DNA from: Zygaena filipendulae
Lineage: Eukaryota > Arthropoda > Insecta > Lepidoptera > Zygaenidae
DNA: 64,000 nucleotides
Assembly: GCA_907165275.2 (NCBI GenBank)
Contig: OU015668.1
Location: 7,497,658 to 7,561,657, forward strand
Reading direction: 5' to 3'
The translations under genes were made by a program, and so were the position numbers. The notes below the pieces were generated by a model, which saw only the letters and a program-made list of their open reading frames with translations, was not told the DNA's origin and made no database searches. Positions 1 through 64,000 of the stretch are shown one piece after another (positions within the stretch are counted from its first letter, which is position 1; the number at the start of each line of letters is the position of its first letter).

Positions 1-118
1 TGTGACATAAACCATAAACTGTCATCTAGTAATAAGAATATTACTTGTTTTATGTCACTTAAATAAGTTTTATGAATTTCATTACGACCAAAGATATTTC
101 TGACCAAACAAGCTGGGT

Positions 119-160
119 GACCAATGTTCGATGGGAAACTTTGAGGACCGAACATTGGTC
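119..160. repeat. Perfect 12-bp inverted repeat (hairpin)
   Basis: gaccaatgttcg at 119-130 and its exact reverse complement at 149-160, separated by 18 bases. Probably the edge of an unidentified repeat. The rest of 1-250 shows nothing I recognise. Confidence 0.6.
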
Positions 161-252
161 GCGTTCACGACCGAACAACCCCTTATTTTTCACTCCATGT
201 ATATTTTCTAAATATTAAGTTATGATTAGGTTAACTAAATAAATAATTTTTG

Positions 253-3200
253 TTTTAGTTACCTTTTACAGCTACTTTTATAGGAACCACTTGCAGTATC
301 TTGCCAAAACACCTAATAAGCTGGCGACACGACGAATCGCCTGAAAGGACTGTGAGAACGACGCAGTTACACGATTTTTATAGCTGAAGAGCATGACCTG
401 ATAACCATATATTATGCATGAATTTGTTACATAACTAAACATGTTTAATACGTACATATTATATATTCTAGACATATATACAACGTGTTAATGAATTAAC
501 TGAAAACCAGAAAGTAGTTTGCTCAGAATCTACTAGCGAATCGATCGCACTATGTTTTAATATAGGTTATATTTTTTCATTTTTACTAGCCCATGTCTAA
601 ATTATTTATAATACAATATTTGGCGCGTACGCCTCCCGCAGCAAAAAAAATCGAACCGGTAGGCACAGGCGTAGCGCTTGGAATTTCGTAGATAGGTCAC
701 CTCCTAACTAATGTTGAATAACTTTTAATGTAAAAATTTTTTCGACATACAATATATTTTAATCATATTATTTTTTATTTTTTTAAATGGGGTGTATCAG
801 GTTTTCAGTTAATTCATTAACACGTTGTATATATTATTCTATATATCTAAATAAAATTTAACTGTTTGTTTGTAATTCCAGATTAACAGCTTTTCACTAA
901 ATGCATAGGTATGTAAGTAATAGTAGGTTACCTACCTTACTTACCTTAGGTAGTAGATACATAAAAAACTATTTTTTAAATTTTTGCCCGTCTGTCTGTC
1001 TGTGTGTTCCGGCTAATCTCTGAAACGGCTTCGTGAGTTCTGCCAAAAAAAATATTTCATACAAACTGCATTGTCCTAAAAACGAAAACCATTGGCACCA
1101 ACTTCAAACCGATCAATAGGTAGAACACACCAAAAATAACATTACGTGCATTTTTGTCTTTCGAATCAAATCGGTATTTTTATTATTTTTTACTTTTTAG
1201 TGTAGTGCAGTTTTGTTTTATTTTATTAAGTATTTTTTTTTTCTTGTCAATATTTTTTTTGTCTTTGGTTTTTTTTAGTTTATAATCTAAGTGACAATAG
1301 CCTAATGTCAAAACAGTTTATATACCTTTTGCTTTTCTTTCGTTGTTGAGGAGTTCTACTGCTACTTCACCAACAGTTCCACTTCATCATATTATGCAGT
1401 GTGAAAAATTATGCTAAAAGTATGCTTGAAAAGATTGCCTCTAGCAATAAGGCCGCCTTTTGCTCTGTATTTACTTTTTATCTGTCTTAGTTTTTATTTT
1501 CTCTTCTGGGGCAATAAAGCATATTTGATTTGATTTGATTTGATTTGTGAATAAATTGCTTATAAGCATTTTAAAGTAATCAAATCGCAAACATGAAACC
1601 CTTACTATACAGTAATTCCGGTGGCCGTCTATAGTCTTCATCATCAGTTTCACTTCATCAATTGGTGATTGTCGAAAGCAAATGAACAATTTACTTGAAA
1701 AAATACTCAAATCGCTATAAGTGTGCCTTTATTATTTGTTTTGAAGAGTTCTCACGATTTCTCCAAGATATCATCATCAGATCCTAATTTCATGACACTG
1801 TGACCATCTTGGGAGTATACCCTTTCAAATACAAAAATAATTTTCCAAATCCTTTCCGCCGTCCTTTTAGCCGTCTTCTTTGAGTAATCGCGCAACTTAA
1901 CAAACATGAAAAAAAAAACATACACTCGAATAGGCTTGTATCCGGGGTATGAAAATCAAATTTCTATACATATAATATTTAATCCGTCTTGTAGATTAAT
2001 AAAAAAATAGTAAACCCTTCTAGTCTAGTCGTATCGCCGTTACTTTTTGACTAGCTGGTGCCCGCGGTTTTACCCGCGTGAATTTTCGACCATTGCAATG
2101 ACAGTAATGACGTTAAATTTTCTCTCTTTAAAACGTAGTGGCTCTTTTAAACCGCGAATATCTTATTCAGCCTTGGGTTAATCATACAATTCGAAACATT
2201 TACACTCTATATTCTTTCCCGCCATTAGAAAGAGAGAGAGACAAAGACCAGCCCTTTCGATGTAATTTATTGAATTTTTAACTTATTGTTGTATTTAAAC
2301 GAAAATAAGTATTTATTGCAAATAAAACTGATATTTAACCTGTAAATAACTATTATCTCCTAAAGTGTTCTCGCTGCTGCAGTGAAAAGTTATGTGTGTT
2401 ACACGAGAGCAAAGTTTTTTGCATCTCGTGCCTTTGAATCCTTCGTCACACTCAGGATTTAAAATCAGCACTCGCAGGAAAAAATGACTTTGCTCTCTTG
2501 TTGCACAAATAACTATTGTCTCACTCAATGAGCAAAATCGCATTTTGCTCACTGATTTCAGACAGCAAAACCTACATGTTTGAGCTACTGAAGTGAAAAA
2601 ACATTTACGTTGTACCTACCTAGAATCACAGATTAAATTTCCTCAAATAATAAAAAAAAAATATATAATATCTAAAGTGTACCTACATATTGTGCTTTAC
2701 CGCACATTACGTGGTGACGCTGTACATAAAATGTTTTTTGTTACTAGGAGATTAGGTTTTTGTTTCAATTTGCCTACTACAGAACTCTCGTTTAATTTTT
2801 ACCCGTGTAATGGCCTCACAATGTTTCCTTGATCGATATTTAAGAACCTACTTAAAATACGTATATCATTGTCGCCGACGAAAAAATAAATTAAACCTAT
2901 TGTCAAAAATTTACAAGTAAAATTCGTACCTACTTAAGCATGCGTGACCTAACGCTGTTATTATGAAATTTGTCTTTAATTATAGCATCTATCGCACGTG
3001 TACGCGTGTTGGTTTCGCCGTGAAAATAATTTAGAAATATACTAGCTGTGCCCCGCCGTTTCACTCGCGTGAGTTTCGGAATTCCCGCAGGAACTCCAAA
3101 GTAGCCTAATTTACTTCTTAGCCTTCCCTGAACTTCCATAAATCTTCCAAGATCAAAATCGGTCCAGCCATTCTCGAGTTTTAGCGAGACTAACGAACAG

Positions 3201-4000
3201 CAGTTCATTTTTAAGATAATGAAGACTAGCTTTTTCCCGCGCTGTCACCCGCCGCACCTGTCTGTCTGTTTGTCTGTTCGCGATAAACCTAAAATCTACT
3301 TAACGGTTTTTCATGCGGTTTTCTGCGTTTGGTAAATGGTTCCTACATATTATTTTCAAGGTTGAAATTTGGGCTAGTTTGTTTTGTTGCCATGAATATT
3401 TTCCATTAGATACGATGGCCAGGGTCTGAAGATGGAGCTGGCAGATTTCCACTAGAACTACCCGATGGAAACTGTAAAGATACTCGTAGCTTTGATAGAT
3501 TTGGACTCATTCGTTTTTCTCACATAAATACCTTTTTGGAACTATGTTCCTTATCGCATGGTACGGAGGGGGGCTAGGATAGATAAATTTAAAGATTTTT
3601 CCATAGTTTTATTACATACTTGCTGTTCCCCGCGGTTTCATCCGTGTTACTTTCGGACCCTATGTCCTTTTTTATACCGCTGACAACGTTAGTCATCTGA
3701 CACAGCGTCCGACACTTCCAACAATTATTATCGATTTCAACCAATTTACACAAAAACCAGACAATGACGATTTTCTACGAACTTACAGCGAAACCTTCCT
3801 CATGACGAATCACTCTATCTATTGGTGAAAACTGCGTGAAAATCCTTTCAGTAGTTTTTGACTTTATCGCAGACAGACAGACAAACGCGGCGGAGGACTT
3901 TGTGTTATAATATGTTTCTAAAAACGGTTTATTTTTAGTTTTTATCTAAAGGATTTCCTGAAAGTACCAATAAAGTAATTAAAATAATAGTAGATTATGC
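253..4000. repeat. Segmental duplication block, left copy
   Basis: Collinear with 53549-58290 over many matching stretches. Examples are 253-475 with 53549-53775, 838-1345 with 53800-54290, 1550-2160 with 54365-55060, 2600-2870 with 55362-55745, 2900-3420 with 56170-57430, and 3420-3990 with 57430-58290. The right copy lies directly 3' of gene 2. The left copy is separated from the gene 1 stop by about 10 kb of repeats. The two copies differ by several clean transposon insertions. No gene is supported inside either copy. Confidence 0.85.
481..827. mobile_element. MITE with 28-bp terminal inverted repeats
   Basis: Ends are perfect inverted copies beginning CAACGTGTTAATGAATTAAC. It sits in a TATATA-rich target and is absent from the homologous site near 53775. 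A second copy of the family, in opposite orientation, is at 45175-45520. No coding capacity. Confidence 0.85.
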
Positions 4001-4019
4001 ACCGAGGGAGTAAAACACT

Positions 4020-4260
4020 GTTCGATATCTGGGTGTAATTTTTAATATTTTCGACATTAAACGGACTAGAACAACTTTTGCCCAAAGGCATCTTCGTTTT
4101 CTTGGTCCTTTCATGTATAATAGGATAAATAAAAATTTAAATATAATAACACTCACTAGGTTCAAACTAAAAAAGGCTCTTCGCTCGTGGTTGCTAACTC
4201 TAGACTACGAAAATACCGAACAACTGCTAGAAACTTGCAGCTGATATACAGAGAAGAGAG
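4020..4260 (+). mobile_element. LINE 3' fragment
   Basis: Close to 5250-5450: both carry the end of a reverse-transcriptase ORF read as DIKRTRTTFA...LGPFIYNRIN, then a 3' tail. The (CA)n microsatellite at 4297-4345 follows. It is a 5'-truncated copy of the element at 4865-5440. Confidence 0.6.
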
Positions 4261-4864
4261 GTGGGGAATCACACAATCACATAGTATTCAAACAAACACA
4301 CACTTACACACGCACACGCACACACACGCACACACACTCATACACACACATGCATGCCCATAAAACACACACGAACATTCTACTGCCAATGCTGTGTATT
4401 GCATTAATATTTGATATTGTCTTGTCATAGTGTATAGGTATTAAGCTTAAGTTAACTGTAAACCTTGCTCCTGATTAACCAATTATTAATGTGTCTGTCT
4501 CATACCCTTTTTTCAACTGTTAAGTGTTCTGTATTTTTATTTTATTTTTTATTTTTATTTGAGCTTGATTTGATTTAATTTTAGCTTTCTTATTAGAATC
4601 TGATTTATGTTATGGTTAGTGATGCATATGTCGGTACTTATAAAATTTGTCTAAAATAGGAGTGGAGGGTCCCTGGGTTCTATGATACAAGTTCGCTTAG
4701 TTTAGAACCCAGGTCACCGACTCATTCCTATCCTGCCTCTGTATTATATAGTGTATGTGCCCATCATTGTACATTACGGTAGGTATAGGTTACAAATCCT
4801 TTACTTAATAAACGCATTTTTCATTTTCATTTTCATTTCATTTCATTTTCATTTCATTTCAATT

Positions 4865-5440
4865 GTTGATAAGCACATGTCTTGGGTCGCACATCTGGAA
4901 GGTTTGGCTAATCGCATGCGTAAGCTAGCTTTCATATTCAAACGCCTTCGTCATGTATCAGACCAGGACCTTCTAAGAACTGTTTATTACGCAAAAGCGC
5001 AGTCTGTCTTATCCTATTGCATTGTTGTCTGGGGGGGGTTGTGCCAAAACATATTTGATTAAAGTAGAACGCGCCCAAAGAACGATTCTAAAAGTAATGT
5101 AATTTTAAACCGATCATATTCCCAACTAGGGAAATATACTCCGTGGCAAAGGTATTATCCGTCCGCCAGTTGTTTTTCGATAGGTTGTGTCTATTCCAGC
5201 ATAATCAAATTATACAAATTCAAGATCTTACAACAAAATTGAATAACCGTTGTAATTTTAATATTTTTGACATCAAACGGACAAGAACAACTTTTGCCTT
5301 TCTTTTGCATCTTAATTTTCTTGGTCCTTTCATCTATAACAGAATAAATAGAAATCTAAATATAATATCACTCACACGGTTTCAACTCTGGACTACATAA
5401 ATAGCGAACAACTTTTAGAAGCTTGCCAATGAGCGAAGAC
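4865..5440 (+). mobile_element. Degraded LINE reverse-transcriptase fragment (CR1/jockey-like)
   Basis: Frames broken by stops and shifts read KHMSWVAHLEGLANRMRKLA, then RHVSDQDLLRTVYYAKAQS, SYCIVVWGG, a VERAQR-like stretch, and SVRQLFF. This is the C-terminal end of a non-LTR reverse-transcriptase ORF. A TTTCA-rich tail of another copy precedes it at 4800-4860. No intact ORF. Confidence 0.65.
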
Positions 5441-5568
5441 AAGTGGTGGGGAATCACACAATCACACATACCAACTAACACACACATTCACACACGAGCG
5501 CTCTCATACACGTACTAAACATATTAACCCAAATAATCTCGAACCCAATAATCGAGCAGCTCGCGTTT

Positions 5569-6880
5569 TCGAGCCAGGGCCGAAACAATTTCCCCATACA
5601 AACAACTAATGTTCGGCGGCCATCTTGAAAAATGACGCAATCGAAAAACTGATTCGATATTCAGCATCAGCGACCCCAAAAACCCCCGGATGCCGAACCT
5701 CACCCGGATCGGATCAACTTTTTTTTCGGCCGCCATTTTGAATCCGCCATTTTGGATTTTTACCACGCCAGGCGGTTGCCCCCCATTGACCTCTATGACA
5801 TTTGTTTGAGCACCCCCCACCTGACTCTTTTAGTTTCGGAGATAATCGAGTTTGAATTTTGTTCGGCGGCCATGTTTTTTTCCGCCATTTTGAAAAAAAA
5901 GTTACACTATTGAAATTTGCCCAAGGTGTGGATGAAATTTAGTTAGAAACGTTTTCACTTTCGATGGATAGTTTCGGCGGGCAGTCGACTCACTACCTGA
6001 TGAGAAGCAGGAATCGAAGATGTCGAGGTTTTCCCATAATCACCGAAACGTCCCCTCTACATGTTCCATACATTATATCAACCTAGAGATGCTCCTTCTG
6101 GGAGAACAATTATGTCAATGAGTGAGTGGTAATCGAGCTTTATATATTATAATAATAATAATAATAATTTTATTACTATAAATGTCCTTAATATTATTAT
6201 TATTTCAAAATAAAAATAAACAATGTTTATTGTTGAATGAATGAATGAAGTTATCACAACGACTTCTGGGCACTAGGATCGCAGCCGTCAAAAGGCTATC
6301 CTGTTGATATTTCGGCGTATCAAATTATTTATATTTGGGGCTTTATTCACTATGACCAAGAACATTCCTTGTTCATAACACGCGTCCCAAAAACACAATC
6401 CCAAACTCTCGAGATGCTAAAATATTAGAAATTAATATTCTTTATGCCACAAAACGCGTTAATAATGTATTTTACTCAAGTGAAACTTCTTGAGACAACT
6501 TTTGTTCCGCGTTTTTTGAACGCGACGAGTTATGGTCATAGTGAATAAGGAACCTGACTTCAATCTTAAATATTATTAAAGATTTGATTTGTTTTGGTGC
6601 TGACTGAAAACTAGCACTGAGGGTTCCCATCCTTAGCATAATTATGCTGAATTAGCTGCCATTCGCAGAGACATACCGGGACCAATAAATATACAATATA
6701 TTTTTAGATCAGTAACTGTACTGTGTGTAATGATTTTCTTTGTAAACGGTTTTTGTAAACTTTGTGTGTGCCTGTTGCACAACAAATATTATAATATATC
6801 CTTTTTCTATTTTCGCATAAAACTATCCGAGCTTCATTAGCTCCAAATACTCCAGAGCCTCAAAAACCTCCACAATCAAT
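5569..6880. repeat. Complex repeat array, left terminal unit
   Basis: Matches 9097-10400 almost base for base from cgagccagggccgaaacaa to agcctcaaaaac. It contains the GGCGGGCAGT...CTACCTGATGAG module and a MITE-like insert. It ends in a (GGATCAAAT)n stretch at 6882-6912. Family unknown to me. Confidence 0.8.
6343..6548. mobile_element. Short MITE inside the array (second copy at 9868-10073)
   Basis: Perfect 16-bp inverted ends TTATTCACTATGACCA, about 206 bp apart. Both copies lie at the same place in the duplicated terminal units, so the element was there before the unit was copied. Confidence 0.7.
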
Positions 6881-6919
6881 GGATCAAATGGATCAAATGG
6901 ATCAAATGGATGGAGTGTG

Positions 6920-9060
6920 GATCAAACTTTGTAAGTAACAGTTTCACTTTCGATGGATAGTTTCGGCGGGCAGTCGACTCACTACCTGATGAGAAGCAGG
7001 AATCGAAGATGTCGAGGTTTTCCCATAATCACCGAAACTCACTACCTGATGAGAAGCAGGAATCGAAGATGTCGAGGTTTTCCCATAATCACCGAAACAT
7101 CCCCTCTACATGTTCCATACATTATATCAACCTAGAGATGCTCCTTTTGGGAGAACAATTATGTCAATGAGTGAGTGGTAATCGAGCTTTATATACTAGA
7201 TTCGCCCTGTGCGCGAGCTGCGAGCAGCTCGCGAGGCTTGGTCGCCCTGTGCCCGGTTGCCCCCCATTGACCTCTATTTGTTCGAGCACCTGACTCTTTT
7301 AGTTTCGGAGACAATCGAGTTTGAATTTTGTTCGGCGGCCATGATTTTTTCCGCCATTTTGAAAAAAAAGTTTCACTATTGAAATTTGCCCAAGGTGTGG
7401 ATCAAACTTTGTAAGTAACAGTTTTACTTTTGATGGATAGTTTCGGCGGGCAGTCAACTCACTACCTGATGAGGAGCAGGAATCGAAGATGTCAAGGTTT
7501 TCCCACAATCACAGAAACCTCCTTTCCACATACAATTTTTTTTTCAATACCTACGGCCGATAGTTTCCGAGCCAGGGCCGAAACAATTTTCCCATACAAA
7601 CAACTAATGTTCGGCGGCCATCTTGAAAAATGACGCAATCGAAAAACTGATTCGATATTCGGCATCAGTGACCCCAAAAACCCCCGGATGCCGAACCTCA
7701 CCCGGATCGGATCAACTTTTTTTTCGGCCACCATTTTGAATCCGCCATTTTGGATTTTTACCACGCCAGGCGGTTGCCCCCCATTGACCTCTATGACATT
7801 TGTTTGAGCACCCCCCACCTAACTCTTTTAGTTTCGGAGATAATCGAGTTTGAATTTTGTTCGGCGGCCATGTTTTTTTCCGCCATTTTGAAAAAAAAGT
7901 TACACTATTGAAATTTGCCCAAGGTGTGGATGAAATTTAGTTAGAAACGTTTTCACTTTCGATGGATAGTTTCGGCGGGCAGTCGACTCACTACCTGATG
8001 AGAAGCAGGAATCGAAGATGTCGAGGTTTTCCCATAATCACCGAAACGTCCCCTCTACATGTTCCATACATTATATCAACCTAGAGATGCTCCTTCTGGG
8101 AGAACAATTATGTCAATGAGTGAGTGGTAATCCAGCTTTATATATGTATATTATAACTAGATTCGCCCTGTGCGCGAGCTGCGAGCAGCTCGCGAGGCTT
8201 GGTCGCCCTGTGCCCGGTTGCCCCCCATTGACCTCTATTTGTTCGAGCACCTGACTCTTTTAGTTTCGGAGATAATCGAGTTTGAATTTTGTTCGGCGGC
8301 CATGATTTTTTCCGCCATTTTGAAAAAAAAGTTTCACTATTGAAATTTGCCCAAGGTGTGGATCAAACTTTGTAAGTAACAGTTTTACTTTTAATGGATA
8401 GTTTCGGCGGGCAGTCAACTCACTACCTGATGAGGAGCAGGAATCGAAGATGTCGAGGTTTTCCCATAATCACCGAAACGTCCCCTCTACATGTTCCATA
8501 CATTATATCAACCTAGAGATGCTCCTTCTGGGAGAACAATTATGTCAATGAGTGAGTGGTAATCCAGCTTTATATATTATAACTAGATTCGCCCTGTGCG
8601 CGAGCTGCGAGCAGCTCGCGAGGCTTGGTCGCCCTGTGCCCGGTTGCCCCCCATTGACCTCTATTTGTTCGAGCACCTGACTCTTTTAGTTTCGGAGATA
8701 ATCGAGTTTGAATTTTGTTCGGCGGCCATGATTTTTTCCGCCATTTTGAAAAAAAAGTTTCACTATTGAAATTTGCCCAAGGTGTGGATCAAACTTTGTA
8801 AGTAACAGTTTTACTTTTGATGGATAGTTTCGGCGGGCAGTCAACTCACTACCTGATGAGGAGCAGGAATCGAAGATGTCAAGGTTTTCCCACAATCACA
8901 GAAACCTCCTTTCCGCATCTTAAATACATTATATCGACCTAGAGATGCTCCTTCTGGGAGAACAATTATGCTTAACTTTTTTTCGCCAGCCATTTCGAAT
9001 CCGTCCGCCATCTTGGAATTATTTATATCCCGATAGAAGAAGATAGTGCACCACCAACTG
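6920..9060. repeat. Complex repeat array, internal units
   Basis: At least six further copies of the CTACCTGATGAG module (near 6985, 7046, 7464, 7990, 8423, 8850) alternate between long units, which include ttcggcggccatcttg, and short units. The short units start with the hairpin GCGAGCTGCGAGCAGCTCGC at about 7211, 8171 and 8597. The minus-strand open frames across them repeat with the units and look non-genic. Confidence 0.8.
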
Positions 9061-9096
9061 TAAAAGTTTTTTTTCAATACCCACGGCCGATAGTTT

Positions 9097-10400
9097 CCGA
9101 GCCAGGGCCGAAACAATTTCTCCATACAAACAACTAATGTTCGGCGGCCATCTTGAAAAATGACGCAATCGAAAAACTGATTAGATATTCGGCATCAGCG
9201 ACCCCAAAAACCCCCGGATGCCAAACCTCACCCGGATCGGATCAACTTTTTTTTCGGCCGCCATTTTGAATCCGCCATTTTGGATTTTTACCACGCCAGG
9301 CGGTTGCCCCCCATTGACCTCTATGACATTTGTTTGAGCACCCCCTACCTGACTCTTTTAGTTTCGGAGATAATCGAGTTTGAATTTTGTTCGGCGGCCA
9401 TGTTTTTTTCCGCCATTTTGAAAAAAAAGTTACACTATTGAAATTTGCCCAAGGTGTGGATGAAATTTAGTTAGAAACGTTTTCACTTTCGATGGATAGT
9501 TTCGGCGGGCAGTCGACTCACTACCTGATGAGAAGCAGGAATCGAAGATGTCGAGGTTTTCCCATAATCACCGAAACGTCCCCTCTACATGTTCCATACA
9601 TTATATCAACCTAGAGATGCTCCTTCTGGGAGAACAATTATGTCAATGAGTGAGTGGTAATCCAGCTTTATATATTATAATAATAATAATAATTTTATTA
9701 CTATAAATGTCCTTAATATTATTATTATTTCAAAATAAAAATAAACAATGTTTATTGTTGAATGAATGAATGAAGTTATCACAACGACTTCTGGGCACTA
9801 GGATCGCAGCCGTCAAAAGGCTATCCTGTTGATATTTCGGCGTATCAAATTATTTATATTTGGGGCTTTATTCACTATGACCAAGAACATTCCTTGTTCA
9901 TAACACGCGTCCCAAAAACACAATCCCAAACTCTCGAGATGCTAAAATATTAGAAATTAATATTCTTTATGCCACAAGACGCGTTAATAATGTATTTTAC
10001 TCAAGTGAAACTTCTTGAGACAACTTTTGTTCCGCGTTTTTTGAACGCGACGAGTTATGGTCATAGTGAATAAGGAACCTGACTTCAATCTTAAATATTA
10101 TTAAAGATTTGATTTGTTTTGGCGCTGACTGAAAACTAGCACTGAGGGTTCCCATCCTTAGCATAATTATGCTGAGTTAGCTGCCATTCGCAGAGACATA
10201 CCGGGACCAATAAATATACAATATATTTTTAGATCAGTAACTGTACTGTGTGTAATGATTTTCTTTGTAAACGGTTTTTGTAAACTTTGTGTGTGCCTGT
10301 TGCACAACAAATATTATAATATATCCTTTTTCTATTTTCGCATAAAACTATCCGAGCTTCATTAGCTCCAAATACTCCAGAGCCTCAAAAACTCCACAAT
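9097..10400. repeat. Complex repeat array, right terminal unit
   Basis: Direct copy of 5569-6880 about 3.5 kb away, including the internal MITE. The two ends frame the internal units, rather as terminal direct repeats would, though I see no LTR-type TG...CA ends. Confidence 0.75.
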
Positions 10401-12139
10401 CGGCAGTCGCACGACCTCGTTATCAGGACAACTGACCAGGTCCTTCACGTTACCTGCTGAATGGGAGGGGAGAGGTGGAGGTTAGAGGAGACAAGCCCCT
10501 CATCACGAGACGCAGTCAACAGTGTAATCGAGGTATTCGAACAAAAATCGTCCTCTCGACCTCTGAGCACGATTTTTGTTACAGTTGTTTACAATAACAG
10601 ATCATTAATACGTCATTATTTTTATTCTCAATGACTTGACATAAATGACATCGTCCTTGAACGAACTCGATTTTCCATAGGTATGATTTGCTTAAACGGC
10701 TGTACCGATTCCGGTAAAAACTTCCTTACCTCGGAATAAATGTGGCATCCAAAATTACTTGAGGCGATTTCATAAAAATAGTGTAGGAAGCGGTTTATTT
10801 TGAAATTAAAACCGCTTATCAATGTCATACACAATTTTCATGTTAAAATGTAAGATTATAGAACCATTTATAAATGAAAACGGGTTCTAAGTACCTTAAT
10901 AAAAGTATATATTTTATTGTTATTAATCTCCATTGCAAAACATTACCGTAAATACTTACTCTTTTATTTCGAGGACGGTAAGGTATAAAAATCCTATATG
11001 AATTTAACGCTATGCCTTACGATGTGTCTAGAGTTTGTAAAACTCAGATTATGAAAGAGGTAGTCTCTTTGTGATGGGACCGGCTGATCGTCTAGCTTGT
11101 CGATTTGTAATTGAGTACCTAAGGAAATTTTAAAACAGAACTAGAGACACTTAGGTATCCGCCAAAAAAAACCCTGTCGTATACTAAGCACCGGTAACCG
11201 GTTCGTACATTTCGTTGGGTGGACAAAGTGGACTTACCAAATCATTCTACTTACCTGTTTTCTCACGACTTAGCTATCAGCTTATTTCAAATGAGTTATG
11301 TAAAAATTCATCAACTCTCTGGAAACCTCAAAGAGGAACTAGGAAAATTAAATCTAATTATTCGAGTAGAATGAATGATGAGTCGGTGCAATGTATTTGC
11401 CAAATTGGCCATCATAAACGACTGATATCTCTTGAGCACGGAGAATTCCTACGCCGTGGAGGCCTTAATCCATGTTATTGGGGCTGCAGTGACCTCCTTT
11501 TCGCTGAGAAGCGTAAATTTGTGTGTCCAATACCCGTAGGCTGGTACATTCTTTTATTGAACATTTAGCTCGCCCCTGAACCATGGTTTTGTATAAATAT
11601 ATTTGTGTTCAATTTGTTAGGTATTGGTTTGGTCAAACCAAAGGTCGGAGGTCAATCTGCAAAGACATGGCGTGTATCGTTGTGCCAAGTTATCACCGCC
11701 GAATACGCCACCGAACCATGTACCACTTTAGCAAAGACTCTGTTTCCTTGAGTCAGGAATACTCATTGATTAAAACCCAATCAACTCTCAATGTCTCGTA
11801 TTTCTGCGGTATCGTCTATCCCCGAACTGTCGGCCTATTACACAAACGAAACGATAGTTTATCGATACCTACTTTGCTCCCCGGCAGCTTGTCTCACCTC
11901 TGCGCTAGTTCACAGAAACACGTCGGCTCGAACAATACACTAGCGGTAGTTCTAGTACCTTCACTTTCACGGCTTTAATCTCACTAGTGAGTCTCAATTC
12001 TAATTATTTCGTTAGGATGTTTAGACTGCAATATATTTTTACTTCAGTATACTATCTGTTCTCTCCGTAAGGAACACTGACAGTCCTATGATAATTGAGT
12101 TCTTTTATAGTATTTGATCAATTAATCTAGATTAATGTA
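10400..12139. other. No gene recognised
   Basis: Two plus-strand open frames (11215-11568 and 11583-11978) are not recognisable and the first lacks convincing start or splice context. There is no clear repeat structure. Probably old transposon or intergenic sequence. Confidence 0.5.
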
Positions 12140-12405
12140 TAATAATAATCCACTTCACAACACACAGATCTACTTGATCCCACACTAAGCTATAAGCTTG
12201 TATCGTGGAAACCAAGCAAACGTGGTATATACTACACATATTATTACATATATATTATACTATAGATATATATATATATATACACACCCAGACTGGAAAA
12301 TGGAACCCTGTGTTCATCACACAAAGTCCTCCCCCACCGGGAATCGAACCCGGAACCTCTTGATTAGCGGGCAGGCATGGTGACCATTGCACCAATCGGG
12401 TCGTC
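12140..12405 (-). mobile_element. tRNA-derived SINE
   Basis: Minus strand begins with a tRNA-like head. The A box TGGTGCAATGGTCA is at 12381-12394, the B box GGTTCGATTCC at 12340-12350, and an AT-rich body with (TA)n follows. The acceptor-stem halves do not pair, so it is not a tRNA gene. A head-truncated relative is at 43687-43893. Confidence 0.8.
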
Positions 12406-13660
12406 AACGTATTAATAACGACTCTGTCTAGGTTCAACTTTCTGCATAAGAATCGTGATTCAAGTTAGGTATATGGGGGGGGAAGTTATGGATAGTGACG
12501 CAGAGCAGTTATGAAATAAAAGTCAAGTTATGTCGTATATGTAATGTTTAATATCGTATAACAGATGACATTTGAATCATTTGGCTCAGAAAAATCATCG
12601 CCTCTCTTGATTGCCACAAGTTTTCCCCATTTCTCCCTTTATATTGAATTATGTGGAAATTTAATAAACACATTTATTTATTTATTTAAATGGAGAAAGA
12701 ACAGATACAAATTTACACTAAATAATAAATACAAGAAATATTTTAGATATAAAACAACAATTTGAAACCTTAACATTCTCACTGAGTAATCGAGCGAAAT
12801 AACTCTGCTATTGACTGTGTTAACGACTGAAGACACTTTGAAGTGAGGATATTTTAAAGTTAAGAATAAACCTGCTACACATACATACTACTTATATAAC
12901 TTGAACACGAGTAACATAATAAGCATAATAGGCACATTATTAAATCAACCGTGCTCAAGCGAATCAATCTTTATCACATATATGTATATATAAAAACAAT
13001 TCCGCACTCCATTTCAATTATTTACAGTAGATAATATTAATAAATTAACTAAAAAAATATAACGAGCATAGCGACTCTATAACTTTCAACATGGAAGTGT
13101 TCATTGCGTCTGTGCGCAAGTCTCTGTCGCACGCATTGCCAGTTTGATGCGTTAGAGAAAGATGGCTGCGGGTGACACTGTTCAAGAGAAAATAGAATAT
13201 TATCATAATAAAAACAATTACTTTAGTGGTTTTCACTGCGAAATATACAAAATTTTCAGTACGATGAGATGCACAGTGTATGTACTTACTTGAAATACGA
13301 CACGCCGTCATTTTTCCTTTGTTTTAGGCTATTGTTTTTGCAAGTTTTTATCGCACACTTCACCATATCGAACACGACAACGCGGCGTCACGGCTTGTCA
13401 TATACTGTGGGAAAGGAGTGCACGCGTTGCTATTTGTGCACTACTTTTACGTCCCATTTTTTTACCGTCAATGTTAAATCTACGCCTAGTAGTAAATCAA
13501 TGGTTACGACCGCTATACGTCGGCGGGAAACGTTATTGATAACGAAACTACCCTCACGCCGACACATACATTAAATATATCAATAAAATCAGATATTATA
13601 TTATTTCAATAGTAAACATAAAATTTAAATCAAAGTAAAATAAAATAATAATGAAGTAAG
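12406..13660. other. No gene recognised
   Basis: AT-rich with a somewhat GC-richer patch at 13370-13570 (plus-strand open frame 13269-13574, unrecognised). No splice-supported coding sequence seen. Confidence 0.5.
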
Positions 13661-13674
13661 TTACTATTTTTCAA

Positions 13675-13766
13675 TTAAAGGTTATCTGCATTAGCAGCAG
13701 CGTTGTAAACTGTATTATCCAGAAGATAAGTCTCGCATTAGTTACAAGAGTTGAATTCATTCAGAT
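13675..13766 (-). pseudogene. Decayed third copy of the terminal TE exon end
   Basis: On the minus strand this stretch reads YLNEFNSCN, stop, CETYLLDNTVYNAAANADNL, stop. It parallels the C-terminus of gene 1 (YLDDFNSRNQCETYLLDNT...) and gene 2. The Gln codon became TAA, and the homology ends where the upstream part of the exon should continue. It lies about 130 bases downstream of the gene 1 stop. This suggests a past partial duplication of the 3' end. Confidence 0.85.
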
Positions 13767-13825
13767 AAACAGTTAGATGATCTAACTACTAGTCTAACTA
13801 GTTGGAATAAATCGATAGTTTAATA

Positions 13826-13835
13826 TTTATTTATT
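13826..13835 (-). terminator. Probable poly(A) signals of gene 1
   Basis: Two overlapping AATAAA hexamers on the minus strand (ccaaaataaataaatat), about 60 bases past the stop codon. Confidence 0.6.
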
Positions 13836-13893
13836 TTGGAGCCCATCACCGTAATCGGTAACATCTGTAACATAATATGTCACTATTTTACAA

Positions 13894-16800
13894 TTACATG
13901 TTGTCTGAGTTAGCAACACCGTTGTAGAGTGTGTTATCCAGAAGATAAGTCTCGCATTGGTTACGAGAGTTGAAATCATCCAGATAATCTTGACCGAGAT
14001 ACTTGTTGATGATAGCCGAGCACCGCATATCCTCGGTTGCATACGGCAGGGCTGTACTCAGCTCATGCAGTACCAGCGGTTCGTTGAACAGTAAAAGCTT
14101 TGAGTCTGTCTGAGAATCCGAGAAAACCGGAGGCACTGCTTTCAAGACTACAATTTTGGACCGGAAAGGACCAAATTTCTTTTGATAATTTTTATTTAAT
14201 AATTGTATTCTAAAATACGCAGATTCAATGACAGTACGCATGTATTGATGAGTGTTGTTCATTTTACCACGCAAGGCTTTTAAACATGTATTCAATTTTT
14301 CGTCCCAAGTCCTCGCTTTCATCAGATCTGCTCCCATCGTTTCAGATTTGTTTCCAACGATTAATTGGTAGATGTGTTCTAACAAAGAATCCTGTAACTT
14401 TTCTGATCCCAAATCACCGAGATGAGACGTTACAGATGAGTGAATATCTTCAGGGGTACCACCTACACAGTAGACAGTGCCAGTTTTACCTGAAACAAAA
14501 ACACTGTGAGAAAATTATACACACACCATATTGACGTGAATAGGTACGTCTTTAAAACTGCTTCCATAGTGGGGGGCAAGTCAAGAAAATTAATGATAAC
14601 AAACTCGGCGGATACAATTTGGTGTTGCAGCTTAGTAGCTATTACCTCCATTCCAAATTCAATTCACCATTGGATAACTAAAGGTATTTTGCTATTTTTA
14701 GCTTTTTTAGTTTTGTGTTTTTGAAAGTTGGTTTTAATTTTTTCACAATTTATTTTTTTGTGGTATTGTCCATTCTATTCACGTCACGTTCTATTCGTAG
14801 GGCCAATAGTAGGTACTAGTGGTAGTTACTGGTACGGAGGTCTGGTACTCTTTATAAATTGAACCTAGTTATACCCACGATGCGTTTCACTATATTCACA
14901 CCTACCTGTATGGCTATAACTTTTAAAAAGCAGCTTTAACTTTAAAATAAACAAAGCAACTCGGCTTAATTAATTTTTTTTAGCAACAATAAATTAGAAT
15001 AATATCATTCAAAGATTCGTCTTGGCGGGGACTACCGTGTCTCCAGATTTACATGAAATATGGTAACAATATTTTTGTGTTGCACTAGTTTTATTTTTAT
15101 TCTTACCATAACCCTCCAGTATATTCGACATCTCCAAAGCCAACAACACGCCAGATTCATAACCCAACAAGTAGAAATTATTCTTATCCTTCAGTCTTTT
15201 CATCATAACCTGAGAAATAAACAAACACTATTTACACACATCAAAAATGTCTAGGGATCAAGTGCATTTTAGAGAATTGCCGCCAATTGGGATTATTATT
15301 GTAACTTTTCTGGATCCTTTTTGAAATTTTTTATTGAATTTCACCATTTCAATAAAGAATTTTATTCAAATTTTGTTTAAACTTTTAAAAATAACTGTCA
15401 TTAAAAATCCCTATAAAAGCGTGTGACGGCGGTTTTACAAAAACATTACAATTTCTGCATCGTAACTGAAAAAAATTGCATCGGTATGGAGCGATGACAC
15501 CACTTGCCTAGACAAGAGATGCTGAGAGCCGTTGGAATGTTGGAAGCTGGCACCAGGCAACGCCCTATGGCTACTGCTGTTGGGACAAGGCAGAGCGTCA
15601 TAAGCCGCCTATGGACACGCTATCGCATCACGGGCAGTGTGGCCGAGCGACATGGAGGGCGAACTCGTATCACCACTCGAAGACACGACCGGTATATCCA
15701 GAATACAGCGCGAAGAAATCGTACTATGACCGCCATGATGATAACTACGAGGCTCCACAGCGCTTCAGGCTTACTGATAAGCGATCAAACCATACGTAAT
15801 CGTTTAAGAGAAGTGGGTCTGCGATCCTGAAGGCCTCTGAGAGTTCCACCAATAGCGCCCCGCAATCGTACAGCCCGATTACAATGGGCTCGCGAAGACA
15901 GTAATTAGGAGGAAGAAGACTAGCGTGGTGTTTGCTTTTCCGAGGAATCTCGTTTCGGTATGAGGCCGGATACAAGACGTACATTAGTTTGGAGAAGCCC
16001 TGGATGTCAAGAACGATTGAAATTCTGTTAGGAAGTTCATCCATATGGAGGGGGAACAATGATGGTTTTAGCGGGTATTAAGATCGGTGGAAGAACCGAT
16101 CTCATTTGGATCAGGGGCAACCTTAATGCTCGGATTTATGCGACAAGTATTGTATCAGATGTAATCATCCCTTTGCGAAGCCAGTTGGGTGATTCGTTTC
16201 AACTTATGCACGACAATGCACGTCCACACACTGCTGGAGTCGTAACACGCACTCTTGCCAATGCTGATATCAACGTCCTGCCGTGGCCTGCTCAATCACC
16301 AGACTTAAATCCTACTGAGCACGCATAGATTATACTCCAAAGAAGAGTTCTGCCGAGTATGGACGCCTTAAATACCCCACAACAACTTTTTGACTTCTTA
16401 CAAAGAACGTGGGTGGCCATTCCTCAAAGTGATTTTGATGAACTGATTTTAAGCATACCAAATCGCTGCGAATGTGTGATTCGTGTCAATGGAAGGAACA
16501 CAGATTATTTTAATTTGTTTATTCATTACAATAAAAGTTTAAAAAACCCCTGTTTATGCCTTTTTTGCAATTTTATTGTCGACTTGGAATTGGTTCAATT
16601 TCTCTCATCTTACAAAAAATGAATATTTTCTTAATTTATTCAAAATGTGGGGATTAGTTGTTAATTTAGATTTGGGAAATAAGGTAGGCAACAAGCCCAG
16701 AAGATTAGATTAGATTTAAATTAATTGGGTTTCTTTTTATAGCAAAAAATGCACTTGATCCCTAGACACTTTTGATGTGTGTAGTTCTATCTTTCATAGT

Positions 16801-17736
16801 CGAAGATCACGATTTTTTTTTTTACTCTTTACAAAGTTTTGGTAGTTGAGGCAATAAGATTATTTTACAGGTTGTTAACGTTATTTAATATCTAATCAAT
16901 AATGAATTATTATTCTGTTATATTTACGTTCACGAGCCGCTGAGCCACCTCTCTCAAGGTTTCGTCCGGCCGGTTCACTTCGGGAAACAACATGAGCGCG
17001 GGCAACTTCAATCGTTCACAGAGCGCTTTGAACCTATTCCGATGCCCCTCCATGCCAGGCACTATGCACATATAGGTCTCACACGTGTTGTATTCATCGC
17101 CACGCTGCAAATGAAGATATACAAATCATTTTCAGAGTCAAAGACAGCTGCAGCTGGTAGAGGCCTTCTCTACTAAGTACTAAATAAAGTATGACTTGTT
17201 TTGCGATACCGTCGTCTTGTTTCTGCAATTTAACTTATATTTTACGAGAGGTTTTCCTGAATAACAGACTTGTTTTAAAAAAAGACTGTGACAAAAAAAG
17301 GAGAAAACATCATCTGCAAAATCATAATTTTTATTTTATAAGCTGATCCCCGAGATTTCACCCGCGTTAATTTCGGAGTTCTTGCGGGATTCTGGTTTAA
17401 AAGTACGCAATTTACAGTGTTCTGTAGGTACCTCTGACAACGTCTATGCAAAAATGCTTTATGTCGTGTTTAATCTTTGTTATTATTACAATCCATTTCT
17501 CAGCTCTTATAACACCTGTTGCATTGAAAGCAATGCCTGTGGATTAAGGCCACCTTTTGCTCAATTTTCAATGACCCACCTTTTTAGAACGTTGCAGCAG
17601 TGTCGGAAGCTCTATCAAGTCAGCCGTAGCGTCCACTTCCTCTTGGTCAAACATAGAGTTTGTTAAATATCCCTGAAATCCTGAGGATTTCTTTTGTAAA
17701 ATTATATCGACATTTTCATAGTGTAATTTTTTCAGC
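13894..17736 (-). CDS. Gene 1 exons 36-39: thioesterase (TE) domain, degenerate, with stop codon
   Basis: Exons: 17580-17736, 16928-17104, 15107-15209, 13894-14489. TE normally releases the finished fatty acid with a Ser-His-Asp triad. CIVPGMEGHRNRFKALCERL matches the N-terminal TE segment. The nucleophile elbow GYSxG is GYESG, with Glu2111 for Ser. The C-terminal GDHRxxLE segment reads GQDYLDDF (from 2293), so the histidine is missing as well. The last exon is long (596 nt) and ends TAA at 13894-13896. A degraded Tc1 transposon fills most of the intron between the two middle exons, absent from the matching intron of gene 2. Confidence 0.92.
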
Positions 17737-20700
17737 CTGTAAGAAAGTGCATGGATTTGATTTGGCGTTATGTGTCAAAGTCAAAGTCAAATCCTTTATT
17801 CAAATTTGACCCATAATGTGGCTCTTTTTGACGTCAATATAATTACAGTTATTGTGACAGCACCCATAAAATATCCACTACTCACAGCTTTCGGTTAAAA
17901 ACCTACTCAACAACGTTCAATAATAAAGAAAAAGGGGCGTACTTATGGTATCTCTCAATAAAAGAATATTTACTTAGCAATCGACAGCTGTGGCAAACAT
18001 TGCTTGGGAAGATCCAATTTGAATTTTGTATTCAGAAGCCAATATAGTTCCTGTACACGTTCATCAGTCAGACCCAACATCTCGAGGGTAAGGCTCTCAG
18101 GAGTGCAACTGCTGATGTTTAACCCTGTATTTAACACCATTTTGTGAATTAAAAATACCTATACTTCACTTGCCTGACAATTTGTATAATTCATCCTTTA
18201 ACAATCAGCGCAGCGTCCTTAGTTTTTCACAATGTTGCTTTTCTATATTTCGAAAATACTTATAATATCATTGATTTCGAAGCATTGCCATATGCTACGT
18301 ACCTCTGTTAGATTTAAACTGTGACCACGACAAATTCAAATGTTGTTCACAATGTTGCTTTTCTATATTTCGAAAATACTTATAATATCATTGATTTCGA
18401 AGCATTGCCATATGCTACGTACCTCTGTTAGATTTAAACTGTGACCACGACAAATTCAAATGTTGCTGAATTCTTGTAAACGATACTAATTGTGAACGGA
18501 AAAATTACGAAAATAGCTTGCGAGTTGTTAATATATGATATTATAATTTTATAATTCAACCTTTATTAGATTTACCTATTATAGAACAACAGCAGGCAGA
18601 TTGAAAATGTGCGCACGAGGTGATAGAGGTGTGTAAGTATGGAGGTCCAAAGGACAAGTGCGGGTGCCTAGACACCGCCTACCCTGCTTCCCGGAGGCAG
18701 GTAACATAGGTTAGACTTGTATTACACTATTAGTAACAAGTGACGGGATTACCTGGTATTTTTGCAATTTCTTCGATTAAATTATTTTTCACGGAGACTT
18801 TTTTGAATGAAGACACCACAGTTTTTTGGCTGTTTAGAGCTCTTTCAAGCAAATCAAGAGCACTATGTGTTTCTAGATATTGATCAGACGGTAATTCATT
18901 AACATTTTCTGACCCTACAAACTAAAAAAAAGGAAACATTTAAATCTTAACTCAGATTAAGTTTATGTTTTATATGATTTTCAATAATAAAATATTGTAC
19001 TGTATCTTATACAAAATATTGCGGCATACTTTTTTTAAGTTATTCAAACTTATCGATAAAGCAGGTAAACCAGATTTGGCACGTTGAACACATATTTCAC
19101 GACCAAAGTTTGAACCATCACTGATCATCACGAAGTTTCTGTCAAGAAACATAATATTATAATAACTGTAATTAATATATATAACATAATATTATAAAAA
19201 TTAATAAGTAATGATCTTTATATTGAATTGCACTCACTTTAATGAACTACAAATTTTTCTAGAAGTTATATCCAAAAAGTCCATTGCTGAATTGAGTTTA
19301 ATTTTATATTCTTCTTGAATATCATCAGTAGCAGTTCGTACCACAAATATTGCACGCACCGGTCCTATGTCGTTGCTTTTATTCAGAAAAAGGTGAATTT
19401 TTTCTTTCTCATCCAAATTGCCATCAAGGATTTTTACTTGAACGCCATGTTGTTCCCATAATCTAGGGAAGTTAAAGAGGATAAATGAAAATTATTTATC
19501 GTAGTATAGTAGCAGTGTTCGTTGTGGTAGTCTAGCGGGAGAATTCTCACTCTATTTAAAGGTCGGTTTTTTAAATCAGACTTGTTAAACCTACCTCCGG
19601 GTCTACTGATGGGCAATCAAGCTGGTTTAAAACCTTTGCTTAGGGTTTAAACCCGATAAAAGCACGTAAACGCTCACGTTTAAGTCGGGTTTAACCCAAG
19701 TACTGGGTTGATATACGGGTCTTTTTGTCTGTGTACAACACATTTCGCTTAGCACGAATATTTGGTGAAGCAAGTTCGTGTTAGAAGCAATTCGAAAGTG
19801 TGTGAAATCCACCGCACTCGGGCAATACACTAACGTCAACACACCCTCAGCTTTCAGGGTTAAAAATAGATTTTGTTACAGATCGTGATAGTAAATAGGC
19901 GACCTTATCTATACATATAAAATGCTTTATTCTGAATGACTGAAGGATCAACGCACAGCCTAAGCCGCTGATCATAGAGACCTGAAACTTGGAGGGTGTG
20001 TTTTTTGTGTGACGTAGGCATCCGAAAAGAAAGGGTTTTTGAAAATTTAACCCCCAAGGGGGAGAAAAGTGGTTGCAAAATTTGTATGGACATTGTGTTT
20101 TCTTGGAAGAAACTGGTCTAGAAATTGAAAAGGTAAAATTGCTAATTCAATTCCCACGGGAACTCCGAAACTATCGCAGGAAACAGTCATTAAAAAAAAT
20201 ACAGACCAGCATGCAGCATGCATAGCAAAAGATTAGTACATTAGTAGTATTTGAAGTAGGTACAATAAATCTGTACAAAGAGTAAACCGAATAAAAATGA
20301 AAAATATTTTACCTTTTCTTGAAATCTAAGTATCCTGATGTGCTGGGACACAACACATGCAGCTTCTCAACGCCGCTGGCGACAAGGTGGTCGGCAAGTT
20401 GTATACCAAATCCCTCATCATCGCAAAGTATTACGTAACATTCTTCCGGTGAGCAAGTCAATCTAAAGAGAATGAAAATGTATTGAAAACCGTAAAAGAG
20501 CGATGCTGGAATCAAAACGCAATCAGAGGGATCTTTTTAATAACTAGCTGTACCCCGCGGTTTCGCGTTAATTTCAGAACTTCCGCCTGATTCCGCCGAG
20601 ACTAAAATACCCTTTATCTTTTTCTGTATCCCTGATAACGTGTGTGCAAAATTTAATGATGATTGATTGAGCCGCTAAGGCGTGAAATCGTAACAAATAA

Positions 20701-23700
20701 ACAGACAAGCAAATAAACTCACATTCGCATTTATGATAAGTAATGCTACTGCTCCACCTACGTTAACGTTGACGTTAATGTCCAACTACGCGTTAATTAA
20801 GGCATTAAAATACGTGTTGGCTACATTTAGTTTGCAACGTGCCGATAAGCGTTAATTTCTAGTGAAATAACGAGTTAACGCAAAATGGAGGTCGAAGCTT
20901 CAAACAGCTGTTTTTTTTTTGCAATGGAGGTAGAAGCAGCTGTAATTTTTGCATAGTGTTTTAAATATTATATGCATTTATGCAATTTAAAAAAAAAAGA
21001 AAAAAATCCGTAGAATGAGGTGTTAATGTAGCCAACACCGCTTAGTGCGCTAAGTTTTTTTTTTTAACTGATTGGTCAGACATTTGTCCATAATCTCGCC
21101 TGATTGTAACGCGCTAAAACCCTTTGATGTGTCCAATAAACCGACACCCGAGCTATCGCTTAACGTTTAACGTCATTAGTAATGCCGTTAGTAAGTTAAC
21201 CCGTTAAAATGTTGGCCACATCTACGTAATTACGCGTGAACACGCAGGTGGAGCAGTAGCATTAGGATAATAACAACTTTTCACACAAATTTATTTGATC
21301 TCACAATAAGCTCCGATTTTTTTTCTATTCTGATTTTGATTACATACCCGCTTAATATGTGTCGTAGCCATATATTTTTTTTTTATTTTATAGGAAAACC
21401 TTACGGTTAATGTAACAAAATTAGATAAAACGGCACACAATAGCCATTCGCGAAATTCACATGTAGCATTGATGTTAAAAATGTATAAAGGATTGAGGAC
21501 AAAAATATTTTTTTTAGGAATATTGATATATAGCTATAGGCAGAGGCGTCTCTAGCCCATGTAGCACCCGTGTGCAAACATTACCTACCCTAGCGCCCCC
21601 TATAGTGACCACGAGGTTAAAATGGAATGGGTACAAAGTACGAGTAACAGCACATAAAGTTGCCCCAAACTGTCAAATTTTCCCAATCGTTAATAACTTA
21701 AATTAACTTGATCAAAACTTATACCTTTGCTGAGTAATTGGAGAAGATTCATTGAGTCGAATCAACACACGGCCGCGGTGTCTACTTGCGGCTAAAAGTC
21801 GAAAGGCTCGTGCTACGTCTTGGGGAGGGTATGTAACCCTAGATAGAGGACGTACGTAACCTTGAGATATGCCGTGAGTTATCATAAGCTGCAGATCCTA
21901 TAAAAATCATTCAACTTGTCAGTCTCATTAAATTACAATAATATACACTTCATTGTTACAAACAAATGTTAATGCTAGTTTTACCTTCAATTCATTTTCA
22001 TTTTGTAACATAAACACACTAGAAAAGTCAATCGGAATATATGACCTTTCACGTAGCAAGTTTGCCATGTGGAAAGTGAATCCCTCCTGATTTTTTATTT
22101 GAACAGTATCGAACACTTTCCCCAAATGACTGCTGCATTTGAGTGAAATCTGTAATCAAATCCGTAAAATGTATTCACCGAAATATTGGTTAAGATTTTT
22201 TTTTTTATAGGTGGCTACTGGCCATAGGTGCTTACATTCCTAAGTTCTCCTTTGACACACGAGATAATGATATTGCAGCCTTTTCCTTGTGTGGAAAACA
22301 AAACCATGTCCCCAAAAGAGGTGTCACGTGAATTGCCAATGTGGTCATCTGGAAGAAACATAATGAGATTTTTTTTACTGTGGGTACGGGTAGGTATACC
22401 GTATATGTGACTTAGTGGTAGTCATCACGCTTGCCCAATATGGAGCAGTGTGTGTATGCGAATTTTTAAAATTGTACCTAGATACGAATTGAAAAAGATG
22501 CGCGAACGACATAACCAATGATGGCTTTATCGGGTTTATCTCCCAGGGTCATTATTCAGAAGATCTGGTTCGTCACAAGATGATGTACTTATGCATAGTC
22601 TAGTAGGTGTTCTGTGTTAATTTTAGCTAATAATTTATTCTTATTTGTTAACAAAGTACATTCAAATATTCAAAAAATATAATAAAAATTCTGTTATCGA
22701 AAAATCCATACGAGTTAATTACAGGAGTTTACCTTTTAGTTCGGGAAACAATTTCTTCAAAAAATGTTTCTTGCGGATGTCACTGACTGTTGTAAACACT
22801 TGGCAACCGTGAGCCAATGCAATGGATATAACAGCTTGGCCCAAAGCGCCTGCACCACCATGGACCAGGATACTCATATCTTCGTAAAGTTTGCTTTTGA
22901 TAGCCTACAATATCGGAGAAAATATTTCTATTAAGGTTAAGATTGTTTTTAGCAAAATTTTAAAACTTCACTTACCAGGCAATAAAAGGCGATGGCATAT
23001 GGAAGAGGGACAGTAGCGGCTTCCTCGAGTGTCCAATGTGCTGGAACTGGCCACAGTAAATTTTTACTGGCGAGTAATCTCTGACATGCCGCACCACCAC
23101 TAACTATACCCATGACACTCTCCCCACTAAAATATAAAGTAAAACAGAAATAAAACAACTAAAAACAAATCATAAACTGAAAACAAATGAAGATTGTAGT
23201 TTACCTATCAGTGATTCCACTGAAGTCCATAGCATATCCTGCTGAAGATGAGTTTTGATTGATAACTGCTGCTGTAGCTTTATTGGTATCGGTGACATTC
23301 AGAGCAACGTACTGAACCTAGAAAAATATTATGCGATTCAAATCGGCTGCTGTTTAATTTATTTGCACCAAAATAAAGAATACAATTTTATTATAATACA
23401 TACGATAACAGGAATACCAAGACCACTCGGTTCAGGCGCTTCCACCCAACGCAATGAATTGATGTCCCCAATGTGAGCACTCTGCAGTGCAAAGTTGCCC
23501 TCTGTCTTAATCCTATCTTCTTTTAACGGCAAGAAGAACTCTCCGCCCCATACACCCTTGAAAATTTAAACCTTTTTTAGTTGGTCAGCAGAGCACATCA
23601 CATCCACAGCACAGCACAGCACCGTTAACCTTAATAGTAGCAAACTCGCCAGGTGTCGCGGGTTTCATCATTTTGTTAATTTAGGAAAGCAAAATCATAG

Positions 23701-26700
23701 ATACCTACTATCAGCTATCTGGTACCCATACTACTGAGTACATAATAAGCTCTGATTGGTATAACTAAAATCTGTGTGATAATTTTGAATCATCTATACT
23801 ATAATCTATATCTATACTAATATTATAAAGAGCAAAAGTTTGCGAGTTTGTGACGTTGTAGAGGGTAATCTCTGGATATACTGAATCGATTTTGAAAATT
23901 CTTTCATGTATAGGAAGCTACAGTGATCCTGAATGTCAAGATTACTTTTGTTCAGGAATTCCCACGGGAACTCCGAATTTCCCGCGGGTAAAACCACGGG
24001 GGAACAGCTATCTTTGGATCTACTGAACCAATTTTGAAAATTCTTTCACTTGCTCACAGCTCACAGCCAAAGTGATCCTGAGTGACATAGGATACTTTTT
24101 GTCCCGGAATTCCTGTGGGTACTCTGAAATTACCACGGGTGAAACTGCGGGGGTCACCTAGTATACATATAAAATTGAAATGTCTGTTTGTAATTCCAAA
24201 TTTACAGTTTTTCCCTAAATACATATGAAAGTATATAACTACAGTATTTACATAAATTAATATTTTTTTTTAATTTTTGTCCGTCTGTCTGTCTCTTTGT
24301 TCCGGCTAATCTCTGAAACGGCTGGACCGATTTTAACGGGACTTTCACTGGTATATAGCTGACGTTATAAGGAGTTACTTAGCCTACTTATATTTTAGAA
24401 AAAAATAGTTTCTGCGGGAGTTCCGAAACTCAAGCGGGTAAAACCGCGGGGCAAAGCTAGTAATTAATAAAATGCCAAGTTGTACTTTTGCGACCAAAGT
24501 AACACTAGATCTAGCAAATTTCTTCATGCAACGAGATATGATTGAGATAAAATACATTTAAATAATAATATTAATAATACTTTATAAAACACTAATCACT
24601 CCACCCAAGTCAATTGGAAATTCCCTGGAAGAACTTTTATCACAATTATTAAAATAATGTCCTTTTATACTTTTATTGAAATAAGTAGGTACTTACTCGA
24701 TTCATCACATTGAACACCAATTTGAAATTAGGTAGTCGTTCCAGATCTGCTTCTTTACAGCTGTCAAAATTTATCATTGCCACATAAATATCTTCTTCGT
24801 TAGCTCTGAATTCATTGACGAGATCTTTTAATCCAGGGATCGGAGGATAAGATGAAATAATAACTCGTTTGTGCTGAGGTGTCGAATTGGAGCGTAACGT
24901 GCGCAAGAGTTCTAAATCTTTAGGATTTTTCACGGACACAACGTCGCTTATTGGATTAATTATTGGACGCCAAAGAGCCAGTTCTGCTTTTGATTCTTCG
25001 CAGCCAGCAATAGAAACTGGGTCGTATAATGATGTGGAACTGCCAACTACTTCGACGCCAAGATTTATTAAGAAAGTATTTCGAGGCAAAGCTTGAAATA
25101 AGGTTTTTAACATCTGTAAAATAAACATAATTTAAATCTTGCTATCCCCGCTTTATATAGTTTCTATTTTACAGATTTTATTTATAGTATATTTAAATAG
25201 ATGATCGCTGTTGCTCTTATTTAACAAGATTACTTACACTTTTTTCGGAAAGAAGATCATTCATCAGAAATACATCCAAATTTTGTAATATCTTATTAGT
25301 ACTATTTATTTCAGCCTTTTTTATACGTAAGACATTTACTTTCAATTCAGGTGGACTACTCAGCAAATATTGAATTTCGTCAACGACAGAAGCATTATTA
25401 TTCATGACGACTTCAACAACAGTTAGCTCATTTTTGTTCAAATTTTCAGCAATAATTTGCAAGAACATGTAAATAGTAGAGGACATCTAATAAACAAAAA
25501 ACTCTATTAAGTTCACAGGATAAATAAAGTATTACGATGGATTGGTCTCAGTTTTTTAACCGACTTCCAAAAAGGAGGAGGTTCTATGTTCGATTGTATG
25601 TATGTTTTTTTTTTTTTTATGTATGTTCAGCGATTACTCGAAGACGGTTGGACCGATTTGAAAAATTCTTTTTTTGTTTGAAAGGGTTTACTCCCAATTA
25701 GGTCCCATTGCCACCAAGTCGGGATCTGATGATGGGATCTTGGAGAAATCGAGGGAACTCTTCAGAAATTATAGGCACACCTATAGCGATTTGAATATTT
25801 TTGATAGTAAATCGTTCATTTGCTTTCGGAAAGCAAAATTTGAAGAGGTGGAACTGATGATGAAGACCACAGGTGGTCATCGGAACAACTCAAAAATAAT
25901 ACGTATTTCACGGGTTCCGATTGAAGCGATTTCGAAAATTGTTTTTTTGTTTGAAAGGGGATACTCCTAAATTGATTCCATTGTCACCAAGTCGAGATCT
26001 GATGATGGGATCTTGGAGTAATCGAGGGAACTCTTCAAAAATTATAAGAACACTTATAGCGATTTTTGTATTTTTTATAGTAAAACATTTCTTTGCTTTC
26101 GGAAAGAAAAAATTTGAAGAAGAGGAACTGATAATGAAGACCACAGATGGTCATCGGAACTACTCAATAATGGGTATTTCACGGGTTCCGAATCGTTAAC
26201 TTTAATATGGTTTCTAAATAATTTATGCCCGTCACAATGTATATAGTGAAGTGGAACTGATGGTGATGTACTAGGAGAACTCCTCAACAATTAACGTCCC
26301 TGCGTCGGGAAAAGCAATATTTAGTAAAAGGTGATGAGCAGTTGACATTAAGCTATTGTAACTTAGAGAAATTACGACGACACCGACTTCGTACCGATCA
26401 GTGTACCGGTTTGTGCTACCACTGATCGGTATGAAGTCGGTGACAAGCCAAATATGGAGGGAGAAGATGGGCTAAGTCGACTCCCGCCACCAGCTCTTCG
26501 TGAGCAGAACAACCCAAGTGGGCAGACACCAGCGGGCTTGTCACCGAATTCAAACCGATCAGTGGTAGCACAAACCAATAATAATATTATGTGTGTTTTT
26601 GTCTTTTGGATTAAATCGGTATTTTGTTACTTTTAGCTTTTTATTTTTAGTTTTTTAGTTTTGTGTTTTTGGAAGTCGGTTTTAATTTTTTTGTTAATGT

Positions 26701-29700
26701 TCTAATTTATATCGCAACTAACACACAATGTCAACAATAATAATACTATGTATATACATACATCTTTGTTTTCGTCCTGGAAAAATGGCCTAAATTCTAA
26801 CGATTTCAGTCCGACAGATTGGTTTGCAAATTTTGCTTTATCTTCAAATGAAATATTTTGAATCGATAATCCTTCACATCTGTAATAAAAATCCATAAGA
26901 TCATAACTTTCTAGTGTTATGAAATGTACGAAAAGCCACATTTAAATTAGTTGGAAGTTAAATACGTGCCTAGTTTCATTGTGGAGTTCATACACCTGGG
27001 CGTCGATTACAGAATAATTTTCTCTATGAAGCATATCCTGTAGATGTTTCTTCACATTTATGGAGATTCTTTTGATAAACTTTGGCTTCGACACAGCGTC
27101 GTGTCCATGTCTTAGAGCGTTTAGTTGAATAACACTGTCAATGAGCGTCACCCAGTTTTTATTCCATACTAACTGAGCTTTTGTCAATGACTGGTTACTG
27201 CCGATGATGCTTCGGAATTCACCTCTGCAAAATATACGTAATTGCGTAATTTAATGTCGTTTTTTTTATTTTAGGTTAAAATATTGAGTTATCTATGATC
27301 TTACTTATATTCGTATCCCTTTTCGAAAAGCAGTTTGTAAATATCATTTTTGGTCAGATCCAAAGAATCAACTTTGTCTATATTTGAATTGTTAGCTCGT
27401 TCTACTTGCAATACACAACCAGTTGCCACCAGAAGATTTTTGTGGGTTACCTTATTAATAAACAGTAAAATAGTCATAGTCGTAATCCTTTGGAAAAATA
27501 TTAGGTAATCATCAAATTAGTATTTTTTATTAACCCTAGAAAGATAATTAATCTGCGTAAAATTGACGCATGTGCCTTCGACATATTGCTCTCTCGTTTT
27601 TAATATTGCGAATCTGTTGCTATGCTTTTAGGACATCTTTCACGTTGCTTAGACCTTCCGAGAGGCGCATGTCTCACTAAGGTAAGTGTCCTCAATTTGG
27701 AAATATAACTACCACGTGAGTCAAAATGACGTATTATCTTTTAAGTGATTTTTGAGATTTTTACCTAAATAGATCGTTATGCAATGCGCTCAAGAGCGGA
27801 TAGTAACAATAAACACCTAAGTACTTGACGGCTCCCACACGCAAGCGCACCGTCAGCTAATTCAGAGGAAGTGCACCTGCACTGCATTCCCTGTTTATAT
27901 TCTTAGAATTATTAAGTATCTAGAATTAAAATAATGATTTAATTTGCAACTTGTATTAAGTCAGTCTGTATTCAGCCTCACAGTAAAGAGCATGCACTTC
28001 TGCGCTTAACTGAATCTTTTATTTTATTTTTAGTTTTTAAAAAATAGTTTTGTCGCTCCCAAAATTTGACTAGATATTTGTGCTGTTTTTTATCTGATGA
28101 TACTTGTTACTTGATTTTATGTATTATTTATATGTTTTCGTAGATATCCTGACAAAATAACGCGATAATGCACAGTAGAATTTTGGGAGAAGATCGAATT
28201 TTTAGAGCGTAATGACGAAGCCGTCTGTGAGGACATGAGAGTGAAGACGACATGCAGAGCGACTTTGAAGAAGGTTTTATGACTAAGGAGAGAGAAGACA
28301 AGGCGACGTCCAGCAGAAACGAACCCTTACAAGAAGAAACGATTCAACAATTGGCTTCTTCCTCGGCTTCTCATCGAATACTAAACCTGCCAAAACGGAT
28401 TAGGTATTAGAGGCAAAAATTGCTGGTCGACTTCGAAGGTCACAGGACGTAGCAGAGTGTCAGCACTGAATATTTTTAAATGTCAAAGGAGTCCGACACG
28501 TATGTGCCGTCATCTGTAAAATCCTCTCAAAGTTGAATTTTTTTTTTACTTATGAAATAATATGTATCGAAATTGTAAGATGAACAAATACCGAGATATC
28601 ATTGGAACGGAAATCTATGATTGTTGCTACATTTTGTAATAAGAATGAATGAATCCGTGCTTTGATTGGCATCCTGATAGTGACAGCAGTAAGGAAAAAA
28701 TACGACGAAAGGCAAATGCATCGTACAATAAATGCAAAAAAAATCAATTTTTCGACAACATAACATACCTAGATATGGATGAAAGTTGTACCTAACTTTG
28801 TTGAATATAACTGTATGTTCCTACCATGTATAATATATAATGTTTTTATTACTGAGTTTATAGCTTAAAATAGCTGATTATTAGGAAAAAAAAGTTATTT
28901 GTGATAAAAGAAAAAATATTCCAAAGTTTTGTTGATTTTTGAAGACGTTTTAAGTTTCTGTCTTGTTTTTAAATAAATATAAATATATTGATTATGGTAT
29001 TTATCATTTTATCAAAAAATAATACCGGTAAGGTTTACTTAAATAAATAAATAAAACATCAAATTACTACTACTTAAAACTTATGCGTCAATTTTACGCA
29101 GATTATCTTCTATGTACATTAAAATATGATTATCTTTCTAGGGTTAATATACTAGCTGTACCCCGCGATTTCATCCGCGGTAATTTCGGAGTTCCCACGG
29201 AGGTTGCGGGAAAAAGTACTCTATGTCCTTCTTTGTACCCCTGAGAGTACTTTACGGTGATTAGCTGTATCTCGCATTAATTCCGGAGTTCCCGCGGGAA
29301 TTCCGGGATAAAAAGTATCCTATCTTTTAAGTTGGACCATATTATAAAATTTATAATATGGTCCAATATTATGGTTACAAAATTTTATCAAAATCCGTTC
29401 AGTAGTTTCGGAGTCCATCGCGGACAAACAACGTGACACGTGATTTATATATATTAAGACTAGCTGTGCCCCGCGGTTTCACCCGCGCTAATTTCAGAGT
29501 TCCTGCGGGGATTCCGGGAAAAAAGTACTCTACGTCCTTCTTTGTACCTCTGACAGTAGCTTACGGTGATTAGCTGTTCCTCGCATTAATTCCGGAGTTC
29601 CCGCGGGAATTCCGGGATAAAAACTATCCTATCTTTTGAGTTGGACCATATTATAAATGGTTGCAAAATTTTATCAAAATCCGTTGAGTAGTTTCAGAGT

Positions 29701-32700
29701 CCATCGCGGACAAACAACGTGACACGTGATTTATATATATTAGATAAGAAGACAGCTGTCCCCCGCGATTTCATCCGCGGTAATTTCGGAGTTCCCGCGA
29801 GAATTCCGGGATAAAAACTATCCTATCTTTTAAGTTGGACCAAATACAACATAGTGACCAAATTTCATCATGATCGATTCAGTAGTTTCGGAGTCCATCG
29901 CGGACAAACAACGTGACACGTGATTTATATATATTAGAAGAATAGACATTTAAGATAAGAAGATAGGATAAGATTTACTTCAAATCGTCCACAACCGGTT
30001 TGAATTGTGACTTCAAGGTGAAGAGGACGTTGATAGAATAAACGTGGTTGCTCATAAAAATGTACATCTTGAAATTCTACGGAAACCTCTCGTGATTTTT
30101 TCCCCACATTCATTGCAATCACGTCCCATACCATCACTATAACACCAGCGAAAGGGAACACCATAGAACCTGAAAATATGAAATAGACATCGTTGTAAGA
30201 AACAGAGGTTAAAACAAAAGTACCTAAACACTACAAACACACACTACTACTAAGTATGGTTAAAATTTGATGTCTAATAAAGTCGTCGGCGCGTCGACGT
30301 CCGTCTTAGTACCTTCTACAATATGACCAGTCAAATACTCATGTTCAGCGTCGTACATTGAAATTATCGGCTTGTAAATTGTAGCATGCTTCCTGCAGGC
30401 GCTGGTGAAGTTTCGTACGACCCTAAAATAGAAAATATTGGTGTGGAATTATAAGAAAAAGGAGGAGACAGAATAAAATTAGCGAAAACATAATATTAAT
30501 AACAAATATTGATAAAAAAACTTCACAGGAAGATTGAAAGTAAAAATCTTTAAGTTTACAATAAGTAGATAGATAAAAGAAGTAGTTACAAGAACTTTTG
30601 GATTATGAGTTTGTACCCTAGAAAAAATGTCTGCAATGGTTGCAAAGTCCATAATAACTCAAATCCTTACTAATATTATAAATGCGAAAGTGAGTTTGTT
30701 TATTTGTTACGCTTTCACGGCTCAACCGATCATCATGAAATGCATACACGTTATCAGGGATACCGTACAGGGAAAGACATAGGGTACTTTTTATCTCGGA
30801 ATTCCCGCAGGAACTCCGAACTTATCGCGTGTGAAAGCGGGAGGAACAGCTAGTAAGGAATAAAACAATTAAGTTTTGTAATTAACGCAATACTTAGGAT
30901 GATCAACAAATTACATAGGATTAGAGTGGAGCCAATCCACTAAATGAGATAGTGGTCGAGTCTCGGTCGATACAGGAAACTCTACTTTCGGATACAAAGC
31001 GCTTGCATCAATTTCATAGCCTTCCATGTATATTCTGAAAAATAACGAAGAACACCATTATTTGGAATTAAACCACAAGTTTTTGATAAGTAAAATTAAA
31101 ATAAGGGTTTTTTTCGGGATTCCCAAATTTACGGAGCTTTAGAAATTCTAAAGTAGCCATTAAGTATGAATAGCAGTCACATTTACAAGTGTCCTCAAAT
31201 ACCTTACGCACCCTGTAGTATCTCTATTATCAGTGAAACAATTAGATTCCATAATTATACTGAGGTCTGTGATTTGGTAAGACTATAAATGAGCGACTCT
31301 TCCAGCCAACCTAGTGGTGGCTTGACAAGACTTACACTTGTTTTTGTGTATTTGAAGTTTCAAATTTTTTTGACTTGTAACTTCTAGTTCGCGGTTTTAT
31401 CTTGTTTAAGTCCAGAAAAACCTTACATAGATCAGAAGACACTAGTAGTGTCTAGCACACGCCTAAGGGCGGCGCCACAGCCACGGCGGCGGCGGCAGAA
31501 GTGGGCCACAGTTATGCTGATAGCTGCTGTGTGCTGTGTGACTTCTTATGTTGTGTACCATTTGTTTTGGCCGCCACCCTCGTTGCCGTGGCTGTGGCCA
31601 AGGGGTAAGGCCTTGGTCAGAGCCAAGAGCGCCGCTGATAGCTGTGGCATACTTCTTATGTTGTCTACCATTTGTTTTCGCCGCTCACCGCATGGCGCGC
31701 GCAATTTGCGCCGCAGTCGTCGCTGCTCTTAGCTGTGGCCAGGCGGTAACGGATGTCAATATAACCTCGCCTTTTTTTACTTTCAACTCCATATTTTTTT
31801 GTTAAGCTCAACACTTTATACAGGCATATCATATAAGTTTGTTGATTACCTAGTTATTTCCATATAACACTAAAAATATTTTGTTCTTGAACATTTCGCT
31901 TGAGTCGTTTTTGGAATCTACGAAGATTTTATCACGTCTTAATTAATACCGCTTAGATGTTCAGTATGTTCAGTTTGAGATCTTTGTGGTCCTGGAAATA
32001 ATCTGGGTTAGGTACTCAATGACGCACGCCAAGTGCGTTCAAAAATATATTTTTTATTGTTAAATTTGTAACAAAATTTTTTCGATTAATGAAAATCTTA
32101 ATGGTTACTTGTTTTTTTTATTTAATATTTTTTTTCAAAGTACAGTTTTTTCCTTTTTTTTTGTGACTAGTAATAATAATTAATAATAATAATAATTTTT
32201 ATTTTCTCCCACAAGTAAATACATATTAAAAATTTGTAAACGTTACAAATTAAAAATTTCACAAAAGTAGAGATCATACTTTGTGGGAGACAGGGGCCTA
32301 AACTAGGTAAACCCTGTGCTATAGGACTCCTGACCCCTCTCAGACACTTATAATCTTAATAATAATTACATGAGAATGCGTGTATATGCGTGTGAACGCG
32401 CGCGCTCGCGCGCGCACGTGTGTGTATGTGTGTGTGTGTGTGTGAGTGGTGTGTATGCGCGTTTCAGTACAAGTAGTAGGTAGGTACGTGAGTGAGTGAG
32501 CCAGCGAGTTCGTCGAATTAAATAAATAATTCAAGGGTACAAAAGTTGAGCTATCAAGCACTAATTTATCCAAGTGCCAAATACGTGTGAGTCAAGATCC
32601 AGCCTCCAGCAATCCGATCAGTGTCTTCGTAACTAGTGAACGTGGACGTGTGTGATTTTTACAGTGAAACTGTTTTTGTTGGAATAGAGTAATGTAGGCT

Positions 32701-35700
32701 AGAACTTACTTGCCCAGGCCTTTAAGCAAGAAAACAATGTTGTCATCGTGGCCACGCCTAGTCAAGGGTATGTACTCGCACGAGTTGGGCAGGGAGCGTT
32801 TGAGGATCGCCTGCAGCAGGCCATGCGGCGCGACCTCCACCAGCACTGCATTAGCTGGCACCAAGGTTGATGTCTCTTCGAACAGTACGGGGCTCTGGAA
32901 AAAAAAATGTATCAAACTTAACAGGACCAATCCACCAAGAAGGTTTTTGAACAAGGTCTTTGAACCCGCTACAAAAAAGGATTATTATCTGTTTCCCAAC
33001 AACATATAATTATGTAGGCGCGAGATTATTTTAGAATATATTAGGTATGACTGATTTCTATTAATTCTTTACTGGGATATTCTTGCATAACTATGAAGGA
33101 TCCACTCTACTAAAATCGGATCAAAACTGATAGATATATCGCATGAAAAAAATTTTTTTATGAGCATTCATAACCTATACGACACAATATGCAGTAGATA
33201 CTGGCACCTACCAATAAATTGTTCGTGTGATATTCAGCGGAAGAATACTTGGCACTGGCCTCATCCCATCTATCCTGAGGCACTGAAGTCGACACCCATT
33301 TCGCACTACGCAGCTTTGGCTCCTTGATAACTTCTTTCAAACACTTGAGTAGTCCAGGGCCTGTTAGCATTAATTAAGAGTTTAGGCTAACCCATGATTT
33401 CACTGTTTTGTTTTACACAATGCGCCGTTATTTTTCATTAATCAAATGTTCTTGATTTGTTTACATACCAGCTTTAGCAATGTATCGCGAATGGAATGCT
33501 ATGTTCGAACATGGCACTTCCTTAGCAAATGTTCCCTCTTTAGTTAGTTTAGCGACAAATGTGCGCATCACTTCCACTGGACCAGAGATAGTGCTAGAAT
33601 CGGGACCATTATGACACGCTACTTCAATTTCTGGTGGACACATCTTGGAAATCTGTAAAAAATATGAGCCTTCATTATATTTAGTAGTTCCAAGGACAAA
33701 CGATTTGTATGGACCTATTTTCAGTGGTAACGGTAATCCTGGAACAAAACTGCTCTTTGTGCTTCAGTATTACTAACAACGTGTACCTACTCATTCATGA
33801 TGATCAGTTGAATCATTAAGGCGTGAAAAGAAAAGAAAAATGCGTGAGTGTCGTGGAACACTTGGATAGAATGAAGTTTCTGCACCTCGTAGTTTCCCAG
33901 AAAGAAAAAAACAACCAATAATAATCGTTCCAAAAACCATTAAACAATAAGCGCCGCCTATGACGCCGTGATGGAAAATTTCTTTTACGAATTCTATCCT
34001 AGCCCCTATCCGTAGTGTGCGATAAAGAACTTAGTTATTTACATTTATAGTACTTATAACATTAGTATGGATATTGCATATAACTATTCTGTGAATCTAT
34101 TTTAAATCTTGAAGTTACTTTTCTTCCTCATTACTTACTTTTTTATAACCAATGCCAACAGCAGCCATTGAACCACAAATAAATGGAGTCTGAACAGAAA
34201 CAAGACCTCTAATATAAGCTGCGAGTATCATCTCTTCAGCTGTGAAACAACCGTCTGCGTACGCGCATCCTAGTTCACCGGCGCTATGACCTGTTGGAAT
34301 AATATAATTATGAATGATAATAATCTATACTAATATTATAAAGAGCAAAAGTTTGTGAGTTTGTGGGTTTGTGAGTTTGTGAGTTTGTAACGTTGTAGGG
34401 GGTAATCTCTGGATCTACTGAATCGATTTTGAAAATTCTTTCACTTATAGAAAGCTGCAGTGATCCCGAGTGTCATAGGATACTTTTTATCCCGGAATTC
34501 CCGCGGGAACTTCGAATTTCCCGCGGGTAAAACCAAGGTGGAACAACTATCTCTAAATCTACGGAAGCGATTTTAAAAATTCTTTCACTTATAAGAAGCT
34601 ACAGTGCTCTCAAGTGACATACATAGTACTTATTTTAGTAAGTATTTTATCCCGGAATTCCCGCGGGAACTCCGGAGATTGTGAGTTTGTGAGGTTGTAG
34701 GGGGATATCTGGACATACTAAACCGATTTCGAAAATTCTTTCACTGTTAAAAAGCTGCAGTGATCCTAAGTGACATAGGATACTTTTTGTCTCGGGATTC
34801 CCGCGGGAACTCTGAAGATTGTGAGTTTGAGGTTGCAGGGGTTAATCTCTAGATCTACTGAACCGATTTTGAAAATTCTTTCACTTTTATAAAGCTGCAG
34901 TGATCCTGAGCGACATATAGAGTACTTTTTACCCCGGGATTCCCGCGGGAACTCTGGAGTTTGTGTGGTTATAATCTCTGGATCTACTGAACCGATTTTG
35001 AAAATTCTTTCACTTATCTAGCTACAGTGACCCAGAGTGATATAGGGTACTTTCTACTCCGGAATTGCCGCGAATACTTCGAAATTACCGCGGGTGAAAC
35101 CGCGGGGGTTAGCTAGTAATTAATATAATTTACGTTCCTAGGCTCCACTCATAGCAGGCCTGTTCGTACCTCAAACTTACGAACAATTCATATACATGGG
35201 CGTCGCACGGATTTTTTCTCGTACTCTTATACAGTGCATGCTGCTCGGCTGTGGAATCAGCTTCTGGACGGAATCAGGCGTGCACGGAGCAGGGTGCACT
35301 TTAAACGTTTAGTGCGTGAGCATCTTCGTGCTCTGCCTTAGTGGCATCCGAACCTTTTTTTTATCAACCTGCTATGTTTATCAGTGTGTCCAAGTAATTA
35401 ATAGTTTTGTATTGTATTATTATTATGTATTGTGTATTCTCGTATGTATCGTGGGTATGTATTCTCGATTATTTTTGTAAGTATATACGTGTATTGTGTG
35501 TATATATGTATGTGTGTATGTATTTAGTATTATATATGTATTTGCTTTTATTTAATTTATTTACTGGATTCGTGGTAATATTATTTATATTAATTTTACA
35601 TATATATATATATTTTTTCCGGTTCTGTGTCATGCCACTAAACTATCCCCTAGCCAAAAGGTTGACTGGTAGAGAATGCCTTAGGCATTAAGTCCGCCTT

Positions 35701-38700
35701 TTGAAAATTAATAAATAAATTACAATTAATCATGTCCAGCTTAGTCGGTGTTTTTCGAATATATTACATTTTGGTTGATTGATATTGATAGATTACTTAA
35801 TATGAAACATGCATTTCTACAGGTCAAAAAAATCCCATCAAAAACAAACTTGTAAAAAAGTCCAAGTCTCGCAACTCACTTCTTCTACAGTAAAAAGTTG
35901 CGAGATCATGTAATACCAAGTCGGTTAATTTATTCAGTGCCTACTTAAGGGTCCTTCTGTCTAAAGTTATCATGTTATAAGCTAATCTAATAACATTTTA
36001 TAGTGACCATATCAAATTTAAAAATCTTTTATGTTTCAAATAGATTGATTGGCTTGGCAATCACGTGAAAACACAATATATCTCACACTTAATACATAAT
36101 TATGGTTCTAAACAATCTAATTTAATTATAATATGTATTACTTGTGAGATACATTGTGTTTTCACGTGATCGCCAAGCCAATCAATCTATTTAAAACATA
36201 AAAGATTTTTAAATTTGATATGGTCACTATAAAATGTTATTAGATTAGCTTATAACATGATAACTTTAGACAGAAGGACCCTTAAGTAGGCACTGAATAA
36301 ATTAACCGACTTGGTATTACATGATCTCACAACTTTTTACTGTAGAAGAAGTGAGTTGCGAGACTTGGACTTTTTTACAAGTTTGTTTTTGATGGGATCT
36401 CATTTCTTTTTGTAAATGGTCTTCCTCCTTTGAGCAATTTAGTCTACTTTAATAACTTGAAAGATTTTGGTACAACTTTATAATATAAACACATGCCCCA
36501 TTCTTGCTTTTTCATTCCGTTGACCATTGTACCTTTTTAACATAATTATGTCTAGGTAACTATGTATCTACACTTTATATCTAGGTAGGTAACTAGCTAC
36601 ACTTATTATTATTATTTATTAATATCTGGGCAACGGCTTAAATAGCTGTTCCCCGCGGTTTAACCCACGTTAATTTCGGAGATCCCGCGGGTATTCTGAG
36701 ATAAAAGTACTACCCTATGACCTTTCCTGTACCCTTGACAACGTGTAGTATGCAATAATTAATCCCATCAAAAACAAACTTGTAAAAAAGTCCCAAGTCT
36801 CGCAACTCAGTTCTTCTACAGTAAAAAGTTGTGAGATCAATGTAATACCAAGTCGGTTAATTTATTCAGTGCCTACTTAAGGGTCCTTCTGTCTAAAGTT
36901 ATCATGTTATAAGCTAATCTAATAACATTTTATAGTGACCATATCAAATTTAAAAATCTTTTATGTTTTAAATAGATTGATTGGCTTGGCGATCACGTGA
37001 AAACACAATATATCTCACATGTAATACATAATTATGGTTCTAAACAATCTAATTTAATTATAATATGTATTACTTGTGAGATACATTGTGTTTTCACGTG
37101 ATCGCCAAGCCAATCAATCTATTAAAAACATAAAAGATTTTTAAATTTGATATGGTCACTATAAATTGTTATTAGATTAGCTTATAACATGATAACTTTA
37201 GACAGAAGGACCCTTAAGTAGGCACTGAATAAATTAACCGACTTGGTATTACATTGATCTCACAACTTTTTACTGTAGAAGAACTGAGTTGCGAGACTTG
37301 GGACTTTTTTACAAGTTTGTTTTTGATGGGATCTCATTTCTTTTTGTAAATGGTCTTCCTCCTTTTCTTTTCTGGTACTACTTCTTGAGCTTCAGCTACA
37401 GTTTTTCGCAAAGCCCGATGTTATACATAGTGTTTTTTCGTTCATGGCAATTTTGAGCAATTTAGTCTACTTTAATAACTTGAAAGATTTTGGTACAACT
37501 TTATAATATAAACACATGCCCCATTCTTGCTTTTTCATTCCGTTGACTATTGTAACTTTGAACATAATTTTGTCTAGGTAACTATGTATCTACACTTTAT
37601 ATCTAGGTAGGTAACTAGCTACGCTTATTATTATTATTTATTAATATCTGGGCAACCGAGCTTTGCTCGGCTTAAATAGCTGTTCCCCGCGGTTTAACCC
37701 ACGTTAATTTCGGAGATCCCGCGGGTATTCTGAGATAAAAGTACTACCCTATGACCTTTCCTGTACCCTTGACAACGTGTAGTTTGCAATAATTAATTCA
37801 CCCGCGTTGATATCAGAGTTCGCGCGGGAATTCCAGAAATGAATCCTAGCTAGATCGATTTATGGTCCCCGAAATCCCCTGTATACAAAATTTCATGAAA
37901 ATCGTTGGAGCATTCAGATTAGGGTAATTTTATCTCGGAATTCCCGAAGGATCTCCGAAATTAACGCTGATGAAATCTCATGAAATTTTGCATGCACGTT
38001 GTCAGGGGTAAAGAAAACCTAGGGATATAGGGTACTAACTACTTTGCATCTCTGAATTCCCGCGGGATCTCCGAAATTAACGCGGGTAAAACCGCGGGGA
38101 ACAGTTAGTCTCATATATTTATATGGGATTACAAAGTTATTTGTGCAGTTGGTACATATAACTGCATATATAACTTTGTAATTCCATACATTTATATGGG
38201 ATTACAAAGTTATTTATGCAGTTAGTGTATCTAGAAAACTGGACTGAAATTGCAAAATATTTTAGTTTTTCCTTGATTTATACAATAAACACTAATTGTA
38301 TTCTAAATTTCAAACTTCTATGTCTGCTAGAAGTGCCTTAGAGTTTTGATGATCGGTCAGTGAGTGAGTGAGTGAGTGAGTGAGTGAGTGAGTGAGTGAG
38401 TGAGTGACCTACAAAATTAAGAAACTTTGACTAGTTATAATTCTTAAACTACTGGTTCAAATCGAATGAAATTTAAATTATACCGTCTTTATACAATACC
38501 TGCTTGTTTACTAAAAATTCAAGCTTCTAGTTTTATCCACAACGAAGTTATAGGGGGTCGAAAATGGCCTGAATTGCTTCGAGAAAAGGATAGTACGGCC
38601 GTGCCGCTTTTGTTGCTCGACTTGGCGGGGGCACTGCCGTGCCCCCAGATTCACCCGCGTTGATATCAGAGTTCGCGCGGGAATTCCAGAAATGAATCCT

Positions 38701-41700
38701 AGCTAGATCGATTTATGGCCCCCGAAATCCCCTGTATACAAAATTTCATGAAAATCGTTGGAGCCTTCAGATTAGGGTAATTTTATCTCGGAATTCCCGA
38801 AGGATCTCCGAAATTAACGCTGGTGAAATCTCATGAAATTTTGCATGCACGTTGTCAGGGGTAAAGAAAACCTAGGGATATAGGGTACTAACTACTTTGC
38901 ATCTCTGAATTCCCGCGGGATCTCCGAAATTAACGCGGGTGAAACCGCGGGGAACAGCTAGTCTCATATATTTATATGGGATTACAAAGTTATTTGTGCA
39001 GTTGGTACATATAACTGCATATATAACTTTGTAATTCCATACATTTATATGGGATTACAAAGTTATTTATGCAGTTAGTGTATCTAGAAAACTGGACCAA
39101 AATTGCTAAATATTTTAATTTTTCCTTGATTTATACAATAAACACTAATTGTATTCTAAATTTCAAACTTCTATGTCTGCTAGAAGTGCCTTAGAATTTT
39201 GATGATCGGTCAGTGAGTGAGTGAGTGAGTGAGTGAGTGAGTGACCTACAAAATTAAGAAACTTTGACTAGTTATAATTCTTAAACTACTGGTTCAAATC
39301 GAATGAAATTTAAATTATACCGTCTTTATACAATACCTGCTTGTTTACTAAAAATTCAGGCTTATAGTTTTATCCACAACGAAGTTATAGGGGGTCGAAA
39401 ATGGCCTGAATTGCTTCGAGAAAAGGATAGTACGGCCGTGCCGCTTTTGTTGCTCGACTTGGCGGGGGCACTGCCGTGCCCCCAGAAAAACAGTACTAAC
39501 CGATAATTTTATCCGGGACCAAACCAACTGAGTGAAGAATGTCAGTCAAACCGATTTGTATAGCAGCTATACCAACGAAAGAGTTCAAAATGTTATCGTA
39601 TACAGTTTTGTCAGATGATGTCAGAATGTGTATTAAGTCTACCCCTCTAGGTTCCAGTACCCTGCGACATCTGAAAACAGAAAGACATCTTAAACAAACA
39701 CGTCACGTGGCACTCACGTCTTGAGTAAATATTTTTATCAAAGCATATACTCATTTTGTTATGTACACAATAATAATATAATCCTTAGGGGAGCAGAGAT
39801 TTTTAAAGTATTGCTTATGCGAGTATGAGAGTATGATTTTGCATCCACTTCAACCGTCCTCTCGTGCTCTCTCATCACAAACCGGCTGGGCCGGCTCAAA
39901 CCTCATACATTCGCTAGTGTGTAACATCTGCAATTTAATTAAAAAAATGATGATTGTTGAGCATTTGAGATGATTGTGCACAATGTACCTTTCTATAGCA
40001 GCAGCAAAAATGGGTATTCGCAGGAGTTGTGCACCCATACAATTCCATTGTGATCCCATACCACTGTAAACGAACCAAAGTGGTCTCTTTGCTACATCTG
40101 ACGACTTTACATCTTCGCTTATGATCGCTTGCTCGGTGGAAGCTACAAAATTCAAAAACAGGTTTAAGACTTTAGGGTCTTAAAAGTTTTCTTTTTAATA
40201 AGAAAAAGTAGAATGTTAGTATGGCGAAACTTTCATGGAAAGGGGACATAAATGTGACCTTGGTGGTAAAGCTTTTTAAGAAGAAAAGAAGGCCTACCTA
40301 CATTTCGGGGCGGCTAAAAAAATTTAAAGTAAGCACTTGTGTGACAGTCTTGTGCAATAATGGTAGCTATGCCGATAAGAAATCATTACATTTATGTATT
40401 TTAACTGAATTAATTAATTTATTTAAAAATTACTTTACAACTATCTTTTTTTTATTTATTGTACTGTTTGTGGTGTTCAATAAAGTGTTTTTCATTCATT
40501 CATTCATACAGTTAGGACTAATGCGATAGTATAGCAAAATATGTTAAGTATATAATATTTTTATGTATTTTACTTCTAACTTAGGAACCATAACACAGTT
40601 CAAATAATGTAATTTTTGAGAATTCATTATAAGAACAACAGAAGATGTCGATACGATTGTTGACCAGTTATTAGTTTTTAATATCTAAGAAGAAAGTTAC
40701 ACCTAAATACAAGAATAAGATGAGAGATAATAGCTTAGTGGTTGGTGCGTTCGGATCACACGCCGCAAGGCGTAGGTTCAAACTCTAACAATGAGCTTGA
40801 GCTTTTAATGAAGGAAAAATCGTGAGGCAACCATAGTATGTTGTTAGGTCACTTCGCAGTGCCCAGCTGTCTAGTTACCATGTATAAAATCTGTCGCCCA
40901 ACACATAATCGGCTGTGTTCCGGCTGCCTCACTTGAAAGCGAGTTTTCATTTCAGGCTAGGTGTCTTACCTTCACATAACATCAAGTTAGCTGTGGTCAA
41001 ACGCCTAGCCTGTTCACAATTAAAAAGAAGAAGAGTACCCGGCTATAAACGCTCGAGTGGAGAAAAAGTGGTTTTGCCAGCATATACGGTATGAAGAAGA
41101 ATAATTAAATTTTTACGGGAATTAAAAGACAAACTTACAGTATATCCCATAACCTCGCGCCAAGTGGCTACCAACAGGTAATTTGTAGAAACTATGCAGA
41201 ACAGCTATCTCCTCCGGATCTATACGACGTGATTTTAAGTCATTGATTATCTTTTTCACTGAATCTTCATTTCGACCCGAAGCTGTCACTATGTATGGCA
41301 GGTCACAGGCGTAGCGTTCAAGATTCTTAAAAAATCACACAAAAACAATAACATATTTATTATTTCATAGAAATTAATAAGTCATAAGCTTCCACTTTTT
41401 CTTTCTATCTAATATGTCATGATAATATAAGATGGACCATCTGAAATGGTTCTCTAACTAGGTAGGTACTCACTTTTGTTGAGGCAAAATTTTTAGCGTA
41501 ACTTTCTTAGATTAGGTACCTTTGGTTTAAATTGTCCCTGAAGAAGCACATGTCCATTGACTCCAGTGAACGAGAACTGATTTAAAGCTGCGTAAGAACG
41601 CTGGAACGGCTGATGGTCGGTTACAATGCGCATCCTACCCTCACGAAGACCAGTGACGTCATCGCGAGGAGTACCGCAGTTCAGGTTAGCTGCTATTTGT

Positions 41701-44700
41701 CCTTTACGGTATGCTAAAAGAACCTACAGGAAAAAGAAAACTAGTCAACATTCTCTTGGCCTCTCTTTATGAACAGTCAGCATCAAAAGTTGCTAAGCAA
41801 TTTAGGTGTCCACATAGTGCTACACATTCGAAGTGTTCATAGTCATCTGTGCAACGAAAGATTTCTGATTTTGTGAGCACCGAGTGTTTCAATTATAACT
41901 GAGCACACAAATATTATCAAATATAAGATGTGGCAAAATTAGCATATAAGATGTGGCAAAATTAGCTGCAAATATTTACAGGGCTGAAAGTATTCGTTAT
42001 AACAAATAAAATAAGCGAAAAAATAATATTCTAAGTTTCGTAGTTTTTCAAAATATGAGGAAAATAAATTCATTGAGAAAGCATTACCAGATTCTCATGG
42101 TATACAATACATGTAGCTCACTAATATTTGATTGATTTGATTGATTTTGTTTGGTTTTTTTTTATATTGTATATTGTTGGGAGACTCGGCTTGAAAAGCG
42201 GCAACACTACGGGCAGCGCCATGACAGCGGTCGGCGCGTGAGACGGAACTACGGAACTAGTCGCTGTGTGCAAGTCATTCCGTCGCATCGTCGTTCATCG
42301 ATAAGTGTCGTTATATTGAAAGTTTATCATTTTTGTCTGTTTTTATAATTTATTTAGAAATTGGAGAAGTCTTACCTAAAAATATTTTATAAACATGTTT
42401 ATAACGGTGTACATTCAACGCTGTAAATATTTATAACTAATTTTACCACACTTTATATTTCTTAGCAAACAGATTTTTTTTGGGTGTGTGCTATCAGAGT
42501 ACATAGTATGCTTCTATAATATCTGCTGTTGACTGTATAAAATCTTCATAAGTTAGTAAATATTATAGATAACGGAAGGCTAACTTGCCTTGATAAGGGC
42601 GGATAATCCACAAGCGGTTCCAGTGTATCCGATGTTCGACATGACACTACCAACCAAGAGAGGTTTCGTTCGCTTATCGCAAAATATTTTATCTATTGCC
42701 TCCAACTCTGATTTATCGCTCCCAGGAATAGCTAAAACACATATTTTGTTTAAATGCATAACAGCAGTACTTAGGTTAAAAGAGACAATTACTATATAAA
42801 GTCGCTATTGAATTCATAGGTCTGAAAACATGTAAAGTCACTTATCCTAATTTATAAACCTTTTGTAATACCGGAAAATGGATTATCACATCTATTCTAT
42901 CTTTACTTTTTGCTAGTACTTTTTAGTGATACATTCGCAAAGTGATATTTGCTTTTTTGTGATAAAATTTTAAAATGTATCCACCTAAATGGAATCTCAT
43001 TAGGTTCACTCATTTTGACAGAATGAAAAACAAAATGCAAAATAGCTGGAAACAATATTTTGCTATTTTATTTTCTTACCTGCACCAAATCCTTCAACGT
43101 ATTCCACAAGAGAAGGGGAAAGTTCCGCTTCCCTATAGAATTCATTTAAAAAATTGACCGTGCAAGTGACGTCACGACCAGGACCATATTTCTGCCAAAA
43201 CTTTTCTCCAGCTCCAAAACCCGTCTTCACGTGACGTAATGAAGCATAGATTCTGTTGGATAAGTCATCACAATTGATTTACTTAGATTAATTTATTTAT
43301 ACATATACCTACTTTATACCTTTTTACAAGTAAAAACTGTAACGGCCGCACTCAGAGTCGACTTTAATGATTACTTAGTTAAGTATAGATTTGTAAAACA
43401 AAACTGCCGCAATCAGAGACGTCCAGTAAATTAATTTTAATTTGCATTTAATGAGATGTAACTTAATTAGTTAAATGCCAATTAACATTAATTTATTAAA
43501 CGTTTCTGATTGCGGCAGTTTTGTTTTCAAAATCTATACTTAACTAAGTAATCATTAAAGTCGACTCTGAGTGCGGCGGTATGACTTTACCTAGTTAATA
43601 TTAATTAAATTCACTCATTTTGACAGTTAAAGAAAAACAAAATTATGTAAAATAGATGGAAGCAACATTTTATTAATTAATAATAATAATAATAATCCAC
43701 TTCACAACACACAGATCTACTTGATTCCACACTAAAAGCTTGTGTCGTGTGTCGTGGAAACCAAGCAAACGTGGTATATACTATACATATTATTACATAA
43801 TTATATATTATAGTATAGATATATATATACACACCCAGACTGGAAAATGGAACCCTGTGTTCATCACACTAAGTCCACCCCCACCGGGAATTTGTTTATT
43901 TTATTGAAGTTTAACCTTTTTTATTTTACCTTTTAGCATCTTTTCGTTTTTGAAGGTAAATAACATTGACAGCTTCAGATTCGGACTGTCCATCTGCATT
44001 CATGTCATAGCTCTTCGTTTTCCCATCGCGATTCACAGGTATTATTCTTGAAAAAATTAAGCCCAGAAGTTTTAGAAATGCATATAGTACCTACCTAACA
44101 TACGTACGTCCTGAGTAGCGTATACATCAGACATCCCTAAAATGTGTGTTCGCATCACTATTATTCGTCTGCGAGTTATTATTATAAAAAAACTTGTACG
44201 TTTGTAAGTGACTAACCTTTAGATAATCTCTGAAAATACTGAACCGATTCTAAAAATTCCTTCACTCATAAATGAAGCCATAGTATACCGGAAGCAAGTA
44301 GGATATTTTTTATTCTGGAAAGAAGAGTTCTCGTGGGCATAGGTACCGAACTTTACGCGGATGATGTAACAGAAAAGGCTTACCTCTGGAAATTTATATA
44401 TGTTTGTGGGTGCAGTAAAATTTTTGAACAGCCTACAATAGCGGAATCGCATTCACCATGAAACAATGCTTGATAAGCTTTCTCTAACGCCGCGAGAGAG
44501 CTGCAGCAACCACTGTCGATCGAAATGGAGGGACCGTTCACATTCAGCCAGTACGATATACGATTGGCGCACATAGCTCGACTGCATCTGTTGATTAATA
44601 AATGAATGAACAATGAACTCTGTCGTTAATAAACATAAGTGGTACTGGATTACAGAGTCTGCAGTATCTAAAACTGTAAAATTATAAACTAGTATTTATT

Positions 44701-47700
44701 ATTATTGTATTATTATTATAGGTTTCATCTCAAATGAAATATCTTAGAACATATGTTTTTATAGCGGGTGGCGCTAGATTCACCCCTGTAAATATTTTTA
44801 ATTTTGTAAAATTTTCGTTAACTTACGCCTGTATTCCTACTTTGCTTGATTTATCGCTGGCCGTGCACGTGGAACATACTATTGTTTTTTCAGTCTCAGA
44901 GTTGTCCGAGGCGACGAAAACCCCTACACGTTTGCTTGAAAGTTCAGTCGGGTTCACTCCTAAATAAGTAATAATAATTAACTTGAAGATCACACACAAC
45001 TACTTCACACACTGTAAACGTCTTTTGTTTAAATCCAGCAAATGATACAATATAATAACAATACAAATATTCTCTATTGTCACCAAAAACTAAAAATATA
45101 AAATACATGGTGGGAAATACAGGCAACAAAGGGCGACCTTATTGCTTAAAAGCAAAATGATGTATAATATTATACAATGTGTTAATGGATTAACTGAAAA
45201 CCTGATACACCCCATTTAAAAAAATAAACAATAATATGATTAAAATATAATTTATGTCGAAAAAATTTATACTTAAAAGTTATTCAACATTAGTTTGGAG
45301 GTGACCTATCTACAAAATTCCAAACGCTACGCTCGCGCCTACCGGTTCGAATTTTTTTGCTGCGGGCGGCGTACGCGCCTAATATTGCATTAAAAATAAT
45401 TTAGACATGGGCTAATAAAAATGAAAAAATATAACCTATATTAAAACATAGTGCGATCGATTCGCTAGTTGATTCTGAGCAAACTACTTTCTAGTTTTTA
45501 GTTAATTCATTAACACGATGTATAATGTATATTGTATAATGCATACGAGCAAATCCAGTATTTTCTATCTTGTCGCTTACTCTTTATTTGTGGAGCAGCC
45601 TGATGACCACTTACACTAATTGATGAAGATAGTGAGGATATTATTACCTACCTATCAAGTCTGTAGTTAAATGCTTAGTATTCGAAAGATTAGGAAAAAC
45701 CAGCAAAAATGGCTCTAACTCTTTATACATGACTTACGAGTTTAGGGTGACAAGTGCTTACTGACTTAAATAATGTGAATACGAAAATATATAGTTAATT
45801 ATTATTAACTGTTCTCCGTAGTTTCAATTCCGGACTAAAAGTACCCAGTATTGGCGAAGGTACCATAGAAGCCGATTCCCGCCGGCTTCCCTTCAGAAAG
45901 CTTCCCTTCGACTTGGTGATAAAGCGACAAACCTGGACAACAAAAAAACAATATTCCAAATCGGTCTTGTCGAAACCGGTGAAATACGTATTATTGTTGA
46001 GTAGTTCCGATGACCACCTGTGGTCTTCATCATCAGTTCCACTTCTTCAATATTTGCTTTTCGAAAGCAAATGAACATGCATACAATAAAAAAAAACATA
46101 CATACAATCGAACATAGAAGCTCTTCCTTTTTGGAAGTCGGTTAAAAACGCCTAAACTATCAACAAAAGCTCTTCGAAAAAATATTGCTATAAAATAAGC
46201 CGCAGGCGTCATCGCCTTTTTGGCAGTTAAACTTCTACACAATAAACGTCATGACGTCACATTAAGGTCCCTCTACCCGGCAACCAGCTAAAGTATTATG
46301 GTAAGCCGCTGCAAACCGAGTTACTTGATAGAGACAGTAGTAGAAAATGCGTGCGCGTGAGCGAGATGCAGGAGTATCCTAGAAATATCGGTCCTAGAAA
46401 TTCGAAACGAAACGACATTTGGGTTGACTGTTGACAAACAATTTGAATTTATAATGAAAAAATTCAAAATTTATAGGTATCTGAATTTATTATTTAAGTG
46501 CGTAGGTATTTGAATTTATTTCTTGGTATAAAATAGTGATAAGTATTATAGTTGGACTTTGTTTATTTATCTTGTGTGTAGTGATAGTAAAAGCAGTTAG
46601 GTAGGCGTACGTTGTAATTAGGTATTTGCGGTAAATAGATAGTTTAATAAGTTGAAATTACGTATTTAGAGTGAGTACTAAATAGATTTCCGGCTTAGGT
46701 ACCTCTTTCAATATTTCACTCTTTGCCACTGCTACCCAGTAGGTACCCTATGTCTTTCGTCTCTAGTTCGCTTCACCTCACGGACAAGAAGGTAGACTGA
46801 GGGTGTGTGCGTGACGTGCGTTATTCGCCAAGCCAACCCACTCCGAGTGTGTCAGAGGGAGAGGGAGAGAGCGACAGACACTATTTGCCTCTCTCAGCCA
46901 GCGGAGGAGGAGGCCGAGGAGAAGCAGCGGAAGGAAACTGTAGACCAGACAGCGCACGCCGCCAAGCGCGCACTATCCTCCCCGGAAGAGGTTCAAGACT
47001 CGGTGCAGAGAAGAGTGCATCGCGCGTGACAAGCTGTGCGGCTGCGCCTCTGGCCGGCCTTGTGGGCGGCGGACTGGAGACGCAGCCGACGGATGAAGAT
47101 TTGGGACCTCTATATGCTTCAAATTTTGCTATAGGTATCTACTTACTTTTGAAGCTTTGGCATCGCGTCTCTATCGAGTTGATCTATCTAAGTTCTCTAT
47201 TTCAATATAGGAGTCGTGTTATTGACTTGTCGGACGTCATTTTTAGACGCACGATTCCAAATAAAATTTCAATAATTAATTATTATTTCGATCTCAAAAG
47301 TATGTACTAAAATGACATCGAGATGAAATCAAATCGAATTCAAATAAAAATCCGTATCAGACTCAAATCATTTTCAAGAGAGCCCGCAGAGCAAAAAAGA
47401 ATGTTAGGCTAAGGTGCTTCTCGGGCGACTGGGGTGCGCTTTCCTTCGATTCGGTCCTTAACCTTTAACTAGTGACATGATAAATTTGTAACAATAGGGG
47501 ACATGACGTCTCACAAGCTACTACTTTCAAAGTCAATATTTTCATAAAATTGCATTTGGATGTTTCAAAATTATGTTGATATTTTACTATTGGTATGTAA
47601 TAAAATAAATTTGAATAAATTCAATCAGTTTTTCTTATTTATTTAGAAAATAAACGGTAATTAAAAATTGGCTCTAATTGACATGAGATCCTTTTCTTAG

Positions 47701-50700
47701 CATTTTAATAGAGCCTAACCCAGGCTTCCTAAGCGACGGCTGACTTTCTAATTAGTTTTACTTCCGTATTAAACAACCGATGACAGGTCTGCCTTCTTCT
47801 ATGGTTGTTTTAGCACTAAAATTAAAGCTACTAAGACGCGGGGTCGCGGCAAGCGGCAGAAAGTGGTCAATTTAAAAAATTTGCAAAACTTGTGACGCCT
47901 GTGAGACTACACGTCACTAGTTAAAGGTTAACATAACCAAGACTGGTTAGCAAGACCCTAGGTTGGAAGAGAGTTGTACCCCTAACAACATATTATAACT
48001 ATCCAAAATTTCACGATGATCAGTTGAGTAGTTAAGGCGTGAAAGCGCGACAAATGAACAAATAAATAAACAAAGTAACTCACATTCGCTTTTATAATAA
48101 TAGCATTATATCTTCGATGGTATTCAACTACACTCCAGATGATCCTTGTCTTTCTTTTTACTATAAAATACTAATTGCACATGAAAATATGCACACCAAA
48201 AAAAATCTAGTTTTATAGTGTAACGGGGTGGTGCGAGGATGAAGAAGAAGAAAACAAATATATTTTTAGCGTACCGCTGACCGCGTTCACGAGACGCTCA
48301 CTGGGCTCGCTCAGTTCGTAGTAGTTCGCTCAGTGTAGTTGAAACAATTGATAGGAGTACTTCATTCAGCGTGCATACATAATAATATAATAATATATCA
48401 TTGATGTGCACAGAATATTTCCCTTATACTCTTTCAATATTCGTGGCTACCCATTTCCACTTTGCGCCGAGAAAGAAAGAAAAAAGAAAACTACATTTAT
48501 TCCAGCACAACCCTTCCCTTCTCTCAGTCCTAGACAGGGGCGTAGCTACGGCCGTATCAGTTTCTTAAAAGTTTATTTCAATAATCTAACCTGCATCGAA
48601 TAGAGCTTGGTAAGACTGCTCGAGCAGCAACCGCATCATAGGATCGAAAAAGTTCGCCAATCTGCTATGAATCATAAAAGGCTCTGCATCAAACAGATCT
48701 ATATCGGGGATCTTCCCTGCGTACTCCGACAGCTCTGGGTGTTCGTAATTCCATCGAGGATTTTCTTTGGTCACCATGTTTACCTGGGCAGTTAAAAGGA
48801 GAAGTTGAAATTTAAAAGCAGGCGTTAATAAAAATTTGTTCATGACTCTAAAAGTTTGAGAAAGCTTTCGACAAGTCTATATTAAAATTAATTGACAACT
48901 CTTCAAGTTACACTGTAAAAAAAACATCTTGTAAAAAATTAGTCTCTTCAAATCTTACTTGCACACTATGGAGGGTAGAAGTAAGGAGAACCGTCTCGCA
49001 GTGGCGAAGGTACCATACAAGCCGATTCCTACCGGCTTCCTTTCAGAAGTTGGGAACACAACCACTCTCTCTACCATAATTTAGAAATGGCACAATCAGT
49101 AATTTTTGTAGTAAGTATTTCAGTAGATTCTACAGAAAATTATCTCTACTGAGTAGAAAACATTACAAAACGCCTAAACTATCAACAAAATTTGCTCTTC
49201 AACAACAAATTGTTATAAAATAAGCTGCTGGCGCGATCGGCTTTTTGGCAATTAAACTTCCATACAAAACAATGCCGTGACGTCACATCAAGCCGCTGCA
49301 AATCGAGTTACTCCCTCCATCTCGCTCACGCGCACGCATTTTCTATTACTGTCTCAACAAATATCCTTATTGGTCCTAGAAATTCGAAATAAAGCGGACA
49401 TTCTGAGCTGACTGTTGACAGACAACTAGAGTTTATGACGAAAAAATTGAAAATTTGACTTTGTTAGTTAGTGTCACGTATTAGAATTTATTTCTTGGTA
49501 TTAAATAGTGATTAGTATTAAAGTAAGTTTTTTTTTTGTTGAGTGTAGTGATAGTGAAAGCAGTTACGCAGACGTACGCTGAAATTAGGTTTTTGCGGTA
49601 AGTAGATAGTTCAATAAGTGGAAATTACGTATTTATAGTAGGTACCAAATAGATTTCCGGCTTGCCTCTCTCAATATTTCAACCTTCGCCACTCTCTCGG
49701 GATTAGTTGAAAAAAGTGTCCAGCGGTAAACAGTAAATTATAGTTCGAACACTCACCAAAATGGCGCTAGTGTAGGAAGTGGATATGATATGAAATTAGC
49801 AGTTATAAACAGAGTGAAGTGTGCTGAGTGGGAAAATTTAATAAAAAATGCGCTGTAACAAACCGGAAATTCTTCTTTCCTTTTTTAATTTAGTATCCTA
49901 CTCTAATAGTTTGTGGCGCTCTTTTAAAAATTCTTCCACTTGTTACTATGGCGCCACCTTAATTTGCTGCCTTTCAACGGACACTTTTTAATACACTGAG
50001 ATGGTCCTCCTTACCTACCTACCATACTGCACACTAATAGGAAAAGACATTAAAATAGATAGACCGACAGCAAAAACTTTTACTATGCAATCCACGTCAA
50101 CTAATTTTTGCAGGAGGAATGATCAAAATAAATCAAAATAAAAAAAACTAAATAAAATAAATCTTCTTCTTCTTCTTCTTGCGGCTCAATCAAATACCAA
50201 TCACCACAAAGTACATTTTAAATAGCCAATCACATCGCTTTCCGTCAAGTGGTATCTAGTCCTACTAGTGCTGTAACGATATCAATACAATTATTTATCG
50301 ATGAAATTTGTCAAGATTTAATTTATAATTAAATCTCATCCACCGTTGTCTATGCAAACCAAACTGGAGTAAGTTTCCTAGAGAACGTCGAGTGTCACCG
50401 TATCGTCAAATAGCGGTGAAGCGGTGCCATCAGTTGCATGATGGCCGTCATAGTGGTGATAAATAGTCATGCGATGTTTTGAGCAATTCATTTTTTTTTA
50501 AATCATGAAGCATTAGATATACAATATAACGGCCGCACGTAGAGTCGACTTTAATGATTACTTAGTTAAGTATAGATTTTTAAAACAAAACTGCCGCAAT
50601 CAGAGACGTTCAGTAAATTAATGTTAATTGGCATTTAAACATTAATTTATTAAAATTGTCTGGTTGCGGCAGTTTTGTATTAAAAATCTATACTTAACTA

Positions 50701-51436
50701 AGTAATCATTAAAGTCGACTCTGAGTACGGCGGTTAGACTAAAAGAATATAGACAAGTGAGTACTAAGTAACTACGATTGAATACGGTCGTACCGTTTCT
50801 AGGAAATTACAGCTGTTAAAAGACGGCCGCAAAGAAAGTTAGAACATAACAAAATATTACGGCTAGATTACGGCACCGCTCTCCTAGGAATTTAATTAAA
50901 TACAAAAAATCTAATCTTTTCTGATTATAATATTAATAATTATGAATGTAGGTAACATTCATGAGATTTATTATTTCATAAATATTAAATACTATCCCGA
51001 TTTGTTATCTTACTTTACTTTTCCATTTTGCACTGGACTATCTAGAACAGAAATATCTAGTAAAATACACAAAAACAAAAATTGATTTTATCCCGATGAT
51101 AAAACTTCTCTGCAGTAATTGTAGGAATAAACCAAATGAATAAATGTCAAAATTATTCTTGGTCTCTCCATATAAAAATGCCCATTCTTCGTTGAAAAAT
51201 CCAGCAGTGAGGTTATAGCGAGGACAGTTAAGAATTGTGAGAAAAAATCTATACCAAATTAAACAAGTTAACTTAAATTGTTAAGTTACCTTGTTATAAA
51301 GCTTTTCTTCGAACTCCATCAGGTTGTGGCAATCGGGCAAAAGCCCGGACATGCCGCTGATGACGATGTCGTTGCCGTCATACGCGGCGCTGTCCGCGTC
51401 CACGAGCGAGCCGCAGTCTTCAGGAAGTGGTGCCAT
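13894..51436 (-). CDS. Complete 39-exon fatty-acid-synthase-family gene (FAS-like, probably catalytically dead)
   Basis: Animal type I FAS architecture, reconstructed exon by exon from the reverse strand. The 39 coding exons sum to 6978 nt including the stop, giving 2325 residues. No in-frame stop was seen and the intron phase agrees across all 38 introns. Domain order is KS (about 1-440), linker, MAT (about 520-790), DH (about 830-1145), structural core (about 1146-1368), ER (about 1369-1700), KR (about 1714-1890), ACP (about 1920-1985) and TE (about 1990-2325). The chosen start is the ATG at 51436 (context AAACAAATGG); exon 1 has an acceptor AG 20 bases upstream, so an untranslated 5' exon, or a more distal start, probably exists. 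Catalytic residues are missing in KS, KR, ACP and TE (see the domain entries), yet length, frame and splice sites are intact. A functional pseudoenzyme is therefore favoured over a decaying pseudogene. Its biochemical role cannot be read from the sequence. Confidence 0.93.
14650..14750 (+). mobile_element. End fragment of the ACCGACTTCC repeat family
   Basis: The stretch ttagttttgtgtttttgaaagttggtttta matches the right end of the element at 25552-26690. Only the terminus is present, in the last intron of gene 1. Confidence 0.5.
15235..16781 (+). mobile_element. Full-length but dead Tc1-like transposon
   Basis: Inverted ends of about 35 bp begin CACACATCAAAA and continue to TCTAGGGATCAAGTGCAT. 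They are flanked by TA at 15233-15234 and 16782-16783, the Tc1/mariner target duplication. The transposase runs from 15504: an HTH region (AVGTRQSVISRLWTRY), then FSEESRF where the first catalytic Asp is normally found, LMHDNARPHTA for the second Asp, and SPDLNPTEH for the Glu. Stops after 15828, near 15905, 15918 and 16030, and TAG in place of a Trp at 16326-16328, inactivate it. It lies in the gene 1 intron whose gene 2 counterpart is only 540 bp and lacks it. Confidence 0.92.
17763..17830. mobile_element. LINE 3'-end fragment
   Basis: Contains the aaagtcaaagtcaaa...cctttattcaaa signature common at lepidopteran LINE ends. Only the tail is visible. Confidence 0.45.
17974..18921 (-). CDS. Gene 1 exons 34-35: KR-ACP linker and acyl carrier protein without its serine
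   Basis: Exons: 18753-18921 and 17974-18124. Exon 34 ends NNLIEEIAKIPG and exon 35 continues LNISSCTPESLTLEMLG, aligning with the start of the ACP four-helix bundle. Active carriers have LGMDSLM, with Ser carrying the phosphopantetheine arm. Here the stretch is LGLTDER, so Asp1952 sits at the Ser position, and the helix then continues VQELYWLLNTKFKLDLP much as VEVKQTLERDYDIVLS does. No other serine lies close enough to replace it. Without the arm the chain cannot hold growing acyl groups. Confidence 0.88.
18226..18465. repeat. 120-bp tandem duplication
   Basis: The 60 bases from 18241 recur unchanged from 18361, and the match extends to both sides with a period of exactly 120. It is in the intron between exons 34 and 35. 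The near-identity suggests a recent event, or an assembly or slippage artefact. Confidence 0.9.
19030..20462 (-). CDS. Gene 1 exons 31-33: ketoreductase (KR) domain, degenerate
   Basis: Exons: 20313-20462, 19238-19462, 19030-19138. KR normally reduces the beta-keto group with NADPH through Tyr, Ser, Lys and Asn. The Rossmann loop GG(L/F)GGFG is replaced by CDDEGFG (about 1727-1733). The catalytic stretch SS-(10 residues)-GQTNYGMANS is shortened: after FVMISD comes GSNFG directly, then REICVQRAKSGLPALSI. The catalytic tyrosine is therefore Phe1850 and about ten residues around it are missing. The flanking helices (GPVRAIF, SGLPAL) still identify the domain. NADPH reduction by this domain is unlikely. 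Confidence 0.9.
19905..20100. mobile_element. Helitron-type fragment
   Basis: tatctatacatataaaatgctttattctgaatgactgaaggatc and the following acctgaaacttggagggtg are typical of lepidopteran non-autonomous Helitron-like repeats. The other end is not found. Confidence 0.45.
20545..20740. mobile_element. Helitron-type (CTAG-end) fragment
   Basis: Starts ctagctgtaccccgcggttt and runs to aaactcacattcgcatttat, the two ends of the common lepidopteran element, in inverse orientation. Non-coding. Confidence 0.6.
20741..21264. mobile_element. MITE with inverted ends
   Basis: Ends TAATGCTACTGCTCCACCT and its reverse complement, 524 bp apart, with no ORF, in the intron between exons 30 and 31. It directly abuts the Helitron fragment on its left. 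Confidence 0.75.
21725..23556 (-). CDS. Gene 1 exons 24-30: enoyl reductase (ER) domain
   Basis: Exons: 23404-23556, 23205-23317, 22976-23126, 22733-22904, 22236-22348, 21985-22149, 21725-21897. This is a medium-chain-reductase-type domain that in FAS uses NADPH to reduce the enoyl-ACP double bond. LLWPVPAHWTLEEAATVPLPYAIAFY matches the FAS ER segment that precedes the cofactor fold, and the nucleotide loop VHGGAGALGQA (about residues 1520-1530) looks functional. FPELKDDHIGNSRDTSF follows as in other FAS. The lysine of the usual NSLAEEK segment appears to align with Glu here (SCVKGEL); that alignment is by eye and less certain than the KS, ACP and TE losses. All seven exons have consensus GT-AG sites. 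Confidence 0.9.
23811..24162 (+). mobile_element. Non-autonomous Helitron-type element
   Basis: Starts TCTATACTAATATTATAAAG and ends ...GGGGGTCACCTAGT, the TC...CTAG arrangement. It contains two internal copies of the GGAATTCC(C)GTGGGAACTC block. A second related copy follows at 24166-24465. Confidence 0.65.
24697..26879 (-). CDS. Gene 1 exons 21-23: central structural (pseudo-methyltransferase) core
   Basis: Exons: 26762-26879, 25238-25486, 24697-25113. The position between DH and ER corresponds to the non-catalytic core and vestigial methyltransferase region of animal FAS. Exon 22 contains FLQIIAENLNKNELTVVEV, like the LQI-ENxxxxxLKVVE pattern of that region. Exon 23 is the longest internal exon (417 nt) and keeps all reading in phase 0. 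Sequence conservation is weaker here than in KS or MAT, as in other FAS proteins. I see no S-adenosylmethionine glycine-rich motif. Confidence 0.85.
25552..26690. mobile_element. Repeat element with ACCGACTTCC inverted ends
   Basis: Left end TTAACCGACTTCCAAAAA and right end TTTTTGGAAGTCGGTTTTAA are inverted. The inside holds two imperfect direct repeats of about 240 bp (25690-25925 and 25930-26180) and an inverted accgatcagtgtaccgg region near 26390. No transposase found. A related element in opposite orientation is at 59560-60265. Confidence 0.7.
26968..26969 (-). other. GC-type splice donor (intron after exon 20)
   Basis: The exon ends ACTAG and the intron starts GCACGT. A GT four bases further on would give phase 0 and an immediate in-frame stop with the downstream acceptor. 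The GC site gives the phase 2 needed. Confidence 0.6.
26970..31034 (-). CDS. Gene 1 exons 16-20: dehydratase (DH) domain, catalytic pair retained
   Basis: Exons: 30915-31034, 30313-30422, 29979-30169, 27305-27450, 26970-27224. In FAS the DH removes water from the beta-hydroxyacyl-ACP. The first hot-dog half carries HIVEGSMVFP, fitting HxxxGxxxxP, with His905. The second half carries WVTLIDSVIQL, giving Asp1050 and Gln1054 in the usual DxxxQ arrangement. A DIYK...RGYDYG-type segment is present as DIYKLLFEKGYEYKGEF. Substrate from its own chain is not expected because KS, KR and ACP are degenerate. Exon 20 ends at a non-canonical GC donor (ACTAG, then gcacgt); the following exon only joins in frame with this choice. 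A deleted piggyBac sits in the intron between exons 18 and 19. Confidence 0.9.
27534..29143 (+). mobile_element. Internally deleted piggyBac element
   Basis: Perfect 13-bp ends CCCTAGAAAGATA at both termini are flanked by TTAA at 27530-27533 and 29144-29147. The 19-bp internal inverted repeat TGCGTAAAATTGACGCAT is present next to the left end and inverted near 29083. Broken pieces of a piggyBac transposase are readable on the plus strand. The N-terminal region at about 28190-28540 includes LASSSASHRILNLPKR and SALNIF-CQRSPTRMCR. The C-terminal cysteine-rich tail region is near 28700-28800 (KIRRKANASYNKCKK). The catalytic middle is deleted. It is in the gene 1 intron between exons 18 and 19. 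Confidence 0.93.
29152..29935 (-). mobile_element. Three consecutive Helitron-type copies
   Basis: Three similar units start ctagctgt(a/g)ccccgcg or agctgtcccccgcg at about 29154, 29461 and 29754. Each runs through GGAATTCCGGGATAAAA to ttatatatatta. They are arranged head to tail directly after the piggyBac right end. Confidence 0.65.
30664..30856 (+). mobile_element. Helitron-type element
   Basis: Begins TTACTAATATTATAAATGCG and ends GGAACAGCTAGT, the complete short form of the family (about 190 bp). Confidence 0.65.
31430..31745. other. GC-rich island in an intron, unexplained
   Basis: A visibly GC-rich stretch (ggcggcggcgg, ggcgcgcgcaatttgcgccgc) in AT-rich surroundings. It holds an internal direct repeat: acttcttatgttgtgtacca and acttcttatgttgtctacca, about 103 bases apart. 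Plus-strand open frames exist (for example from the ATG at 31513) but match nothing I know. Confidence 0.5.
32160..32460. repeat. LINE-tail remnant and (GT)n/(GC)n microsatellite
   Basis: An (AAT)n-rich region and a tail-like ctcccacaagtaaatacatatt precede the cluster cgcgcgctcgcgcgcgcacg followed by (tg)n at 32400-32450. Non-coding. Confidence 0.5.
32710..40142 (-). CDS. Gene 1 exons 10-15: malonyl/acetyltransferase (MAT) domain, motifs intact
   Basis: Exons: 39989-40142, 39501-39670, 34139-34290, 33469-33652, 33212-33360, 32710-32894. The domain opens with RPLWFVYSGMGSQW, the usual entry of the FAS acyltransferase. The nucleophile elbow is GHSAGE (Ser611), the carboxylate-binding arginine follows in YIRG, and the catalytic histidine is in IAFHSRY (His713). 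In FAS this domain moves malonyl and acetyl groups from CoA to the ACP. Since the ACP of the same chain lacks its attachment serine, a normal acceptor is missing. The C-terminal part reads APHGLLQAILKRSL, strongly FAS-like. Exon 11 is separated from exon 12 by a 5.2 kb intron built largely of direct duplications. Confidence 0.93.
34322..35117 (+). mobile_element. Composite Helitron-type element
   Basis: Starts TCTATACTAATATTATAAAG and ends GGGGGTTAGCTAGT. Between them the block from gtgagtttgt to GGAATTCCCGCGGGAACTC recurs about five times, so the unit has expanded internally. Confidence 0.65.
35190..35710 (+). mobile_element. LINE 3' fragment with end of RT ORF
   Basis: One frame reads RRTDFFSYSYTVHAARLWN, then GIRRARSRVHFKRLVREHL and a stop, like the C-terminal end of CR1/jockey reverse-transcriptase ORFs. 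A 3' region follows, ending gccttaggcattaagtccgcctttt and an AATAAAT tail. Confidence 0.6.
35832..36398. mobile_element. Long foldback (near-perfect palindrome) element, copy 1
   Basis: Two arms of about 280 bp are almost exact inverted copies around 36110. The ends are ATCCCATCAAAAACAAACTT and its complement. It would form a long hairpin in DNA or RNA and has no ORF. It is in the 5.2 kb intron between exons 11 and 12. Confidence 0.88.
36762..37332. mobile_element. Long foldback element, copy 2
   Basis: Same palindrome as the previous copy, in the same orientation. Together with its 3' flank to 37796 it forms a direct duplication of 35832-36761. The second unit has an extra 80-odd bases (about 37368-37451) missing from the first. 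Confidence 0.88.
37797..39486. repeat. Pair of 0.85-kb direct repeats
   Basis: 37797-38649 and 38650-39486 are near-identical and adjacent. Each contains Helitron-type blocks (GGAATTCCCGAAGGATCTCC, CAGCTAGT), a small hairpin (attacaaagttat...ataactttgtaat), and a (GTGA)n run. That run is about 40 bp at 38366-38405 in the first copy and shorter in the second. Confidence 0.9.
40200..40507 (+). mobile_element. Non-LTR 3' end with (ATTC)n tail
   Basis: Ends aataaagtgtttttcattcattcattcat, the simple-repeat tail of a non-LTR insertion. The open frame over it is not recognisable. Confidence 0.4.
40725..41035 (+). mobile_element. tRNA-derived SINE
   Basis: A box TAGCTTAGTGGTTGG at 40731-40745 and B box GGTTCAAACTC at 40775-40785. 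A tRNA-unrelated body and an aaaaagaagaag tail follow. It is a different family from the SINE at 12140-12405. Confidence 0.75.
41139..41325 (-). CDS. Gene 1 exon 9: KS-MAT linker
   Basis: This exon of 187 nt is bounded by AAG at the acceptor and gtaagt at the donor. The peptide runs from NLERYACDLPYIVTASGR to SHLARGYGIY. It matches the linker that packs between KS and MAT in animal FAS, which has the pattern LPRLV-SGR near its start and a PYRGY-like segment at its end. No catalytic function is expected. It joins exon 8 in phase 0 and exon 10 in phase 1. Confidence 0.9.
41520..51436 (-). CDS. Gene 1 exons 1-8: ketosynthase (KS) domain, degenerate
   Basis: Exons: 51290-51436, 48591-48783, 44827-44959, 44384-44587, 43930-44046, 43080-43252, 42589-42731, 41520-41723. 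The fold is clear: DIVISGMSG near the N-terminus, MDPQLRLLLE replaced by FDPMMRLLLE, and CSRAMCANRISYWL before the nucleophile. In FAS the KS condenses acyl and malonyl units using Cys-His-His plus a Lys. Here Cys185 is present (DSGCCSS), but the EAHGTGT histidine is Phe320 (EGFGAAI), and the KSNMGH lysine and second histidine are Met353 and Tyr358 (MSNIGY). A normal decarboxylative condensation is not expected. The end of exon 8 matches the usual C-terminal KS segment (EGRMRIVTD, then FSFTGVNGHVLL). The second intron (48590 to 44960) and the first are large and full of transposons. Confidence 0.92.
42176..42310. other. GC-richer segment, possible LTR remnant
   Basis: Starts TGTTGGGAGACTC and is clearly GC-richer than its intron. 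Only one copy is seen, so an LTR cannot be demonstrated. Confidence 0.25.
42587..42588 (-). other. GC-type splice donor (intron after exon 7)
   Basis: The exon ends ATCAAG and the intron starts GCAAGT, the classic strong context of GC-AG introns. Only this choice joins ...SALIK to VLLAYRKG in phase 0, as in other FAS. Confidence 0.8.
43343..43579. mobile_element. MITE with about 80-bp inverted ends (CGGCCGCACTCAGAG family)
   Basis: The left arm from cggccgcactcagagtcgac and the right arm are inverted copies; each includes actgccgcaatcagagacg or its complement. Relatives are at 50530-50733 and a left-end piece at 55200-55245. Confidence 0.85.
43687..43893 (-). mobile_element. Truncated SINE (tRNA head missing)
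   Basis: Matches the body of the SINE at 12140-12405 up to ccccaccgggaa, then breaks off before the B box is complete. Confidence 0.75.
45175..45520. mobile_element. MITE, inverted copy of the one at 481-827
   Basis: Inverted ends CAATGTGTTAATGGATTAAC and TTAGTTAATTCATTAACACG. The interior is the reverse complement of the first copy with scattered differences. Confidence 0.85.
45849..46731. mobile_element. Non-autonomous hAT element with nested insertion
   Basis: Ends TATTGGCGAAGGTACCAT and TTTGCCACTG, diverged from the CAGTGGCGAAGG ends of its relatives. Flanks gtacccag and ctacccag are a 7/8 match to an 8-bp target duplication. A piece of the ACCGACTTCC family is nested at about 45893-46150. 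Confidence 0.7.
46800..47110. other. GC-rich island next to the hAT element, unexplained
   Basis: GC-rich, with purine-rich agagggagagggagagagcg and two long overlapping plus-strand frames without an ATG start. It ends near TATAG, then gtatct, which resembles a donor. No homology recognised. It lies in the second intron of gene 1. Confidence 0.4.
47111..48580. other. Intron sequence, little recognised
   Basis: Contains a Helitron-type end at about 47990-48105 (ccaaaatttcacgatgatcag to aactcacattcgcttttata). Otherwise nothing identifiable. Confidence 0.45.
48999..49693. mobile_element. Non-autonomous hAT element, CAGTGGCGAAGG family
   Basis: Left end CAGTGGCGAAGGTACCAT and right end CAACCTTCGCCACT. 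The interior matches 56627-57374. Located in the first intron of gene 1. Confidence 0.8.
50083..50265. repeat. Repeat shared in inverted orientation with 60297-60446
   Basis: Both contain ccacgt(c/t)a(a/g)ctaatttttgcag and accacaaagtacattt(ta/ca)aatagccaatca in opposite directions. Family not identified. Confidence 0.65.
50530..50733. mobile_element. MITE, CGGCCGCAC family
   Basis: Inverted arms of about 80 bp, 204 bp in total. Same family as 43343-43579, in the first intron of gene 1. Confidence 0.85.
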
Positions 51437-51971
51437 TTGTTTGCCGACAGTGAGCCTGTTCGACCAATAAATATTAGTAATAATTTTTTTCACTTCTCAT
51501 GCTCTGAAAGTGCTTGTTAGTGCAGGATATTATAGGCTGCACAAAATCGAATTTTGTGCACAGGTGCATTAAGGTATCTACTCATAAATATATCTATATG
51601 AAGGCAAAGAAAATGAGCCATACCTATCTACAGCCAAACACAATAAGAAGTTCATAGATAGAATTTATTATTTTATAATAATTACTTTAATTTTTTTGGC
51701 TTATGGTATGGTTTTTTAAAACAAATACCGTTAAAATGCCGGGAAAAACAATTTCCTTCAGTATTCAAATAACTCAAATCGTCGAATAGAATCACGTCTG
51801 TGACAACCAGAATTTCGGACATCCATCTTACTGAAAAACTTCTAAAGAAAAGTACTGCCACTGATGCAAACCTATCAAAAGTTGTACAATTTTTAAATAC
51901 AGGCTGGCGAGAAAGTGAAGTTAATATTTTAGAAAACAAAATGAAATTTCTGTAGAAAATAAAATTCTTTT

Positions 51972-53057
51972 GTGGTAAGGAAGAATGATTATACCGGAAT
52001 GTCTGCGAGCAAAAGTCCTTTCTTACTTACATGCTCAACCGAAATAAAAAGTCATCAAGGTCACCCAGGAACAGCAGTCATGAAAGCATTAGCTAGATTT
52101 TATGTATGGTGGCCATCACTAGACCATGACATTGATAACTATGTAAAAATGTGCAAAGGATTGTTGACGAGTGAAAGCCGTATCGAAAACACGCGTGTCA
52201 CGTTTTTCGTTATTTCAGTCACTTTTCAGCATCTACTTTGGACCCTGAGCAGGAAACTGACTTTCAAGAGAGCCATGTTTTAACTTGGGGAACAATCTAA
52301 CATTGTCATTGGCGTTTCGCCATAATTGAAGAAGTAGATGAAGAGATTGTTATCATTAAGAAACATTGTAATTGGCAAATTATAATTATAGACGCCATTA
52401 TTAAAGAAGAAGAAGAAGATGCCATACTCAAAAGAATAACTGCCAGACAAACCGACGACATAATCCGGAGCTGCCTGTATATTCGTGGTCTATTCCCAAA
52501 CAAGTATGGGAAAGAATACACATCGATTTCGCTGGATCTTTTGAGGACAATTATTGTCTTGTGGTATGTGATGCTCTATCAAAATGGGTAGAGGTAAAAG
52601 CCATGAAACGAACTACAACAAGAAATTTATGTTCAGTCTTGGATGACATATTATGCACGTTTGGCTTACCACGTATAATAGTTTCTGATAATGGTCCCCA
52701 ATTTACTTCCTCTGAGTTTAAAGAGTACTGTGAGAATAATGGTATTTTACACATTACCTCCTCACCTTATCATCCACGTACCTACTAATGGTTTGGCCAA
52801 AAGTTTTGTAAGGACCTTCAAGTTAAGAATGGAATCAACTCAAGGAAACATTTCTAGACGTCTGAAGGAGTTTTTATTCACATACCGAAATTCACCTCAT
52901 GCCACCACTAGCAAGTCACCAGCATCTGATGCTTGGCCGCCAACTTGTCTTCTATCCAACATCAACCCTGATAAACGGAGAAAATTGCAATATCAACAAA
53001 TTCAAGCCAATGTTGAGTCGTCTGGTACACCTAACTTTACACCAGGTGATCCTGTAT
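51972..53057 (+). pseudogene. Broken gypsy-type integrase fragment
   Basis: The plus strand reads the integrase zinc-finger side (SHQGHPGTAVMKALARFYVW, then VKMC). After a disrupted insert-like part at about 52160-52430 it continues into the core: IHIDFAG with the first Asp, VSDNGPQFTSSEF with the second, and NGLAKSFVRTFK, where the catalytic Glu (normally AER) is Lys. A frameshift near 52785 separates the last part. No reverse transcriptase or LTRs are seen. It lies between gene 1 and gene 2. Confidence 0.88.
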
Positions 53058-53058
53058 A

Positions 53059-53537
53059 AATGTGAAAGTGGAAGCTAAAGTTAGTATTAAGCTTATGCTT
53101 AGTTGTCAACTTCGCCGATAAAAGAATTGATATCTAAATAGGTGTCAAGTTCTGTACATAATCCTGAAATACATTCAAAGGAGCATACAACTTGACTAGT
53201 TTCCACATTCAAGTTATCTTTAGCTAGTGAAATTATGTATCTTCTTTATATTATTATGAGCAAGTTACTGTTTTTATACTGTAAGGTCAATAGATCTCAC
53301 CCCTTCAATATTTAGTTTGCTGGTAAAAACAAGCCAATATCAAAAAATTTATACTATAGTTTTTATCCAAATATAAGATAACTGGTGTGTGAAGACTAGC
53401 TAAGTTGTATGCTCCTTTGAATATATTTCAGAATTATCTACAGAACTTGGCACCTATTTAGATATCAATTCTTTTATCGGCGAAGTCGACAACTAAGCAT
53501 AAGCTTAATACTGACTTTGGCTTCCACTTTCACATTT
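53059..53537. mobile_element. Foldback element at the end of the gypsy fragment
   Basis: Arms of over 100 bp, starting AATGTGAAAGTGGAAGC and inverted at the other end, around a unique centre of about 200 bp. It begins exactly where the integrase frame stops. Confidence 0.85.
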
Positions 53538-56500
53538 ACGTTTTTGATGGGATTACCTTTTACAGCTACTTTTATAGGAACCACTTGCAGTATCTTGCGA
53601 AAACACCTAACAAGCTGGCGACACGACGAATCGACTGAAAGGACTGTGTGAACGACGCAGTCGCACGTTTTTTATAGCTGAAGAGCATGACCTAAAAACC
53701 ATATAGGTATTATGCATGAATTTGTTACATAACTAAACATGTTTAATACGTACATATTATATATTCTAGACATCTATACAGACATCTATATATATAGATG
53801 TCTAGAATTCTGTTTGTAATTCCAAATTAACAGCTTTTCACTAAATGCATAGGTATGAAAGTAATAGTAGGTTACCTACCTACCTTAGGTAGTAGAAAAA
53901 TCTATTTTTTAAATTTTTGCCCGTCTGTCTGTCTGTGTGTTCCGGCTAATCTCTGAAACGGCTGGACTAATTTTAACGGGATTTCCACGTTTCTTCGTGA
54001 GTTCTCCAAAAAAAGTTATTTCATCCAAACATTGTCCTAAAAACGAAAACCACTGGCACTAACTTCAAACCGATCATAGGTAGCCATAGCCAGCCAAATT
54101 GTCTTTCAAATCAAATCGGTATTTTTATTATTTTTTACTTTTTAGTGTAGTGCTTTTTTGTTATTTTTTTATTAAGTAATTTTTTCTTGTTAATATTTTG
54201 TTTTTTTTTTTTTTCTTTTTTGTTTTTTTTTAGTTTATAATCTATCTAAGTGACAATAGCCTAATGTCAAAACAACTTATATGCCTTTTACTACAAATTG
54301 CTTTTCTTGATGCAATAGCGTTAATTGTTGAGGAGTTCTACTACTACTTCACCATCAGTTCCACTTATAAGCATTTTAAAGTAATCAAATCGCAAACATG
54401 AAACACCTATTATTCAGTAGTTCCGGTGGCCGTCTATGGTCTTCATCATCAGTTTCACTTCATCAATTGGTGATTGTCGAAAGCAAAAATGAACAATTTA
54501 CTATAAAATATACTCAAATCGCTATAAGTATGCCTTTATTATTTGTTTCGAAGAGTTCTCTCGAATTCTCCAAGATATCATCATCAGATCCTGACTTCAT
54601 GACACTGTGACCGTCTTGGGAGTATACCCTTTCAAATACAAAAATAATTTTCCAAATCCTTTCAGCCGTCTTCTTCGAGTAATCGCGCGTTAAGTTAACA
54701 AACATAAAAAAAAAACTTACACTCGAATAGTATTGTATCCGAGGTATGAAAATCAAAATTCTATATAATATTTAGTCCGTCTTGTAGATTAATAAAAAAA
54801 TAATAGACCCTTTTTTTGCTTTTCAAATTATTAGAAAATACTAAGATAAAACGCATTAAAGTTTAGAAGTGGCGACTCTTGACGTAATAATGTGCTATAA
54901 TTGTTGCAGGGCGTGACGTCACGTGACATTTCAAGTTGTATCTCCTTTATTTTTTGACTAGCTGGTGCCCGCGGTTTTACCCGCGTGAATTTTTGACCCT
55001 TGCAATGACAGTAATGACGTAAGATTTTCTCACTCTTTTAAAACGTAGTGGTTATATACTCTTTGGTCTCAAAGAAAATATAATCACATCATCTGTCTTT
55101 CCAAGCCTTAAAACTGTCACTTCGCGAAAAATCAATTCAAAAGAAAAAAAAAAGCATATCTCTAAAAAGGTTTTATCATGTTCGTTATGCAACATTATCC
55201 GCCGCACTCAGAGTCAACTTTAATGATTACTTAGTTAAGTACTTCACGTCACTTTAATCCCTCGGGAGTTTCATACAACTTTACCTCCCTAGGGATGTAA
55301 TGCTTTGCTTTACGTCGAGATTGCGTGATATGTAGGTAATTGGACATTGCCGATCAGGAATAAAACATTTACGTTGTACCTATCTAGAATCACAGATTAA
55401 ATTTCCTCAAATAAAAAAAATATTGCCTAAACCTAAATTGTACGTACCTACTATGTAACTGTGTCTTTGTAATATGTGTTTTCTTACTGTGTGCGTGCAA
55501 TAAAGCATATTTGGTTTGATTTGATTTGAAAAAAAAAAAAAAAACTATACATAATTATAATGTATAGATATCTAAAGTGTACCTACATATTGTGCTTTAC
55601 CGCACTTTACGTGGTGACGCTGTACATGAAATCGTTTTTGTTACGAGGAGATTAGGTTTTTGTTTCAATTTACCTACTACAGAACTCTTGTTTAATTTTT
55701 ACCCGTGTAATGGCCTCACAAAGTTTCCATGATCGATATTTGGACATAGATAAGCAATAGTGTGTTAACCCACACTTGAGAAATTTTGAGTAAATCGTGT
55801 TTTATAAGTAGGAGCGCCATTTTGTATCAACATTTTTATGTTCAATATTTAGTTAAATATTTAAGCAATGTATTAAGGTAAACACATAATTAAAAAAACG
55901 TTCCCTAACTCTCAATAAATCGTTCTGAATCAATAACTTAATTTTGTGGGTTAACATGTTATTGCTTATCTGCGTCCATTTAAGAACCTACTTAAAATAC
56001 GTATATCATTGTCGCCGACGAAAAAATAAATAGGGTACTTCCATGAAAATTTTGAAGATATATGGCCTACTCAAACAATGCAAGAAAAAGAAAAAATATA
56101 TATGCGTAAATTAATTAAATAGAGCGTTTCAAAGTTCCTTCTTTTGACTTTACCGCCAAAACACGGAATGACGTCAAACCTATTGTCAAAAATTTGCAAG
56201 TAAAATTCGTGCTTACTTAAGTATGCATGACCTAACGCTGTTATTATAAAATTTGTCTTTAATTATGGTATCTATCGCGCGTGTACGTGTGCCGTGAAAA
56301 TATTTTAGTAATTACTAGCTGTGCCCCGCCGTTTCATTCGCGTGAGTTTCGGAATTCCCGCAGAAACTCCAAAGTAGCCTAATTTACTTCTTAAACCTTC
56401 CCTGAACTTCCACAAATCTTTCAAGATCAAAATCGGTCCAGCCATTCTCGAGTTTTAGCGAGACTTACGAACAGCAGTTCATTTTTAAGATAATGAAGAC

Positions 56501-56626
56501 TAGCTTTTTCCCGCGCTGTCACCCGCTGCGCCTGTCAGTCTGTTTGACTGTCTGTTCGCGATAAACTTAAAATCTATACTTAACGGTTTTTCATGCGGTT
56601 TTCTGCGTTTAGTAAATGGTTCCTAC

Positions 56627-57374
56627 CAGTGGCGAAGGTACCATACAAGCCGATTCCCACCGGCTTCCCTTCAGAAGTTGGGAACACAACCACTCTCTCT
56701 ACCGTAATTTAGAAATGGCACAATCAGTAATTTTTTGTAGTAAGTATTTCAGTAGAATCTACTGAAATACTACAAAAATTATCTCTACTGAGAAGAAAAC
56801 ATTACAAAACGCCTAAACTATCAACAAAATTTGCTCTTCAACAACAAATTGTTATAAAACAAGCCGCTGGCGCGATCGGCTTTTTGGCAGTTAAACTTCC
56901 ATACAAAATAATGCCATGACGTCACATCAAGGTCGCAGGCAGCCGGCTAAAATAGCTACTTTGGTAAGCCGCTACAAATCGAGTTACTCTCTCCATTTCA
57001 CTCACGCGCACGCATTTTCTATTACTGTCTCAACAAATATCCTTATTGGTCCTAGAAATTCGAAACGAAGCGGACATTCTGAGATGACTGTTGACAGACA
57101 ACTTGAGTTTATGACGAAAAAATTGAAAATTTGAATTTGTTAGTTAGTGTCACGTATTAGAATTTATTTCTTGGTATTAAATAGTGATTAGTATTAAAGT
57201 TGGACTTTTTTTTGTTGTGTGTAGTGATAGTGAAAGCAGTTACGCAGACGTACGTTGAAATTAGGTACCTATTTGCGGTAAGTAGATAGTTTAATAAGTT
57301 GAAATTACGTATTTATAGTAGGTACCAAATAGATTTCCGGCTTGCCTCTCTCAATATTTCACCCTTCGCCACTG
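56627..57374. mobile_element. Non-autonomous hAT element with exact 8-bp target duplication
   Basis: Ends CAGTGGCGAAGGTACCAT and CACCCTTCGCCACTG, flanked by gttcctac at 56619-56626 and 57375-57382. The homologous place in the left duplication (about 3338-3352) has gttcctac once, an empty site. Confidence 0.93.
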
Positions 57375-57723
57375 GTTCCTACACATTATTTTAAAGGTTG
57401 AAATTTGGGCTAGTTTGTTTTGTTTTGTTTGTATTTTCCATTAGACACGATGGCCAGGGTCTGAAGATGGAGCTGGCAGATCTCCACTAGAACTACCCGA
57501 TGGAAACTGCAAAGATACTCGTAGCTTTGATAGATTTGGACTCATTCGTTTTTCTCACGTAAATACCTTTTTGTAACTATGTTCCTTATCGCACGGTACG
57601 GAGGGGGGCTAGGATAGATTGCTGTTCCCCGCGGTTTCATCCGTGTTAATTTCGGACCCTATGTCCTTTTTTATACCGCTGACAACGTTAGTCACCTGAC
57701 ACAGCGTCCGACACTTCCAACAA

Positions 57724-58049
57724 TGGGGATGTGGACTACTTTTGAAAATCAAAATTCTAATTAGTCCGTCAGTTAGAAAATAAAAAAACAATAGACACGT
57801 ATTTTTTGCTTTTTCAAAAAAATTAAAATATACAGAGATAAAGCGCATTAAAGTTTAGGATGAGGAGGTCGTGACGTCATTAACCGCTAAAACCGCCATA
57901 CAAACTGTCAGAATAGTGACGTCACGCGAAATTTCAACTCAATATATCGCCGTTATTGTTTGATTACGTAAAAAAAGAAAAAATACGTGTCTAATATTTT
58001 TTAATAATCTACAAGACGGACTAAAAAATAAAAATTAGTCAACATGCCT
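57724..58049. mobile_element. Inverted-repeat element inserted in the right block
   Basis: The ends contain aaattctaattagtccgtc and its inverse gacggactaa...aatt. The left block reads straight through at 3724-3727 (caacaattattatcg). A similar end piece is near 54735-54800. Confidence 0.7.
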
Positions 58050-58321
58050 ATTATTATCGATTTCAACCAATTTACACAAAAACCTGACAATGACGAATTG
58101 CTGCGAACTTACAGCGAAACCTTCTTCACGACGAATCATCATCCATTGGTGAAAACTGCGTGAAAATCCTTTCAGTACTTTTTGACTTTAGCGGGAACAG
58201 ACAGACAAACGCGGCGGAGGACTTTGTATTATAATGTTTCTAAAAAGGTTTATTGTTAATCTAAAGGATTTCCTGAAAGTACCAATAAGGTAATTAAAAT
58301 AAAATAAATAATATAACCTCA

Positions 58322-58327
58322 TTTATT
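58322..58327 (-). terminator. Probable poly(A) signal of gene 2
   Basis: AATAAA on the minus strand (ccaaataaatgagg), about 112 bases past the stop codon of gene 2. Confidence 0.5.
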
Positions 58328-58438
58328 TGGAAAAAAAGTTTTGTAGCCTATCACCGCAATCGATAAAAATAACACATTCTTATAATATATGTACCTATGT
58401 ATGCACCTATGTATGTACTTATATACCTCTTTTACAAT

Positions 58439-61400
58439 TTACAAGTCAGCTGAATTAGCAGTAGAGTTGTATTCTGTATTATCCAGAAGATAACTCTCGC
58501 ATTGGTTACGAGAGTTGAATTGGTCAAGATAATCTTGACCGAGATGCTTGTTGATGATAGCCGAGCACTGCATATCCTCGGTTGCATACGGCAGGGCTGC
58601 ACTCAGCTCATGCAGTACGAGCGGTTCATAGGACAGTAATAGCTTTGAGTCCGTCTGAGAATCCAGGGAAACCGGAAGCACTGCTTTCAAGACTACAATT
58701 TTGGACCGGAAAGGACCAAATTTCTTTAGGTGATTTTTATTTAACAATTGGATTCTAAAATATGCAGATTCGATGACAGTACGCATGTATTGATGAGTGT
58801 TGTTCATTTTACCACGCAAGGCTTTTAAACACGTATTCAATTTGTCGTCCCAAGTCCTCGCTTTCAGAAGATCTGCTTCCATCGTATCAGATTTGTTTCC
58901 AACGATTAATTGGTAGATGTGTTCTAACAGAGAATCCTGTAACTTTTCTGATCCCAAATCACCGAGATGAGACGTTACAGACGAGTGAATATCTTCAGGG
59001 GTGCCACCTACACAGTAGACAGTGCCAGTTTTACCTGAAACAAAAATATTGTGAGAAAGTTATACACACACCATATTTTTTTTTAAATACCAAATAAACT
59101 TTTATGACCAAAATTCTCTAAGACGACCACGACTAAACTTCATCATTCTGTAGGTAGCAGTTTCTATAGGTATACAAGTAGCATCAACTCTTCCTATTGT
59201 CGAGTGTTTCTTCTTCTTCTCTTCAATTATGGCAATCTATCGCGAATTATCGCATTTAATTCTGCCAATGTACGTATTTTTAGCAATTAAAGTAATTATG
59301 GCGAAACGCCAATGACATGTTAGATTGTTCTCCAAGATAAAACAAGTTTTCTCTCGTAAACCAGCTTCTTTCTTGGAAAAGAAAATGGCTGCTGAGCGGT
59401 GGTGAAAATATCGAATAAATAACGCGACAAATATCCAATGTACAGATATAAGGTAGACACACGTAGTTGATCTTAGTGCTAAGCTAAGGCCGCTAAGCTT
59501 TCCCCTTGAACCACGGAGAGCGGTCAAATGATCTCATGCTAACAAAACAAAATTTTAACAAAAAAATTAAAACCGACTTCCAAAAACACAAAACTAAAAA
59601 GCTAAAAATAACAAAATACCGGTTTAATCCAAAAGACAAAAACATACGTAATATTATTATTGGTTTGTGCTACCACTGATCGTTTTTAAGTGACTTAGTT
59701 CATAATTTCTCTAAGTTACAATAACCTTATATCAATTGCTCATCACCTTTTACAAAATATTGCTTTTCCCGACGCAGGGACGTTAATTGTTGAGGAGTTC
59801 TCCTAGTATATCACCATCAGTTCCACTTCACCATATACATTGTGACGGGCATAAATTGTTTAGAAATTAAAGTTAACGATTCAGCACTCGTGAAATACCT
59901 ATTACTGAGTAGTTCCGATGACCATCGGTGGTCTTTATCATCAGTTCCACTTCTTCAAATTTTACTTTCCGAAACAAATGAACTATTTACTATAAAAAAT
60001 ACCCAAATCGCTATAGGTGTGCCTATAATTTTTAAAGAGTTCCCTTGATTTCTCCAAGATCCCATCATCAGATCCCGATTTGTTGGCAATGAGACCTAAT
60101 TGGAAGTATACCCTTTCAATAAAAAAAAGATTTTTCCAAATCGGTCCAGCCGCGTCTTCGAGTAAACGGTGAACATACATAAAAAATAAATAAATAAATA
60201 AATAAATAAAAACACATACATACAATCGAACATAGAACCTCCTTCTTTTTGGAAGTCGGTTAAAATGCCGTTGGCTTGCAAAGACTATTTTCTATAGATA
60301 CCACTTGACGGAAAGCGATATGATTGGCTATTTGAAATGTACTTTGTGGTAACTGGTATTTTGATTGTGTCGCAACGATGTGATTGGTTTTTATTTTGAT
60401 CATTCCCCCTGCAAAAATTAGCTAACGTGGATTGCATAGTAAGTTAAGTAAGTTTGTATTGTTCGCCTATTCTCCCACAACGTCTTTGATAATATGATCC
60501 CAGAGGGGCTATGATGCAACTTTTGTTTCTATCATTTTTCGGTTGCAATCAAAAACCTGGCGGTTTTGCGATTACAATATGCACGTTTTGACACCTACAA
60601 CATCTAGCACACATCACATCACATCACCAGCCCATAGTAGTCCACTGCTGGACATAGGCCTCTCCAATTGCCCGCCACTTAGCACGACTCTCAGCCTCCC
60701 GCATCCAGCTACCACCAGCCATCCTGCGAAGGTCGTCACTCCACCTATTCCTGTGTTTGCCTATTCGCGGTCTCCACTCCAGAACCCGACGGCCCCAACG
60801 GTTATCGGTTCTGCGGATAATATGGCCAGCCCACTGCCACTTCAACTTGCTAATTCTGTGGGCTATGTCAATAACTTTGGTTCTCTGCCGAATCACCTCA
60901 TTTCTGATGCGATCCTTCAGAGAGACTCCGAGCATAGCCCTTTCCATAGCACGTTGAGCAACTTTAAATTTGTGAACCAGCCGTACCGTGAGTGTCCACG
61001 TCTCGGCTCCGTACGTCATGACAGGTAGGACACACTGGTTGAAGACTTTTGTTTTCGGGCTTTGTGGGATTGGGGACGAAAAGCAACATCTAGCAATCAA
61101 CCAAAATAAACACATTTCAAATGTTGAAGCTGTCCAAACATGATCGATTCATCAATTCAATCACAAGACCGCTATGTTTCCGATTGAAATCGAAAAATTA
61201 TAGAAACAAAAGTTACATAACTGCCCCAGCTTCCTTTCTTAGTTTTCTAACTCTAAAAATCTGTACATGAAATGATCTTAAAGCCGTCTGTGGACTTACT
61301 GCCGTTATCCTGTACTATTATTCTTTCTGTTCATCAAATCCTGGCTAACGCCCCTGCAGCTTCGGACTTGACCATGGATCGCGAAGTTCATTGACTATTT

Positions 61401-63650
61401 TGTACATATTTTAACTTACTATTTTGTACTGATTACAAGATTTATAAATGTATGAACCGAGCCTACCCACAATCCGTTTTACTATAACCATGAACATTTA
61501 AAAAAACACCGTATCTTAAGAAAATTTAACCAAGCAAATCTGTTTTAATAAATTTTTATAGCAGTAGCAGATAAATCCTTACTAATATTATTATAACTTA
61601 ACGGCTCAACCGGTCGTCATGAAATTTTGAGGGAGTACAGTACAGAGTACAGAGAAGGACATATTAGAGTACTTTTTATCCCAGAATTCCCGCAGGTACT
61701 CCGAAACTACCGCGGATGAAACCACAGGGAACAGCTAGTATAGAATAATATAAGGCTCGTCTTGGCAAGGTACCTGCTACTGTGTCTCCAGATTTATCTT
61801 CTATACTTATAATAAAATTGTAGAGAGGTCATTTCTGTACATTGAATACACTATATTCAAAATTAACATTGGAGGATGAATGGTGATCGATACTGATGCT
61901 AAAAATGCAATCAGTAAATTTTTTGTCTGTCTGTCTGTCTGTCTGTCTGTATGTGCACGCATGGGTCAAAAACTACTGAAGGGATTTTAACCAATCTTGG
62001 TACGATTGTAGTCCATATTCCTGGGCAGGTTAAAGGCTATATAACATAACGCTAAGACACATAGGAGCTGAGCAGTGACGATAAATTTGAAGCAATTCGG
62101 ATGAAAATGCACTTTCGAGCTCTTATCCTCGAATACGTTTACTCAATCACGCAAAAACGGCAGAACGGATTTGGATAAAATTTATTTGGCATGTACGTTG
62201 TCGAGGGTACAGAGAAGGACATAGGGTACTTTTTATCCCGGAATTCCCGCGGGAACTCCGAAATTACCGCGGGTGAAACCGCGGGGCATAGCTAGTATTA
62301 AATAATATTCTTGCCTTGTACCTTATACTTATTTTTATATCTACTTACCATAACCCTCCAGTATCTCCGACATCTCCAAAGCCAACAACACGCCAGATTC
62401 GTAACCTAACAAGTAGAAATTATTTGTTTTCTTCAGTATCTTCATCATGACCTGAAAAAGTGCACTATTTATTTATACATATTTACTGATTTACATATTT
62501 AAATGGCAGAAATAAATGGAGAGCATTGAATTGGGTCACCCAATTCTAGTACGGTACAAGATAAAATAAAATAAAGATTATTAATTTAAACTTTTTGCAC
62601 AATATGGTACAAAAGGCGGACATGCCATTGTGCCATTCTGCTATTGGTGGGTTATATTTTTTTGGTGTACCTATACTATAGATAACGGAAGTGACCCGAG
62701 ATAAATGGAAATGATGCATGATTCACTTCAAAGAAGTCTTATTCGTGATCCTGCAACTTGATTGAGGCAGGGCAACCGAAGGCATTCCATACAATAGAAT
62801 TAGCTTTGGGGTAGGCACCCAATCATCGGAGAATCGAACGCAATAACCGTAAGTGTGCGGTCGGGCTTAATATGCTACTAAGTAGGTACGTGCTTTTTTC
62901 TTATTGGAATTTCACAAATTTTTTTTAGTTATTGCAACAAGATTATTTTAATTAACCTTTTTCTATATCTAATTACTGTAACTATATTTACGTTCACGAG
63001 CCGCTGAGCCACTTCTCTCAAGGTTTCGTCCGGCCGGTTCACTTCGGGAAACAACATGAGCGCGGGCAACTTCAATCGTTCACAGAGCGCTTTGAACCTA
63101 TTACGATGCCCCTCCATGCCAGGCACTATGCACAGATAGGTCTCACACGTGTTGTATTCATCGCCACGCTGCAATTGAAAATATACAAATCGATTTCAGA
63201 GTCAAAGTCCTTCTCTGTACCTCTGTCAACGTGCATGCAAAATTTCGTGATGATCGGTTGAGCCGTTAAGGCGTGAAAGCGTAACCAACAAACAAACTCA
63301 CTTTCACATGTGTAATATTAGTAAGGTTATTGTTTTGTCCATCAGTGAATGCCACTTCTTTAGAATAGAATAGAATACACTTTATTGTACACCAAAATAA
63401 TGTTAGAGTGTGTTTACAAAAACTTATAAATAAAGGCATACAAAAGGCATATGTGGTATTTGCAAGTAACTTTGCCATATACCAATGACCCACCTGTTTA
63501 GACCGATGCAGCAGTGTCGGAATCTGTATCATGTCAGCCGTAGCGTCCACTTCCTCTTGGTCAAACATAGAGTTTGTTAAATATCCCCGAAATCCTGACG
63601 ATTTCTTCTGTAGAATTATATCGACATTTTCTTCGTGTAGTTTTCTCAGC
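58439..63650 (-). CDS. Gene 2: 3' end of a tandem FAS-like paralogue (TE exons; 5' part beyond the window)
   Basis: Four exons, 63494-63650, 62992-63168, 62349-62451 and 58439-59034, of 157, 177, 103 and 596 nt. These are exactly the lengths of the last four exons of gene 1, with the same phases. The product covers the linker before TE and the whole TE. It shows the same changes: GYESG at the nucleophile and HLGQDYLDQF where GDHR is expected. The upstream exon (ACP) is not visible before 64000; the final 350 bases are intron with a MITE. The last intron is long (59035-62348) and carries an RTE LINE piece and Helitron fragments. The stop is TAA at 58439-58441. Its own KS-to-ACP state is unknown. 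Confidence 0.92.
59560..60265. mobile_element. ACCGACTTCC-family element, inverse orientation
   Basis: Left end AAATTAAAACCGACTTCCAA and right end TTTTTGGAAGTCGGTTAAAA. The interior parallels 25552-26690 reversed but with only one of the two internal repeats. A (TAAA)n run is at 60186-60210. Confidence 0.7.
60624..61115 (-). mobile_element. RTE-type LINE, 3' fragment with long ORF end
   Basis: An open frame of 163 codons. The segments KVFNQCVLPVMTYGAETWTL, QRAMERAMLGVSLKDRIRN, KWQWAGHIIRR and WGRRVLEWRPR are the C-terminal end of lepidopteran RTE-type ORF2. It is followed by a cacatcacatcacatcac tail (60610-60628). It is 5'-truncated and sits in the last intron of gene 2. Confidence 0.88.
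61577..61740 (+). mobile_element. Helitron-type element
   Basis: TCCTTACTAATATTATTATA at the start and GGGAACAGCTAG at the end, with the usual aattcccgcaggtactccgaa block. Confidence 0.6.
61800..62297 (+). mobile_element. Helitron-type element with (CTGT)n
   Basis: Starts TCTATACTTATAATAAAATT and ends GGGGCATAGCTAGT. It includes the tetranucleotide run (ctgt)n at 61926-61950 and the GGAATTCCCGCGGGAACTCC palindrome. Confidence 0.65.
63215..63327 (-). mobile_element. Helitron-type 5' end fragment
   Basis: The minus strand starts CCTTACTAATATTACACATG and continues with gtgaaagtgagtttg. It lies between the first two visible exons of gene 2. Confidence 0.55.
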
Positions 63651-63713
63651 CTAAGAGAAAGGGTAGGTATGTTTGGTGTTATGTGTAACAAAGTATGTTA
63701 CTTAACGTAGGTA

Positions 63714-63946
63714 CAGTGGGCCACATAGACAAGTATACCACCACCTTGTGAAATATTATATACTTTTTGTAAAACGTCTGTATGACACGTTGTAAGTTGC
63801 CGTTTTTGCAGCTCCAAGCTCCAAATTCCGATACAAGCGAAAAACGAATATTCGAGCTGCAAAAACGGCAATTTAAAACGTCATAAAGACGTTTTACAAA
63901 CAGTATAAATTTTACAAGGTGGTATACTTGTCTATGTGGCCCACTG
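63714..63946. mobile_element. Mariner-type MITE
   Basis: Inverted ends CAGTGGGCCACATAGACAAG, continuing for about 35 bp and then as a long foldback, flanked by TA at 63712-63713 and 63947-63948. It is 233 bp with no ORF, in the gene 2 intron just upstream of the visible exons. Confidence 0.85.
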
Positions 63947-64000
63947 TATATACAGATGGAATTTTTTATTTAATATGAACAAATAGGTAGGTAATCATAT

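Follow-up and report, generated by a model that had tools for sequence, protein, structure and literature searches.

An acyltransferase is the one catalytic site complete in all examined members of a lepidopteran family of full-length pseudo-fatty-acid synthases

Aberrant fatty-acid synthases (FAS) that form lineage-specific expansions are already known in insects, Lepidoptera among them (PMC5039406; Sci Rep 2016). In the part of that study considered here, the proteins of cluster III have lost the carrier and have altered DH, ER, KR and TE domains, with KS and MAT unmodified. Loss of the MAT is described for cluster II of Orthoptera, Coleoptera and Diptera; the two clusters are treated separately, and the same part draws no link between them. 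It also cites mortality after RNAi against two Tribolium genes, TC000238, whose domain structure resembles that of cluster III, and TC15337, which lacks the MAT. The function of the aberrant expansions, and of copies with a dead or missing acyltransferase (AT), was called unclear in 2016. The canonical animal type I FAS (Drosophila FASN1, 6fn6/P0122; porcine FAS, 2vz8; Bombyx p270, P0293) keeps the KS His, Lys and His together with the ER, KR, ACP and TE catalytic residues. The lepidopteran protein described here shares with it the domain order, the length and the AT and DH residues, but not those other residues.

The window that we analysed is a stretch of 64,000 nucleotides of the Zygaena filipendulae genome (C19:7497658-7561657 of a 365.9-Mb assembly). 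A Maniola FAS-like protein was aligned to its minus strand in a splice-aware manner and the junctions were then checked by hand, so that the gene model is based on homology and splice sites (Table 1). The open reading frame comprises 6966 nt without internal stops, and its introns are of the GT-AG (n=36) and GC-AG (n=2) types. The strand, the limits and the 39 exons with consistent phases are those given by the first-pass annotation; its full-length reading frame stands, although our model has 2321 codons where it counted 2325. On the spliced protein, Pfam recognised the N- and C-terminal KS domains, the KS extension, the AT and the ER Rossmann domain, gave a weak DH match below the cut-off and found nothing for KR, ACP or TE, the KR having no match at E 0.001. 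Homology of the KS-AT part to canonical animal FAS spans query residues 21-855.

Table 1. Positions within the window of the pseudo-FAS gene, its coding exons and neighbouring features
Feature	Position	Strand	Basis
Whole gene, pseudo-FAS with intact AT, 39 coding exons, 2321 aa	13894..51436	-	spliced model
Exon 1, start codon ATG (51436-51434)	51290..51436	-	spliced model
Exon 2	48591..48783	-	spliced model
Exon 3	44827..44959	-	spliced model
Exon 4, KS Cys185 kept (codon 44508-44506)	44384..44587	-	spliced model
Exon 5	43930..44046	-	spliced model
Exon 6, KS His to Phe320 (43089-43087)	43080..43252	-	spliced model
Exon 7, KS Lys to Met353 (42642-42640), KS His to Tyr358 (42627-42625), GC donor	42589..42731	-	spliced model
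Exon 8	41520..41723	-	spliced model
Exon 9	41139..41325	-	spliced model
Exon 10	39989..40142	-	spliced model
Exon 11	39501..39670	-	spliced model
Exon 12, AT Ser611 (34285-34283) and Arg636 (34210-34208) kept	34139..34290	-	spliced model
Exon 13, AT His713 kept (33493-33491)	33469..33652	-	spliced model
Exon 14	33212..33360	-	spliced model
Exon 15	32710..32894	-	spliced model
Exon 16	30915..31034	-	spliced model
Exon 17, DH His905 kept (30325-30323)	30313..30422	-	spliced model
Exon 18	29979..30169	-	spliced model
Exon 19	27305..27450	-	spliced model
Exon 20, DH Asp1050 kept (27139-27137), GC donor	26970..27224	-	spliced model
Exon 21	26762..26879	-	spliced model
Exon 22	25238..25486	-	spliced model
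Exon 23	24697..25113	-	spliced model
Exon 24, ER begins	23404..23556	-	spliced model
Exon 25	23205..23317	-	spliced model
Exon 26	22976..23126	-	spliced model
Exon 27, ER glycine motif HGGAGALG kept	22733..22904	-	spliced model, alignment
Exon 28	22236..22348	-	spliced model
Exon 29, Q and S in place of the ER catalytic Lys and Asp	21985..22149	-	spliced model, alignment
Exon 30	21725..21897	-	spliced model
Exon 31, KR glycine loop degraded	20313..20462	-	spliced model, alignment
Exon 32	19238..19462	-	spliced model
Exon 33, KR Tyr to Phe1850 in HMMER alignment (19107-19105)	19030..19138	-	spliced model, HMMER
Exon 34	18753..18921	-	spliced model
Exon 35, ACP Ser to Asp1952 (18065-18063)	17986..18124	-	spliced model
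Exon 36	17580..17736	-	spliced model
Exon 37	16928..17104	-	spliced model
Exon 38, TE Ser to Glu2107 (15158-15156)	15107..15209	-	spliced model
Exon 39, including stop codon (13896-13894)	13894..14489	-	spliced model
AT domain (aa 523-837) with its introns; best-conserved region of the family	31019..40077	-	Pfam PF00698, E 1.2e-74
Next tandem copy upstream, last four coding exons (63494-63650, 62992-63168, 62349-62451, 58442-59034)	58442..63650	-	dN/dS 0.35 against the pseudo-FAS gene

Catalytic residues were read against solved FAS sequences and in an alignment of 305 proteins. In the KS, Cys185 is kept and the His, Lys and His are replaced by F320, M353 and Y358, leaving the catalytic set incomplete; these three changes, and that of the phosphopantetheine Ser of the ACP to D1952, agree exactly with the first-pass annotation. 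The replacement of the TE Ser by Glu was likewise borne out, at residue 2107 instead of 2111 because our model is four codons shorter, a difference that shifts only the TE number; the TE His is missing. The reported loss of the KR NADPH loop was also confirmed, as the glycine loop and the Ser/Tyr region clearly lack conservation. By contrast, the reported change of the KR Tyr to Phe1850 depends on the alignment: it is seen with HMMER (SNFG versus SNYG), but in the multiple alignment 120 of the 121 family members described below are gapped there. The ER keeps its NADPH glycines, but its catalytic Lys and Asp are replaced by Q and S. All three AT residues (Ser611, Arg636 and His713) are intact, as are H905, D1050 and Q1054 of the DH. 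The completeness of the AT was missed by the first-pass annotation, which also makes no mention of the kept KS Cys and DH residues or of the ER changes. The gene thus encodes an intact, full-length FAS that has lost key catalytic residues, as had been observed at first.

We next compared the protein with its closest relatives, taken as the best 120 of 1356 matches to its KS-AT-DH part, ranked on residues 1-1200 and none dropped. All carry the names of lepidopteran species (insect orders throughout were assigned from species names), and their identity over the aligned part is 45-58%. The AT Ser, Arg and His were each present in 121/121 of these proteins, the window protein included, in a set that favours AT-conserved members because the stretch used for ranking (KS, AT and DH) contains the AT. 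The other sites behaved differently. KS Cys185 is kept in 108/121, the KS Lys column holds Met in 96 and Lys in none, the second KS His column holds Tyr in 110, and the first holds Phe in 77 and His in 2. The TE Ser column contains Glu in 115 of 117 ungapped sequences and Ser in the remaining 2, both from Plutella, with a gap in 4 proteins; the TE His column is a gap in 119/121. At the variable ACP Ser column, Ser is aligned in 16/121. The DH residues of the window protein are not kept family-wide, the His column being His in 84 and Asn in 34 (Asp 117/121, Gln 119/121).

Whole-domain conservation followed the same pattern. The share of columns conserved at 95% or more was 52% in the AT, 23% in the KS, 19% in the LD, 11% in both DH and ER, 3% in the TE and 0% in KR and ACP, and mean pairwise identity was 0.79 for the AT, 0.65 for the KS, 0.52 for the ER and 0.31 for both KR and ACP. 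Against Bombyx p270, the 121 proteins averaged 70% identity in the AT, 46% in the KS and 17-38% in the remaining domains. In a tree of the 305 proteins built without the AT columns, the 121 formed one clade (support 1.0) with zero intruders, outside lepidopteran and trichopteran FAS and sister to them (0.953); this sister position is less certain because the branch leading to the clade is long (1.25). The gene therefore belongs to a clade of full-length lepidopteran pseudo-FAS whose AT is the sole catalytic site complete in all examined members. An AlphaFold2 model of a 1169-residue family member, P0118 (mean pLDDT 76.2, pTM 0.45), gave Foldseek matches to KS-MAT structures of FAS at very small E-values; query TM-scores were only 0.31-0.33, so we draw no geometric conclusion from it.

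The gene is not alone in its genome. At least ten matches to the main KS exon, that of the window gene included, lie at 7.34-7.77 Mb of C19, all on the minus strand, and the genome carries a tandem array of about ten pseudo-FAS copies as a lower bound. We modelled three further copies, A, B and C, with 39, 40 and 39 predicted exons and no stops, which is weak proof of intact frames because the aligner penalises stops; the model of copy A lacks one end. All three match the window gene at 12/12 checked residues. One junction of copy B could be bridged only with an exon of 5 bases, perhaps because of an artefact or of damage to a splice site. Across the six pairs among the four modelled copies, whole-gene dN/dS was 0.24-0.31 (p 9e-48 for one pair). 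This upholds the earlier claim that the gene is under constraint. Because the same substitutions recur across the family and dN/dS between copies is this low, the substitutions exceed what chance would give.

We considered whether the gene might instead be a functionless FAS duplicate, silenced or in decay. Evolution outside the AT is fast, as the long clade branch also indicates, and the junction in copy B could reflect damage. However, four copies extend without stops over 39-40 exons (the weaker point, given the aligner's penalty), dN/dS is well below 1 and the losses are common to the 120 relatives, which makes this explanation highly improbable. A functionless pseudogene is accordingly disfavoured by the dN/dS between copies and the family-wide sharing of the losses.

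Selection between the copies is strongest in the AT. Pooled over pairs, pN/pS was lowest in the AT (0.15, versus 0.23-0.41 in other domains), although in single pairs other domains were sometimes constrained like the AT (LD in the window gene-copy C pair, WIN-C; KR and ER in A-B). In the two independent copy pairs, AT pN/pS was 0.14 compared with 0.33 for the rest (23.0 N and 49.0 S changes versus 276.2 N and 232.8 S; Fisher p 0.0004, bootstrap ratio 0.24-0.70). The contrast was equally strong in two of the other four pairs and weaker in the remaining two (p 0.02 and 0.047), with one bootstrap interval extending to 1.03. On both the pooled and the independent pairs, the AT is the part of the pseudo-FAS under the strongest purifying selection.

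One possible explanation for an intact AT is exchange of AT exons with canonical FAS by gene conversion, in which case the AT would not be the selected function. The window protein is 67% identical to Bombyx p270 in the AT and 43% in the KS, as such exchange could produce. An AT-only tree (303 of the 305 proteins), however, again placed all 121 in a single clade free of FAS sequences (support 0.93). Conversion from AT exons of FAS therefore does not account for the intact AT; moreover, AT pN/pS is low between copies while AT pS (0.17) is ordinary, within the range of other domains. We consider this possibility to be slight.

The first-pass annotation had proposed a pseudo-FAS with a binding, scaffolding or regulatory job, perhaps as a partner of the active FAS. 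Part of this proposal holds, as the protein is constrained and would not synthesize fatty acids alone. A non-catalytic scaffold, or a sequestering or regulatory FAS partner, would be consistent with the whole-gene dN/dS and with the loss of most catalytic residues in a body whose KS and ER nevertheless retain the pairwise identities given above, and the AT could then be kept for CoA-ester binding or for folding. What a purely scaffolding, binding or regulatory role leaves out of account is the AT Ser, Arg and His, unchanged in 121/121 proteins (the window protein plus the 120 best-ranked of 1356 relatives), and the purifying selection centred on the AT. This alternative therefore seems rather unlikely to us, and acyl transfer in trans, rather than pure scaffolding, is most likely the retained job.

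To examine catalytic FAS in the same way, we added to the alignment proteins retrieved on the DH-to-KR part, leaving the AT outside the ranking. Of the 117 new rows, 100 were kept: 79 lepidopteran FAS (2200-2560 aa; P0245 and P0298 counted by tree placement), 5 trichopteran proteins and 16 others. The KS Cys, His, Lys and His, the ACP Ser, the TE Ser and the KR Tyr were kept in 79/79, the intact KR being expected because the set was retrieved on DH-KR. The AT Ser, Arg and His, by contrast, were all kept in only 41, with alterations in 38; the AT Ser column held another residue in 19 and a gap in 2. In altered proteins that keep the Ser it is mainly the Arg that has changed, which may shift the substrate rather than abolish activity. 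Conservation in the 38 AT-altered FAS nearly mirrored that of the pseudo-FAS set: mean pairwise identity was 0.55 in the AT and 0.53 in the TE versus 0.77 in the KR and 0.72 in the ER, and columns conserved at 95% or more made up 5% of the AT, 40% of the KR, 32% of the ER and 30% of the ACP.

The 38 AT-altered FAS fell into seven pure clades, requiring six Fitch changes in either direction: three in Vanessa/Nymphalis, and one each in Euphydryas/Melitaea, Spodoptera, Galleria/Achroia and Parnassius with Pectinophora/Phthorimaea/Tuta. Beyond Lepidoptera, AT alterations occurred in Arctopsyche (Trichoptera; 3/5 proteins), two ladybirds and Agrilus, and aphids, Adelges and two stick insects differed at the Arg only. 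All 84 proteins kept from the 120 rows of a Drosophila-centred search (2300-2560 aa; fused P0121, P0123 and P0126 out) were intact at every tabulated site. Counted by hand, 16 species have an AT-altered FAS, and 13 of these are also represented among the best 120 pseudo-FAS; in 8 of the 13, the longest contig has the same length for an AT-altered and a pseudo protein. This co-occurrence does not discriminate, because both lists hold the best 120 and species whose listed FAS are all AT-intact, such as Bombyx and Plutella, have pseudo-FAS too. In Tuta absoluta, an AT-altered FAS and a pseudo-FAS are numbered consecutively as genes (g4320 and g4321).

In the present genome we resolved two catalytic FAS. 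The one at C19:2.18-2.23 Mb has an intact AT (GHSVGE, YSRG, AYHS) and intact KR, ACP and TE motifs, and the one at C9:12.83-12.85 Mb has the AT motifs GHSVGE, YWRG and AFHS in a stretch that excludes the ACP and TE. Scoring of 37 of the 83 KR candidates gave no third case of a KR adjacent to a KS match; on C15, a 2-kb fragment from another FAS-like gene retains a KS Cys. As both resolved FAS keep the AT Ser, Arg and His, neither is an AT-lacking partner, and the pseudo-FAS probably does not exist solely to rescue one. A strict system, with an AT-lacking FAS in every genome that has a pseudo-FAS, is thus unsupported here.

This result bears on another reading, in which the protein is a stand-alone acyltransferase or acyl-CoA hydrolase with an acceptor outside FAS (a small molecule, lipid, protein or water) and the FAS body serves as a fold or dimer scaffold. 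The centring of conservation on the AT, the absence of a carrier serine in cis and the lack of an AT-lacking FAS among those resolved here all fit it. However, only 3 of 315 AT columns set the family apart, at the thresholds used, from the 41 AT-intact lepidopteran FAS, which suggests FAS-like substrates; moreover, the keeping of a 2321-residue FAS body would go unexplained and the recurrent AT loss in FAS paralogues would become a coincidence. We regard this reading as possible but improbable.

Instead, we favour, with about even confidence, a pseudo-FAS that has been retained because it transfers acyl groups in trans, perhaps while paired with a catalytic FAS in a heterodimer. The protein would bind malonyl- or acyl-CoA and form an acyl-enzyme at Ser611. 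As the pseudo-FAS itself lacks a carrier serine, the acyl group would need a receiver elsewhere, and the ACP belonging to a catalytic FAS could take it up in trans. In the simplest form, the pseudo-FAS would be the AT-donating subunit of a FAS heterodimer, joined through the retained KS/DH/ER body, which would explain why so large a dead scaffold is kept. Such a helper would also make AT loss in FAS tolerable, as repeatedly observed in FAS paralogues. The AT-altered FAS of other species could equally be served by AT-intact FAS, and the proposal leaves the near-fixed TE Glu and the KS Phe, Met and Tyr unaccounted for. A residual DH role is possible for the window protein, whose DH residues stay. 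More tentatively, there may be a natural split, trans-AT FAS in Lepidoptera, in which AT-only subunits and FAS that may lose their AT form combinatorial heterodimers with varied loading of extender and primer units, and in which a pre-existing trans-AT supply opened the way to repeated AT loss.

The principle would be shared with bacterial trans-AT polyketide synthases, in which discrete acyltransferases act in trans on AT-less synthases; here, by contrast, the AT lies inside a largely dead insect FAS body. Rangan, Joshi and Smith (2001) reportedly obtained, by mutant complementation in vitro, FAS heterodimers in which the AT of one subunit serves the carrier of the other. Those were engineered mutants, whereas the system proposed here would be a natural, gene-encoded version. 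If it is true, the animal FAS, regarded as one self-sufficient homodimer, also exists in a naturally divided form whose loading subunit can be exchanged, and the puzzling aberrant FAS expansions of insects, as well as FAS copies whose AT is dead or absent, gain a testable role; it could also bear on the diversification of cuticular lipids and pheromone precursors in moths and butterflies. Among the literature matches listed, covered at the level of titles and abstract openings and with subscription papers mostly outside that scope, we found no proposal of an AT-only FAS acting in trans in insects, nor of a division of labour with AT-altered FAS. The closest described proteins, as far as the part of the source considered here goes, are those of cluster III, with which the window protein shares the absent carrier domain, the modified DH, ER, KR and TE and the retained MAT (PMC5039406). 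That cluster is described, at the domain level, with an unmodified KS, whereas the KS of the window protein is still recognised by Pfam but has lost its His, Lys and His. Likened to cluster III in this way, by description, the family presented here adds a near-fixed TE Glu, selection centred on the AT and a reciprocal loss of the AT in catalytic FAS.

Glutamate occupies the TE nucleophile position in 115 of the 117 ungapped members of the pseudo-FAS family, which we aligned as the window protein together with its relatives, the best 120 of 1356 hits, all from Lepidoptera. Decay would not be expected to produce such near-fixation. Across the same 121 proteins, the KS His, Lys and His positions are non-randomly replaced, mostly by Phe, Met and Tyr, and the KS Cys is retained in 108. 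A new function for the KS pocket is possible in the family. Two members from Plutella xylostella, P0098 and P0101, retain the TE motif GYSFG, and P0098 also retains the second KS His; these proteins are possible intermediates.

Features in the window
Feature	Position	Strand	Domain match
KS F320, M353, Y358	43089-42625		
E2107, TE nucleophile position	15158-15156		
Second pseudo-FAS copy, C-terminal exons	58442-63650	minus	
Open frame with integrase core domain	52405-52785	plus	PF00665, E 1.4e-17

The second pseudo-FAS copy belongs to a tandem array of approximately ten copies on the contig that carries the window, and the integrase frame is probably a retroelement fragment lying between two copies of this array. 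Elsewhere in the genome, a 2-kb stretch (G000:C15:10116001-10118000; L036) holds KS exons of another FAS-like gene, the main one being 62% identical to Bombyx p270, a canonical FAS, and 46% to the window protein.

Beyond Lepidoptera, the AT Ser and Arg are replaced, with the KS, ACP and TE sites intact, in the FAS proteins P0330, P0332 and P0334 of Arctopsyche, as well as in P0348 and P0357 of ladybirds.
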